From: Nitrospirales bacterium
GTDB lineage: Bacteria > Nitrospirota > Nitrospiria > Nitrospirales > UBA8639
NCBI GenBank assembly: GCA_021603905.1
Contig: BQIU01000022.1
Coordinates: 1-51,322 of the forward strand
Reading direction: 5' to 3'
DNA: 51,322 nt
The number at the start of each line of letters is the position of its first letter. The stretch's first letter is position 1. Positions 1 to 51,322 of the stretch are shown piece after piece. Below the pieces are notes generated by a model. It was given only the letters and a program-made list of their open reading frames with translations. It was not told the DNA's origin and searched no databases. Position numbers and translations under genes: made by a program.

Positions 1-1
1 C

Positions 2-1396
2 ATGCTGTTGGGACCGTATGGGTTTATGGACAAGGCCAATGCCGCCGACCGTTTCGAGTCAAAATCCTCGACACCGGTGAGCGCCTTATCCGCAGAAGAC
101 ATTAATCAAATCGTCGATCAGCGCGTGGAAGACATTTTAAACAACCGAGTGCAGCCCCCTCCGCCAGAAGACTTTAGTCAACCCCCAGGACTCGGGGAAA
201 CCACACAAACTCCCCAAAGATCGAAAACCCAAATTCAGCAGCAAGGAGTGGACTGGGTGACAGGTGGTTCTGTTCTTCAAGGTGGTCGAACCATCTATGC
301 TAAACCATTTATCCGCGCGCCAAAAACGATCATCGGTGGATATATGGACTTTACTATTTCAGATTGTAATCATGCCGGCTCTCGGGATTGCTCAGAAGGC
401 CTTGAATTTGACCAGGAGCGCTTTGTCCCATTCTTCTATTCCCAGATCACCGATCGTCTGAGCATCGGTGCTGAAGTCGAAATTGAACATGGCGGACCTC
501 AAGGCAATCAAGGCGACGGCGATGTCAAAATCGAATTCGCTACGATGGACTACCGGTTTACCGATTGGCTCAACCTTCGCGGTGGAATTTTATTAATTCC
601 TCTTGGACGGTTTAACCTCGTTCATGACTCTCCACTCAACGATCTTCCTCTTCGGCCAATGGTCAGCCGACTCATCATTCCGTCCACCTTTGCTGAATCC
701 GGCATTGGGATCTTTGGTACGGTCTATCCTACCCAATTAGCCAAGGTCGACTATGAATTCTACGTCACACAAGGATTTGACGGAGGAAGCAGCCAGGGCA
801 ACATTGGAGGAACCTTCGGAGAAGGAGGGTATCGAGGAAATCGTGGAAGCTTTCAAACGGACAACAATCAGAACAAGGCCATTGTCAGCCGCATATCGGT
901 GAGTCCGATTCTCGGAATTGAGGTCGCCGGATCGGTCCATCACGGCAAATGGGATGATGAGGGAAGACACAACATGACTATCGTGGCCGTTGATGGATTA
1001 CTTCAACGCGGACCATTTGAAGTGCTTGGCGAAGCGGCCTGGACACACGTTCAAGGAGGCAATCGCACACCGGATACGGCCGCAGGTATTCCTCCACAAA
1101 AAATGGCTGGCTATTATGTCCAGGGCAATTACCACTTTATGCCGAACGTGTTGAAACAAGCGGCTCCGTCCTTCTTTTCCGATGCGTCAACCTTTACGGG
1201 GGTGATCCGTTGGGGGCAAGTGGATACGAATACTCAAAACTCTAACAATGTGAATGATGTGAGTCGACTGACCTTCGGCGTGAATTTCCGTCCCGTTGAA
1301 GACGCAGTCATCAAGTTAGCCTATACCCTCAACGATCACGAAGATGATCCAGGACAACGAAACGGCTGGCAATTTAGTATGGCGACCTATTTCTAA
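2..1396 (+). CDS. Outer-membrane porin, OprO/OprP-like (5' end probably cut by window edge)
   Basis: The 464 visible residues look like a mature porin: a short region rich in Gln and Pro (about residues 25-80), then alternating beta-strand segments, ending in ATYF with a terminal Phe as usual for outer-membrane barrels. The segment around residues 185-240 (DWLNLRGGILLIPLGRFNL, then AESGIGIFG) resembles phosphate-selective porin O/P proteins. The ATG at base 2 leaves only a stub of signal peptide ending in ANA before ADRF, with no hydrophobic core, so the true start is probably upstream of the window. A lipoprotein and an FMN-binding protein follow closely, suggesting one operon. The substrate is unknown. 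Confidence 0.75.
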   Translation: MLLGPYGFMDKANAADRFESKSSTPVSALSAEDINQIVDQRVEDILNNRVQPPPPEDFSQPPGLGETTQTPQRSKTQIQQQGVDWVTGGSVLQGGRTIYAKPFIRAPKTIIGGYMDFTISDCNHAGSRDCSEGLEFDQERFVPFFYSQITDRLSIGAEVEIEHGGPQGNQGDGDVKIEFATMDYRFTDWLNLRGGILLIPLGRFNLVHDSPLNDLPLRPMVSRLIIPSTFAESGIGIFGTVYPTQLAKVDYEFYVTQGFDGGSSQGNIGGTFGEGGYRGNRGSFQTDNNQNKAIVSRISVSPILGIEVAGSVHHGKWDDEGRHNMTIVAVDGLLQRGPFEVLGEAAWTHVQGGNRTPDTAAGIPPQKMAGYYVQGNYHFMPNVLKQAAPSFFSDASTFTGVIRWGQVDTNTQNSNNVNDVSRLTFGVNFRPVEDAVIKLAYTLNDHEDDPGQRNGWQFSMATYF

Positions 1397-1433
1397 GTGA
1401 GTGCTGATCGCTCTATGAGTGAAAAGGTACACA

Positions 1434-1871
1434 ATGTCTAAACTGTTTTTAGTCATGTTATTTCTGCTATTTCTCACGTCTGGGTGCGTTGGCTGGACCA
1501 GCGCACCCAGCGTAGAGACAAACTGTTCACTTGAACAAACATGGAGTGTAGCCCTTGCCAGCTTGCAAGAATTTGAACTTCGCAGTATCGATCAAAAAAC
1601 TCGAGTTATCGAAACCGAGTGGATCAAGGTACAAACAAGTCGGCTTAGCGGACTCATGAATCGAAATCTCAATGAAGAACGGGCTCGGTTCGTCTTGACC
1701 ATTCAACCTGAAAATACAGGACAAAGCACGGTCACGGTCAAACAAATTCGAGAGTTTTGGTCACCCCAAGGAGTGCAATCGAGGTCTTGGAGACAAATTC
1801 CAGCAAACGAAGATCAAGAACGACAACTTGCAGCACGGATTCAAGCTAAACTGAAGAGGGCACCATGTTAA
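1434..1871 (+). CDS. Small outer-membrane lipoprotein, BamC-like
   Basis: A 145-residue protein with a signal peptide whose lipobox LTSGC places the lipidated Cys near residue 20. The mature part carries a pattern like one repeat of BamC/NlpB lipoproteins (RSIDQKTRVIETEW followed by two beta strands). I chose the ATG at 1434 because AAAAGG lies just upstream; an in-frame GTG at 1419 would only add five residues before the signal peptide. It overlaps the next gene by 7 bases, so translation is probably coupled. Family membership is tentative; a lipoprotein anchored in the outer membrane is well supported. Confidence 0.7.
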   Translation: MSKLFLVMLFLLFLTSGCVGWTSAPSVETNCSLEQTWSVALASLQEFELRSIDQKTRVIETEWIKVQTSRLSGLMNRNLNEERARFVLTIQPENTGQSTVTVKQIREFWSPQGVQSRSWRQIPANEDQERQLAARIQAKLKRAPC

Positions 1872-2584
1872 CTATTCATCGTCGATCGACCATCATCACT
1901 GCATGTTATGTGGGACTTATTCTATTCGTATTTTCTGGCGTGATTGCCACAACCGCTCACGCCAAACAACAGCTTGAACGAATTTGGGACCATGAATTGA
2001 ACCGATGGCTAAACGCCGAAGAACTCGGGCATTTGGAGGTATATTTCACCGAGGAAGAAGCGGCAAAAGTCATGTTTCCTGATTCAGACAACATTCGCAA
2101 AGCCACCCTATCATTGAACCCCGAACAAAAAAAATTAGTCGAAGAACAGATTGGATGGAAATTTCCTGAAACCTCCTTTACGACCTATATCGGGGAAACG
2201 GGTGGAAAGGCTGATGGATATGCCATGGTCCAAAACACGATCGGCAAACACCGCCCAATCACGTACATGGTTTCCGTCGATACTGAGGGGGAAGTCACAA
2301 ACTTTGAAGTCCTAGTGTATCGGGAAGCCCGAGGTAACGAAATTGCGACCAAACGATTCAATTATCAATATCAGGGTAAGGACTTACGGGATCCTATTCG
2401 AATCAATCGCGATATCATCAATATCTCCGGCGCAACCATGTCCGTGCGTTCAGCCAGTGCCGGAGTCAAGCGAGTCCTTGTCCTTGTCAATGAATTTTAT
2501 TTAAAACCGCTAGGATTGGGAACCAACACACTCGTCGCGGGAAATGCAGAAAAAGGCTTCCTTGAATCCATTTTAGGATTTTGA
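1865..2584 (+). CDS. Secreted FMN-binding domain protein (NqrC/RnfG-type flavoprotein)
   Basis: This 239-residue protein starts with a signal peptide ending at AHA (about residue 33), so it acts in the periplasm. Its C-terminal half matches the FMN-binding domain of RnfG/NqrC proteins: the motif ISGATMS (SGAT at residues 188-191) is the usual site where FMN is attached covalently through the Thr. The central segment GYAMVQNTIGKHRPITYMVSVD is the conserved core of the fold. The start has GAGGG upstream and overlaps the lipoprotein gene. A 4-TM protein follows 17 bases downstream and may pass electrons to this flavoprotein; that pairing is inference from context. Confidence 0.85.
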   Translation: MLTIHRRSTIITACYVGLILFVFSGVIATTAHAKQQLERIWDHELNRWLNAEELGHLEVYFTEEEAAKVMFPDSDNIRKATLSLNPEQKKLVEEQIGWKFPETSFTTYIGETGGKADGYAMVQNTIGKHRPITYMVSVDTEGEVTNFEVLVYREARGNEIATKRFNYQYQGKDLRDPIRINRDIINISGATMSVRSASAGVKRVLVLVNEFYLKPLGLGTNTLVAGNAEKGFLESILGF

Positions 2585-2601
2585 ATGACAAGTGATACGG
2601 C

Positions 2602-3117
2602 ATGCGGAATTTTAATACACGGTTTCGCCTCCGCGACACCGATCGACAAATACGACTGGTCTACACCTGGTTTCTTCTCATCATGTTGGCCGGGTTTATC
2701 TTTACCTTTGTCTGGGCCCATAGCATGACAGATCTGTCCCCAAAGGGCATCGCCCAGCATTATCGCGGCTCTGATGCCAACTTTGGCGAACCCATGTCAT
2801 TTGGCCAGCTAGCCGAGACTACCCACTTTCATTTATTCACAATGCCCGTCGTCTTCTTGATCATGGTACATGTCCTCTACCTCACGATGGCCAGCTCGAT
2901 CACTAAAGTTGTCACGACATGGATCTCATTTTTGGGAGTGACATTAGATCTTGTTTCACCATGGCTGATTACCTATGTGTCACCAGTCTATGTCCTGACT
3001 TTACTAGGCGGTGACATTTTGATGACTATCGGCTTCTTAATTATGTTTGTCATTCCCATGCGCGAAATGTGGTTTCACAAGAACGCATTGACGTATAGCA
3101 GCGACTACGACGACTAA
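2602..3117 (+). CDS. Four-helix integral membrane protein, possible cytochrome b-like electron carrier
   Basis: A 171-residue protein with four clear hydrophobic helices at about residues 19-41, 76-98, 103-126 and 130-152. Histidines in or next to helix 2 (THFHLF and MVHVLY) are spaced like possible heme ligands, but I recognise no named family with confidence. It is the last gene of the porin-lipoprotein-flavoprotein set and is followed at once by a strong terminator. With a periplasmic flavoprotein upstream, a role in moving electrons across the inner membrane is plausible but unproven. The Shine-Dalgarno is weak; ATG 2602 is the only reasonable start. Confidence 0.65.
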   Translation: MRNFNTRFRLRDTDRQIRLVYTWFLLIMLAGFIFTFVWAHSMTDLSPKGIAQHYRGSDANFGEPMSFGQLAETTHFHLFTMPVVFLIMVHVLYLTMASSITKVVTTWISFLGVTLDLVSPWLITYVSPVYVLTLLGGDILMTIGFLIMFVIPMREMWFHKNALTYSSDYDD

Positions 3118-3173
3118 AATGACGTTTTCGTAATTCAAGACAACATTCCAAACAGGCCAGAGACCTTGAGTCC

Positions 3174-3213
3174 AGAGCCCATGAGAGTGACGAACCTCTC
3201 GTGGGCTCTTTTT
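3174..3213 (+). terminator. Rho-independent terminator after the porin-flavoprotein operon
   Basis: Arms 3174-3187 and 3196-3209 form a 14-base stem with one non-pairing or wobble position around an 8-base loop, followed by a run of T (3207-3213). It closes the operon whose last gene ends at 3117. Confidence 0.85.
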
Positions 3214-3222
3214 ATTCGTGCT

Positions 3223-3285
3223 AGGGGCGGGACCCATCATCCGCTTCAGATAGCGGGGGACTGTCCTCCTGGTCCCTCCGCCCCT
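3223..3285. other. GC-rich structured intergenic segment
   Basis: Outer arms 3223-3233 and 3272-3285 pair (AGGGGCGG with its complement, then GAC with GTC, with a small bulge). Inside them is a second hairpin, CCGCT paired with AGCGG (3241-3256). The segment lies between a terminator and the peroxidase gene and is more GC-rich than its surroundings. It could be a small RNA, a folded leader or a palindromic repeat; the sequence alone does not decide. Confidence 0.4.
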
Positions 3286-3419
3286 CTGCATGTACGAGAG
3301 TACCGACGTCCAGAAAATGGACATGGAATTTCATTGCGTTCCTAGGAAATTTTTTCCCGACAGTAGATTATGTTCTTTTTATATGCAGGTCTTTTATTCA
3401 AATTGACGGAGGATTAACA

Positions 3420-5192
3420 ATGAAATCCCAAGCCGACAGATACCAAGCGTTGCAATACGCATTTATGATGGCGTCACTGATGCTGGGGCTGGGGGTCGTA
3501 ACGAATCCAGCCAATACGTTTGCCCAAGAAATCGAAGAAGCCGATCCAGCAGAAATTACAGCCGGCGAACGCCTATTTGTCGAAACGCGGTTTGCTCAAT
3601 TTTTTAAAACATTTCTGGATGATGGTGGCGATACGAACGATTCTCTTCCAACAGGGGACCCCGCTCTCGATAGAACCGTGAATGCAAGTTTGACATCTCA
3701 ACAATTAGCTAACGGTCCATTCGCCGGTCAATCCATGAACTGTCGAAGTTGCCATTTTGTTGATGAACTTGGCGTCGAAGAGCCCTTAGAGGGATATTCA
3801 ATGCGCACATACTCCGATTTCGCTCGGCGCAGTCCTATCCCTGCCCGAGAAGATGGAAAAACGACCGCTGTACGAAATGCACCCGCACTGGTCAATGCGT
3901 CATTAGCTCGCAAAAATTTTCTCCTACATCTTGATGGGGAATTTACAACCGTGGCTGACCTGGTCGAAGGGACATTGACCGGTCGTAACTATGGCTGGGT
4001 ACCTGGAGAAAAAGCCGAAGCCATCGCCCATGTGGCCAGAATCGTACGAGAAGATAAGGGAACAGGTGACTTGGCTCAAGAATTCGGAGGACTCTCCTAT
4101 TCGGTACTTCTCAAAGGAACAGATCCAGTCATTCCAAAAGACTTCATCCTCCCGGACGAATTTCGGGCAGACGTGCTGAATGCCACGAATGAAGAAATCT
4201 TTCAAGCGGTAGCAAAACTCATCGCCGCCTACACTGAAGATTTACGTTTCTCTCAAGACGAGGATGGCAATTTCAATCTTTCGCCTTACGATGTATTTCT
4301 CGAAATCAATGGGTTACCACGGCAGACCAAGAAATGGGAATCGGACCTCAGGTACAGCACACAATTGCTTCGAAAGATACTAAGATTAGAAGAGAAAGGG
4401 CAGTTACAGTTTATCACTAAAAATCCAAATACACCCGATGGTGGATTCGAATTTCACGACCAGTCGTTTGCCTTTGGCGAGCAAGAATTACAAGGGCTCA
4501 AGATATTTTTTACCCAGAAAAATCATCGGTTTCAACCAAGTGACCGGGCTCAAGGCAAAATAGGGAACTGCATAGCCTGTCATACAGCGCCAAATTTTAC
4601 AGATTTCAAATTTCACAATACGGGCATTGCACAGGCAGAGTATGACGGAATCCATGGCACTGGAGCCTTTGCCCAGCTCAACATTCCAGACCTGTGGCAA
4701 CGTTATCGTCACCATAACGAGTACTTGCCCGCCACCGAACAGCACCCGCAAGCCAAGGAACCATTTCGAACGATTCCTACGACAGAAAACATTCAATACA
4801 CGGATTTGGGGATCTGGAATATTTTCATGAATCCTGACTTCCCTAAATCTCAGGAACGAATCTGGATCACTCTTTGTAAGGAATCGCTCAGTGAGAGTTT
4901 TCGAGTGAGAAACATTATTCGATTCTGTCGGCCCAGCCGACTTCTGCCGAAAGCGATCGCCCGATTCAAAACGCCGGGCCTCCGCGATCTGAGTCATTCG
5001 GCACCGTTCAGTCATACGGGTCAAGTTGACACGCTGGAGGATGTCGTACGCGGCTACATCACGAATTCCGAAATGCGACGGCAGGGAACCCTTCGAAATG
5101 GTGATCAACGACTAAAGAATATTGCGCTGACGGAACAGGATATTGCGCCATTGGTCTTGTTTTTAAAATCACTCAACGAAGATTACAGTTAA
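3420..5192 (+). CDS. Di-heme cytochrome c peroxidase/MauG-like protein
   Basis: A 590-residue exported protein with two c-type heme motifs, CRSCH (C108, C111, H112) and CIACH (C384, C387, H388). Two widely spaced CxxCH motifs and the late segment FKTPGLRDLSHSAPFSHTG are typical of the bacterial di-heme peroxidase/MauG superfamily, whose members reduce H2O2 or oxidise a partner in the periplasm. The signal peptide runs to about residue 35 (TFAQE). It is longer than classical CcpA (about 330 residues), with extra sequence between the hemes. GGAGG lies ideally before ATG 3420. It stands alone between a terminator and a PEP-CTERM gene. The substrate is not predictable. Confidence 0.85.
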   Translation: MKSQADRYQALQYAFMMASLMLGLGVVTNPANTFAQEIEEADPAEITAGERLFVETRFAQFFKTFLDDGGDTNDSLPTGDPALDRTVNASLTSQQLANGPFAGQSMNCRSCHFVDELGVEEPLEGYSMRTYSDFARRSPIPAREDGKTTAVRNAPALVNASLARKNFLLHLDGEFTTVADLVEGTLTGRNYGWVPGEKAEAIAHVARIVREDKGTGDLAQEFGGLSYSVLLKGTDPVIPKDFILPDEFRADVLNATNEEIFQAVAKLIAAYTEDLRFSQDEDGNFNLSPYDVFLEINGLPRQTKKWESDLRYSTQLLRKILRLEEKGQLQFITKNPNTPDGGFEFHDQSFAFGEQELQGLKIFFTQKNHRFQPSDRAQGKIGNCIACHTAPNFTDFKFHNTGIAQAEYDGIHGTGAFAQLNIPDLWQRYRHHNEYLPATEQHPQAKEPFRTIPTTENIQYTDLGIWNIFMNPDFPKSQERIWITLCKESLSESFRVRNIIRFCRPSRLLPKAIARFKTPGLRDLSHSAPFSHTGQVDTLEDVVRGYITNSEMRRQGTLRNGDQRLKNIALTEQDIAPLVLFLKSLNEDYS

Positions 5193-5228
5193 ACCAGGAT
5201 TTCGCCACAACAATCAGGAGTCAGATTC

Positions 5229-5978
5229 ATGACGAGACAAGACAACATAAGACGCACTCCACGATCCTCATGGAGCCAGACATGCTTTATTGCTTTTTCA
5301 TCTGTGATTTGCAGTCTAATGGTTCTATCAATTGCTCACGCCACGGCTTTAAGCGAAGCTGACGTTCAGGCTCAATTGACATTGGCGATACCGTCTACCG
5401 GAATTGAATTTGGAATCATTGACTCATTCGGAATCACCTACACCATCGAAAATGGTCACGCATCGGCCACCGCCTTCGCTCCCACCCCACAGGACATCAA
5501 TCATGGAATTCAAGCGGGTGCCAAGGCAACCGCGAATGCATCGCCCTCAGGATCGGCCATGGGAATCGGTGCAGCATTCGGGGTGATCGAGTTGACGAAT
5601 ACGACCACAAATCCCGTCGATATTGACCTCACGGTAATCTACAAATGGTCACTACAAGGCTCTGTCGATCATCCGAATGCTGAAGAGGCCTATGCTGAAA
5701 TCGCGTTGGAAATTTTCATCAATGATGTTACACAGGCCTCAATATTCGAAGACAATAGTACCTCGCCAAATTTCAGTATGGACTCAGGAAACACTGTGCC
5801 AGGATTTCCCATCACACAGACGTATTCTGGGGTTCCTCTCCCTACCGGAACAACATTTGTCGAAATGGCCGTGGCGGCTCAGGCAGACGCAAGCTCGGCG
5901 ACAGTCCCCGAACCCTCAACATTGCTTCTGCTTGGCTCGGGACTCATCGGATTAACCCTTTACTATCGAAAAAAATGA
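5229..5978 (+). CDS. PEP-CTERM surface/secreted protein
   Basis: A 249-residue protein with an N-terminal signal peptide (hydrophobic core about residues 18-37, ending AHA) and a classical C-terminal sorting tail: VPEPSTLLLLGSGLIGL, then YYRKK, i.e. the PEP motif, one membrane helix and a basic end. Such tails are processed by an exosortase and the protein is released to the surface or matrix. The middle is a beta-rich domain with many Ala, Thr and Gly and no recognisable catalytic motif. AGGAG precedes ATG 5229, 36 bases after the peroxidase gene, so both may share a transcript. No exosortase gene is in the window. Confidence 0.85.
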   Translation: MTRQDNIRRTPRSSWSQTCFIAFSSVICSLMVLSIAHATALSEADVQAQLTLAIPSTGIEFGIIDSFGITYTIENGHASATAFAPTPQDINHGIQAGAKATANASPSGSAMGIGAAFGVIELTNTTTNPVDIDLTVIYKWSLQGSVDHPNAEEAYAEIALEIFINDVTQASIFEDNSTSPNFSMDSGNTVPGFPITQTYSGVPLPTGTTFVEMAVAAQADASSATVPEPSTLLLLGSGLIGLTLYYRKK

Positions 5979-6045
5979 CAGGAAAGTCAGCATGACGATT
6001 GACCCATAATTTAGTTCAACCCATATGGCCAGAGGACCTGATCCC

Positions 6046-6083
6046 AGAGCCCAAAGTGTTTCAACACTTTGGGCTCTTTTTTT
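6046..6083 (+). terminator. Strong rho-independent terminator
   Basis: A perfect 15-base inverted repeat (6046-6060 with 6063-6077) followed by a T run to 6083. It ends the peroxidase/PEP-CTERM unit and insulates the AraC-type regulator gene. Confidence 0.93.
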
Positions 6084-6188
6084 CACCCTGAAGAACAACC
6101 AAACGATCTGATGACTGAAAAATTTCTATACGGACAACAAAGACAGACAGCTCAGGCTGATCGTGAATTAACGTACGGGAGGATTACC

Positions 6189-6728
6189 ATGACCGTATCT
6201 CAGTTAACTGCACCCCAGATAGAGTCGCATAGAAGAGGTGAAAAAGACTTAATCCAAGAACTTCGTGAGTTTACAGAAAACTGGGTCAATCGAATGAAAC
6301 TCCTGAAACCCGTCAACGAGCCACAAGCCATTGCCCGGGAAGTGATGGATGAACTCTTGATTTACGGGATCAATCCCTCACACACGATGAACCCCCTGCC
6401 AAGACAAATTCATGATTTTATCATGTCAAACCTTCGTCATGGCGTCTCACTGAAAGATCTCTCAAAATTTCTGGGGTATTCTGAGAAATATTGCTCCGAA
6501 CTGTTTCAATCACAAATGGGGGAGTCTTTTTCTGCTTATCTCAGACGTGTGAGAATTGAAAGAGCTCAGCGACTCTTGGAAGATGAAAGTATCGGGCTCA
6601 CGCATATTGCCGACGAATTGGGGTTCGGGGATCAATTTGCATTCAGTCACTTCTTTAAGAAGACAACAGGACAGTCTCCCAGGCAATTTCGTCACAATGT
6701 ACAGAGAAATCTCAAAGTCCATGCATGA
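6189..6728 (+). CDS. AraC-family transcriptional regulator
   Basis: A 179-residue protein whose last 100 residues are the AraC double helix-turn-helix: LKDLSKFLGYSEKYCSELF forms the first HTH and LTHIADELGFGDQFAFSHFF with the FKKTTGQSPRQFR signature forms the second. The N-terminal 70 residues look helical and are much shorter than the cupin sensor domain of AraC or PchR. The start at 6189 is chosen because GGGAGGA lies seven bases upstream; an in-frame ATG at 6069 lies inside the preceding terminator. Tandem direct repeats of the kind AraC proteins bind lie upstream of tonB, the receptors and other genes nearby, so this is the best local candidate for their regulator. That link is inference. 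Confidence 0.9.
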   Translation: MTVSQLTAPQIESHRRGEKDLIQELREFTENWVNRMKLLKPVNEPQAIAREVMDELLIYGINPSHTMNPLPRQIHDFIMSNLRHGVSLKDLSKFLGYSEKYCSELFQSQMGESFSAYLRRVRIERAQRLLEDESIGLTHIADELGFGDQFAFSHFFKKTTGQSPRQFRHNVQRNLKVHA

Positions 6729-6876
6729 ACAATCAAACCGAACCTCGTACCACATCTGCGGCATAGACCGTGACGAGGATAGAAGCACAGACCAGATGGT
6801 CGTGGATCATACTCAACATGTCCGCTTCACATCTTTATGTAAAAAGAACCTCAAAAGAAATCGTCGTTCAGGATGA

Positions 6877-7245
6877 CTAGTTTTCCGAAACACTTAAAGT
6901 TCGAATGTACGCAAGCACATCACGAATTTGGTCAGCCGAGAGCGAAGACTTCCAAGCGGGCATACCTTTATCCGTGATTCCATTACTGATAATGGTCAAC
7001 AGTTCGGAGTCCGGATCAGTGCGGACATCCTCACTGGTCAGATCTGCAGGCGGTGGACTGAGATACGCCCCGGTGGGACCATCCCCTTTTCCGCTTTCCC
7101 CGTGGCAGGTCACACAATTCGCTTCAAAAATGGTTCGCCCATTCTTAGGATCTGACTTCGTGTCTTCAGCCGTCACGACCTGCCCCGCGACAGACAAACT
7201 CCAGACCAACACCCCAGCGAACATCAGAACATCAATACGTCGCAT
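6877..7245 (-). CDS. Small periplasmic class I cytochrome c
   Basis: A 122-residue protein with a signal peptide (FAGVLVWSLSVAGQVVTA) and one heme-binding motif CVTCH, followed by GESGKGDGPTGAYLSPPPADL and a C-terminal MPAWKSSLSADQIRDVLAYI. This is the cytochrome c6/cbb3-III-like mono-heme fold, with the Met of GMPAW as likely second axial ligand. I use ATG 7245, which has GGGAAGAG upstream; a TTG at 7263 would extend it by six residues. It lies convergent to the AraC gene and divergent from tonB. Its role would be periplasmic electron transfer; the partner is unknown. Confidence 0.88.
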   Translation of the reverse strand: MRRIDVLMFAGVLVWSLSVAGQVVTAEDTKSDPKNGRTIFEANCVTCHGESGKGDGPTGAYLSPPPADLTSEDVRTDPDSELLTIISNGITDKGMPAWKSSLSADQIRDVLAYIRTLSVSEN

Positions 7246-7409
7246 AGATCTCTTCCCTTTCAAACAATAGAAATAAGTGGATGAATATCGTTACTGGTTA
7301 CACTATATGTTCTAAAAACACTCATGACAACTATCTTTGCCGACCCATCATCATCCAAGAATCCTGTGATGAATGTTGCCTTTTCCACATAACCCATCAT
7401 CTCGTCAAA

Positions 7410-7449
7410 CAGGAATTTGAACATGTTTTTCTGGAGTTTGGACATGTAG
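7410..7449 (+). promoter_or_regulatory. Tandem direct-repeat operator before tonB
   Basis: Two 16-base copies of the element, CAGGAATTTGAACATG (7410) and CTGGAGTTTGGACATG (7431), in direct orientation 21 bases apart, about 100 bases before tonB. The 21-base repeat spacing is that of AraC-type half-sites. No good -10 lies at the distance seen at the other sites. Confidence 0.65.
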
Positions 7450-7544
7450 AACTTACCATGGTCGATGTTAAAGTTGTTATGATTTTGAATTTCGATATCA
7501 ACAAAAAGCACTACAGAATGCCATTGCAGTAGCTTGTTAATTTC

Positions 7545-8756
7545 ATGAATTCTAACGTCACGTTACACCTGAAAACATCTCGATTCACTGTCGCCTCTTG
7601 GATAGGTTCGTTCATATTCCATGGACTCATTATCTTTCTAGCCTTGGAACTTATGGTACATGTCCCCCCCCCACCGTCATCAAAGCCTCACCAGTGGAAT
7701 GTCTCTCTCGTCAAACCCATGCCCTCGCCACAACCGCCACAGCCAAGTCAGACGGTCAAACGAGTCAAGCCAACACAACAAGCTCCGGCCATTCGTCCTC
7801 AGCCAAAGAAACAGATCGCTCAACGCCAACTTCGGACACAACAATCGATCACTCACCAAGTCGTCCACCGACCCCTGCGTCGGCCTGTTACCACACCATC
7901 AGCGATACCTCAACAATCATTACCAAAACCCATGGAACAAACCGCGGTGCGACAATCACCTTCACGCAAGGTCACGACACCTCATCAAAGCATCACCACT
8001 CGGGCTCAACCCGTAAACACTCAACGCCAAGTACGACATGCAACGACAGTGAAGACGACAAATACAAAACATTCAAAGGCCGTGGCCAAAACCGTCACCA
8101 CTGTCCAAACACAGAGCAGTGCACAGCAGACAACACCAGTCAGAACATCTCCCAAACAAGTGAGTGCAACGTCTCAGGTGACAGTCGCCAAAGCCATCTC
8201 TCAACCATCCAGAATCCAAGAGGAAAAAGTACACTCAATGGTCCAGCCCCATTCGGCCGTTGAACGCCCACTGAGTCGTCAACAAGGCGTGGTCGCAAAA
8301 TCAAATACACAACAACAACGCCTGAAACCAGCCATTTTTTCTGGAAGTCCAGATCGTCAAGTAACGAGACGTCTGTCCTCCAAGGCGAAACCTGTCTCAG
8401 CAGCTAAGCCCAAGATTGCTTCGCGACCAAAACCTTCTAAAAATACACGCGTCACATCAAACACCCTCTCACCTGAAGTTCTGGACTTCCTGAAATTACT
8501 TCGGAAAAAAATTCAGAGGCATCGTGAGTACCCACGTATTGCCAAACGACTTGGCTATCATGGCGTCACCACCGTCGCGTTTTCCTTATCGCAAGGCGGA
8601 GACCTCACATTGCTCAAAGTGTCCGAACCCTCAGGGCATTCAATTTTAGATGAAGCCGCCCTGGACGCCATTAAAAAAGTGATTCCCATGAAGCCACCCT
8701 CGATGATGGGAAATGCCGCCATTGAAATCCCCGTGTCGTTTGAATTGCGACGATGA
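7545..8756 (+). CDS. tonB: TonB energy-transducing protein with long low-complexity linker
   Basis: A 403-residue protein: an N-terminal membrane anchor (about residues 14-37, with a His in SFIFHGLII as in TonB anchors), a very long linker rich in Pro, Gln, Thr, Ser and Lys (about 40-305), and a C-terminal TonB domain (about 310-403; QRHREYPRIAKRLGYHG, then VSEPSGHSILDEAALDAIK). It couples ExbB/ExbD proton flow to outer-membrane receptors through the TonB box. The linker is long compared with E. coli TonB (239 residues in total), enough to span a wide periplasm. ExbB and ExbD follow after one unknown gene. The Shine-Dalgarno is weak. The upstream tandem operator suggests iron-responsive expression. 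Confidence 0.9.
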   Translation: MNSNVTLHLKTSRFTVASWIGSFIFHGLIIFLALELMVHVPPPPSSKPHQWNVSLVKPMPSPQPPQPSQTVKRVKPTQQAPAIRPQPKKQIAQRQLRTQQSITHQVVHRPLRRPVTTPSAIPQQSLPKPMEQTAVRQSPSRKVTTPHQSITTRAQPVNTQRQVRHATTVKTTNTKHSKAVAKTVTTVQTQSSAQQTTPVRTSPKQVSATSQVTVAKAISQPSRIQEEKVHSMVQPHSAVERPLSRQQGVVAKSNTQQQRLKPAIFSGSPDRQVTRRLSSKAKPVSAAKPKIASRPKPSKNTRVTSNTLSPEVLDFLKLLRKKIQRHREYPRIAKRLGYHGVTTVAFSLSQGGDLTLLKVSEPSGHSILDEAALDAIKKVIPMKPPSMMGNAAIEIPVSFELRR

Positions 8757-8865
8757 CGACAACGCAACCTCTAACAACAACCGAGTCAATTCAATGTTTC
8801 CGATACACAAATCACCGAGAACAGATCATCAATCTTTTATGGACGTAATAAAAGGAGAACCGACC

Positions 8866-9336
8866 ATGCTAATACGACTGCTCATGACCCTACTCATCCT
8901 CGGATGCCCCATGTTCACTACCATAGCTCTGGCCAATTCATCCGCCTTCACGGCCAAAACCACCGATGCCAGCGGCGTCGAGATGACGCTGGACAATGCA
9001 CGGCTCTACTGGGAAGACCAAATTGATGACACCACGTTTGTCCCGCATGAAATTACCCATGTCCCTGTCAAACGAGGCACCGCCACCATGAATGTCAAGT
9101 TCGAAAATATTAAACATATCGACGTGAAGCCTGGGCAAGCGGATAAAGGCACGGCCTCTCTGAACATTTCGCTTCAAAATGGAAAAAGTGGTGAATTCCC
9201 TTTAGCCAAGAGTGTGAGTCTGATTGGAGACTCTGACTTTGGGCAAATTAAAGTTCCGGTGGAGGACTTGCGAACTATTGTTTTCACAAAAAATACCCCA
9301 ATAGAAAGTGTTCAGTCTCAATCAAAGACCAAATAG
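8866..9336 (+). CDS. Secreted protein of unknown function inside the tonB-exbBD cluster
   Basis: A 156-residue protein with a signal peptide ending at ALA (about residue 22). The mature part has alternating beta strands and Lys/Thr-rich segments; I recognise no family. The start at 8866 is set by AAGGAG eight bases upstream; the longer reading frame from 8713 overlaps tonB and lacks a ribosome site. Its place between tonB and exbB suggests a periplasmic accessory role in the TonB system, perhaps sensing or stabilising, but nothing in the sequence shows this directly. Confidence 0.7.
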   Translation: MLIRLLMTLLILGCPMFTTIALANSSAFTAKTTDASGVEMTLDNARLYWEDQIDDTTFVPHEITHVPVKRGTATMNVKFENIKHIDVKPGQADKGTASLNISLQNGKSGEFPLAKSVSLIGDSDFGQIKVPVEDLRTIVFTKNTPIESVQSQSKTK

Positions 9337-9373
9337 CATCATTGGAGAAAGAACGTAAAAAGGAGCCTCTCTC

Positions 9374-9799
9374 ATGAACTCATTACAAGCGCTCGTCGAT
9401 TACGGAATCATCGGGCTGTTGATTGCCTTAAGCATTTGGGCCCTGGCTGTGGGAACGGAACGATGGATGTTCTATCGACGACTCAACCTTGCTCAGTTTC
9501 CAGACCGACAACGTCTCGAAATTTCTTTAACCAAACGGCTCGTCATTATTGGAACCGTCGCGGCCAATGCGCCATACATCGGGCTTCTGGGTACAGTCCT
9601 GGGGATTATGATGACCTTTCAAAGCATGGGAACGGCAAAAACCATTACCGTCAGCACCATCATGGTCGGATTAAGCTTAGCCTTAAAAGCGACAGCCGTT
9701 GGTCTCCTCGTCGCCATTCCTTGTGTCGTCATGAATAATGCCTTGCGTCGACGAGTCACAGAACTCCTCACAGAACATCAGGTGGTCCATGGATCCTGA
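9374..9799 (+). CDS. exbB: ExbB-type proton channel subunit (short form)
   Basis: A 141-residue MotA/TolQ/ExbB family protein with three membrane helices at about residues 10-30, 60-82 and 93-118. The motif AANAPYIGLLGTVLGIMMTF is the hallmark of the family, and the Thr/Ser-lined helix 3 (KATAVGLLVAIPCVVMNN) forms the channel. It is shorter than E. coli ExbB (244 residues), lacking most of the N-terminal and cytoplasmic parts, like the compact ExbB of some epsilon-proteobacteria. A good AAGGAG precedes ATG 9374. Its stop overlaps the exbD start, so the two are coupled. Confidence 0.92.
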   Translation: MNSLQALVDYGIIGLLIALSIWALAVGTERWMFYRRLNLAQFPDRQRLEISLTKRLVIIGTVAANAPYIGLLGTVLGIMMTFQSMGTAKTITVSTIMVGLSLALKATAVGLLVAIPCVVMNNALRRRVTELLTEHQVVHGS

Positions 9800-10163
9800 A
9801 ATGAATCAAATCAATGTCATTCCACTCGTCGATGTGATGCTCGTCTTGTTGGTGATTGTTCTCACCACGGCCACCTTCATCACCACGGGTCATATTCCAG
9901 TCGATTTAGCCAAGGCATCAGAAGCAGCCGCCCAACCTGATGAACCTATTCGCATCACCTTGACGTCAAAGGGAACGCTGTTTCTCAACGACCAAGAAAT
10001 GTCCAGAGAAGGCCTTATCGCCCAGCTACAAGAGTTTCCTCGAAAAACTCTCGTCGTCGTACGGGCAGACCGGATTATTAAGCTTGAACAATTTGTCGAC
10101 GTTGTCGATGAAGTGAAAGGCGAGGGCTTTCAACAAGTCAGTCTGGCTGTCGAGCGAAAATAG
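9789..10163 (+). CDS. exbD: ExbD-type proton channel subunit
   Basis: A 124-residue protein starting MDPEMNQINVIPLVDVMLVLLVI: the cytoplasmic NxIPLVDVMLVLLV motif contains the membrane Asp (D of LVDVM) that carries protons in ExbD/TolR proteins. A single helix (about residues 11-33) is followed by a periplasmic domain (about 45-120). I chose ATG 9789, which overlaps the exbB stop by 11 bases, since the longer frame from 9738 would extend into exbB without a ribosome site. Together with ExbB and TonB it forms the energy unit for the receptors nearby. Confidence 0.92.
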   Translation: MDPEMNQINVIPLVDVMLVLLVIVLTTATFITTGHIPVDLAKASEAAAQPDEPIRITLTSKGTLFLNDQEMSREGLIAQLQEFPRKTLVVVRADRIIKLEQFVDVVDEVKGEGFQQVSLAVERK

Positions 10164-10398
10164 CTTCAACTAGAATCGGCAAGCAATGAGGCGAATTCAT
10201 ACATGTTAACTTCTCTTTGAAAGACCTAGCCGAGATGGGCATAAAAAACTATGGCCGTCTCGACTATTCTCCGAATAGTTAGAGTGAACTGGACACCCTT
10301 CAGATCTTTCTAGTAATCTTCTCTACCTCTCGCTTGAATTTTTCTCTCCATCATCAAGGAATAATTTCCCCACAAAGATAGACTAAATAACGAATGCC
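10164..10398. other. Intergenic stretch downstream of exbD
   Basis: No gene is recognisable here. A small hairpin, CTATTC paired with GAATAG near 10264-10279, has no T run, so I do not call it a terminator. The repeat copy A begins at its end. Confidence 0.4.
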
Positions 10399-10577
10399 TA
10401 TAGCCGCTTCGAATAACTTCCTCATGTTTGAAGCAAGTAATCGCGCGGGCTTGGCGATCTCAAGTCGACACCTCAGGAGCAGACCCGCGTTGAACGTCAG
10501 TGACCTATTGAGGTTACGCAGGATCACACAACAATCGTCGCCAAGGTTGCAGCTGGAACTTATTTGGATTCGCTATA
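10399..10577. repeat. MITE-like interspersed repeat, copy A
   Basis: Bounded by TA-TAGCCGCTTC on the left and GGATTCGCTA-TA on the right, 179 bases including the TA pair on each side. Ends and interior match copies B and C in this window: the left end with its AACTTCC and TTTGAAG segments, then CAACAATCGTCGCC and CTGGAA with ATTTGGATTCGCTATAGC. It lies between exbD and the first receptor gene, outside the predicted operator. An apparent reading frame across it is an artefact. Confidence 0.8.
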
Positions 10578-10732
10578 GCTTCGGGAATACTCGACCTCGC
10601 CAAGAGACGCTCTCCTCTTTTCATAACAATGCTTATTTGCCACGCCTCACTCAACCATTCCTTTTAGAGGGTAAACGATAGCTTCTCATCTCAGGCAATC
10701 GCCAGCTCTTCTTTGCATTTCATGCTGATTTT

Positions 10733-10796
10733 CCAGAAATCAATATCTTTTTCTGGAAAATGAACATTCTCCGCATGCCCAAACTTCTCCTATACT
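10733..10796 (+). promoter_or_regulatory. Operator and promoter of the first TonB-dependent receptor gene
   Basis: The proximal element CTGGAAAATGAACATT starts at 10753; a weaker copy with one base deleted starts at 10733, 20 bases upstream. A perfect inverted repeat of 12 bases (10728-10739 with 10750-10761) overlaps them. TATACT at 10791, 38 bases after the start of the proximal copy, is a near-ideal -10, so the proximal copy would overlap -35. Confidence 0.7.
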
Positions 10797-10918
10797 GACC
10801 AGCCTTTTTGAGTCACGACTTAAAAGACATAACAGACGCACCGACATCTGTGTTTCGTTTATTTCCATTCGGCAACCGGCATCACGATTCATTGACAAAA
10901 TCTTTTACGGGAGAATTC

Positions 10919-13219
10919 ATGCGTATTCATGATGGTCGATTGGTACTACTCATTGTCAGTTGGCTAGGGTTGACGGGGCTGCCATTACCTAGCGCAGCAG
11001 AAGTTTCAATAGTAGAAGAGCACAAGCCAAACACCGAACCTCCGCTTACAGAAACCCTCGATACACAAGATGCAGCCAATGAAGTAAAACCCCAAGCATC
11101 GATCAATCAGACAGTATCTCCTCAAAGGATTAAGCTGAAGCCCGTGACCGTAACGGCAACTCGGTTCGAATCACCCTTGTCGTCTATCCCAGGCTCCGTC
11201 ACAGTCATTCCACCCGAAACCATCAAAGAACAAAGCTTGCTCACACGAAACCCGAGCGATCTTCTGGGAAAACTCGTTCCTGGCCTGGCCCCGGGCAATC
11301 AATCACCGACAAACAATCCTATAGGCAGTAATGGCGGACAAACACTTCGAGGTCGAACCGCATTAGTCTTGATCGATGGCGTCCCGCAAACGTCAATCCG
11401 GAATGCCGGCCGGGACCTGCGAACTATTGACCCCTCTGCAATTGATCGAATAGAAGTCGTTCGTGGTGCCACATCGATCTATGGCGATGGCGCCACTGGC
11501 GGCATCATCAATATCATCACTAAACGACCAAATTCGGAAATTCCGACATGGACAACTGATGTCATGATCAACTCTGCTCCAACGAATCCGTCAGCCAGTT
11601 TCGGAGGACGGTTTGCGCAATCACTTTCAGGAAAGAAATCCGGCGTCGATTACCTTGTAAGTGGTTCGTACGAATATGTCGGGGGGGTGTTTGATGCCGA
11701 TGCCAGTCGGGTTCCCCCAGATTTGTTAAGCGCTCAAGGAGGACTATCCGATCTCAGCGTCTACAACATCATGGGAAAATTTGGCTATGATTTCTCTCAA
11801 CAACGCATCCAACTTACCGTCAATCATTTCCAGTCACAACAAGATACAGATTACGCGTCAGACCCAACGGTGAACACGCTTCCTCTAAAATCCGTGCGTG
11901 CTCGATCACGTAAAGGTCTCAAATTAGACGATCAACCGGAATCCCGGAACACCATGGTCAATCTGGACTATACCCATCAGAATATCTTTGGAAGTCGAGT
12001 GCATTCCCTGGCCTATTATCGCAATGCGTTAACACGGTTTCAGCCCTTTGACGGTCAGGCCATTGCCAGTCTTGGGAACAACATCACGCAATCACGAGTG
12101 GAATCAGAGGAAATCGGATTTCGACTGGAGATCAATACCCCCATTCCGCTTCCACGCGTCACATCACCACGCCTTTTGTGGGGACTCGACTTCTCTCGGG
12201 AAGAAGCTTCTCAGCGTGTTGCAATCATGGATCCTACCGCATTCAATAATTCGAACGGGCTTGTATTTCAAAAGGTTGATGATCGTGTGTGGGTTCCCCC
12301 GTTGGAACAACGCAATCTTGGATTATTCGGACAACTGGAATGGAGCCTATTGGAGAATTGGATTCTTCAAGGAGGCATTCGCTATGAACGCATTGATCTC
12401 AACCTTGACTCGTTTACAACACTGGCTGGAAATACCATTGCAGGAGGAGATCTTGATTTTGACGCAACCGTTTTCAATGCCGGAACAGTCGTTTTTCTCA
12501 CGGATGCTGTCAATGTCTTTTTTAATTATTCACAAGGCTTTTCTATTCCCGATACTGGATTAATTCTTCGAAGCGCTCCCGCCAGCTTTTCTTTTGCGTC
12601 CTCTCAACTTAAACCCATTGAAGTAGATACCTATGAGCTGGGAATTCGCGGAGAATGGCACACCTTCCAAACTTCACTCTCCGGATTCTATAGCGAATCG
12701 GATTTTGGCGTCTCTTCCAACGGATTCGCCGCAAATGTCATACGCGCTCCGGAACGCGTATGGGGAATCGAAGGCACATTTGACGTTCAACCGGACGAAG
12801 CCTGGGCTTTGGGAGGCACACTCACCTGGCTCGAAGGTGAAAACGATGTAGACCGCGATGACAACTACGATGCGCTAAATGGATTTCGGGTACCACCGGT
12901 CAAGTTAACCGGATATATTGAACACAATACGGTCCCTGAGTGGAAATGGAAAAACCGCATTCAGATTCTCTATGTTGGAAATCGTAACCCCGGGCTAAAC
13001 CCTATGTCCTTTGGAGGAAGGCCAGTTGAAAGTTATACCGTGCTGGATCTCATTAGCACAATTCAGGCTGGACCAGGACTCCTTCGCTTTGGCATAGAAA
13101 ATCTTCTTAACCAAGATTATTTCAATACTACGGCTCAACTTCTGAGGACCGGAAGGAACGACAGTTATACAGCCTCACGAGGGATGGTCGTCACGCTGGG
13201 CTACCGCGTACAATATTAA
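10919..13219 (+). CDS. TonB-dependent outer-membrane receptor 1 (iron siderophore/heme type)
   Basis: A 766-residue receptor. Signal peptide to about residue 28, a 60-residue Glu/Pro-rich extension, then TonB-box-like RIKLKPVTVTATR and the plug (PGSVTVIPPETI, GGQTLRGRTALVLIDGVPQTS, IDRIEVVRGATSIYGDGATGGIINIITKRP), followed by a 22-strand type barrel ending NLLNQDYFNTTAQ and a final aromatic GYRVQY. It imports an iron chelate with energy from TonB. ATG 10919 has GGGAG upstream; the longer frame has no ribosome site. It closely resembles receptor 2, including the unusual N-terminal extension, so the two are paralogues. The ligand cannot be read from sequence. Confidence 0.92.
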   Translation: MRIHDGRLVLLIVSWLGLTGLPLPSAAEVSIVEEHKPNTEPPLTETLDTQDAANEVKPQASINQTVSPQRIKLKPVTVTATRFESPLSSIPGSVTVIPPETIKEQSLLTRNPSDLLGKLVPGLAPGNQSPTNNPIGSNGGQTLRGRTALVLIDGVPQTSIRNAGRDLRTIDPSAIDRIEVVRGATSIYGDGATGGIINIITKRPNSEIPTWTTDVMINSAPTNPSASFGGRFAQSLSGKKSGVDYLVSGSYEYVGGVFDADASRVPPDLLSAQGGLSDLSVYNIMGKFGYDFSQQRIQLTVNHFQSQQDTDYASDPTVNTLPLKSVRARSRKGLKLDDQPESRNTMVNLDYTHQNIFGSRVHSLAYYRNALTRFQPFDGQAIASLGNNITQSRVESEEIGFRLEINTPIPLPRVTSPRLLWGLDFSREEASQRVAIMDPTAFNNSNGLVFQKVDDRVWVPPLEQRNLGLFGQLEWSLLENWILQGGIRYERIDLNLDSFTTLAGNTIAGGDLDFDATVFNAGTVVFLTDAVNVFFNYSQGFSIPDTGLILRSAPASFSFASSQLKPIEVDTYELGIRGEWHTFQTSLSGFYSESDFGVSSNGFAANVIRAPERVWGIEGTFDVQPDEAWALGGTLTWLEGENDVDRDDNYDALNGFRVPPVKLTGYIEHNTVPEWKWKNRIQILYVGNRNPGLNPMSFGGRPVESYTVLDLISTIQAGPGLLRFGIENLLNQDYFNTTAQLLRTGRNDSYTASRGMVVTLGYRVQY

Positions 13220-13367
13220 TAAACTGCATGTTGTCGAAATCAGCCTTTTCATAGAAAACGGCAAGAGGTCGCTTTCGGTGTCAAGACCAAGGCCAAAGCC
13301 CACACATCAGCATCGCCCTTCGTTCAATAGAAGAAGGGGGAAGAATATTTCCCTAAGCTTTCATTTT

Positions 13368-13432
13368 CCAGTCATCCAACACATTTTTCTGGAAAATGAA
13401 CATTCTCTTAATGAACAGACCTTGTTTATACT
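13368..13432 (+). promoter_or_regulatory. Operator and promoter of the hemP-receptor 2 operon
   Basis: The proximal element CTGGAAAATGAACATT starts at 13389, identical over 16 bases to the one before receptor 1. A weak copy starts at 13368, 21 bases upstream. TATACT at 13427 is again exactly 38 bases after the proximal start. ATTTTCCAG at 13363 and CTGGAAAAT at 13389 also form an inverted repeat. Confidence 0.72.
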
Positions 13433-13458
13433 CCTCCCCGCTCCTATCAAAATTTCCT

Positions 13459-13668
13459 ATGAAGTCTTTAAGCACCAACATGTCTAACCTTGACCTGAAG
13501 ACCCAATCAGGGACTTCAGGAAAACCTGTCAGGACAAGAACCCCATCACATCCGATTTTTGAGAGCCTGGACCTCTTCCAAGGCCATCAGAAAATTACCA
13601 TCATTCATCAAGGACAAGAATATACGTTACAAGTCACACGTCAGGAAAAATTGCTCCTGACCAAATAG
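13459..13668 (+). CDS. hemP: Hemin uptake protein HemP family
   Basis: A small protein of 69 residues (or 62 from ATG 13480) whose C-terminal half reads ESLDLFQGHQKITIIHQGQ then EYTLQVTRQEKLLLTK. This is the HemP pattern: S-x-x-L-F-G, then I-x-H-x-G-x-x-Y-x-L-R-x-T-x-x-x-K-L-I-L-T-K. HemP genes sit beside heme or siderophore receptors and in some bacteria act as regulators or helpers of heme uptake. Here it lies 90 bases before receptor 2 and 54 bases after the operator, so they are probably co-transcribed. There is no clear Shine-Dalgarno at either start, so the N terminus is uncertain. Confidence 0.82.
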   Translation: MKSLSTNMSNLDLKTQSGTSGKPVRTRTPSHPIFESLDLFQGHQKITIIHQGQEYTLQVTRQEKLLLTK

Positions 13669-13758
13669 TTCAACGCCAGCGTCCCAGGGTAGCTTCTACC
13701 GTCAGTTGGGTTGCCAGCCAACATCGCACATTTCCCCAACTAGTTAGTAGGAGAATCT

Positions 13759-16020
13759 ATGGGCATCCTCACCAATCGTTCGTTGGCATTCATTATCGTC
13801 TGCATGAGCTGCCTGCACATGGCCGCTCCAAGTATGGCAGAAACAGGGAGAGAGCAGACAGAAGCTTCTCAACAAAAGACACATTCAGATGGGCCGCAGA
13901 GCTCTGGTGATGTGTCCACAGAATCCAACACATCCGTTGACGCATCAAGTGAACAGACAGCGGTTCAGAAGATCAAACTCAAACCAGTCACGGTCTCCGC
14001 GACACGGGTGGAAAAACCCATTTCCGCCATTCCCAATACCGTCACGATTTTGGAGCGAGAAGCCATTACCCAGCAAACGACGATCCGAGATGATGTGCAA
14101 AGTATTCTCGAAAATACCGTCCCCGGATTTGGACCAAGTCTGAGACGATTAAACGGACAAGCCGAGAGTTTCCGTGGAAGAAATCCACTGTACTTAATCG
14201 ACGGCGTCCCGCAATTCAATGCGCTCCGAAACGCCTCACGCGACGGGAAAACGATTGACCCGTTTTTTCTTGAGCGCATCGAAGTGATACATGGGTCCAA
14301 CTCAATCCAAGGTGTGGGGGCGACCGGCGGTGTTGTCAGCATGGTCACCCGCTCGCCTCGGACCGATGGGACTTGGACGAATTTGCTTCGAGCCGGCGTG
14401 ACCTCGCATGACAGCTTCAATCAAGACGGATTCACCTACAAAGTCGCTGGGTTGACCGGGAAAAAATTTGAACGTTTTTTTGACGTCATTGGAGGGGCCA
14501 CCTTTCATCACCGAGGGCTCTTCTTTGACGGCAATGGTGACCGAGTGGGTCTGTATCAATCGCAAGGCGACGCAATGGATTCAAAATCGTGGGATGTCTT
14601 TTTCAAGGCTGGATTTGAACCAGATAACCATCAACGCCTTCAAGTGATGGTCAATCATTTCAATCTTGAATCTGATGGAGACTTTGGACCAGTCATCGGC
14701 GACCGTTCAACAGGACGCCTCACGACGACGGAAAAAGGCGGACTTTTTACCAGGGAACTGGATCCTCCTGAAAACGACGTCACGACGTTGTCTGTGGATT
14801 ACACTCACAGTTCACTGTTTAACGGAAAACTCACCTCTCAGTTTTTCTATCAAGACTTTGCGGCCGTCTTCGCAGGCGGGTTTAATACGTTTTACACGTT
14901 GACTCCTGGCGGCGCAGCCGAATTTGATCAATCCACATTAAAATCCAAAAAATACGGGGCAAAGTTTATCTATTCCTGGAACGGTCTGGAGGATTGGGAT
15001 ATGACGCCAAGTCTTGGGTTTGATTTCACCCGAGACAACACATCACAAGTGCTCGTGCAGACAGGTCGCAGCTTTATGCCGGAAACGATCTTCGACAGCT
15101 ACGCCCCGTTTGCTCAATTTGACTACACGATACTCGATCGGGTTCACCTGACTGCCGGCGTACGCTATATCTTTGCCGAACTCACCGTCGACGATTTCAC
15201 GACACTTCCGGTAACAAATAATACGTTTGTCTCCGGCGGCAATCCGGCATTTGAGGAAGTGCTGCCAAACGGAGGGATTACATTCGATGTCACTCCATGG
15301 ATGTCTGTCTATGGCTCATACGCAGAAGGCTTCACCATGCCGGATGTCGGCCGAGTGTTACGCGGCATTGATACTCCAGGACAGGATGTGGACTCCTTTC
15401 TCAATCTCGACCCCGTGGTCACGGAAAACATTGAGTTCGGCGTCAACATGAACTTCAGTCGAGGGCAACTACATGTCGCCTATTATCGCTCAGATTCAGA
15501 TCTCGCAGCCAGGCTACAGGCGAATCCCGATGACAGCTTTACCGTCGAACGCGAGAAAACTCGCATCTACGGACTTGATGTCACCGGATCAGTCGATGTC
15601 ACAGATGAGATTGTCGTCGGGTTGAATTATTCCTGGATTCAAGGAGAAATCGATTCAGATGATAATGGGTCATTCGACACGGAACTCGATGGCGTTAACA
15701 TCTCACCGAATCGGCTGAACCTCTTTAGCACTATCTCGCTCGACAACGGACTCAGCGGTCGAGTGCAATTGTCACATTTGTTTAAACGAAGTTTCGGGGG
15801 AGCATCAAACAATCCAAATGCCAACTTCAACGGCATCACGCTCGTCGATTTGTTGATCGCTCAACAGACCGAGTACGGACAGTTTAGTCTGGGCATTGAA
15901 AATCTCCTTGACAATCAGTATGTGACCTACTTTTCCCAGGTCAATCCATCTCAAAACAACCAATCGTTTTTTGCCGGGAGCGGACGCTCTCTTTCATTGT
16001 TCTGGCAACATGAATTTTAA
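13759..16020 (+). CDS. TonB-dependent outer-membrane receptor 2
   Basis: A 753-residue receptor with a signal peptide ending at SMAE (about residue 28), a Ser/Thr/Gln-rich extension, TonB-box-like KIKLKPVTVSATR, a plug (IPNTVTILEREAI, FRGRNPLYLIDGVPQFN, FLERIEVIHGSNSIQGVGATGGVVSMVTRSP) and a barrel ending GIENLLDNQYV and the final Phe of WQHEF. AGGAG precedes ATG 13759. It follows hemP and precedes a PepSY membrane protein, an arrangement common in iron-siderophore or heme uptake operons where the inner-membrane protein helps free or reduce the iron. It is a paralogue of receptor 1. Confidence 0.92.
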   Translation: MGILTNRSLAFIIVCMSCLHMAAPSMAETGREQTEASQQKTHSDGPQSSGDVSTESNTSVDASSEQTAVQKIKLKPVTVSATRVEKPISAIPNTVTILEREAITQQTTIRDDVQSILENTVPGFGPSLRRLNGQAESFRGRNPLYLIDGVPQFNALRNASRDGKTIDPFFLERIEVIHGSNSIQGVGATGGVVSMVTRSPRTDGTWTNLLRAGVTSHDSFNQDGFTYKVAGLTGKKFERFFDVIGGATFHHRGLFFDGNGDRVGLYQSQGDAMDSKSWDVFFKAGFEPDNHQRLQVMVNHFNLESDGDFGPVIGDRSTGRLTTTEKGGLFTRELDPPENDVTTLSVDYTHSSLFNGKLTSQFFYQDFAAVFAGGFNTFYTLTPGGAAEFDQSTLKSKKYGAKFIYSWNGLEDWDMTPSLGFDFTRDNTSQVLVQTGRSFMPETIFDSYAPFAQFDYTILDRVHLTAGVRYIFAELTVDDFTTLPVTNNTFVSGGNPAFEEVLPNGGITFDVTPWMSVYGSYAEGFTMPDVGRVLRGIDTPGQDVDSFLNLDPVVTENIEFGVNMNFSRGQLHVAYYRSDSDLAARLQANPDDSFTVEREKTRIYGLDVTGSVDVTDEIVVGLNYSWIQGEIDSDDNGSFDTELDGVNISPNRLNLFSTISLDNGLSGRVQLSHLFKRSFGGASNNPNANFNGITLVDLLIAQQTEYGQFSLGIENLLDNQYVTYFSQVNPSQNNQSFFAGSGRSLSLFWQHEF

Positions 16021-16044
16021 TTCTACCACCCATATGAGTGAATC

Positions 16045-17157
16045 GTGACCGTTCTTCGTTTCTTCCATCGATGGCTGGGGCTGCTCCTCAGCTTCATCGT
16101 CGTTGCCATTGCCCTCTCCGGCGGCATCCTGATTTTTCATGATGCCGCCCTTCGTTTCTCCTTACCGGAACTCAGCAATCCAATCACGTCTGAACAAGAT
16201 CATGCCTACTCGACCGTCTTGACAGAACTCGAACATCGCCTCCCCGATGCCTCAATCCGGCAGATTCGATTTCCCATGCAAGGGAAAAATGCCTTTCAAG
16301 TTTGGTTAAGCGATGGCTCTGAAGCCTTTGTGCATCCCATCTCCGGTGAGGTGATCACTCGCTGGACCTGGGATGAATCGCTGATGGATATCCTCTTTGA
16401 GTTTCATGTTCATTTGTTCGCCGGTGAAGTGGGTGAGCAGATGAATGGCATCGTGGGCATACTTGTTTTAGGCTTTGTCATCTCGGGACTCGTTCTCTGG
16501 TGGCCTCGACGCAAAAAATGGCGTATACGCTCTCTCATCCCGCAACATTCAACATCACTTCATTTCATGCGGTCTCATTCCGCACTTGGCGTCATCTTTT
16601 CTGCCGCGATTCTTTTAATCGTCGCCACTGGTATCACAATGGTCTTCAATCGTCCCATTGTCACGGCCATCACGTCTCTTCTTGATTCACAGCCTCCCAC
16701 GATTCCTTCAGCCACGGTCACATACGTCGATCGGCCCATTCAGTCTTGGACCACCATTCTGAAAACCGTCTCAAAGGTATTACCGGACGGCCAATTAATT
16801 TCTGTCCGGCTACCAAGTAAAGACAACGCCGCCATGAGCTTTCGGAAACGTATGCCGGAGGAGTGGCACCCCAACGGCCGTTCATTTGTTCTGCTGAATC
16901 CGTACACAGGAGACGTGCTCCAAGCTATTAATGCCCAGCAACAAGAATTTGGCATGCGCATTACACAAAAATTCTATCCACTACATGCATCAAAAATTGG
17001 CGGAATCCCGTATACACTTCTTGCACTGAGCACGTCTGGCGCCCTGGTGCTCTTAGGGATATTCGGCATCATGAGTTTTGTCTCTCGAACGTGGCCTCAA
17101 AGAAAAAAACAGAAGTCAACTCAAAATCCAATACATATTCTCGATCATGACTGGTGA
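16045..17157 (+). CDS. PepSY-associated TM (PiuB-type) inner-membrane protein
   Basis: A 370-residue protein with four membrane helices: about residues 12-33 (LGLLLSFIVVAIALSGGILI), 130-153, 178-200 and 318-342. The first-helix motif FHRWLGL with a conserved His, and FHVHLFAGEVGEQMNGIVG before helix 2, are typical of the PepSY_TM/PiuB family, which accompanies siderophore receptors and is linked to release of iron at the inner membrane. The start is GTG 16045, 24 bases after receptor 2; there is no strong ribosome site, so coupling to the receptor gene is likely. A second, smaller PepSY protein is at 23032. Confidence 0.85.
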   Translation: MTVLRFFHRWLGLLLSFIVVAIALSGGILIFHDAALRFSLPELSNPITSEQDHAYSTVLTELEHRLPDASIRQIRFPMQGKNAFQVWLSDGSEAFVHPISGEVITRWTWDESLMDILFEFHVHLFAGEVGEQMNGIVGILVLGFVISGLVLWWPRRKKWRIRSLIPQHSTSLHFMRSHSALGVIFSAAILLIVATGITMVFNRPIVTAITSLLDSQPPTIPSATVTYVDRPIQSWTTILKTVSKVLPDGQLISVRLPSKDNAAMSFRKRMPEEWHPNGRSFVLLNPYTGDVLQAINAQQQEFGMRITQKFYPLHASKIGGIPYTLLALSTSGALVLLGIFGIMSFVSRTWPQRKKQKSTQNPIHILDHDW

Positions 17158-17199
17158 GAAATAAAGAACTTCTCTAGTGGTCATTACTATGATTTCGAA

Positions 17200-17709
17200 T
17201 CAATTCCGTGAGGAACAGAGTGGGGTAGCCGTCGGCTTAACAGCGACCTTATTCCCAGTATCGCGTCCTTGCTGTTCCTGCGTGCTCTCACTTTCTTCAT
17301 TTGAGTTTTCGAAGACACGGATGATTCCGGTATGGTTCGGACGATGTAAGGGGCCCGTTCCAGCTAGCAATCTATTCAAGGCATCGTCGAGGGTGAATTT
17401 TCCTGAAACGCCTTGCGTTTGTCGTCTCTTCATTAACGTTGCATCATAGGTCAGGTGAACTCCACCCTCTTTAGCAAAGCTCGTTAACGCTGACTCTAGT
17501 TCTCCTGGTGAAACTCGAAACTGCTTCAATTTACGGTCAGTGTCTGAGGCCAACGGCGAAGCCTCTTGCTGTGTAACTTGAATAACAGTTGACTCATCTG
17601 CTCTGACCTCATCGAATACCAGGCCACTCAACAGGAATCCAACGGTTACACACCAAAAGGTACGTTGAAACCATGGTGTGTTGTGGTCGTTCAAACACAC
17701 AAGATACAT
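17200..17709 (-). CDS. Free-standing STN domain protein (secretin/TonB short N-terminal domain)
   Basis: A 169-residue exported protein: hydrophobic segment about residues 17-34, then an STN domain at about 60-130 (KLKQFRVSPGELESALTSFA, then GVHLTYDATLMKRRQTQGVSG, then FTLDDALNRLLAGTG). In FecA-type receptors this domain sits at the N terminus and signals to an anti-sigma protein; here it is alone and the receptors nearby lack it. AAGGAG precedes ATG 17709. The C-terminal 30 residues are polar and probably disordered. The gene lies on the opposite strand between the receptor 2 operon and fbpA, with its own operator upstream. It may be a detached signalling module or a periplasmic adaptor. Confidence 0.8.
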   Translation of the reverse strand: MYLVCLNDHNTPWFQRTFWCVTVGFLLSGLVFDEVRADESTVIQVTQQEASPLASDTDRKLKQFRVSPGELESALTSFAKEGGVHLTYDATLMKRRQTQGVSGKFTLDDALNRLLAGTGPLHRPNHTGIIRVFENSNEESESTQEQQGRDTGNKVAVKPTATPLCSSRN

Positions 17710-17814
17710 CGTAAATTCTCCTTAGATTGATTCCTCTAAATCGGGACGACACATGAAAGAAATTGAAAATTGGCACTGCAATGACGCTAAGGGGGCGCAA
17801 ACAAATGGAGCGGT

Positions 17815-17872
17815 ATCCTAGACGAACATCGCCTTGAAAGGAATGTTCAAATTCCTTAGTTAAACATTCCGG
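17815..17872 (-). promoter_or_regulatory. Operator and promoter of the STN protein gene
   Basis: On the minus strand AAGGAATTTGAACATT begins at 17857 and a second copy, CCGGAATGTTTAAC, begins near 17873, slightly closer than at other sites. TAGGAT at 17820-17815, 37 bases after the proximal start, can serve as -10. The gene starts 106 bases further on. Confidence 0.55.
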
Positions 17873-17937
17873 CAAGATTCGAACGGGGAATATCGTCAAG
17901 AAAATTTAATGGATCATTCTACGTTGCATTGCGAATA

Positions 17938-18114
17938 CTACGCACTGTTAGCACCCCATGTGAGCTCACGAATCATGAAAAGACAGTCGTTAAAAACGAA
18001 TATGACAATGAAAAGCATAGGCCCTAACAGTTTCGAGAAATTTAATATCCGCTCTTTTTTCGACATCTCATTAGCGATGTCTTTTGACTTTTTCCCCTTA
18101 ATAGCGTTCTTCAT
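17938..18114 (-). CDS. Possible small single-helix membrane protein
   Basis: A 58-residue frame starting MKNAIKGKKSKDIANEMSKK, i.e. a strongly basic N-terminal region, followed by one hydrophobic segment (LLGPMLFIVIFVFNDCLFMI, about residues 29-48) and a short tail. AAAGGA lies ten bases before ATG 18114. The charge-then-helix layout is protein-like, but the local sequence is AT-rich and I know no homologue. It lies upstream of the STN gene on the same strand, with that gene's operator in between. Confidence 0.35.
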   Translation of the reverse strand: MKNAIKGKKSKDIANEMSKKERILNFSKLLGPMLFIVIFVFNDCLFMIRELTWGANSA

Positions 18115-18144
18115 TTGACACGTCCTTTCCATTCACACAATTTT

Positions 18145-18209
18145 CTGGAAAATGCACATTCCAATTCTGGCGATTGAACATGTTTTTACCTAGTGCTGGT
18201 GCCGTATGG
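18145..18209 (+). promoter_or_regulatory. Tandem operator and promoter of the fbpA-like gene
   Basis: Two direct copies: CTGGAAAATGCACATT at 18145 and CTGGCGATTGAACATG at 18167, 22 bases apart. TATGGT at 18204, 37 bases after the proximal start, fits a -10. The gene starts at 18249. Confidence 0.72.
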
Positions 18210-18248
18210 TAGTTCAAACTTTTTCAATCTTGACGAAAGGAATATATC

Positions 18249-19358
18249 GTGAAACTCTTGCGTCCCATACGATCACCCTCTACCGTCCTTTCCGTTCTTC
18301 TTTGCGGATTCGGCGTAGTCCTCTCTCTTTTCACTCCCGGACCTGCGCAGTCAGCAGACTCGCTTGTGGTGTACTCCGGAAGAGCCGAGCGGTTGATTAA
18401 ACCGGTTCTTGACCGTTTTACAGACCAAACGGGAATCAAGGTTCAGCTTCTGACTTCGAAGACAACAGAACTCGTGAACCGGCTCAAGGCCGAAGGCGAG
18501 AACACACCAGCCGATGTGCTCATTACCAACGATGCGACAGGACTCGAACGGGCTCGACAACTCGGCTTGTTCCAACCCCTCGTATCGCAAGATGACATTC
18601 AAGCGCATTCCTCGGGCAAAGGAGCGGATTCTCATCCTCCATCAGATCTGAAAAATATTTTAGACAATATCCCAGCACCCTATCGTGCTGAGGACAATAG
18701 CTGGATTGGATTATCTGGAAGGTTTTATGTCGTGGTCTATAACACCACGATGGTGAAACCTGAGGACATTCAATCCATTCTCAACCTGGCCGACCCGAAA
18801 TGGAAAGGAAAGTTAGCCATAGAGAACGCCGGAAGCGAATACCTGCAGTCTGGAGTGTCGGTGATTAAGGCCGCACATGGAGACGATGTCACTCGAAAAT
18901 TTTTGAAAGGCATCAAAGACAACGCCGAAAACCACGTGTATGGAAAGAGTTCACAACTCGTCAAGGCGGTCACACGAGGCGAGGTCTCGATTGGTCTCGT
19001 GAATCATTACTATGTCTATCGGCAGTTAGCAGAAGAGCCAAAATCCCCGATTGCGACGCTCATGCCTGATCAACAAGACGGAGGGATGGGGGCCATTCTC
19101 AATGTTGCCGGGATAGCCATGACAAAGCCAAGTAACCATGTCAACGAGGCTCATCAGCTCGTGACGTTTCTAGCCTCTTCCGAGGGACAAGAAATGTTTG
19201 CGGATATGAATAAAGAATACCCGCTGAACCCAGAAGTTAAAACGAACGACGTTCTGCCAAAACGATCAAGTTTTCGTGCCGCAACCGTTCCGCTTGGCCA
19301 ACTGAGTGAACTACACGATCCGGCCATGACTCTGATAGAAGAAGTCGGATTGCGGTAA
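18249..19358 (+). CDS. Ferric-iron ABC transporter substrate-binding protein (FbpA/IdiA/FutA type), orphan
   Basis: A 369-residue periplasmic binding protein with a signal peptide ending near residue 36 (AQSAD). SLVVYSGRAERLIKPVLDRF opens the fold as in FbpA/AfuA proteins; the Tyr-rich segments (GLSGRFYVVVYNTTMV, and GLVNHYYVYRQLAEE about residue 255) include the paired Tyr residues that hold Fe3+. The C-terminal NKEYPLNPEV segment is also typical. No permease (FbpB) or ATPase (FbpC) gene follows; a hairpin comes next. Permease and ATPase may lie elsewhere, or the protein may serve only to bind iron. The tandem operator upstream puts it in the same regulon as the receptors. Confidence 0.9.
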   Translation: MKLLRPIRSPSTVLSVLLCGFGVVLSLFTPGPAQSADSLVVYSGRAERLIKPVLDRFTDQTGIKVQLLTSKTTELVNRLKAEGENTPADVLITNDATGLERARQLGLFQPLVSQDDIQAHSSGKGADSHPPSDLKNILDNIPAPYRAEDNSWIGLSGRFYVVVYNTTMVKPEDIQSILNLADPKWKGKLAIENAGSEYLQSGVSVIKAAHGDDVTRKFLKGIKDNAENHVYGKSSQLVKAVTRGEVSIGLVNHYYVYRQLAEEPKSPIATLMPDQQDGGMGAILNVAGIAMTKPSNHVNEAHQLVTFLASSEGQEMFADMNKEYPLNPEVKTNDVLPKRSSFRAATVPLGQLSELHDPAMTLIEEVGLR

Positions 19359-19363
19359 TCAAG

Positions 19364-19406
19364 AAGAAGGTGTCACAACTCTTCAACAAGGTTGTGACAC
19401 CTTCTT
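19364..19406 (+). terminator. Long hairpin after the fbpA-like gene
   Basis: A perfect 16-base stem (19364-19379 with 19391-19406) around an 11-base loop, five bases after the stop codon. There is no T run after it, so it may terminate poorly or protect the 3' end of the transcript. Confidence 0.6.
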
Positions 19407-19583
19407 GAGCCATACTCAATGCCTACGAGTTATCCCTGCAAACGAATTTTGTGAAAATCGAACGAGACTATGGGCAACATGCTCTATCCCCACCTGTCAT
19501 TGTCTTGGAGTTTCGCATGATCATCGAATCATCCATCACCTCTTGAATCTGTCGTACCCCATACTTGTTTCACGATACATTTC

Positions 19584-19646
19584 CTGGAAATTTGCATAAT
19601 TTTCCGGAAAATGAACATTCCGCAAGGCCTGAGTCAATGCTATTAA
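19584..19646 (+). promoter_or_regulatory. Tandem operator, distal pair, before receptor 3
   Basis: Direct copies CTGGAAATTTGCATAA (19584) and CCGGAAAATGAACATT (19604), 20 bases apart. TATTAA at 19641, 37 bases after the proximal start, could be a -10 and abuts the Fur-box-like site. A second operator pair lies 300 bases downstream, so receptor 3 may have two promoters. Confidence 0.62.
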
Positions 19647-19669
19647 TTGAAAATGATAATGCATTTCAA
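19647..19669. promoter_or_regulatory. Fur-box-like site before receptor 3
   Basis: A near-palindrome with TTGAAA and TTTCAA arms around ATGATAATGCA, close to the GATAATGATAATCATTATC consensus. It overlaps the region just after the possible -10 of the distal promoter, where a bound repressor would block transcription when iron is plentiful. Confidence 0.6.
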
Positions 19670-19888
19670 ATTCATAAATAAACGTCACGCCCATTCTTCT
19701 TCCTGTCATTATTATGCTCAGACCCTCATGAGCCGCCAGGCACCACCGATGTTTCGGCCACAACCATTTGCACCAGAGGGCGTTCCATACATCAACCTCG
19801 CCACGCTTCTTGCACAAATTTCACCGTGCTGAATCATGTTATTTTTCGTCACTTCAAAATATACACGTTTTCTATTGATTAATCGTTC

Positions 19889-19953
19889 CTGGTTTTTGCA
19901 CATCTATTTCTGGACTTTAAACATTCCCCTTCTCTCTATATTTCAAGTATTCA
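19889..19953 (+). promoter_or_regulatory. Tandem operator, proximal pair, before receptor 3
   Basis: Direct copies CTGGTTTTTGCACATC (19889) and CTGGACTTTAAACATT (19910), 21 bases apart. A weak -10 candidate TATTCA at 19948 is 38 bases after the proximal start. The receptor gene starts at 20092. Confidence 0.6.
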
Positions 19954-20091
19954 TACGTTCCGTTTCAAATACAACACTACATGTTTCCATGCCTTCGAAT
20001 TAACGTCGTTTGATTGGCGGCATTTGAGGAAGACACCGTACCTCTTTCCTCAAAGACGTCTATCTTTTTTATTTCATCAAAGGAGACACGA

Positions 20092-22191
20092 ATGATCCAA
20101 CGGGCAATCAGGTTACAGCGCGCACTGTTATATCTTTCATGTATGGGAATACTTCTTTCTACATTTTCTATACGCAACATGGCTAAAGCCGAAACATCTG
20201 AGGCCATGCGCACCACACCTGACACTGAAGAAGAAGGCCTCAAAGTGAAATTAAAAGAAATTAAAGTCAAGGCCAAGACGCAAGAACTGAAAGAACACCC
20301 TGGAGCCGCCACAGTGATTACGAAGGAAGCTATCGAAGCCTTTAAACCTATTAGCACCGTTGAAATTCTCCGGAGGGTCCCCGGCATTCATGCACCGGAT
20401 GAGTATGGCCGCGGACTTCGTCCTAATATCGGGATTCGAGGAATGAATCCAAACCGAAGTGAAAATGTCTTGCTCCTGCTTGACGGAGCACCCATCCAAC
20501 CGGCCGTGTATGGAGCCGCATCCGCGTACTTTAATGTCCCGATCGAGCAGATTGAACACATTGAAGTCCTCAGAGGAGGTGCATCGGCCTTATATGGACC
20601 CAACACGGTTGGCGGTGTCATTAATTACATCACATACCGCCCTCCGCTGACTCAAGAGATCAATATCCGTGAAACGATACGCGCCGGCGAACAATTTTCT
20701 TCAACCGTTTCCTATGGCAACACATTCAATGAAACGGGTGTGCAATTTCAATACACCAACAATACCGGGAGGCTGGTCCGGGAGAATACCGACATCCAAC
20801 TCAATGACGTGGCGGTGCGCTTTACCTTTCCCGTTGGTCATAGCGGACAAGCCGATCTTCGCTTGAGCGGATATGTCGAAGAGTCGGATACCCCTGGCGG
20901 CTTGTCGGCCGCTCAGTTCAAGGATGATCCAAAGCAGAGTCAGCGATCGAATGACGAGTTCTTTGGACGTCGATACTCTGGCTATTTTCGATTGACTCAA
21001 CCGATATCCAAGAGTCTGAAGTTTGATGCCATGACTTATACCAATTCGTTTCAACGTGATTGGTTTATTGCCGACGGCCCAGATGCCACCGCAACAGGGA
21101 ATTCACAATTTGTCCGTGACTTCTTTGTAGTAGGAATTAGACCCATCGTGGAATGGTCTCCAAATAGTCGAATCAACGTCGTTGGAGGCGGAAAAATCCA
21201 TTTTGAAGAACAAGAAGACATTGTCCGCCTTGGGACAACGCCTGATGCTCGAAATGGAACCGTCGACCAAGAGGCTGAGTTATCAACTCTGGCAGGAACA
21301 GTTTTCACCACCGCCAAGTTAGAACCCATCAAAGGACTGATTATTTCACCCGGCATCCGTTTTGAACGGTTCACACAAGAACGAGAAGTTGGATTGAGGG
21401 CAGGCACAGGAGCCGTAGGCGGCAGCTTAACAACCGAAGAAGTTGTTGGTGGAATCGGACTCTTATATCACCTACCTCTTGGCATTGAAGTCTTTGGAAA
21501 TTACTCCAGAAACTTTCAACCTCCCACGTTTAGTGAGGCCACTGATCCCACGTCCGGAACAGCCAATGATCTTGGTGTAGAAACCAGCAACAACTATGAA
21601 CTGGGATTTCGCTCCAACATCAGTGATTTAGTGTTCATCGAAGGGACCGGCTTTTGGATCAATTTCGACAACCAAATCATTGAAGAAGCCGGCGTCCTTA
21701 CGAATGCGCAAAAAACCAGACATCGAGGAATCGAAGGGACTATCAATGCAGGACCATGGCATGGATTGAACGCAAATTTTAATGCCACACTTCTCGAAAC
21801 CGAATTTTTAACCGGGGCCAATAAGGGAAATGAACTTCCCAGCGCACCAGAATTGCTCTTTAACTGGGCTGTCTCCTATGCCGTTGACACCGATCTGGGC
21901 CTGGCCAGAATCCAAATGGATGGAACCTTTGTGGCTGAACAGTTTGCCGATGCAGCCAATACCGTTCAAGAAACTGCGGACGGAAGCAACGGTCAACTGC
22001 CCTCCTATCATGTCACCAATTTGCGACTGGACTTCGGCATTCCCAATACCTTCGCAGGAGACATGAACCTCTTTGCGGGCGTGACCAACATTACCAATGA
22101 AAAGTATCGAATTCGGCGTCAGGCATTCGTCAATGGAATTATTCCGGGGTTAACCAGAGTGTTCTATGGCGGCATCTCGCTTGATTTTTAA
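20092..22191 (+). CDS. FecA-like TonB-dependent receptor 3
   Basis: A 699-residue receptor: signal peptide to about residue 36, TonB box-like VKLKEIKVKAK, then a plug with GAATVITKEAI, STVEILRRVPGIHAPDEYG, NIGIRGMNPNRSENVLLLLD and the end of the plug EVLRGGASALYGPNTVGGVI. This layout matches the FecA/YncD group rather than receptors 1 and 2, and there is no STN domain. The barrel ends with a terminal Phe. ATG 20092 has AAAGGAG upstream; the longer frame adds 26 residues without a ribosome site. A DUF4198 protein and a PepSY protein follow at 27 and 9 bases, forming an operon for uptake and handling of an iron (or other metal) complex. Confidence 0.92.
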   Translation: MIQRAIRLQRALLYLSCMGILLSTFSIRNMAKAETSEAMRTTPDTEEEGLKVKLKEIKVKAKTQELKEHPGAATVITKEAIEAFKPISTVEILRRVPGIHAPDEYGRGLRPNIGIRGMNPNRSENVLLLLDGAPIQPAVYGAASAYFNVPIEQIEHIEVLRGGASALYGPNTVGGVINYITYRPPLTQEINIRETIRAGEQFSSTVSYGNTFNETGVQFQYTNNTGRLVRENTDIQLNDVAVRFTFPVGHSGQADLRLSGYVEESDTPGGLSAAQFKDDPKQSQRSNDEFFGRRYSGYFRLTQPISKSLKFDAMTYTNSFQRDWFIADGPDATATGNSQFVRDFFVVGIRPIVEWSPNSRINVVGGGKIHFEEQEDIVRLGTTPDARNGTVDQEAELSTLAGTVFTTAKLEPIKGLIISPGIRFERFTQEREVGLRAGTGAVGGSLTTEEVVGGIGLLYHLPLGIEVFGNYSRNFQPPTFSEATDPTSGTANDLGVETSNNYELGFRSNISDLVFIEGTGFWINFDNQIIEEAGVLTNAQKTRHRGIEGTINAGPWHGLNANFNATLLETEFLTGANKGNELPSAPELLFNWAVSYAVDTDLGLARIQMDGTFVAEQFADAANTVQETADGSNGQLPSYHVTNLRLDFGIPNTFAGDMNLFAGVTNITNEKYRIRRQAFVNGIIPGLTRVFYGGISLDF

Positions 22192-22218
22192 CTCTCACCT
22201 AATCTGAAGGAGACGATC

Positions 22219-23022
22219 ATGCTACACACATATAGAACTTTCACTGGTTTTACGGCATTGCTGCTAGGACTCGTGCTCTCAGCCACCAATACGTCTGCAC
22301 ATTTTGTCTGGATTGAAAGTCCATCGGCTCTTCCACCAAATCAACCGACAATCGTCAAAGCCTACTTTGGGGAATATCAGGAATCACTCAAAGAACAGAC
22401 TGGAGGACGACTGGATGAACGCGCCGGTTTGACCTCATGGCTGATTGAGCCGAACGGAAACAAGCGTGTCCTCGAGATAACCCAAGAAACCAACTACTTT
22501 CGAATACCCGTCAAACTGAACAATCCCGGCATGTACAATCTGATGGCGATTGATCAAGACGAACCCGTAAGAGACGGGACGCCCTATCCCAGTATCGGCA
22601 TGCACTATAAGCCGATGTTTTATGCTCGCACACAATTTTCAATTGCAACACCCCCTGCGTCGTCAGAACATCACACACAGACGACCGAAACCCTGCAGCT
22701 AGATATTGTCCCCAGTCAGCCAACTTCATCCAAGTCATCCGACTCGCTGACCGTGAATGAGAAAATGGAATTTCAAGTCATCTTTAAAGGACAGCCACTC
22801 GCCAAAGCGAAACCGGTCGCCTATGCGCCTAATGGATGGAGCAAAGAATTAGAGACCAATGATTCAGGCGTGACACACTTTACTCCGATCTGGCCAGGAA
22901 CGTATGTCATTGATTATGTAAATCTGGAAAAGACACCAGGAAAATTTCAAGATCAACCATATGAGGCGATTCGGCATCGAGCAACGCTCACCATCCATGT
23001 TGCCGAATCGCAACGAAAATAG
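22219..23022 (+). CDS. DUF4198 periplasmic protein, metal-uptake associated
   Basis: A 267-residue protein with a signal peptide ending TSA before HFVWIES. The mature N terminus HFVWI, the segment GKFQDQPYEAIRHRATLTI near the end and the two beta-sandwich-like halves match DUF4198, a family found beside TonB receptors and Co/Ni/Fe uptake genes. The N-terminal His after cleavage could bind a metal, but this is inference. AAGGAG precedes ATG 22219. It lies between receptor 3 and a PepSY membrane protein with no room for promoters, so it works with them. Confidence 0.82.
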   Translation: MLHTYRTFTGFTALLLGLVLSATNTSAHFVWIESPSALPPNQPTIVKAYFGEYQESLKEQTGGRLDERAGLTSWLIEPNGNKRVLEITQETNYFRIPVKLNNPGMYNLMAIDQDEPVRDGTPYPSIGMHYKPMFYARTQFSIATPPASSEHHTQTTETLQLDIVPSQPTSSKSSDSLTVNEKMEFQVIFKGQPLAKAKPVAYAPNGWSKELETNDSGVTHFTPIWPGTYVIDYVNLEKTPGKFQDQPYEAIRHRATLTIHVAESQRK

Positions 23023-23031
23023 CACCATCCG

Positions 23032-23811
23032 ATGTTATGGAGAACTGAGCGATGGTCTCGGAAAGCTCACCGAATCATCGGCCTATCATGCGTTGGTTTT
23101 CTGTTGTTTATGGTCATCACCGGGCTGCTTTGGGCTAATGCCCGATTCACGTACTGGGATAAGGGATACAAGGAACGGGTGGGCCGAATAGCACCGGCTC
23201 CCCCGTTAACATCCGCACAGGTTTCCCTGGACGATTTGTTCAACCAATTGAACCATGAAGCCGTTGCGTCAGACAGAACGATAGAAGAAGTCATTCTCCG
23301 TCAGGACTTTGGCCGATTGTTGTATGAAGTTCGACTCTCCGGCCAACCGGCGCCATCAGCGATTCTCATCGATGCTCTCACAAACGAACGCCTTTCACCC
23401 CTTTCCACGGACGCTGGAATGATCGCCCGACAATACATCAAAGCAGACTCTCAAATCACGGAGGTCACCATGGAACAGTATGTTCCTCACAATACGACGA
23501 TCAACCTGGAAGCCATCCGTATCAATTTTGGAGAACCAGGTCCCGCCACGATCATCCTTGACCGTCACACAGGAAAAATTCTTGAGGATGAAAGTACATG
23601 GCGGCAAGTTCATTTTCTCGTCAAGCAATTTCATCAACTCAACTTCTTCGGATTCAACAAGACCCTCCTCAACATTCCAGGTCTAGCTATCTTCATCATG
23701 AGCCTGAGCGGTCTGTGGCTGTGGAGACTGCAGGTCGTCAGAGAACAACGAGCCCGACAAAAAGCTTTACATTCGGAATACCAGGACCCTCGAACCACCA
23801 GCCAATCATGA
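23032..23811 (+). CDS. PepSY-domain inner-membrane protein
   Basis: A 259-residue protein with a membrane helix at about residues 14-36 (KAHRIIGLSCVGFLLFMVITGLLW), a periplasmic part with PepSY-type sequence (TIILDRHTGKILEDE about residue 175), and a C-terminal helix (NIPGLAIFIMSLSGLWLWRL, about 214-234). The KxHRxxGL motif before helix 1 is shared with PiuB-type proteins such as the one at 16045, but this is a short two-helix form. It starts nine bases after the DUF4198 gene and is probably translationally coupled. It likely helps take iron from the imported chelate at the inner membrane. Confidence 0.8.
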   Translation: MLWRTERWSRKAHRIIGLSCVGFLLFMVITGLLWANARFTYWDKGYKERVGRIAPAPPLTSAQVSLDDLFNQLNHEAVASDRTIEEVILRQDFGRLLYEVRLSGQPAPSAILIDALTNERLSPLSTDAGMIARQYIKADSQITEVTMEQYVPHNTTINLEAIRINFGEPGPATIILDRHTGKILEDESTWRQVHFLVKQFHQLNFFGFNKTLLNIPGLAIFIMSLSGLWLWRLQVVREQRARQKALHSEYQDPRTTSQS

Positions 23812-23897
23812 TCCGACCCTGCCAAGGGTTCAGCCATGGTCCTTGTCCAAAACTCATAAAGTCCACCTCATTTTCTACAATTCCTCATATTCCATTT

Positions 23898-23934
23898 CTC
23901 TATATTCTGTATGCGATTCTGGAATTTGAACATG
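23898..23934 (+). promoter_or_regulatory. Operator element before the 24025 gene cluster
   Basis: One good copy, CTGGAATTTGAACATG, starts at 23919. A much weaker one starts 21 bases upstream at 23898. The expected -10 is not convincing here; TTGACA at 23949 may instead be the -35 of a promoter with TATTAT near 23978, although that spacing is long. Confidence 0.55.
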
Positions 23935-23989
23935 TTTTTTCCTTTTAATTGACATGGCCGAGTGCGCCACGTACAAGTATTATGAAATT

Positions 23990-24008
23990 GATAATGATAA
24001 CCTATATC
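23990..24008. promoter_or_regulatory. Fur-box-like site before the 24025 gene cluster
   Basis: GATAATGATAACCTATATC matches 16 of 19 bases of the classical Fur box. It lies 17 bases before ATG 24025, well placed to repress the three-gene cluster when iron is sufficient. Confidence 0.72.
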
Positions 24009-24024
24009 ATTTAAGGACAACGCG

Positions 24025-24444
24025 ATGATATCACTATTACGGAAAACACGGCGAAGACGCAGATCAGTGAGAAAAGTCAGCTCTCTCATTGTGCCCCTCT
24101 TTTTGCTCTGGAGCCTGACCGCCATTGCCTCTGCCGCTCCACCCATCGAACCTGAAGACGAGTACCTCGTCAATGAGGAAGTTAATAGTATCGCAGGCCT
24201 GTACTTTCGCGAATACTCGCTCATGCAAAATGGCGTCATCGACTATAAAACGGCACGCCAAATTATCGTATCTGAGTACAACGAATTCTGGAATACCGTC
24301 GTCCACACCAAAGAACACCCTTTATTTTATTGGTACGACGAGAATCAAGATGGTCACATGTACATGTGGGTTGATCAAAAGGTCGAAGGCTGTTCATGCG
24401 ATATCATCCTCTATGAGGCCACATATTCGGAGAATGCGCAATGA
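24025..24444 (+). CDS. Small secreted protein with EF-hand-like segment, iron-regulated context
   Basis: A 139-residue protein: a very basic N terminus (RKTRRRRRSVRK), a signal peptide hydrophobic core to about residue 38 (ASAAP), then an acidic, aromatic-rich mature part. YDENQDGHMYMWVD (about residue 107) resembles a DxNxDG calcium-binding loop, though position 12 of the loop is Val rather than Glu. A CSC pair lies near the C terminus. I know no family for it. Its TGA overlaps the next ATG. The operator element and Fur box upstream place it in the iron response. Confidence 0.7.
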   Translation: MISLLRKTRRRRRSVRKVSSLIVPLFLLWSLTAIASAAPPIEPEDEYLVNEEVNSIAGLYFREYSLMQNGVIDYKTARQIIVSEYNEFWNTVVHTKEHPLFYWYDENQDGHMYMWVDQKVEGCSCDIILYEATYSENAQ

Positions 24445-24671
24445 TAACAGCAGGAGAAGCGCATCGATTCATACAATGGCTCCAAGACGGAACTCAGCAA
24501 GAAACAATTTTCACGTTCGAACTTCGTCACAGGGATTCCCTGAAGTTCTCAATGAAGAGTTTCCCCAACGAAAAGGCTCTCTTCAAAGAGACCTGGAAAC
24601 AGATACAGAGAACACAGGCATCCAAGTCACTGCACCATACACACATTCCAATAAGGAGGAGATTTTCATGA
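24441..24671 (+). CDS. Small basic protein, translationally coupled, unknown
   Basis: A 76-residue frame that starts in an ATGA overlap with the gene before it and ends in an ATGA overlap with the gene after it. Two such overlaps in a row are unlikely by chance and support real translation. The protein has no signal peptide or membrane helix and its last 20 residues are His/Arg-rich (HHTHIPIRRRFS), though that part is also the ribosome site region of the next gene. No family is recognised. Confidence 0.5.
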   Translation: MITAGEAHRFIQWLQDGTQQETIFTFELRHRDSLKFSMKSFPNEKALFKETWKQIQRTQASKSLHHTHIPIRRRFS

Positions 24672-25123
24672 ATGCATCAAATCACGCTCGACCAATAAGA
24701 CGTAGGCTCTCGCTACTCATCAGTCTGGGAATCATGATGCTCACCTCCGGAACTGCGCTCGCAGCTCAAAGTCATGAACAAGTGAAATCCGACATGGCTC
24801 AATCAGCACACATTCCCATTGACCAAGCGGTTCAAGCGGCCATCAAGGAGGTGCCTGGCACCGTGATTAAAGCTGAGCTCGAAAAAGAACATGGGCCACT
24901 CATGTGGGAAATTGAAGTCGTCGCCGCAGATGGAAAGGTCAAAGACGTCCATATTGACGGCACAAGTGGAAAACGCTTGGCCCTTCACGGAAGCAATGAG
25001 ACTCCTCAAGCATCTGAGTCAGGCATTCATGCCGGCACAGCTGACAAGGGAAACACAAACATGCCCGGACAGAGTACGGAATCATCGGCGACTGAAGAGA
25101 CCTCGACCAAGATGAACCCATAA
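24668..25123 (+). CDS. Secreted PepSY-domain protein
   Basis: A 151-residue exported protein. Signal peptide to about residue 36 (ALAAQ), then one PepSY domain: IPIDQAVQAAIKEVPGTVIK, then LMWEIEVVAADGKVKDVHID, then GTSGKRLAL. The C-terminal 50 residues are rich in Ser, Thr, Gly and Glu and probably disordered. GGAGG eleven bases upstream sets ATG 24668. It is the third gene of the Fur-box-controlled cluster. Soluble PepSY proteins are thought to modulate periplasmic enzymes or accompany metal uptake; here the iron context favours the latter. Confidence 0.8.
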   Translation: MNASNHARPIRRRLSLLISLGIMMLTSGTALAAQSHEQVKSDMAQSAHIPIDQAVQAAIKEVPGTVIKAELEKEHGPLMWEIEVVAADGKVKDVHIDGTSGKRLALHGSNETPQASESGIHAGTADKGNTNMPGQSTESSATEETSTKMNP

Positions 25124-25131
25124 GACATGTT

Positions 25132-25161
25132 CGCCCTTGAGATCACGAACTCTTGAGGGCG
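25132..25161 (+). terminator. Probable terminator hairpin after the PepSY gene
   Basis: Arms 25132-25142 and 25151-25161 pair over 11 positions, including two wobble pairs, around an 8-base loop. A short T run follows only at 25172, so termination may be weak. Confidence 0.5.
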
Positions 25162-25242
25162 GGCAGACAACGATTTTTGCGTGAATACATACAACACCAG
25201 CAACGCTATTGAGTGAACGATCTACCAAGAGAGGGGATCAAG

Positions 25243-25626
25243 ATGATTTCTGAACGCCTAGAAAATAACACTATCACGATTAGTATTCACGGGGCGTTTG
25301 ATGCTGAAACGGCCCAAGAGTTTTCCTTTACCGCTCGACGTGCGTATCGTATGGGTTTTCGTGATTTTTACGTGAGCCTGAAACCCGTAAGCATGATCGA
25401 CAAGGCAGGCCTACGGTTACTCTCAGACATTATGCATAAGCTAGAACAACAAGACTGTACTGGATGCATTATTCATTCGCCGTCTTCTCTTCAAACTGAG
25501 CTGCATCCTTCTCGGAAAGAAAGGGGTCTTCCTCCAGTACGCAGAAGACGCTCAACACCTCCTATGGCCGATTCAATGAACCTTCTAGACTTTGAAGTGC
25601 TTAATGACGCAGCGATAGTTGGATGA
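25243..25626 (+). CDS. STAS-domain protein with C-terminal end supplied by a repeat insertion
   Basis: A 127-residue protein. Residues 1-85 form a STAS domain like that of anti-sigma-factor antagonists: NTITISIHGAFDAETAQEF, then FRDFYVSLKPVSMIDKAGLRLL; the position of the phosphorylatable Ser is taken by MIDKAG with Asp/Lys, so regulation by phosphorylation is doubtful. The start at 25243 follows GAGAGGGG. From 25563 onward the frame runs through copy B of the interspersed repeat, so the last 20 or so residues are not original. There is no anti-sigma kinase gene beside it. Confidence 0.72.
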   Translation: MISERLENNTITISIHGAFDAETAQEFSFTARRAYRMGFRDFYVSLKPVSMIDKAGLRLLSDIMHKLEQQDCTGCIIHSPSSLQTELHPSRKERGLPPVRRRRSTPPMADSMNLLDFEVLNDAAIVG

Positions 25627-25656
25627 GTCACCTGGAAGACATTTGGATTCGCCATA
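25563..25656. repeat. MITE-like interspersed repeat, copy B
   Basis: A 94-base copy bounded by TA-TGGCCGATTC and GGATTCGCCA-TA. The left half aligns with copy A (AACCTTC and TTTGAAG segments), the right half with CTGGAA and ATTTGGATTCGCCATAGC. It overlaps the end of the STAS gene and reaches to within 47 bases of the next start. Confidence 0.75.
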
Positions 25657-25702
25657 GCGTTCACTCAGTACCCGGTCTCACAATCTTAGGAGCCTCATAA
25701 CC

Positions 25703-26137
25703 ATGAAACCTCTACTCGAAGGGATTTCTTCTCAATGGCCGCCTCCTCCTCATGACCCTCGTGACCGAACACGCGTTGGACGAATTGATGGATGGGAAGT
25801 CAGAATGTTTTCACAACACGACACCCAACGCAAGTATTTCGTACACAAGGCGTTTACGCACTTACAGCTATGGCATCCCAATTGGAAGGTTTCCGTACTC
25901 ACGCCCTCTCACTTGACGGGAAATTTCTATGAACTCTTTCCCTTTCGTGGGGCGAAACTCCCAATCTGCTGTATCACCACTGTGAATAACATCTTACAAC
26001 AGCAGCTTGAGGTTCCGGGGATTGATCCGATGATTTTACAATTCATGGAGCAATATTTCTTTTCTGATGAATCACTCCGGACCGTACCCGTTCACTCACC
26101 TGTCAAGACTGTCCCCTATGTCAAAAACAGAGGCTAA
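25703..26137 (+). CDS. Conserved-looking protein of unknown function
   Basis: A 144-residue soluble protein without signal peptide or membrane helix. Aromatic and His-rich middle (RKYFVHKAFTHLQLWHPNWK), then ELFPFRGAKLPICCITTVNN and an acidic C-terminal part. I do not recognise a family. A good ribosome site (TTAGGAG) precedes ATG 25703. It may share a transcript with the STAS gene. The next unit has its own operator-like element at 26178. Confidence 0.55.
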   Translation: MKPLLEGISSQWPPPPHDPRDRTRVGRIDGWEVRMFSQHDTQRKYFVHKAFTHLQLWHPNWKVSVLTPSHLTGNFYELFPFRGAKLPICCITTVNNILQQQLEVPGIDPMILQFMEQYFFSDESLRTVPVHSPVKTVPYVKNRG

Positions 26138-26177
26138 AACCAAAAGGATAAACGCCGGCTTGTGCTATTAAGGCAGG

Positions 26178-26240
26178 TAGAACGGTGAACATGTTTTCCT
26201 GACATTTTGACCTGTTAATCAGTCCAGGAATACTTACTAT
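26178..26240 (+). promoter_or_regulatory. Degenerate tandem operator and promoter before the Com-like gene
   Basis: A copy ending GGTGAACATG starts at 26178 and CTGACATTTTGACCTG starts at 26199, 21 bases apart. TACTAT at 26235, 36 bases after the second start, fits a -10. Each copy is weaker than those before the receptors, but spacing and position agree. Confidence 0.45.
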
Positions 26241-26297
26241 TGATCATGACCAGCACGTTCAACAATATGAATACAGACAAGACAAAAGACAGACAAA

Positions 26298-26525
26298 ATG
26301 ACGGCAATATTCATGAAACATGATTCGCTTCCAGAACGATCTCGGAAATTAGACTCAAACGATATAGTAAGTCATGAAACCGACCACGATATTCGATGTA
26401 CATGTGGTCGGTTACTTGCCAGGTTCTCGACTGATGGGACAGCCATTGAAGTCCGGTGCCCACGATGCAAACGAAACTGGACGTTCCCATTGAATCCCGC
26501 ATCATTTAATCAAACGGAACGATAA
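26298..26525 (+). CDS. Com-like zinc-finger protein
   Basis: A 75-residue protein with the pattern IRCTCGRLLARFSTDGTAIE, then VRCPRCKRNW, i.e. CxC ... CxxC. This matches the zinc finger of the Mu Com translational regulator family (I-R-C-x-x-C-x-x-L-L, then I-K-C-P-R-C). Such small proteins bind RNA or DNA; many are found outside phages. The first 30 residues are polar and variable, and an internal ATG at 26316 is possible. The ribosome site is weak. It lies 64 bases before the PIN-TRAM gene. Confidence 0.7.
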   Translation: MTAIFMKHDSLPERSRKLDSNDIVSHETDHDIRCTCGRLLARFSTDGTAIEVRCPRCKRNWTFPLNPASFNQTER

Positions 26526-26589
26526 GTCCTTCAGATTCAATCACCCACCTGGACAGACGAAAAACCGTTCAGCAGAAAGGGCTAAGACC

Positions 26590-27843
26590 ATGAACACATC
26601 GCTAATTTATAAAAGTCCACAAACCAGGCAGCCGTTAACTCCACCCTCATCCAACCTCCATGAAGACCCCATGAGCAGGCCTACACCTGAAACAGCCAAG
26701 AACCATCTGCTGTTTCGAATGTATCTCCTACAGTCGCCATATCTTTTCCTGCCTTTTGTCCTTCTTGGATTTCTGCTTGGAAGCGCCTTCGGTTGGCAGA
26801 ATTATCCTCATAGCTGGACCATCGCACTATGGTGGGGACTTGCTGGAAGCATGCTTGGATTGGGCATTATCACGATTGAGTCTATGACATTACGCTTCCC
26901 CGCCTCCCGTATCATTCATGTAGCACAAAGTGTTGGGATTGGAATGGTGCTGGCTTCAATGTTCATCTGGATAACGACCCTCCTATTTCCAACATCATCA
27001 ACTCTTGTGTCGTTCATGGCCCTCGCAAGTCTGCTTGCCTGTCCTTACTTGACCTACTCTATCAGGAGCCGAATACAGGAAGACGCACCGGGACTCATCC
27101 GCGAACTTTGGCCTCTCGGGGCACAGACCACCCTTCCCTTAAAAATACTCGATACGAGCACGATTATTGACGGAAGAATTCTCGATCTTTATGAGACTGG
27201 ATTTCTGGAAGGACCAGTCCTCATCCCGCGCTTCGTCCTTCTTGAATTACATTCTGTCGCTGACTCTTCTCAAGCATGGAAACGCGCACGGGGCAAGCGG
27301 GGTCTAGAAATTTTACATCGCCTACAAACCATTTCCGACATTGAGGTTCAGGTGACAGACCAAGATTTCCCGGATATTCCCGAAGTCGATCATAAACTGA
27401 TCAAACTCGCTCAACATACCCAAGGAAAAATTGTCACGAATGACTGGAACCTCTCTAAAGTGGCGGCGCTTCAAGGCGTCCAAACCCTCAACGTCAATCG
27501 CCTCTCCTACCAGCTCAAACCTCCAGTCTTACCTGGCGACACGATACGAGTCTTTATCAATAAGGAAGGAGACTTAGACGGACAAGGCGTCGCCCATCTT
27601 GACGATGGGACGATGGTGGTCGTGGATCAAGCACGGGCGTATGTACAAAAGACTGTCGACATTGTCATTACAAAATTTATGCAGACGTACACCGGACGGA
27701 TTCTCTTCGCCGCACGCCTTGAGCATGAACAAAAGCATACATTGAACTCACACCATCGTATACCACTCAAGCCAGATTCCGAGGAGTATTCAGATCATTC
27801 TCTTGTGGGTTCGGGAGGAACAAGAAAGGAATCGTTTACATGA
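26590..27843 (+). CDS. Membrane-anchored PIN-TRAM domain protein (YacL-like putative RNase)
   Basis: A 417-residue protein: four membrane helices in the first 160 residues (about 49-70, 75-97, 110-132 and 138-155), then a PIN domain (about 190-320) with acidic residues at LDTSTIIDGRI, LLELHSVAD, and IVTNDWNLS, and a TRAM domain (about 318-380; LPGDTIRVFINKEGDLDGQG, then VDQARAYVQK). This is the order of Bacillus YacL. PIN acidic residues bind Mg2+/Mn2+ for RNA cleavage; TRAM binds RNA. ATG 26590 is chosen from AAAGGG upstream; ATG 26671 is an alternative. Its stop overlaps a zinc-ribbon gene by ATGA. Confidence 0.87.
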   Translation: MNTSLIYKSPQTRQPLTPPSSNLHEDPMSRPTPETAKNHLLFRMYLLQSPYLFLPFVLLGFLLGSAFGWQNYPHSWTIALWWGLAGSMLGLGIITIESMTLRFPASRIIHVAQSVGIGMVLASMFIWITTLLFPTSSTLVSFMALASLLACPYLTYSIRSRIQEDAPGLIRELWPLGAQTTLPLKILDTSTIIDGRILDLYETGFLEGPVLIPRFVLLELHSVADSSQAWKRARGKRGLEILHRLQTISDIEVQVTDQDFPDIPEVDHKLIKLAQHTQGKIVTNDWNLSKVAALQGVQTLNVNRLSYQLKPPVLPGDTIRVFINKEGDLDGQGVAHLDDGTMVVVDQARAYVQKTVDIVITKFMQTYTGRILFAARLEHEQKHTLNSHHRIPLKPDSEEYSDHSLVGSGGTRKESFT

Positions 27844-27998
27844 TCATTCAACATTGTCCTCGCTGTGGAAAAGAAAGCCTCGCGCCAACTGGAGCCTACT
27901 GGAAATGTACGGTCTGTCGAATGGCTATTACATCTCAGGCGTGGGCTCGAGACACCAGGCATCAAACAGTCTCACGTCCGCTCACTCAAAGCAAATAA
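27840..27998 (+). CDS. 52-residue zinc-ribbon protein coupled to the PIN-TRAM gene
   Basis: Starting with the ATGA overlap at the end of the PIN-TRAM gene, this short frame encodes two CxxC pairs: HCPRCGKE (C6, C9) and WKCTVCRMA (C23, C26), a 13-residue-spaced zinc ribbon, followed by a short polar tail. It ends at TAA 27996, 30 bases before a strong terminator. Coupled translation and the complete metal-binding pattern support a real gene. It might bind RNA or the RNase itself; that is inference. Confidence 0.65.
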   Translation: MIIQHCPRCGKESLAPTGAYWKCTVCRMAITSQAWARDTRHQTVSRPLTQSK

Positions 27999-28027
27999 AA
28001 TTCTTTCAATTTATGGTGGATACAAAA

Positions 28028-28059
28028 AAAAGGGGAAGCGCTTTCGCGCTTCCCCTTTT
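28028..28059. terminator. Bidirectional terminator
   Basis: A perfect 14-base stem (28028-28041 with 28046-28059) with loop TTTC, flanked by A run on the left and T run on the right. It serves the PIN-TRAM unit (+) and bacterioferritin (-), which converge here. Confidence 0.93.
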
Positions 28060-28104
28060 CCCACTCATGCTGCTGACAAACAGCAGAAACCTATGAAGAC
28101 TGCA

Positions 28105-28581
28105 TTAGCCTTCTTTATGCATTTGTTCACTCAAGTAGTTTTCAAGCCCAACTTGCTTAATCGTTTCTAGCTGAGTTTCAATCCAATCAACGTGCTCTTC
28201 CTCATCTTCAACCATTTCCTCGAGCTTCTGGCGAGTGTTGTAATCACCCACTTTCACACAATGCTCAATTCCCTCTGTCAGCAGTTTAACCATCTCCTTC
28301 TCTTTTACAAGGTCAAGCTTGAGCTGCTCAGGGACCGTCTCTCCGATTGTGACTTTTCCCAAACGCTGCACATTTGGCAACCCTTCTAAGAAGAGAATAT
28401 GCCGGATAATCTCATCGGCATCTTTCATTTCCCCGAAACTGCGTTCTTTAACTTTGTGCTCGAGACGTTCAAATCCCCAATTTTCACACATCCTTGAATG
28501 CAAAAAATATTGATTAATAACCGTCAGTTCTTCCGTTAAAATCTTGTTTAATAGGTCAACAACGCCTTTTTTGCCTTTCAT
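28105..28581 (-). CDS. bfr: Bacterioferritin with a His54-to-Asp change
   Basis: A 158-residue protein, the same length as E. coli Bfr. It forms a 24-subunit shell that oxidises Fe2+ and stores Fe3+. Ferroxidase residues E18, E51, E94, E127 and H130 are present at the standard positions, and M52 can bind heme between subunits. Position 54, normally the His ligand of the di-iron site (EMKHAD), is Asp here (EMKDAD), which should alter iron oxidation. AAAGGAGG six bases before ATG 28581 is a very strong ribosome site. It is convergent to the PIN-TRAM unit, and a Fur-box-like site lies about 150 bases upstream. Confidence 0.94.
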   Translation of the reverse strand: MKGKKGVVDLLNKILTEELTVINQYFLHSRMCENWGFERLEHKVKERSFGEMKDADEIIRHILFLEGLPNVQRLGKVTIGETVPEQLKLDLVKEKEMVKLLTEGIEHCVKVGDYNTRQKLEEMVEDEEEHVDWIETQLETIKQVGLENYLSEQMHKEG

Positions 28582-28733
28582 GTCCGGCCTCCTTTACTTC
28601 GTACACATGAATAATTCCATCGAAACCTTGATAGGTTTTTGTTCAAATTTAATATAATGATTCACCTAAAGTCATTATCGGCGAAATTCGAATAAAAGTC
28701 AATATAAAGTCCTAGGTACAAATAACTAAAATT

Positions 28734-28752
28734 GAAACTCATTATCATCTTC
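28734..28752. promoter_or_regulatory. Weak Fur-box-like site between bfr and the peroxiredoxin-like gene
   Basis: GAAACTCATTATCATCTTC; its complement matches 14 of 19 bases of the Fur consensus. It lies about 150 bases upstream of bfr. Confidence 0.45.
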
Positions 28753-28868
28753 GATGAAACAACTTCTCACAATCATTTCATATATTTAGGTAATATCACC
28801 GAAAATTTCATCAAAATTGGTATCCCGCAGACTTCAACCTACTTGACAGGATCATACAATCATACTAT

Positions 28869-28887
28869 GATATTGAAAATCGTTATC
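28869..28887. promoter_or_regulatory. Fur-box-like site before the peroxiredoxin-like gene
   Basis: GATATTGAAAATCGTTATC matches 16 of 19 bases of the Fur consensus. It lies just before a small reading frame at 28910 and 290 bases before the peroxiredoxin-like gene. Confidence 0.65.
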
Positions 28888-28909
28888 ATATTCACAATAA
28901 AAACAACTC

Positions 28910-29179
28910 ATGCATGACTACCCATTACCACCCAATATCGAACATCTTCCACTGGGGATTGGAAATTTCTTTTTCCTGGCCAGGAGGCGCACCCATGCTC
29001 CTACTCTCCTCCTCGCTGTCTCTTGGCCCTCCCCTATCTTTGAGGCTGACAAGATTCCATTGAGCAAACTCAACTTCATGAATTTCCTGCACCATGAATA
29101 TGCGTGTAGACGTGCAACACAACCCAAAACTTCTGTTTTCCCATTTTCCGACACACTTGCTATTGGAGGATACTCATGA
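28910..29179 (+). CDS. Possible small leader protein before the peroxiredoxin-like gene
   Basis: An 89-residue frame that begins 22 bases after the Fur-box-like site and ends in an ATGA overlap with the next gene. The overlap suggests coupling, but there is no ribosome site at ATG 28910 and the composition (many Pro, Leu, His, Phe) is not clearly protein-like. The alternative is a 270-base untranslated leader. I do not recognise it. Confidence 0.3.
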   Translation: MHDYPLPPNIEHLPLGIGNFFFLARRRTHAPTLLLAVSWPSPIFEADKIPLSKLNFMNFLHHEYACRRATQPKTSVFPFSDTLAIGGYS

Positions 29180-29721
29180 AAATTGGATCACCTATTCCCG
29201 CCTGGCGCGTTCCCACTTTCATCAAAGGCACGCTCACCTTTTCCTCTCTCATTCACTGCACCTCTCAACCATTAGTTCTCTTGTGCACACCGTCACTCAC
29301 TGCGGCACAAGCGTGGCTCCTCGAAGCGCACGTCACGGAATTCCACAACCGTCATGCCTTTCTTGCCACACTTGTTTCACGGTATATGAATTATGACTTA
29401 CCCTGGGCTCTCCCCTCTTCAAATTTTCGCCTTCCACTGCTCACAGATCCATTACGCCGGTTAAGTCGCTCTCTGGGCCTCTCCCACAATCCTGCCTCTC
29501 AACGATGTGAGACCTTATTTTTTGCTCAAGATCATCGATTAGAGTTTCGATTACTTCATGACTTAAACGTCAAAGGTTTATCGAGGGTCCTGGAAGTCAC
29601 GGAGCATCATTTTTCCCATCTCGTTCAACCGCCTTCGCAAAAACTAAAAAATTCCTTACAATTCATGCAACCGGACATCAAAGACATTGAGGCTCATGCA
29701 ACCGTACAATCACCAACATAA
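29176..29721 (+). CDS. Peroxiredoxin-like (AhpC fold) protein lacking the catalytic Cys
   Basis: A 181-residue protein following the AhpC/peroxiredoxin outline: IGSPIPAWRVPTFIKGTLTF at the start, QPLVLLCTPSLTAAQAWLLE in the place of the PxxxTxxC active-site segment, then NFRLPLLTDPLRRLSRSLGL and ETLFFAQDHRLEFRLLHDLN. The active-site Cys is Gln (TPSLTAAQ), so it should not reduce peroxide in the usual way. Either it has another role or it is decaying. GGAGGA lies eight bases before ATG 29176. It lies in the Fur-controlled interval near bfr and directly precedes a thioredoxin pseudogene, so this was once probably a peroxide-defence pair. Confidence 0.6.
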   Translation: MKIGSPIPAWRVPTFIKGTLTFSSLIHCTSQPLVLLCTPSLTAAQAWLLEAHVTEFHNRHAFLATLVSRYMNYDLPWALPSSNFRLPLLTDPLRRLSRSLGLSHNPASQRCETLFFAQDHRLEFRLLHDLNVKGLSRVLEVTEHHFSHLVQPPSQKLKNSLQFMQPDIKDIEAHATVQSPT

Positions 29722-29738
29722 CACCTACAAATCTTGCG

Positions 29739-30299
29739 ATGGTATCGCTGATGATTGCAGAGATTACCGATTGAGATTTTGATCGTCGCATTGCGGAAGC
29801 TTCTGTTCCAGTACTCATTGAGTTTTGGCAACTATAGCGAACGCAATTAGTTTTTAGCCGAGTCGTTCACACAACCAGAGCACAATTACATATTCAACCC
29901 TCAAGAGAGAATCGAACGGCTATAGGCTGCGGTCATTACCATGCACTCCTGAATGAACTTGAGCTCATTCAAGAGAAACTTGGTAGTTGCATCATTGTGT
30001 TGAACATGAACGTGCAAGAGAATCATCTCATTCCTGCGGATCTTGAAATCCCATCCCTTCCAACGCTTGCACTTTTTGCTGAGGGCACATTTCAACCGTT
30101 CACATTGAATATAGTGAGTTGCGCTGCATTAGTCGATGTCGTTCAGATGGAGACGGTTTGGTTTCGCTATAATTGGCCGGATTGGAAAAAAGAAGGAACT
30201 CTTGGAACAGTTAGAACCTGGGAGACTTATGCGTCAACGAAATCCATGACTATTCGACCACTCAAAAGTCGCTACGCGTTCAAGTACAGAAACGCATAA
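29739..30299 (+). pseudogene. Thioredoxin-fold gene broken by a nonsense codon and a repeat insertion
   Basis: In one frame from ATG 29739 the sequence reads MVSLMIAEITD, stop TGA (29772), DFDRRIAEASVPVLIEFWQL, stop TAG (29835), and resumes with GCGHYHALLNELELIQEKLG, then IIVLNMNVQENHLIPADLEI and PSLPTLALFAEG. These are the thioredoxin landmarks (VPVLVDFW, WCGPC, NVDENP, IPTLLLF). The TAG lies inside repeat copy D. Removing 90 bases (element plus one TA) joins FWQL directly to GCGHY in frame, at the right distance. The second active-site Cys is Tyr. The C-terminal 60 residues have lost the thioredoxin pattern. It follows the peroxiredoxin-like gene by 17 bases. Confidence 0.72.
29833..29924. 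repeat. MITE-like interspersed repeat, copy D, inside the thioredoxin pseudogene
   Basis: Element TAGCGAACGCAATTAG ... GAACGGCTA (29835-29922, 88 bases) flanked by TA on both sides. The ends match copies A and C. The net 90-base gain is a multiple of three, so the reading frame of the host gene is kept apart from the stop codon that the element brings in. Confidence 0.8.
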
Positions 30300-30620
30300 C
30301 CAACACGGTTTATCTCTCAAGCTCTTGAGTAAATTCTAAAAATTGTGAAGTAGTAGCTTTTGAGTCTGCTCTGAAGCTGAAAAACCTTAGACAATGCTTC
30401 ACTAATAGACTTATTCGAACATATTTGCAAAACCTAATAAAACTGAATACACTATCTCCTTATACTTTTTTCTAAATGAAGGATTTTCCCCTGATTCTCT
30501 CCTCTACCAACCTTTCGTACATAATGGCCTCTTTGAACAGATAGCATAGGCTCTATCTCAATCAATTTGTCTTTTACCGCCCTCGAATAGTCGAACGATA
30601 AATACGTTTCTCGAAAACCT
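30300..30620. other. Intergenic region before the hybrid kinase
   Basis: AT-rich, no reading frame with protein character, no hairpin with a T run, and no copy of the operator element or of the Fur box. It probably holds the promoter of the kinase gene. Confidence 0.4.
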
Positions 30621-33600
30621 ATGCATTGGACTGCCCCTCAGCGTGTTTTTTTTCTCATTGTGATCATGACTTTGGCTTGTCTGGCCTCAGCGAGCGTTGC
30701 GATCACGCTGTTGTATCATGCGGCTTTTGAGGAAGAGCGAATCAGGCTTGCAGAAGTGACTCACGCACAAGCACGACTAATGGAAGCCGTGGCGCGGTTT
30801 GATCAGCGGTACAGTGAGCAGGTTCACCCAAAAGGTTCGGCCGCGGCAACACTCAGCCAAATCATCGATGCTCACAAGTACAATAAAGGGTTTGGTCAAA
30901 CTGGTGAAATGACGTTGGCTCGGCAAGTAGGTGACCAGATTGTCTGGCTTTTGACTCATCGGCACTCTGACTTGGATGAACCTAAGCCTCTCCCACTTTC
31001 AGGAAAGCTGGCCGAGCCCATGCGCCTCGCCCTCTCCGGGAAATCAGGAACAATCGTGGCCCCAGATTATCGTGGAGAAATGGTGCTGGCTGCTTATGAA
31101 CCTGTTGCCCTGCTTCAGCTTGGTCTCGTTTCGAAAATTGACCTCCAAGAGATTCGGACACCGTTCCTTCATGCTGGCATTATCACTGGAATTTCTGGCA
31201 TCAGTATCATCATACTCGGCGGGTTTCTACTCTTCCGGATCAGCCATCCAATTATTAAACGACTGGAAGAGAGTGAAGCCTATACGCGTGCCATAATTAC
31301 CCATGCTGGAGAAGGAATCATTACGACTGACGAAACAGGCACGATTGACACATTTAATACAACAGCCGAGCACATATTCTTATATCCCTCTCGCCAAATA
31401 ATCGGGAAGAACCTCAAGGCCTTGCTGCCAAAGCCTAACAATGAACACCATCAAGACCATATCAAGACATATCTCCTTATGGGAGAACGCTCTAGATTAG
31501 GCACTCGTCGGGAAGTCACAGCCGAACGCCGGGATGGCACAACATTTCCCTTATCTCTTGCCGTCACGGAAGTCACGTTTTCTCAACGTAGAATTTTCAT
31601 CTGTCTCGTGCATGACCTTACAGAAGAGAAGATGGCAGAACGACGTCTGAGAGCACAATACGAGGTCGCTCGCATTCTTGCTGATCAAATAACAATAGAG
31701 CAGGCTGCACCTAAAATTCTTCGAGCAGTCTGTGAAAGTTTAGGCTGGCAACTCGGCATACTCTGGCAGGTCGATACCCAAAAGAATTTCCTCCGGGGCA
31801 TCGAACTCTGGTGTCACACACCAGACCAGTTCACTGAATTCTGTGCGACAACAAAGGAGACGAGGTTCCTCAAAGGACAAGGCCTACCTGGAAAAGTCTG
31901 GAGTACCGGTAAAGCTGTTTGGATTCCTGATGTAGTCAAGGACTCCAATTTTCCTAGAGCTAAATTTGCTGACAAAGAAAATCTTCATGCGGCCTTTGCC
32001 TTTCCCATTCAGCTTGGAACTGAAATTTATGGAGTCATGGAATTTTTCAGTTTTCATATACACCAACCCGACGACGCTCTACTTCAACAAATGCAGAGCG
32101 TCGGAAGTCAAATAGGCCAACTCATCGATCGGACACAATCACAGGAAAAAATAAAAATTTTAGCCAGATTTCCTGAAGAAAATCCCAACCCCGTACTCAG
32201 GGTTCTGCGAGATGGATCGATCACCTATCATAATAAAGCCGCAACAGACTTTCTCTCTGCTCTCAACCTCGAGAATGGCAATCAGCAACCACAGCCATGG
32301 CAAAATCTTATTCAAGATGCGTTTAATCATGGAAGCGCCAAAGGAAAAGAAATGATCTGTCACGGACGCGTCTTTTCTCTCACTTTGGCTGTGATTGACG
32401 GAACGAACTATATGAATGTTTATGCACTGGACATCACAGACCGAAGAAGAGCAGAAGAGCATCTGCGGAATCGAGACGAACAACGGCGACAAATGCAGAA
32501 GCTAGAAGCCATTGGGACCTTAGCTGGTGGTATCGCCCATGACTTCAACAACATTCTCACGGCACTCATTGGCTTTACGGAACTCGCAATTGCTAAAGCT
32601 GGGAAACCCGACCCGAACGATTCCTATCTCCAAGAAGTGCTGCAAGCGGGATATCGTGCCAAGAATCTCGTCCAACAAATCCTCACCTTCAGCCGGCAAG
32701 GAGATGTAGGGAAAAAGCCAATCCAACTTCAAGATATCGTTGAGGAGGCGCTGAAACTTCTTCGAGCCTCACTCCCCTCGACCATTGCAGTACATCAGGA
32801 CTTGGAGGCAACTGCTGGCCCCGTGTTTGCCGATCCAACCCAGATTCATCAAGTGGTGATGAATCTGGGCACCAACGCCGAATACGCAATGCGAGAAAAA
32901 AGTGGATCGTTACATGTTACACTCAACGAAGTGACGGTCGAGCAGCCAGGGGCAAGTCCTCCTCCTGGGATAGTGCCCGGTCGTTACGTCCGTTTCACGA
33001 TGACGGATTCGGGCCATGGCATTTCACCTGAAGTTCTTTCTCGCATCTTTGACCCATTTTTCACCACAAAGAATGTAGGAGAAGGAACCGGGATGGGACT
33101 ATCAGTCACCCATGGCATTGTGACTGATCACGGAGGAATGATTTCGGTTCAAAGTAAACCAGGAGTAGGAACAACGTTTGTCATACATTTTCCACGAACC
33201 GTCGAAATTCTTGAGAGGCCTTCTCCCAACACCATCATAAAAATGCCCAAGGGCGAAGGTACGGTTCTGTTCATAGATGATGAAGCCTCGATTGTTGAAT
33301 CAGGGAAAATAATGTTGGAAACACTTGGCTATCATGTGCAAGCCTATACGAACAGCCGAGAGGCGCTTGCAGCCTTTCAAGAAAATCCACACACGATTGA
33401 CGCAGTGATCACAGATCAGACAATGCCCGAATGCACAGGAACAGAATTGGCAAAGGCCATTTTACAGATCCGTCCAACGATCCCACTTATTCTCTGTACC
33501 GGATTCAGTCACATTATTAACGAGGAAAAAGCCCTTTCAATCGGGATTCCGGTTTTTCTCAACAAACCTTACCGATTTAATGATCTCGCTCAGGCTGTCC

Positions 33601-33653
33601 GACATGCCTTCGAAAGAAGCCATAAGCGCAAGACAGAAACACTTTCCAACTAG
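30621..33653 (+). CDS. Hybrid sensor histidine kinase with PAS, GAF and receiver domains
   Basis: A 1010-residue protein. Helix about residues 8-30, periplasmic sensing region about 31-180 (cache-like), helix about 187-210, PAS about 218-335 (AIITHAGEGIITTDETGTID), GAF about 345-500, a second PAS-like part about 515-615, HisKA with GGIAHDFNNILTALIGF (His is the phosphorylation site), HATPase with NLGTNAEYAM, DSGHGISPEVLSRIFDPFF and GTGMGLSVTHGIV, and a receiver (about 885-1000) with FIDDEA, phospho-Asp in AVITDQTMPE and Lys in FLNKPY. There is no partner regulator next to it and no output domain, so it probably signals through a phosphorelay. The start lacks a clear ribosome site. Confidence 0.92.
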   Translation: MHWTAPQRVFFLIVIMTLACLASASVAITLLYHAAFEEERIRLAEVTHAQARLMEAVARFDQRYSEQVHPKGSAAATLSQIIDAHKYNKGFGQTGEMTLARQVGDQIVWLLTHRHSDLDEPKPLPLSGKLAEPMRLALSGKSGTIVAPDYRGEMVLAAYEPVALLQLGLVSKIDLQEIRTPFLHAGIITGISGISIIILGGFLLFRISHPIIKRLEESEAYTRAIITHAGEGIITTDETGTIDTFNTTAEHIFLYPSRQIIGKNLKALLPKPNNEHHQDHIKTYLLMGERSRLGTRREVTAERRDGTTFPLSLAVTEVTFSQRRIFICLVHDLTEEKMAERRLRAQYEVARILADQITIEQAAPKILRAVCESLGWQLGILWQVDTQKNFLRGIELWCHTPDQFTEFCATTKETRFLKGQGLPGKVWSTGKAVWIPDVVKDSNFPRAKFADKENLHAAFAFPIQLGTEIYGVMEFFSFHIHQPDDALLQQMQSVGSQIGQLIDRTQSQEKIKILARFPEENPNPVLRVLRDGSITYHNKAATDFLSALNLENGNQQPQPWQNLIQDAFNHGSAKGKEMICHGRVFSLTLAVIDGTNYMNVYALDITDRRRAEEHLRNRDEQRRQMQKLEAIGTLAGGIAHDFNNILTALIGFTELAIAKAGKPDPNDSYLQEVLQAGYRAKNLVQQILTFSRQGDVGKKPIQLQDIVEEALKLLRASLPSTIAVHQDLEATAGPVFADPTQIHQVVMNLGTNAEYAMREKSGSLHVTLNEVTVEQPGASPPPGIVPGRYVRFTMTDSGHGISPEVLSRIFDPFFTTKNVGEGTGMGLSVTHGIVTDHGGMISVQSKPGVGTTFVIHFPRTVEILERPSPNTIIKMPKGEGTVLFIDDEASIVESGKIMLETLGYHVQAYTNSREALAAFQENPHTIDAVITDQTMPECTGTELAKAILQIRPTIPLILCTGFSHIINEEKALSIGIPVFLNKPYRFNDLAQAVRHAFERSHKRKTETLSN

Positions 33654-33692
33654 GCTCTCTATTATTACCTTTTACGAACAACACTATGGCTT

Positions 33693-36425
33693 TCACTTCT
33701 CAGCGCTAGGTGAGGTGCCTATTTCATCAAGAAACGCATCAACAGTTTTTTGGATGGCTTCTTCTATCTGTCCACACACCAATTGATCTTCAATTTTTCC
33801 ACCTTCAGTCGTTACATAAAAGATATCAGCAGCCTGGTCCAAGCGTTTGCCAATTCGAGCAGAATGAATGGAGAGGTTCAGGCCGACCAATGCCTGAGCG
33901 ATGATAAAAAGAAGCCCTTGTTTATCATCTGCAAACACCTCTATCACTGTATACTGATCTGAGCTCTCATTGTCGATTTGCACTTCTGTTTCATTGCGAC
34001 CTGTCGGATAGGGTCGACCAAAGACGACTCGTTTCCCTTTGGCAAAGACTTGCTCAACCGTCTCTTCTCCCTTCAACACCGTGATAGCCGTCTGACAGAC
34101 TCGCTCGAGCCTTCTGGAAGGGGGACGACCATCGTAGTCTGGGTCTTTCACAGAGAATGAATCGACCACAATACCATCTTTCCTCGTCACAATTTGTGCA
34201 TCAAGTACTTCTAGGCCCAACGCAGCTAGCACTCCTGACATGTTCATAAAGATCCCAGGTTTATTCCCACCATAAGCCACCAAAGTATATTCCGTAATAT
34301 TTAGATCTTCATGAAACTGTGTCTCCACCAACGGAGAATCAAGAGTTAATCGTTTAATAGCGGAAAGATGTAATGCAATACGGTCTGGAGATGTACTCAA
34401 ACGGTAACGAGACGGAAACTGTGTGAGTTGCTCTTGCACCCATTGTTGATCAAATTCCTCGTTGTGCTTTCCAGCACCATGAGGCTGTCCGTGAAAATGA
34501 AGCTGTCGTTCGACTTCTTGCACTTGTTCTCTCTCGTCTTGCTCATCCAGCGTGAAATCCCCCTGACCAGAAAATGTCGCATGCGTGTGTGAGAATAATT
34601 CGACTAAAAGCGTCTCTTTCCATTTATTCATGACATCAGGTCCAACTGCTGCAATATCCGCAACCGTCAAAATCAAAAACTGCCGTAACACTTCAGGCGT
34701 TTTCACGGCACGAGCGAACTTTTTAATGACTTTCTCATCATGAATATCTCGACGAAACGCGATATGGGCCATTAACAGATGTTTATGGACGAGAAACTCC
34801 AAGACTCGACTCTCTTCGTGCGTCAAACCCAGACGTTCAGATGTCTTTTGCGCAATAGTTTTCCCGACCTCACTATGGTCTTCGGTCTTTCCTTTTCCGA
34901 GATCATGAAGCAAGACGGCCAGATGAAGAAGATCCTTTTGTTTAATCTCCGCATAGACTGTCCCAAGTGGTCCCTGGTCTTTCTCCAACAACTCGGCCTG
35001 CCGAACAGCGAGAAGACTATGTTCGTCAACCGTATATTTATGATACTGATTGAATTGCATGAGTCCACGAACGCGAGCAAATGCCGGAACGAGTTTTTCC
35101 AGAAGCTTGGCTCGATGCATCGCCGCCAGCGTATGAGCGACTCGCCCCGTCTCAGAAAGAATTTCCCGAAAAATACGACTCACCGACGGAATATGAAACT
35201 CTTCGTTTGGAATATCTTCCAAGTAATCATGCAATTCGTCTATCGTTTGGCTTTCGACAGGCAACCCACGTTCCTGGCTGAGTCGAAACAGCCGAACGAG
35301 TAATTCTGGATTCCCTAAAACCTGCATGAGTTTCTCAGATGGAACCGTTAACCGATCTCCAACCTTTAGAAAGTACCCTTCATGCAACGGTGAAGGTATG
35401 GAATGCCATAATCGCTTCCACAAAGGAAACTCTCTGGTCCGATCGATAAACCGCAAACATCGCTCATGGAGACCCATGGTATGACGGTAGTACTGCTGCA
35501 TGAACTGTTCAACCGCAAGCAGATGAGGTTGATCAGTCATACCAAAATTTTTGGCTAGCCGTTCTTGATCTTCAAACGTCAAAATATCTTGTGCCCGCCC
35601 TGTCTCAAAATGCATCAGACACCGAATGCGCCACAAGAACTCTCGAGCTTCTTGTATCGCCATAGCGTCTTTCCGTGCAAGAGCGCCACAATTGGTGAGC
35701 TCTTGAATAGTGGCTGCTTGATATTTGGCCATTCCAACCCACTGCAAGAGATGAAGGTCGCGTAACCCGCCTTGACTTTTCTTGATATTGGGTTCGAGCA
35801 AAAATACGGTTTCTCCAAATTTTGAATATTCCCGCTGGCGTTCTTCTAGCTTGTGCTGAATAAACTGGGACACCCGTTTTCCCAAATTTCGGCGAACAAA
35901 CCGGTTTTGAAAATCTTGAAACACCACAGAATTTCCGGCAAGAAAGCGCGACTCCATTAATGCCGTTTTCGCTGGCAAATCTTCATCTGCCAAGGACAAC
36001 GCTTCAGCTATAGAACGAACGCTGTGTCCAACCTGAAATCCTAAGTCCCACAAATGATGAAAGAGACCTTTTGATAAATCCAAGACTGCTTGAGAATTGC
36101 TCAAGGCGTCTGACAAGACCATCACGTCAATATCCGAATGGGGAGCTAATTCTCGACGTCCATAGCCGCCTACCGCTACAAGACAACATTGCGGCACGTC
36201 AGTCACCGCGTCCGGACCAGCATGATGGATAAGATTTCGGTATCGGCTGATCAACTGTTCATCAACGAGATCGGTCAGACATTCCACAATCGCCGCTCCA
36301 GTGGCCCCGGCAACAAGTTGCGCTCGCAAGTCTTCACGCCGTCGTTGAAAAGCAGACTGATCTGGAAATGTTGAGGAATCTGTGAGTTTCGTTTGAGGGA
36401 GAGGAGTATCAGTTAAATCACTCAT
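33693..36425 (-). CDS. glnD: Bifunctional uridylyltransferase/uridylyl-removing enzyme GlnD
   Basis: A 910-residue protein of normal GlnD length. Nucleotidyltransferase motif VAVGGYGRRELAPHSDIDVM about residues 85-104, the following GlnD linker, an HD domain with HLAVLLHDLGKGKTEDHSEV (about 475-495), and two C-terminal ACT domains (about 725-800 and 830-900; VIEVFADDKQGLLFIIAQAL). It modifies and demodifies PII according to glutamine, controlling nitrogen assimilation. The gene ends 40 bases from the convergent kinase gene and lies 50 bases downstream of nadE, so nadE-glnD may be one transcript. Confidence 0.96.
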   Translation of the reverse strand: MSDLTDTPLPQTKLTDSSTFPDQSAFQRRREDLRAQLVAGATGAAIVECLTDLVDEQLISRYRNLIHHAGPDAVTDVPQCCLVAVGGYGRRELAPHSDIDVMVLSDALSNSQAVLDLSKGLFHHLWDLGFQVGHSVRSIAEALSLADEDLPAKTALMESRFLAGNSVVFQDFQNRFVRRNLGKRVSQFIQHKLEERQREYSKFGETVFLLEPNIKKSQGGLRDLHLLQWVGMAKYQAATIQELTNCGALARKDAMAIQEAREFLWRIRCLMHFETGRAQDILTFEDQERLAKNFGMTDQPHLLAVEQFMQQYYRHTMGLHERCLRFIDRTREFPLWKRLWHSIPSPLHEGYFLKVGDRLTVPSEKLMQVLGNPELLVRLFRLSQERGLPVESQTIDELHDYLEDIPNEEFHIPSVSRIFREILSETGRVAHTLAAMHRAKLLEKLVPAFARVRGLMQFNQYHKYTVDEHSLLAVRQAELLEKDQGPLGTVYAEIKQKDLLHLAVLLHDLGKGKTEDHSEVGKTIAQKTSERLGLTHEESRVLEFLVHKHLLMAHIAFRRDIHDEKVIKKFARAVKTPEVLRQFLILTVADIAAVGPDVMNKWKETLLVELFSHTHATFSGQGDFTLDEQDEREQVQEVERQLHFHGQPHGAGKHNEEFDQQWVQEQLTQFPSRYRLSTSPDRIALHLSAIKRLTLDSPLVETQFHEDLNITEYTLVAYGGNKPGIFMNMSGVLAALGLEVLDAQIVTRKDGIVVDSFSVKDPDYDGRPPSRRLERVCQTAITVLKGEETVEQVFAKGKRVVFGRPYPTGRNETEVQIDNESSDQYTVIEVFADDKQGLLFIIAQALVGLNLSIHSARIGKRLDQAADIFYVTTEGGKIEDQLVCGQIEEAIQKTVDAFLDEIGTSPSAEK

Positions 36426-36475
36426 CTTAAATAGTCCCGTGTACTCTGACTTTTACTCAACCTGTATGTTGGCAC

Positions 36476-38263
36476 TCATGAGTGTGGATATCGATTCGTA
36501 ATCGGCATCCGACGATCTTTCCCTAACGCTCGAGGAGTAATCTTTATACCTATCGGAGCTTGGCGACGTTTGTACTCACTTCGATCAACCATGGAAATGA
36601 CTTTTTTCACCAGTGGGAGTTTGAACCCAAGGGCCGCAATCTCTTCTGAGGAGAGGTCTTCTTCAACATACGCTCTAAGAATCTCATCTAAAACGGAATA
36701 AGGAGGCAACGTATCTTGATCCAATTGATTGTCTTTGAGTTCAGCTGTTGGCGGTCGATCTTGAATTCGTTGAGGAATCCTCAGTTGGTCAAATGTGTCG
36801 CCCTCGTACAGGCTCCTCCAACGCGACAATTCAAACACCATGGTCTTGGGAACATCTTTGATGACCGCAAACCCTCCAGCCATATCACCATACAATGTGG
36901 CATAGCCGACACTCATTTCACTTTTATTTCCTGTCGTCAAGACTAAGTAGCCAAACTTATTCGACAGAGCCATTAGGAGGTTCCCACGAATTCTGGCCTG
37001 AAGATTTTCCTCTGTCGTATCCGGTGGTCTGTCCTCAAATACTCCATCAAGCAATCGAAGGTATGAGTGAAACAGACGGCTAATTGGAATATTGAGCAAT
37101 TCCATTCCAAGCTCTTTGGCCAATGCCCGAGCATCGACTCGACTGGCCTGAGACGTATAGGACGAAGGCATGAAGACCCCAATAACATTTTCTGAGCCAA
37201 GCGCATCACGTGCGATAACGGCAGTGAGCGCTGAATCGATTCCTCCACTGATACCAATCAGCACCTTCGTAAACTGGTTCTTTTGTACATAATCGTGCAC
37301 ACCGAGCACCAGTGCTCGATAGACTTCTTCAAGCGGCTCGAGTATCGGAGCTGATCTGGACTCAAGCATTTTTCTTGTAGCAAAATGTGTGGCAGTCGAG
37401 ACGACGATCCGCTCAACTTGTTTTCCAAATTTTTTGGTCGCTCGTGCTTTAGCCTTGACAGATGAATGAGAGACGTTAGAAATCCCAAGACGAAGATCAG
37501 TTACAAGAAAGTCTTCTTCAAATGCCTTGCCTCGAACGATAACCTCACCCTTTTCATTGACGATCATACTATTTCCGTCAAACACTAGTTCATCTTGCCC
37601 TCCAACCATATTGGTATAACTCACCGGAATACCGTTTTGGCGAGCACGGGCAGCCAGCATTCTCTCACGATGATGCCCCTTACCGGATTGAAACGGAGAA
37701 GCATTAATATTGAGGATCAGGTCAGCGCCGCCGACCAAAGCCTGCACACGCGAGGGACCATCTGGGTACCAGATATCCTCGCATATATTAACACCCACCA
37801 CGACTCCATTGATGACAAACACGGGGATTTTATGGCCAGCATGAAAATATCGACGTTCATCAAACACCCCATAATTCGGCAGGTACCGCTTGCAGTATGT
37901 GCCGTAAATACGGCGATCGGCAATCACGGTCGCAGCATTGTAAAGATGACTGAACGCTGTCGGCACAGTCTGTGTCGCCAACGCGTCATTTATATTATTA
38001 CCCGTCAGACATCCCACCACGACACTCAGTCCATGGCTTTGCCTGACTATGCGCTCCATCATTCGATTCGTGTCAAACAAAAACCTTGATTTGAGCAAAA
38101 GATCTTCTGGCGGATATCCCGTGACTGCCAGTTCTGGAAACACGACCACATCTGCCTTTGCTTTACGTGACTCTTTTAACCACCGACAAATTGATTGGGT
38201 ATTCCCCTCCAAGTCTCCAAGAATGGGATTCATTTGCACCATGGCAATTCGAAATGTTTGCAT
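36476..38263 (-). CDS. nadE: Glutamine-dependent NAD+ synthetase
   Basis: A 595-residue two-domain enzyme. The N-terminal glutaminase (nitrilase fold, about 1-270) has Glu in VVFPELAVTGYPPEDLL, Lys in YCKRYLPNYGVFDE and the nucleophile Cys in VGVNICEDIWYPDG. The C-terminal synthetase has the ATP loop LIGISGGIDSALTAVIARD (about 340-358) and the late KSEMSVGYATLYGDMAGGF. It makes NAD+ from deamido-NAD+ using ammonia from glutamine. Its Shine-Dalgarno GAGGA lies inside a hairpin that is followed by seven T and then directly by the ATG, an unusual leader (separate entry). glnD follows. Confidence 0.96.
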   Translation of the reverse strand: MQTFRIAMVQMNPILGDLEGNTQSICRWLKESRKAKADVVVFPELAVTGYPPEDLLLKSRFLFDTNRMMERIVRQSHGLSVVVGCLTGNNINDALATQTVPTAFSHLYNAATVIADRRIYGTYCKRYLPNYGVFDERRYFHAGHKIPVFVINGVVVGVNICEDIWYPDGPSRVQALVGGADLILNINASPFQSGKGHHRERMLAARARQNGIPVSYTNMVGGQDELVFDGNSMIVNEKGEVIVRGKAFEEDFLVTDLRLGISNVSHSSVKAKARATKKFGKQVERIVVSTATHFATRKMLESRSAPILEPLEEVYRALVLGVHDYVQKNQFTKVLIGISGGIDSALTAVIARDALGSENVIGVFMPSSYTSQASRVDARALAKELGMELLNIPISRLFHSYLRLLDGVFEDRPPDTTEENLQARIRGNLLMALSNKFGYLVLTTGNKSEMSVGYATLYGDMAGGFAVIKDVPKTMVFELSRWRSLYEGDTFDQLRIPQRIQDRPPTAELKDNQLDQDTLPPYSVLDEILRAYVEEDLSSEEIAALGFKLPLVKKVISMVDRSEYKRRQAPIGIKITPRALGKDRRMPITNRYPHS

Positions 38264-38299
38264 AAAAAAACGTCCTCGACTCCAACTAGAGTGAGGACG
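38264..38299 (-). promoter_or_regulatory. Terminator-like hairpin overlapping the nadE ribosome site
   Basis: On the minus strand, arms 38299-38289 and 38282-38271 (CGTCCTC plus ACTC, one bulged base) enclose a 6-base loop and are followed by seven T and at once by ATG 38263. The GAGGA in the 3' arm is the only Shine-Dalgarno available, so folding would hide it. It looks like an intrinsic terminator or attenuator fused to the start site. Confidence 0.6.
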
Positions 38300-38356
38300 C
38301 CCTTGTCCTACGACGATATGTTGTGACTAAGATGAGACGTCATTGTCTCACACGTC

Positions 38357-38734
38357 TATAGCGAATCCAATTAATTTCCAGTTGATTTAGAAAGGCAGCC
38401 CTAGGCGACGGTTGCTGCATGCCTCTTGATCGGATTGAATGGGCCACCAACGATGACATGAGGTTGTCTCCCTGAATAGATGATGACAGGTCGCCTAGGC
38501 GACGGTTGCTGCATGCCTCTTGATCGGATTGAATGGGCCACCGACGATGACATGAGGTTGTCCCCTGAATTGATGATAACAGGTCGCCTAGGCGATGATT
38601 GTTGCGTACCTCTTGATCGGGTTGAATGGGCCACCGACGATGACATGAGGTTGTCCCCTGAATTGATGATAACAGGTCGCCTAGACAGCGTAATTCTATG
38701 TCTCAAACATCGGAAGTTATTTGAAACGGCTATA
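38357..38734. repeat. MITE-like interspersed repeat, copy C, expanded by tandem units
   Basis: Starts TA-TAGCGAATCC and ends GAAACGGCTA-TA, 378 bases. Read in reverse it matches copy A at both ends (TAGCCGTTTC, AACTTCCG, and CTGGAA with ATTGGATTCGCTATAG) and in the middle (CAACAATCATCGCC). It differs by carrying three tandem units of 93-94 bases. It lies between the ANTAR protein gene and the nadE leader. Reading frames on both strands across it repeat every 31 residues and are artefacts of the tandem unit. Confidence 0.82.
38401..38680. repeat. Three tandem 93-94 base units with palindromic junctions
   Basis: Units start at 38401, 38495 and 38588; a fourth boundary is at 38681. The first unit is 94 bases, the others 93. 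The junction at 38490-38503 is the perfect 14-base palindrome GTCGCCTAGGCGAC. Units 1 and 2 differ at only a few positions, and unit 3 has more changes in its first 25 bases. Confidence 0.92.
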
Positions 38735-38830
38735 GCCCTCATCTTCTTAAGAAGTAGCAACCAATCTCTTCAGGTGTCAAGCACAAGAAAGCAATATTCG
38801 TATTTACAGGATTCATTCAGAATTCATTTA

Positions 38831-40087
38831 TTAGGCTTTCGTTGCCGCTTGAAGTTCTTCCGAAAGAATAATGGCTTCTGCGATTTCTCGCATGGATTTT
38901 CGCAAATTCATACTTTGTCGCTGAATGAGTTGAAACGCCTCAGGTTCTGACAGGCTTCTTGATTGCATAATATAGCCTTTCGCACGTTCTACAAGCTTTC
39001 GAACCTCTAAGGCCTCCTGCATTTCAAATGACTTTTCAACCACGTTTGTGTGAGCAATAGCGACCGCGGCTTGATTGGCAATAGCTTGTAAAGATTTGAT
39101 TTCTTCTATGGAAAACTCATAGACGGACGAGGTATAGCAATTTATCACACCAATGGCTTTATCTTTCATCATCATGGGAACCGAGACCAGCGAACAGAGC
39201 CCTTCCTGTTTCGCGAGATCTTTATAGAAGTAATCCTTTTCGGTTTTCACATCAGGAACATAGACCGGTTGCTGCTCTTTAATCGCACGTCCACTCATAC
39301 TTTGCCCAATCTTTAAGACCGGTTTTCGACGATAGCGTTCACTCAAACTTTGTGTGGCTTCAATCCGAAGTTCTCCGTTACGTTTGTCCAGGAGCATAAT
39401 AGAGCAAATCTTTGAATTCGTCATATGTGCGGTTGTCGTCACAATGAGTTGAAGAACCTCGTCAATCAATCGGTTTGATGCAACCGTCTCAGATACTTGA
39501 GATAGAGTATCAAGTTGTAACGCTCGAGACTGCATTTCTTCATACAATCGAGCATTATCAATGGCTCCCCCTACTTGATGAGCAATGGTAGAGAGAAGCG
39601 TCAAGGCTTCGTCGCTATAACGTTTGGCACGATTGTGTTGCACATTGATCACACCGACCACCACACCTTTGCTTTCAATCGGCACAGACACAAAGGCCTG
39701 ATAGCGATCTTCCGGCAGACGATTAAAGAGTTTAAATCGTGGGTCATCACTAGCATTCTTGGGGATCACGACTCGCATATTTTCTCTCGCAACCCAACCG
39801 GTAATCCCTTCGCCTAGCCCAATCGACACACGACCAATCAACTTTGGATGTGGTTTTTTTGATGCCCGTAAGATTAATTCGTCACGTCGATCCGACAACA
39901 AATAGAGCAAACAGGCATCAGCCTTCGTCACCTCCACTACGACTTCCACAATATGCCTCAAGACAGACTCGAGATCCAAGGTACTACTAATCGACCTGCT
40001 AATCCTGTGTAACACCTCGACTTCCCGTGTTCGTTCACGTAACGTCTGTTTGAGAGAATCCATTGTCTGCAGTCGTTTACCAGCCAT
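38831..40087 (-). CDS. GAF-GAF-ANTAR protein (putative RNA-binding antiterminator)
   Basis: A 418-residue soluble protein: a short coiled coil (residues 1-25), GAF domain 1 (about 28-170; ISSTLDLESVLRHIVEVVVE), GAF domain 2 (about 190-335; ETVASNRLIDEVLQLIVTTT) and an ANTAR domain (about 345-405; RKLVERAKGYIMQSRSLSEP, then AFQLIQRQSMNLRKSMREIA). ANTAR domains bind paired hexaloop hairpins in nascent RNA and prevent termination. The usual partner receiver domain is replaced by GAF sensors, so it may respond to a small molecule or redox state. A terminator-like leader precedes nadE downstream on the same strand; a functional link is only a suggestion. Confidence 0.88.
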   Translation of the reverse strand: MAGKRLQTMDSLKQTLRERTREVEVLHRISRSISSTLDLESVLRHIVEVVVEVTKADACLLYLLSDRRDELILRASKKPHPKLIGRVSIGLGEGITGWVARENMRVVIPKNASDDPRFKLFNRLPEDRYQAFVSVPIESKGVVVGVINVQHNRAKRYSDEALTLLSTIAHQVGGAIDNARLYEEMQSRALQLDTLSQVSETVASNRLIDEVLQLIVTTTAHMTNSKICSIMLLDKRNGELRIEATQSLSERYRRKPVLKIGQSMSGRAIKEQQPVYVPDVKTEKDYFYKDLAKQEGLCSLVSVPMMMKDKAIGVINCYTSSVYEFSIEEIKSLQAIANQAAVAIAHTNVVEKSFEMQEALEVRKLVERAKGYIMQSRSLSEPEAFQLIQRQSMNLRKSMREIAEAIILSEELQAATKA

Positions 40088-40168
40088 TTGTCACTCCCAC
40101 GCCATCCATGAAACCCTCTCTCGTCAGAGTTATAAATACGGTGATTATAAAGTAACAAGTAGGCAGCA

Positions 40169-41278
40169 TTACCGACTTTGGGCAAACCATTTTTTTACAG
40201 ACTTTTGCTCTAACGGAATAACTGAAACTCGACCAATGGCCTTGGGAACGACACAATGAATATTCCCATTAACCACTTTCTTGTCATGTTGCATAGCCGT
40301 CCAAAGTTCAGAAAATTTCATCTTGGGAATTTGCCATGAGAGACCGGCTCTTTGCACGATTTCTCGCTGCCGCGTGACAACCTTGGAGGAACACAGCCCA
40401 AGCGAATACGCAAGATCAGCTTCTTGTACCATTCCAATACCTACAGCTTCCCCATGAATCATCTTACGATAGCCAGACATCGATTCAAGAGCATGGCCAA
40501 TCGTATGGCCATAGTTTAAAATTCGTCGCAATCCTGACTCCCGCTCATCTTTGGCAACGACGTCAGCTTTAATTTCACAACAGCGCTTAATAAGATATTG
40601 AATCGGGTGAGTTTCGAGCTTTAAGATCGATTCAATATGGTCTTCGAGATACTGAAAAAAGTGACGGTCATAAATCATTCCATACTTAATCACTTCAGCT
40701 AATCCTGCAACTAACTCTCGCTTCGGTAACGTACGAAGCGTTTGAGTATCCATCAGAACCATTTTGGGCTGATAAAATGCACCAATAAGATTTTTCCCTA
40801 AGCGATGATTGACTCCTGTTTTCCCTCCAACACTTGAATCTACCTGGGCAACTAATGTAGTAGCGACCTGAATGAAAGGAATTCCTCGTACATACATTGA
40901 AGCCGCAAACCCGGCAATATCTCCAACCACCCCCCCACCTAACGCCAGAAGGATATCCGAGCGTTCGAATCGCTGAGCGACCAACTGATCAATAATCTTG
41001 GATGCCCAACCTAACGTTTTGGCACGTTCTCCATCAGGGACTTCAATAAATAAGGGACGAAACTCTCTTCGCTTAAGAGAAGAATTGACAATGCTTCCAT
41101 AGAGTTGCCGAACGATTGAATTTGTCACGATGACGACGCGACCGGAAAGTCCTGACTGCTGCAGACAATCCCCAATGTCATGGAGTAACCCTGCTTGAAT
41201 ATGAATGGGATAACTCCGTTGACCCAAGTCCACGGGAACGGTCAGTCTAGATGAATTCTGACGAGGAGATTGTTTCAT
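40169..41278 (-). CDS. aroB: 3-dehydroquinate synthase
   Basis: A 369-residue enzyme of the shikimate pathway that cyclises DAHP to 3-dehydroquinate using NAD+ and a divalent metal. Recognisable motifs are LALGGGVVGDIAGFAASMY (about residues 112-130), TTLVAQVDSSVGGKTGVNH (about 137-155) and the metal ligands in GLRRILNYGHTIGHALE and HGEAVGIGM. It lies 115 bases downstream of aroC on the same strand, giving an aroC-aroB pair as in many bacteria. Confidence 0.96.
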   Translation of the reverse strand: MKQSPRQNSSRLTVPVDLGQRSYPIHIQAGLLHDIGDCLQQSGLSGRVVIVTNSIVRQLYGSIVNSSLKRREFRPLFIEVPDGERAKTLGWASKIIDQLVAQRFERSDILLALGGGVVGDIAGFAASMYVRGIPFIQVATTLVAQVDSSVGGKTGVNHRLGKNLIGAFYQPKMVLMDTQTLRTLPKRELVAGLAEVIKYGMIYDRHFFQYLEDHIESILKLETHPIQYLIKRCCEIKADVVAKDERESGLRRILNYGHTIGHALESMSGYRKMIHGEAVGIGMVQEADLAYSLGLCSSKVVTRQREIVQRAGLSWQIPKMKFSELWTAMQHDKKVVNGNIHCVVPKAIGRVSVIPLEQKSVKKWFAQSR

Positions 41279-41393
41279 TTCATTAAATCGAGAAGAATAT
41301 AAAAAAATTCATAGATGATAATCATCGATGAGCACGACAACATCCTGCAATGAACGATTTGAAGAAATTAGAGAGAAGTAACATGCACAGATG

Positions 41394-42554
41394 CTAGAAA
41401 GACTTCACATATTCTTGATAGGCATCAAAGTTCCGCTTCATCTCTTCTAGAGTATCGCCACCGAACTTTTCAACCATCACGTTGGCCATTTCGAATGCAA
41501 TGACGGCCTCACCGACAACCCCAGCTGCTGGGACGGTACAAATGTCAGAACGTTCGACCGTGGCCTCAAACGGTTCTTTGGTTTGGATATCAACACTATG
41601 TTTGGGAGAATAGAGCGTGGCAATCGGTTTCATTGCGACTCTCAGGACGATTGACTGGCCATTAGTAATGCCGCCTTCCAGCCCGCCAGCATTATTCGTT
41701 TTTCGAAGAAACGTTTGCCCCTCGTCGCCAGGATAAATATCATCATGGACTTCAGATCCAAAGCTTCTCGCAGCCTCAAAACCCATCCCAATTTCTACAC
41801 CTTTCATCGCTTGAATACTCATAGCCGCCATCGCCAAACGAGCCGTGAGCCTTCGATCCCATTGCGCATAGGTTCCCAATCCTATAGGAGGATTGGTCAC
41901 CACAACCTCAAACACTCCGCCAAGAGAATCTCCCTTATGTTTCGCCGACCGGATCAGTTCGATCATTTTATCACCAGCAACAGAATCGTGACAGCGCACT
42001 TGTGACAGTTCAGCCTGTTCATACGCACTTAAAGGATCAGCAGCAATCGGGGCCTTTACTCGTCCAATTTCGGTGGTATAACTCACCACTCTCATATCAA
42101 ATTGTGCAAGCAACGCTTTTGCAACTCCACCTATCGCGACTCGAATCGCTGTTTCGCGGGCACTAGCCTTTTCCAATACATTACGAATATCCCGATGTCC
42201 GTACTTAATCGCACCGACCAAATCGGCATGTCCTGGACGGGGGCGGGTTACCACTCGTTCTGTAACTGGAGGTCCTGGCTCTGCCGCCATGATGTCCACC
42301 CAATTTTTCCAGTCCTTATTCTCGATCGTCAGGCCCAACGGATTGCCAAGAGTTTTCCCCTTTCGTACACCACAGGAAAACTCGATACGATCTTTTTCAA
42401 TCCTCATTCGACCACCACGTCCATAGCCACCTTGTCGCCGAACGAGGTCCACATCAATATCTTCTGCCGTTAGGGGCAGTCCGGCGGGGACCCCTTCTAA
42501 GACCGCCATCAAACATCGCCCATGAGACTCCCCAGCATTTAAATACCGCAACAT
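41394..42554 (-). CDS. aroC: Chorismate synthase
   Basis: A 386-residue enzyme that makes chorismate from EPSP with reduced FMN. MLRYLNAGESHGRCL at the start, the RPGHADLVGAIKYGHRDIRN motif (about residues 107-126) and ASARETAIRVAIG are diagnostic. I chose ATG 42554, preceded by AGAAGGTGG; an in-frame GTG at 42563 lies within that ribosome site. It starts about 40 bases after the AMIN protein ends, so it may be expressed with the pil genes. Confidence 0.96.
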   Translation of the reverse strand: MLRYLNAGESHGRCLMAVLEGVPAGLPLTAEDIDVDLVRRQGGYGRGGRMRIEKDRIEFSCGVRKGKTLGNPLGLTIENKDWKNWVDIMAAEPGPPVTERVVTRPRPGHADLVGAIKYGHRDIRNVLEKASARETAIRVAIGGVAKALLAQFDMRVVSYTTEIGRVKAPIAADPLSAYEQAELSQVRCHDSVAGDKMIELIRSAKHKGDSLGGVFEVVVTNPPIGLGTYAQWDRRLTARLAMAAMSIQAMKGVEIGMGFEAARSFGSEVHDDIYPGDEGQTFLRKTNNAGGLEGGITNGQSIVLRVAMKPIATLYSPKHSVDIQTKEPFEATVERSDICTVPAAGVVGEAVIAFEMANVMVEKFGGDTLEEMKRNFDAYQEYVKSF

Positions 42555-42596
42555 AGCGTCCACCTTCTCACATAAAATGTTCTTAACTGTTTATTA

Positions 42597-42920
42597 TCAC
42601 TTGAATTGTATCGCGAGAACATTTCCACTAACTTTAATGGCATACCTAACCCGTGCTGCCAAGGCAAAGACAAGCCGAAGTTTTTGAGTATATTGTTCTA
42701 TGCGTATGTCTTTGAGCAAACGATGTCCGACTTGAAGCTTATCAAATTTCAATGACGAAAAGCTGTCAGAAAGATCTAGAGCCAATTGAGACCTGTGAAT
42801 CGCAACAGGCTGATAGTGAATGGGCCCCTGACCTCGTAGAATCACAGTTACAGAAGCAGGTTGACGTTGGACGGTTACTTCGGTCAATGTCAAACCAGCA
42901 CGTCCAACATTTACTCGCAT
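42597..42920 (-). CDS. AMIN-domain protein, PilQ N-terminal fragment or short homologue
   Basis: A 107-residue protein in the position where pilQ normally follows pilP. It reads as one AMIN domain (TEVTVQRQPASVTVILRGQG, then PIHYQPVAIHRSQLALDLSD, then RIEQYTQKLRLVFALAARVR), the peptidoglycan-binding part found at the N terminus of PilQ secretins. There is no signal peptide, and the secretin domain is missing: aroC begins directly afterwards. The frame is open upstream to about 43090 without a convincing start, so the real 5' end is uncertain. It is either a remnant of pilQ or a small independent protein. Confidence 0.6.
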   Translation of the reverse strand: MRVNVGRAGLTLTEVTVQRQPASVTVILRGQGPIHYQPVAIHRSQLALDLSDSFSSLKFDKLQVGHRLLKDIRIEQYTQKLRLVFALAARVRYAIKVSGNVLAIQFK

Positions 42921-43114
42921 GGTGGATTCTATAGGGAAACAAAGAAACTTCCAAGTGGTGATTGGAATGTGAGCAGACGGAATCCATGGGTTTTTCTTAA
43001 TCTACATGAAGTTGTTGACACAACAATCCATGGACTATTTTTTTCAGAGATGGTCAAATTCCAGCCAACCTTGACCACGAAAATTCATATGACCGAGCAT
43101 TTAGCAACTATAGC

Positions 43115-43663
43115 CTATCGACCATTTTTAAACGTCAACTCGAAGAATTGTGGCTGTACCCTGCCTTTTGGAAATTCCGCCGTGTTCTTGTTGCCCAATG
43201 TTTCTAGCGTCACCGTCGTATTGGTGAGACGTGCAACCCGAATATGTTCATCAGGGAGAATATCACCAAGAGACACAAGATATCGAATTCCATGAGAATT
43301 CTGAAGCATAGCGTGCTGACCCGTCACGCCAGATATGATTCCGAGAAGGTTCCACTGAGCCCCTGGCAAAGAGGGGGTACTTATATCAGATTCAGAGAGC
43401 ATCGTCGGCCTTGCCGGATCCGCAATCGTCCGAAATGGATCACGCCGACCTTCTGAGACATAGCGATACCCATGCAATCGGCTAACATCTTCAAGAAATA
43501 AGTCCTTGGCCTCCACCTGGTCCCAACTAACGCTAAGCATGAGAGCACCCGCCCCCAAGCACAGCCACATAACTCTATGGCCATAATTGGGTCGTCTGCA
43601 TTCTCCATCAACACAATATCGCCGACAAGAGGAATATTTCTTCATCCACAGATAGCTCAACAA
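43115..43663 (-). CDS. pilP: Type IV pilus assembly protein PilP
   Basis: A 182-residue protein with a membrane helix at about residues 31-48 and the PilP pattern: YVSEGRRDPFRTI (about 75), then PGAQWNLLGIISGVTGQHAM, then VSLGDILPDEHIRVARL. PilP is an inner-membrane lipoprotein or anchored protein linking PilMNO to the secretin PilQ. No lipobox is visible here. AAGGAG lies five bases before TTG 43663, which I take as the start; ATG 43645 has no ribosome site. It lies nine bases after pilO. Confidence 0.85.
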   Translation of the reverse strand: MLSYLWMKKYSSCRRYCVDGECRRPNYGHRVMWLCLGAGALMLSVSWDQVEAKDLFLEDVSRLHGYRYVSEGRRDPFRTIADPARPTMLSESDISTPSLPGAQWNLLGIISGVTGQHAMLQNSHGIRYLVSLGDILPDEHIRVARLTNTTVTLETLGNKNTAEFPKGRVQPQFFELTFKNGR

Positions 43664-43672
43664 GTAGACTCC

Positions 43673-44272
43673 TTACAATTGATTGCCTATCACCTGGCTT
43701 GAATCCTGTAGTGGTACAGGAGCAAGCCCTTGCAGTTGAAAGTCTGCTGACAGTACTGGCTCCCCCCTCCCCTCTTCTCTCAACACATGCAAGCGTATGT
43801 GATTGAGTTCTACGACCCAGGGTAATTGAAGAATTGTCGCAAGGCTCTCAGCAATACGATGGTAGCCTCCTTCAACCCTTCCTCGCATCGCTAAGGGTTG
43901 TTCCTCAAAATTTTCAGAACCTCTCTCTCTTCTATCAGGCATCCAAAATGTCAGTGATAACCCAAAACTCTCTGTAATTTCCATCACGTCTTTCCTGGGA
44001 CGGAGGATCTGTCCATTCGAAGACACAACCTTCCCCAGCATCATCTCTGGACTGACATCGATTGATGTTTTTTTATCCAATTCAGAGACATGACCCTTCC
44101 GACGTTCAATTTCCTGCTCCAGATACATGACATTGGCATGTAATGCCTCAATTTCATTTGTGGTCGGCTGCCACACCATGGCATAAAACCCTGCCCAGAT
44201 GAATCCAATTACCACAAGGCACAACATAAGACGTTGGGCAGGCGGTACTGCGTTGAAGCAATTCGTCATCAT
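43673..44272 (-). CDS. pilO: Type IV pilus assembly protein PilO
   Basis: A 199-residue bitopic membrane protein with one helix (about residues 14-33), a coiled coil (about 38-66; EIEALHANVMYLEQEIERRK) and a C-terminal ferredoxin-like domain starting MRGRVEGGYHRIAESLATI. This is the PilO layout. It pairs with PilN to form the periplasmic alignment complex. Its start overlaps the pilN stop by 4 bases (ATGA). Confidence 0.9.
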   Translation of the reverse strand: MMTNCFNAVPPAQRLMLCLVVIGFIWAGFYAMVWQPTTNEIEALHANVMYLEQEIERRKGHVSELDKKTSIDVSPEMMLGKVVSSNGQILRPRKDVMEITESFGLSLTFWMPDRRERGSENFEEQPLAMRGRVEGGYHRIAESLATILQLPWVVELNHIRLHVLREEGRGEPVLSADFQLQGLAPVPLQDSSQVIGNQL

Positions 44273-44841
44273 AGCTCTGGCCCTTGCGTTGTAAATTGGA
44301 GAGAAAATTTCTGCGTAACATGATTTTCATGAAGTGTATGAGGTTGAGTTTCCATTCGGACCAGACGTCCAAACATTGTTGACTCCTCAAGGCTTTGGAT
44401 AAATTGTCCTACGGCTTTGTGAGACAAGGCGTTCCCTTCTATGGATACATCATTTCCTTCTATCGATAAGGCTAGAAGCCATAGATCTAACGACTCTAGA
44501 CTTCGACTAATTTCATCTAAAATGAGAATCGGAAGATTCCGTTGCTTATTATTCTTCGCTAAAAATTGAGCATGAGCCATCAATCGGCCTTGGCGATCTT
44601 GCGCCTCCAAAAACTTCTCTCCATATTGCGTGTTCGCGATCATGCTTGATAGCATTTGCTCCTTGAAGTTTTTCTTTTGTCGCATCAAATCCCGCCGTTC
44701 AAGCAAAGAGCTGCCCCAACCCCAACAAACAGTTCCACTCAACAGCACGGCCAGAATCCCTAAAACTAATGGCCGGTATAAGTCTACGGACTCTCGATGC
44801 ATTGGCAAAGGACGACGAGGCAATAAATTAATCGTAATCAT
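44269..44841 (-). CDS. pilN: Type IV pilus assembly protein PilN
   Basis: A 190-residue protein starting MITINLLPRRPLP, the conserved cytoplasmic INLLP motif by which PilN docks to PilM. One membrane helix (about residues 23-43), a coiled coil and a periplasmic domain follow. I prefer ATG 44841, which overlaps the pilM stop as ATGA and puts INLLP at the very start; ATG 44856 would add five residues. Confidence 0.9.
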   Translation of the reverse strand: MITINLLPRRPLPMHRESVDLYRPLVLGILAVLLSGTVCWGWGSSLLERRDLMRQKKNFKEQMLSSMIANTQYGEKFLEAQDRQGRLMAHAQFLAKNNKQRNLPILILDEISRSLESLDLWLLALSIEGNDVSIEGNALSHKAVGQFIQSLEESTMFGRLVRMETQPHTLHENHVTQKFSLQFTTQGPEL

Positions 44842-45953
44842 TGATCTTTGCTGCATCGTAAGGCTAATCCGACCGCCACCGCTGCGACAGAAAAGTGAGA
44901 GTCTACTATTTTCTCTCGATCAGCAATGGCAGTCTTGTTGAGATGGTGAAAAGGGTTAATTATATTGACAGGCACGTGTAATTGCGAAGACAGGCGTGCG
45001 CCAAGCCCAGGAAGGTGAGCGTATCCTCCACACAACCATATCTGTTGAATCGCCTGACTGTTCTCGTACGAATGACAATCGTCTATAGCTCGTCGAACTT
45101 CATAAAGGATATCTCTATAGACCTCTTCCAAAAGTTCATCAATGTCTGTTTTCCCTCCAACCTGTTCATTATTCCTCGTCCCATCAGCTCTCACACGTTG
45201 AGAACCTCCTTCATGGAAAAGAACATAAGGCCATTCTCCTCCAAGAGCCGCATCTCGCATTGAAAAGTGCTCTGGCCCTCCTACCGTGATCATATTCAGA
45301 CCGCTGGGACTCACGTTTATCAATAGTTCTGGCGTTTGCTCACATACTTGCTCATGTAACGTATACATATTCGCTAAAGCCACACAATCAATATCGACGA
45401 CGACTGGGCACAAGCCTGCTTGCCTGACCAACGCAACCCGCTGATCAACAATGTTCTTTTTGGCTGCCACAAGATAAACCTGCATTGACGATGCGTAATC
45501 CAGTTGAGGCCTCTGAGGGACATAATAGTCCCAATACACATCCTCACGCTCATAGGGTAAATATCGTTCCACCTCCCACTCAAGATGCCCCTCAAGTTCT
45601 TCTTTAGACATGCAAGGCATCTCTATCGGCTTCATGATGACCGAAGGCCCTGAGATAGAAATTGCGACATTTTCTCCTTCAATACCCATATCCATAACCA
45701 GACGTCTCAACACCCCCACAACATCATATTCCTCATTGTTGTCTATCGAGGTATCCGTTTCAATCGAGACATTTTTTACTCGAACATCAGATAGGTGCCA
45801 CTCACCTGAGTGATGTTTCAGTTGTACGATTTTGATCAGACGAGATCCGATATCCAACCCTAAGTAGTGCGAAGACGTTCGAATTTTCTTGTATAGCCTT
45901 TCCCAAAACGGCTGAATGGGCTTTCGGTACTTCTTTGTAAAAAAACTTGGCAT
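44838..45953 (-). CDS. pilM: Type IV pilus assembly ATPase-like protein PilM
   Basis: A 371-residue cytoplasmic protein of the FtsA/actin-like family: YLGLDIGSRLIKIVQLKHHS (about 32) is the phosphate-1 loop, ELEGHLEWEVERYLPYEREDVYWDY the typical PilM segment, and IQQIWLCGGYAHLPGLGARL the late nucleotide-binding loop. PilM binds the N terminus of PilN and anchors the pilus platform. It opens the pilM-N-O-P set, overlapping pilN by 4 bases. No pilin, PilB or PilQ is present in the window. Confidence 0.93.
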   Translation of the reverse strand: MPSFFTKKYRKPIQPFWERLYKKIRTSSHYLGLDIGSRLIKIVQLKHHSGEWHLSDVRVKNVSIETDTSIDNNEEYDVVGVLRRLVMDMGIEGENVAISISGPSVIMKPIEMPCMSKEELEGHLEWEVERYLPYEREDVYWDYYVPQRPQLDYASSMQVYLVAAKKNIVDQRVALVRQAGLCPVVVDIDCVALANMYTLHEQVCEQTPELLINVSPSGLNMITVGGPEHFSMRDAALGGEWPYVLFHEGGSQRVRADGTRNNEQVGGKTDIDELLEEVYRDILYEVRRAIDDCHSYENSQAIQQIWLCGGYAHLPGLGARLSSQLHVPVNIINPFHHLNKTAIADREKIVDSHFSVAAVAVGLALRCSKDQ

Positions 45954-46571
45954 CCTGCGTCCCAGTATAAAATACTTATTGTTCGATGATGTGTCGTGCT
46001 CTCAACTGAGAACATATTGGAATCTTCACCCTCAGCACACTCGACGGAAACTAAAGACTCCTACTTTCAAAACAGCCAAGAAAGGACGGCCACAATTACT
46101 TCCCAGAGGTGACCTGAGCAACGATTATTTCGTAGCCCTATGCCTCCACAATGGCAACTGACGTTGAATGCCGTTCTGCCACTGAGGGTTCAACTCAAAG
46201 TCGCCTTGGCTACGATCATTGTATACCTAACACAGAGCCAAATAGGCATTGAGCTTAGAGCCCGGTTCTCCCCCCTAAGGTGTTGATTAGAGGTAGACAA
46301 GACAGCGTGATACTGCGCCAGACATTGGAAGTTATGTGAAACGCCATAAATCAGCAATGAAGACGAATAGCCTGAGCCGAATGCTTGACGCTGCATGAGA
46401 TTCAGAAATAGCCAGAAAAGAGTTTGAGAGTCAAGGCTGCCTGAGAGGTAGGAAACGCGCAGGATTATAGAATAGGAAAGGTAAACTCAAAAACGAAAAG
46501 AAAAAGGTGAAATCTTCACTATTTCTCCAAGAATGCGGAGGAAAGTCTTGAGATGTCATGAATGAGAAGCA
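45954..46571. other. Intergenic region between pilM and rapZ with a partial repeat
   Basis: No gene is recognisable. At 46296-46350 the sequence resembles the right end of repeat copy C (AGACAGCGT, then ACATTGGAAGTTATGTGAAACGCC), but the terminal TA is altered and the other end is missing, so it looks like a decayed copy. The rest holds the pilM promoter and the 3' side of rapZ. Confidence 0.5.
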
Positions 46572-47498
46572 TCAAACTTTTTCTGTTTCGGTCGAGGTAC
46601 TCACAATCTCTCGATGGCGCAATAAAGCCTTATAGCCCAATTTCTCCAGCATCTCACATAACTGGATCGCCATCACGACCGACCGATGCCGGCCTCCCGT
46701 ACAGCCAATGGCAATCGTTAAATAACTCCGTTGTTCACGTTCAAAGAGCGGGAGTAAAAAGGAGAATAACCCTTGCATGTGTTGCAGAAACGACTGCGCT
46801 TCTACGGTCTCTAACACATACTTTTGGACCTCTTTTTCCTCTCCGGTGAGAGCTTGAAGACTTGGAACAAAGTACGGATTCCGTAAAAATCGAACATCAA
46901 AAACCATATCCACATTATAAGGAACGCCATGTTTGTAGCCGAAGGTTTGCAGCGTCACCTTCATTTTTTCTGTTTGGCTTCGTTCTTGATATTGACGTCC
47001 AACCCATTGCTTCAGATCGTGGATTGAAAATTCTGATGTATCGACGATTCGATCGGCTTGCTCGCGTAATGTTTGAAGACGTTCCCGTTCAAGAAGAATG
47101 CCTTCAATGACTGGCTGCTGAGGAAGTAGGGGATGCGGTCTTCGAGACTCGGAAAAACGACGGACAAGAATCTCGTCTTGGGCTTCAAGGAACAACAGCT
47201 CAATTTGATAACCATGATTTCTCAAACGCTCTAGATTACTTGAAAAGTCTGAAAAAAATCCTCGTTCTCGGATATCAATCCCTAACCCGATATTTTTTAC
47301 TTCTCCCCCTCGCTCGGCACACAGTTCAATGAACTTTTGAAACAAGGCAGGCGGAAGATTATCCACACAAAAAAACCCAATGTCCTCAAGGCATTTCAAC
47401 GCTTGGGTTTTTCCAGAACCAGACGACCCCGTCACGATCACGAGTCGAAGGGCCGCTAACACTTCAGAATAACCACCAGGTTTATCGTCGTTCGACAT
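46572..47498 (-). CDS. rapZ: RNase adapter/nucleotide-binding protein RapZ
   Basis: A 308-residue protein with a Walker A loop VTGSSGSGKTQALKCLEDIG (about residues 19-38), the CVDNLPPALFQKFIELC segment, and the C-terminal GCTGGRHRSVVMAIQL motif typical of RapZ (YvcJ/YhbJ). In enterobacteria it presents the small RNA GlmZ to RNase E and controls glucosamine-6-phosphate synthesis. It lies downstream of rpoN, a common association. No Shine-Dalgarno is visible at ATG 47498. Confidence 0.94.
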   Translation of the reverse strand: MSNDDKPGGYSEVLAALRLVIVTGSSGSGKTQALKCLEDIGFFCVDNLPPALFQKFIELCAERGGEVKNIGLGIDIRERGFFSDFSSNLERLRNHGYQIELLFLEAQDEILVRRFSESRRPHPLLPQQPVIEGILLERERLQTLREQADRIVDTSEFSIHDLKQWVGRQYQERSQTEKMKVTLQTFGYKHGVPYNVDMVFDVRFLRNPYFVPSLQALTGEEKEVQKYVLETVEAQSFLQHMQGLFSFLLPLFEREQRSYLTIAIGCTGGRHRSVVMAIQLCEMLEKLGYKALLRHREIVSTSTETEKV

Positions 47499-47656
47499 AA
47501 AGTAGTTCGCTATGCGTCGAGTGAATGGGCTCTCTTTTTCATTCGTTGATGCAGGGGAATCATGGGTATATGGCTTTGCAGAAATTCAAGATTTCTTCTC
47601 GTCTCACGCACTTCACCGCGTATCACAATGAATGTAAGTGGTGTCTCGCAGAAGGT

Positions 47657-49171
47657 TTATGACGGGATCCGTTTACGTTGACTTGCCGAAGCAATATGTA
47701 GCTCGGCTCGATATTTTGCCACAGTACGTCGAGCAATAATTATATCTTTTGTTCGCAAACGCGAGACAATCTCTTGATCTTTCAATGGACGTGTGGCATC
47801 TTCTTGAGCCACCATCTCCCGAATCATTTCCCGTACCGTCACAGAAGACATTTCTTCGCCATGCATATCAGTCCGCTGAATGCCGGCATTAAAAAAGTAC
47901 TTTAATTCGAGAATGCCTTGAGGACAATGCATGTACTTATTCGTGGTCACGCGGCTAATTGTCGATTCATGCATTCCCACATCCTCAGCAACCTGCTTGA
48001 GTACAAGAGGGCGTAGATGTTGAATACCTTTTTCCAAAAAGGCTTCTTGAAACTTCACGAGACTCGTCACAACTTTCACAATAGTTTTATTTCGTTGATC
48101 AATACTTCGAATGATCCATTGAGCTCCCCGAAGTTTTTCTTCCAGGTAGGTCTTGGTTGACTCTTGGCCTTCCGATTGATTGGTCATCAATCGCCGATAA
48201 TACGGACTGACCCGTAGTCGAGGAAGCCCATCTTCATTCAACAACACCACCCATTCTCCCTCATGTTTCATGACATACACATCTGGAATAATGGTGGAAT
48301 TACTATCAGTCGAAAAGGGACGTCCAGGCTTCGGTTCTAAACATTCGATCACTCGAACGGCTTCATAAATGTCTTCAACAGGAACCCCTAAGGCTTTTGA
48401 GATATTGGAGTAGCGTTTCTTTTGTAAGTCTGGTAAATGCTCAGAAACTACTGCGGCCACGAGATCAGTTTTACTATGAGAGTGAAGATAACTACCGATA
48501 CCAATGGGATCACAAGCCAAGTAGCCCAACTGAATCAGCAAGCACTCTCGCAAGTCACGAGCCGCGACTCCTGGTGGATCGAAAGTTTGAACTTGACGGA
48601 GAACGGATTCCACCTCATCGACAGTGGCATGACTATCTTCAGCGATTTCTTCAATCGGAACGCTGAGATACCCATTTTCCTCAAGATTGCCGACAATCGT
48701 TCGACCAATGATTCGATCTTTGCCTTCAAGTGAAGACAGCCGTAATTGCCATTCCAAATGTTCTTCAAGAGAAGTTGGCTTGGCCAGTGTCTGCTCATAT
48801 GATGGAAAGTCATCATCTGAAGCAGCCGTCTGTTCCATTGGCCCAGATCGCCAATCGCCATCCAAGACACTATCCCACTCTTCCGATGTCAGAGGCTCAA
48901 CATCCTTCTCTGGCTCAGGCTCACTTCCCTCAGCGACACTCTCTCCTTCCTGGCCAGAGTCCTTGACTTCAAGCGTTCCCTCTTCACTCTGAGCAATTTC
49001 TTCATCTTGCACCTCATTCGTCAAGTCTTCTAGTAACGGATTCTCAACCAAATGTTGGGACAGGGTTTGTTGTAGCTCCAAGCGAGACAGCTGCAAAAGC
49101 TTAATGGCCTGCTGAAGCTGGGGAGTCATCACCAACTTCTGACTAAGTCGAAGATCTAATCGAAGATCCAT
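47657..49171 (-). CDS. rpoN: RNA polymerase sigma-54 factor
   Basis: A 504-residue sigma factor. Region I at the N terminus is Gln/Leu-rich (LRLSQKLVMTPQLQQAIKLL), region II is acidic (about residues 45-110), the core-binding part runs about 120-300, an HTH is at VGMHESTISRVTTNKYM (about 395), and the RpoN box is ARRTVAKYRAELHI near the end. It directs transcription from -24/-12 promoters with activator ATPases. It sits between lptB and rapZ in the common lptCAB-rpoN-rapZ order; an hpf gene, often found in between, is absent. A 38-codon frame after it (47510-47626) is not convincing. Confidence 0.97.
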   Translation of the reverse strand: MDLRLDLRLSQKLVMTPQLQQAIKLLQLSRLELQQTLSQHLVENPLLEDLTNEVQDEEIAQSEEGTLEVKDSGQEGESVAEGSEPEPEKDVEPLTSEEWDSVLDGDWRSGPMEQTAASDDDFPSYEQTLAKPTSLEEHLEWQLRLSSLEGKDRIIGRTIVGNLEENGYLSVPIEEIAEDSHATVDEVESVLRQVQTFDPPGVAARDLRECLLIQLGYLACDPIGIGSYLHSHSKTDLVAAVVSEHLPDLQKKRYSNISKALGVPVEDIYEAVRVIECLEPKPGRPFSTDSNSTIIPDVYVMKHEGEWVVLLNEDGLPRLRVSPYYRRLMTNQSEGQESTKTYLEEKLRGAQWIIRSIDQRNKTIVKVVTSLVKFQEAFLEKGIQHLRPLVLKQVAEDVGMHESTISRVTTNKYMHCPQGILELKYFFNAGIQRTDMHGEEMSSVTVREMIREMVAQEDATRPLKDQEIVSRLRTKDIIIARRTVAKYRAELHIASASQRKRIPS

Positions 49172-49383
49172 AAAGATTCGCCTTTACTCAAAAAAGCCAA
49201 ACCAAATCGTCAATACGGGAAGTCTTCGGAATCGACACATTCTTGTCATATTCAGAGTAACTCATAGGGGTCATTCAGAATATGCAAACGTTTCTCACTG
49301 TCAATGTAACAGCTATTCAAACCATTCGGTAACACAGCATAGTAGCAACTGGCAAACATAAAGTCTCCAGAACAATAAGTCCA

Positions 49384-50136
49384 TCAGAGCCTAAACCGCT
49401 CGCCAAGATACACGGCTCTCGCCTTTTCGCTCGACACGATGGTGGCAGGTGTACCTGCCTCCAATATCGTTCCCTCATTAATAATGTATGCCCGATCCGT
49501 TATTGATAATGTCTCTTGAACATTGTGATCGGTGATTAATATTCCTATATGTTTGTTCTTGAGTGAAGTAATAATATCCTGAATATCCCCGACCGCAATC
49601 GGATCGATTCCTGCAAAGGGCTCATCCAGCAGTAAGAATCGAGGCTCCATGGCCAACGCTCGAGTGATCTCCAATCGCCGCCGTTCTCCACCTGAAAGCG
49701 CATACGCACTACTTTTTCTCAAAGGCATAAGCGAGAGCTCGTTGAGCAATTCATCTAATCGTTGATATCGCTCCTGCTTGCTAAATCTCAATGTTTCTAA
49801 GACTGCCAGAATATTCTCTTCAACAGATAATCGACGAAAAATTGAGGCCTCCTGTGGTAAATAGCCAATACCACGTCGGGCTCGCTGATACATCGGCAAT
49901 TGAGTGATGGCCTTACGGTTAAGCATTATGGTCCCGTGATCCGGCTGACATAAACCAACCACCATATCAAAGATGGTTGTCTTGCCGGCACCATTGGGGC
50001 CTAACAACCCAACAATTTCTCCGGCTTCTAAGTCAAGGCTGACACCCTGAACCACCTCCCGCCCTTTAAAACTTTTCCGAAGTCCCTCTGCCAGTATTCG
50101 GTGCCGAGGTTTTTTCTGCGTATCAACCGTCATCAC
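49384..50136 (-). CDS. lptB: LPS export ABC transporter ATPase LptB
   Basis: A 250-residue ABC ATPase. Walker [17 protein letters not shown] (about 44-59), signature [20 protein letters not shown] (about 145-164), Walker [15 protein letters not shown] and switch His in [11 protein letters not shown]. It powers transfer of lipopolysaccharide out of the inner membrane with LptF/G and LptC. It lies just after lptA and 212 bases before rpoN. Confidence 0.95.
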
Positions 50137-50159
50137 AAACTAACTGCTCTCGTGCACAC

Positions 50160-50675
50160 TTAAGCACCTTCCTCATCTTTCATGATTACACGCGTTCCCC
50201 CTTCGACTTCGCTCCGATCTTCCTTCAGATACATCGTCATTTTTGAGCCACTGACTCGTGTCCCATCTTGCCAGGCAATCGGGGAGCCCGTTAACACAAG
50301 TTTCTCTTCATCTTTAAAGTAGACAGCCTGACGGCTTGTGGCTCTTCCTGTTGGTTTGATAATAACGACATTCCCTTTGGCCACCATCTTCTCAATTTTA
50401 TTTTGGCTTTTTGAACCCTCTTGCTCCTCAGTCTGTGGCCCTTCAGAGGTTTCGGGCGAAGGTTTCCACCATATAATCATCAAGTCTGAATGAACCACTA
50501 ATTCGCCCTGAGTCAACACAACATTTCCTCTGAATATCGCTCGCCGCTCTTTACTCTGAGCAGTCATCGTATCAGACTGAATATGTGTCTCTTCGCTTTC
50601 TTGTGCGAAAAGTAGCCTCGGGGTTACGGTGCCTATCCAGAGCACAACCAAAAGGCAGCAACAGCAAACCCTCAT
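50160..50675 (-). CDS. lptA: LPS transport periplasmic protein LptA
   Basis: A 171-residue OstA-like protein with a signal peptide ending LFAQE (about residue 25). The mature part starts HIQSDTMTAQSKERRAIFRG and follows the beta-jellyroll pattern (GNVVLTQGELVVHSDLMIIW, AKGNVVIIKPTGRATSRQAV, VSGSKMTMYLKEDRSEVEGG). It bridges LptC to the outer membrane. An acidic insertion of about 25 residues interrupts the fold near residue 75. It starts five bases after lptC ends. Confidence 0.92.
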   Translation of the reverse strand: MRVCCCCLLVVLWIGTVTPRLLFAQESEETHIQSDTMTAQSKERRAIFRGNVVLTQGELVVHSDLMIIWWKPSPETSEGPQTEEQEGSKSQNKIEKMVAKGNVVIIKPTGRATSRQAVYFKDEEKLVLTGSPIAWQDGTRVSGSKMTMYLKEDRSEVEGGTRVIMKDEEGA

Positions 50676-50680
50676 CGTTG

Positions 50681-51253
50681 TTATGATGACACCTCTACCT
50701 GAACATCTTGCAAGACTTTAAACTCTTCGTTATCAATCGTCCCGACAAGTCCTATTCCAGTGATGGTAAGACCATGCCCACGAATGACCACAGGCGTTTG
50801 AGTCGTAATCTTTCGAGACGCTTCAATCCACGTCAGATGAGTTGAGTAAATAGTATATCCACTAGCAAGATGAACGGCCATCATCTCTTTTTCATTATCC
50901 AAATCAAAGTTATTTGTGGCAGTGTCAATCGTACCCTTTTCGGCATCCACGGTCATTTCTTGTTTATCTGATTGATTTCCAAGAAGCTCGACGTGGACAG
51001 TTTCCAGATTCGCCCGATGCTCAGACTCAAATACTTGCGCACGCTCCGCCGCGACTTTCCACTTGGTCTTTCCAGACTGAGTTTGCCGATACGTAAATCC
51101 GTCGATCCATGCATCAGCTGGTGAGGCTTCTGTCGTCTGAACAGAAGCCTGGCTGGCCCGCTCCTCCATATGCGTAACCACTCGATGGACAATAAATATG
51201 CCCATCAATATCACAATGCTGGTCAGCATCCATCTGACCCAATAATGTCCCAT
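50681..51253 (-). CDS. lptC: LPS export protein LptC
   Basis: A 190-residue bitopic protein with an N-terminal helix (about residues 7-26) and an LptC periplasmic domain (about 45-190: DAWIDGFTYRQTQSGKTKWK, KVAAERAQVFESEHRANLET, TVDAEKGTIDTATNNFDL). It receives LPS from LptBFG and passes it to LptA. It is the first gene of the lptC-A-B set in the window; 69 bases upstream of it remain and show no gene. Confidence 0.92.
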   Translation of the reverse strand: MGHYWVRWMLTSIVILMGIFIVHRVVTHMEERASQASVQTTEASPADAWIDGFTYRQTQSGKTKWKVAAERAQVFESEHRANLETVHVELLGNQSDKQEMTVDAEKGTIDTATNNFDLDNEKEMMAVHLASGYTIYSTHLTWIEASRKITTQTPVVIRGHGLTITGIGLVGTIDNEEFKVLQDVQVEVSS

Positions 51254-51322
51254 AGAAGGATTTACGTACTAAAGTCAAAAAAACCCTTAAAAAATGATAG
51301 CATACGCCCTATAGCAAGTAAA

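Follow-up and report, generated by a model that had tools for sequence, protein, structure and literature searches.

The window, by which is meant the whole stretch of 51,322 nucleotides that was analysed, harbors a gene for an AraC-family regulator (6189-6728, plus strand) and a set of genes for iron uptake. The source organism is related to bacteria that oxidise nitrite. Before the tonB-exbBD genes, three receptor genes, and other genes of iron context stands a recurrent half-site similar to CTGGAAAATGAACATT. A preliminary description of this DNA held that copies of this 16-base element occur in direct pairs 20-22 bases apart before iron genes, and that they are read by an AraC-type activator, probably the protein encoded at 6189.

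The putative operators lie on the plus strand unless stated otherwise. The first is a pair at 7410-7425 and 7431-7446 (spacing 21), found by both a pair matrix and a genome profile, and also seen before tonB in three related loci (L031, L032, and L033). It precedes tonB (7545-8756, plus strand; Pfam TonB_C), the first gene of a tonB-8869-exbB-exbD group in which the names exbB and exbD were given from position and by eye. The operators of receptor 1 (10732-10768) and of hemP-receptor 2 (13368-13404) are similarly constructed, each detected by the profile and each with a perfect proximal half (10753-10768 and 13389-13404) and a degenerate distal one. Both are followed by a candidate -10 hexamer, TATACT, at 10791-10796 and 13427-13432, respectively, and both are accompanied by an inverted, minus-strand copy (10721-10736 and 13356-13371). 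The proximal half of the receptor 1 site recurs in L032, and no site was found at the hemP homologue of G242, which is the same genome as L032. On the minus strand, the gene for an STN protein has an operator at 17842-17878 that was read from the sequence, with its proximal half at 17842-17857 and a weak distal half at 17863-17878; it is not among the own-genome pair-profile matches, and at the homologue in G242 a pair scores 21.0.

The fbpA-like gene follows halves starting at 18145 and 18167 (18145-18182; spacing 22; matrix and profile), an arrangement that recurs with the same spacing of 22 in G242, and has a -10-like TATGGT at 18205-18210. Receptor 3 has two operators, both detected by matrix and profile: an upstream one at 19584-19619, with halves at 19584 and 19604 whose spacing is 20, or 21 in another register, and a downstream one at 19889-19925, with halves at 19889 and 19910 (spacing 21). 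A Fur-box-like sequence (19649-19667, plus strand; 14/19) lies downstream of the 19584 pair. The operator of the 24025 cluster (23898-23934; 16-mer and profile) combines a strong proximal half (23919-23934) with a weak distal one, has a homologue in G242 with a score of 18.6, and is followed by two overlapping Fur-box-like sequences on the plus strand (23984-24008; 14 and 16 of 19). Finally, the Com-like site before the small 26298 ORF (26178-26214; matrix and profile) consists of two moderate halves at 26178 and 26199, spacing 21, and the matching place in G242 has a pair score of 30.4.

The 16-base element is real, as the preliminary description claimed: with up to three mismatches, it matches eight times in the window against 0.98 expected, and none of 100 shuffles reaches eight. 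Two of these matches are the inverted copies (10721 and 13356) and one is found within a gene (24878). A matrix trained on these same sites finds six places where pairs score at least 16 bits, while a shuffled window yields 0.15 of them: 7410, 18145, 19889, 19584, 28931, and 23919, the last having a weak partner. The degenerate distal halves of receptor 1 and hemP keep these two sites below 16 bits as pairs. The direct repetition of a half-site with a 21-base period, which characterises AraC-type operators, is thus present but clear at only four of nine window places, namely tonB, the fbpA-like gene, and both receptor 3 sites, where two recognisable halves stand 20-22 bases apart. A clear pair is lacking at the other five, which have two moderate halves, as at the Com-like site, or one good half only, as at receptor 1 (10753), hemP (13389), the 24025 cluster (23919), and the STN gene (17842-17857, minus strand).

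The single 16-mer is weak genome-wide, with 94 matches against 45 for a reversed control, and pair models were therefore used instead. The genome scan suggested in the preliminary description is borne out in this form, the pair profile being specific: in the 4.7 Mb genome, it gives ten sites at E≤0.01, nine of which served to train it, and eight of the ten are located in the window and two before genes for ECF sigma factors. Five further matches, with E from 0.047 to 2.3, were rejected; one corresponds to the distal portion of the fbpA-like site, and the other four (C7, C11, C27, and C9) lie inside open frames and were judged to be due to chance. When half-sites are picked singly, partners are found at -21 (20 cases) and +21 (9 cases), against 0.21 per background offset, and, as a spacing control, the same pattern at a period of 20 has no exact match, and 25 with one mismatch, in 245 genomes. 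ECF-FecR pairs and STN receptors are also present on contig 3 of this genome; the ECF labels were given by eye, except for L005 656-1204 (Pfam).

The protein encoded at 6189 has 179 amino acids, with a DNA-binding domain at residues 70-177 that is recognised by Pfam (HTH_18, 2e-22; HTH_AraC, 6e-17); its description draws on orthologues and a structure model as well. It matches the domains of AraC, MarA, and SoxS in both sequence and fold, and has the C-terminal double helix-turn-helix of AraC/XylS transcription factors. It has no recognisable N-terminal effector-binding domain of the kind found in PchR-type activators: a Pfam search found no effector domain, and the roughly 70 residues before the DNA-binding domain are predicted, with low to moderate confidence, to be all-helical. 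It is the only AraC-family (PF12833) match in the whole genome, a status that could change, given an assembly completeness of 90.8% and a contamination of 7.5%. Near 6000-6189 there is no pair of at least 10 bits and no Fur-like match of at least 13 that would point to autoregulation; sites do occur upstream of the orthologue in G191, L039, L045, and L051.

Across 245 Nitrospirota genomes, the sites track the orthologue of this regulator. Exact period-21 pairs are found in 7/30 genomes with the orthologue and 4/215 without (p 4.9e-5), and, with one mismatch allowed, in 17/30 and 30/215, respectively, although such Fisher values overstate independence because the genomes are related. The profile scan covered 62 of the 76 other genomes of the order in the sample, including all 29 with the orthologue and 33 of the 47 without. 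At E≤0.01, it detects sites in 13/29 orthologue-bearing genomes and 2/33 others (p 7e-4), and at E≤0.05, in 15/29 and 6/33. Two of these genomes, G242 and G206, are the same as L032 and L033, whose sites belong to the training set, and leaving them out gives 11/27 at E≤0.01. The association is also seen inside one genus, where, with one mismatch allowed, 13 pairs are present in three genomes that have one AraC protein, and a single pair in six that have none. Among the relatives' loci with the regulator, 22 include a tonB gene, and in 9 of these a pair stands before it; such sites are found in several genera, and sites before ECF-type genes occur here and in G242, G206, and G189. The layout of paired sites with an AraC-type regulator recurs in part of the order Nitrospirales. 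Under strict filters, 16/29 orthologue-bearing genomes have no site at E≤0.01, including all 12 of the large genus g7. A search for diverged pairs around the regulator, which covered 22 loci of relatives, g7-type included, found no new pair; with up to two mismatches, it gave three pairs, all already known, against one in shuffles. Conversely, one genome without an AraC protein (G081) has an exact pair, and another (G187) has a profile match (E 4.8e-4).

Promoter geometry was examined in 34 hand-chosen promoters: eight from the window (STN omitted), two from contig 3, and 11 and 13 from relatives' genomes. This set is no census, since several are homologous, weak matches were omitted, and the 13 came from genomes with 55 profile matches. 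A hexamer agreeing with TATAAT at four or more of its six positions begins 37-40 bases past the start of the proximal half-site in 30/34. This count leans on promoters that were detected by a profile covering the -10 as well; of the 20 detected independently of the -10, 16 have the hexamer, a number equalled by one other four-base window. The -10-like hexamer described earlier fails this cut at three of the eight window promoters tested (the receptor 3 second site, 24025, and Com-like), the fourth exception being tonB of L036. The -35 match is poor (2-5 of 6). Scored against a consensus Fur box, a Fur-box-like sequence of at least 13/19 lies near the start in 17/34 promoters, against 0.9 expected, and the match is below 12/19 in 9/34. 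These sequences downstream of many pairs, and ECF and FecR genes as probable targets, are additions to the preliminary description.

In our judgement, the repeats are probably tandem operator half-sites of the 6189 protein, acting in a class II-like activation with an overlay by Fur, on an iron regulon that includes FecI-type genes. The link between regulator and sites, as proposed earlier, is well supported on sequence grounds by the sole PF12833 match, the co-occurrence of orthologues, the tonB pairs, and the specific 21-base period. Computation likewise supports the sites, their spacing, and the target genes, and points to the promoter geometry and the Fur-like overlay; binding, activation, iron response, and a cascade we infer. 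Two monomers, or a dimer, would sit head-to-tail on one helix face with a separation of 21 bases, roughly two turns. The monomer at the proximal half would abut the place of the poor -35 and, in the manner of class II AraC-family activators, bring RNA polymerase to a -10 whose distance is nearly constant. At many promoters, Fur would obstruct the start region under iron-rich conditions, so that the iron-uptake genes would be expressed with Fur off and the AraC protein in its active state. The regulon would encompass the TonB energy module together with receptors of the outer membrane and, elsewhere in the genome, genes for FecI-type sigma factors, which would place the AraC protein at the upper tier of a cascade.

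An unlikely alternative is that a Fur-family protein, a response regulator, or some other factor reads the pairs and the AraC gene is a chance neighbour. The genome does contain four Fur-family matches, genus g7 retains the orthologue without detectable sites, and G081 has its pair without an AraC protein; against this, the pair is a direct and not an inverted repeat, the Fur-like boxes exist as separate sequences, and the co-occurrence persists within one genus. We regard it as slightly less probable again that the 6189 protein reads the pairs mainly as a repressor. Such a role has a precedent in IurV, an AraC-family protein reported to take part in repressing most of the systems by which Vibrio cholerae takes up iron (PMC7600106), but activators usually have the layout seen here, in which the proximal half closely precedes a -10-like hexamer and the -35 is poor, and the Fur-like boxes already offer repression. 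Even with ECF and FecR genes among the targets, it is scarcely credible that the repeats, which contain GGAA, serve as -35 elements in promoters for ECF sigma factors, as two copies at 21 bases are unexpected for a sigma factor and a TATA-type hexamer 37-40 bases after the half-site start is too far for a -35/-10 pair.

The tandem-operator reading has parallels among known systems. At araI, AraC recognises direct half-sites 21 bases apart that abut the -35, and its DNA-binding domain matches the 6189 protein at 3.5e-17; however, the latter lacks an arabinose-type sensor domain and appears to have other target genes. The 6189 protein resembles MarA, SoxS, and RamA in that its matches to solved structures fall mainly in the DNA-binding domain, with no recognisable effector domain, but it differs in its extra helical N-terminus and tandem-pair sites, MarA-type proteins binding single sites. 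The ECF-FecR pairs and STN receptors of contig 3 recall FecIR surface signalling, which in E. coli has fecIR under Fur control, whereas in this genome AraC-type sites stand before the ECF genes themselves. PchR, YbtA, and AlcR are AraC-type activators that act on genes for siderophore receptors and siderophore synthesis, and they are co-controlled by Fur. These systems also have an AraC-family protein controlling iron-uptake genes (PMC7600106, PMC3672683), and the effector of PchR is given as ferri-pyochelin (PMC3672683). The short 6189 protein, with its 70 or so residues before the DNA-binding domain, has no recognisable domain for such an effector, and its predicted regulon differs in including tonB-exbBD and FecI-type genes.

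Many microbes of aquatic habitats are limited by iron, and heme and iron-sulphur proteins are abundant in nitrifiers. In the open-licence papers searched, none of the listed titles and abstract openings describes a defined operator for iron uptake in members of this order. With an operator, a regulator, and a target list, iron regulation becomes directly testable in a mostly uncultured group, and the operator definition provides a site model that can be applied in the annotation of additional genomes. More tentatively, and with the balance leaning against it, an AraC protein without an effector domain may be the master iron-limitation activator of these Nitrospirales, governing TonB module, receptors, and FecI-type sigma factors together, with a Fur box overlapping the start: a two-key control (AraC on, Fur off) above surface signalling, in which the short helical N-terminus might be a new sensing or pairing module.

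A further candidate lies upstream of 29176, where a weak pair (28931-28967, plus strand; score 16.7) has a Fur-box-like sequence nearby at 28869. This pair is not among the own-genome pair-profile matches; the homologue of 29176 in G133 sits after a profile match.

The 16-base element, which the preliminary description placed before a series of iron-context genes, is recurrent in the window, with eight matches at up to three mismatches against 0.98 expected; of these, two are inverted and a third is inside a gene. The accompanying proposal that copies form direct pairs 20-22 bases apart holds for part of the set. Two clear halves are present at four places, namely tonB (7410), the fbpA-like gene (18145) and, twice, receptor 3 (19584 and 19889), while receptor 1 (10732), hemP-receptor 2 (13368), the 24025 cluster (23898) and the STN gene (17842, minus strand) each have a single clear half, and both halves are moderate at the Com-like place (26178). 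When pairs spaced by 20-22 bases are scored, using a matrix trained on the same window sites that it scored, six places in the window score 16 bits or more, compared with 0.15 for each shuffled window. At receptor 1 and hemP the promoters also contain inverted half-site copies (10721-10736 and 13356-13371, both minus strand), oriented toward the proximal copies at a distance of 32-33 bases and perhaps reflecting common promoter ancestry.

The half-sites favor a spacing of 21 bases. Among 76 distinct half-sites scoring 15 bits or more, each picked singly from all sequence analysed, a same-strand partner of at least 5 bits is found in 20 cases at -21 and 9 at +21, compared with at most three at any other offset and a background of 0.21 per offset; pairs with both halves strong are counted at both signs, and some loci were obtained via pair searches, which biases the count toward 21. 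A degenerate pattern of period 21 has 20 exact matches across 245 Nitrospirota genomes, and the identical pattern at period 20 has no exact match in these genomes and 25 with one mismatch.

Downstream of the pairs the sequence suggests a promoter-like layout. In 30 of 34 promoters a TATAAT-like hexamer (at least four of six) begins 37-40 bases beyond the start of the proximal half (58-61 beyond that of the distal one), and the remaining four-base windows give counts of 3 to 23; the promoters were hand-chosen, many are homologous tonB promoters, and 14 came from a profile that itself includes the -10 hexamer. Of the 20 found without using the hexamer, 16 match, with most other windows at 1 to 9 and one also at 16, the latter being where Fur-like boxes tend to fall. 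At the -35 position, agreement with TTGACA is limited to 2-5 of six bases. Fur-box-like 19-mers, scored against a consensus, occur 45-105 bases past the distal start in 17 of the 34 promoters at 13 or more of 19 (0.9 expected) and in 10 at 14 or more (0.0 expected).

The proposed reader of these sites, the 6189 protein (6189..6728, plus strand), contains an AraC-family DNA-binding domain and is the sole PF12833 match in its genome (4.74 Mb, 203 contigs; 90.8% complete, 7.5% contamination). Its AlphaFold model is helical throughout, being confident over the DNA-binding part (70-177) and of low to moderate confidence for the N-terminal helices 10-38 and 45-60; an effector barrel is not seen in the model. 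Searches of solved structures by sequence and fold return AraC-family proteins, matched chiefly over the DNA-binding domain. The closest named relative by this protein is Nitrospirales bacterium NPIRA04 (91% identity). Orthologues (E<1e-20, the next matches being at 1e-15) are found in 30 of the 245 sampled Nitrospirota genomes, its own included, every one in the same order. A homologue in a Nitrospira MAG (L057 3293-4109) carries an in-frame stop and has a good operator pair upstream.

Sites and regulator tend to occur together. Exact period-21 pairs are found in 7/30 orthologue-bearing and 4/215 other Nitrospirota genomes (p 4.9e-5, such values being indicative only given the genomes' shared ancestry), and with one mismatch allowed in 17/30 and 30/215. 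Within the order, comparing against 33 of the 47 sampled orthologue-free genomes, profile sites at E<=0.01 occur in 13/29 orthologue-bearing versus 2/33 other genomes, and at E<=0.05 in 15/29 versus 6/33; without the training-set genomes G242 and G206, the first figure is 11/27. The cleanest contrast is genus g2, all nine genomes of which have TonB-type matches: G179, G202 and G229, each with exactly one AraC-family match, have 3, 3 and 7 pairs (up to one mismatch), whereas G065, G081, G173, G187, G199 and G244, with none, have 0, 1, 0, 0, 0 and 0. G187 has a single profile match (E 4.8e-4). The G081 pair is exact (L207 8453-8492, minus strand), with a frame judged by eye to be transposase-like downstream and no homologues of 23 window proteins in the 15 kb examined, and may be a relic. 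In genus g7, the profile search finds no site at E<=0.01 in any of 12 orthologue-bearing genomes.

This profile was built from 19 pairs plus downstream bases as far as the -10. In the window's own genome it returns ten matches at E<=0.01, eight in the window (contig 22) and two on contig 3; because nine of the ten had been training sites, this is evidence of specificity rather than of new sites. An initial survey scored 150 of 1470 candidates. At E 0.047 to 2.3 there are five weaker matches, one of them belonging to the fbpA-like site and the other four inside open frames. Both contig 3 matches lie upstream of ECF sigma-factor genes; Pfam confirms the first of these genes and also the FecR gene that comes after the second, and all other ECF labels were assigned by eye. 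A third ECF-type gene, then a FecR gene, has a strong half-site (C3:32824, minus strand) with a poor partner. FecR-type genes at C3:19649, 31431 and 37544 (L246, L204) are clustered with ECF-type genes and an STN receptor, with AraC-type sites or half-sites at three ECF-type genes.

Target promoters are partly conserved. The 32 relative loci around the regulator hold 18 pair matches of at least 14 bits (2.0 expected; two overlap at a single L033 site) and nine of at least 20 bits (0.33 expected). A pair lies 75-138 bases upstream of a tonB gene in 9 of 22 tonB-containing loci, some from close species. G242 has pairs or strong half-sites at tonB, receptor 1, STN, fbpA-like, receptor 3, 24025, Com-like and one ECF-type gene, plus a half-site at another ECF-type gene; none is found at its hemP homologue. 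G206 has no site within the 140 bases examined upstream of its 24025 homologue. Matches precede an ECF-type gene in G206, G189 and, weakly, G210 (E 0.038), and the regulator's own gene in G191.

The best reading is that the AraC protein would act at the tandem half-sites by class II activation and that Fur would repress across the start region, the two together controlling TonB, receptors and FecI-type genes; we infer the binding, the activating direction and the signal. Among the open-licence papers returned by literature searches, no title or opening of an abstract describes this operator in Nitrospirales.

Among the targets, the fbpA-like gene encodes a solute-binding protein whose top NCBIfam matches, below cut-off, are phosphonate binders, and context suggests its iron role. 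The Com-like ORF (26298) has no match in Pfam or NCBIfam; proteins at 24025-24444, 25703-26137 and 29176-29721 lack Pfam matches and are conserved in G242 and/or G206. The STN gene (17200-17709, minus strand) encodes only a FecA-like signalling domain (matching FecA 20-90). Its G242 homologue is a frame of 304 aa that overlaps one resembling a receptor barrel (L199), and L036 has one 840-aa frame, so the STN gene may represent the remaining 5' part of a complete receptor gene. Between the ferritin-like gene (28105, minus strand) and 29176, Fur-box-like sequences at 28728-28893 (13 to 16 of 19) are accompanied by a weak operator pair at 28931.
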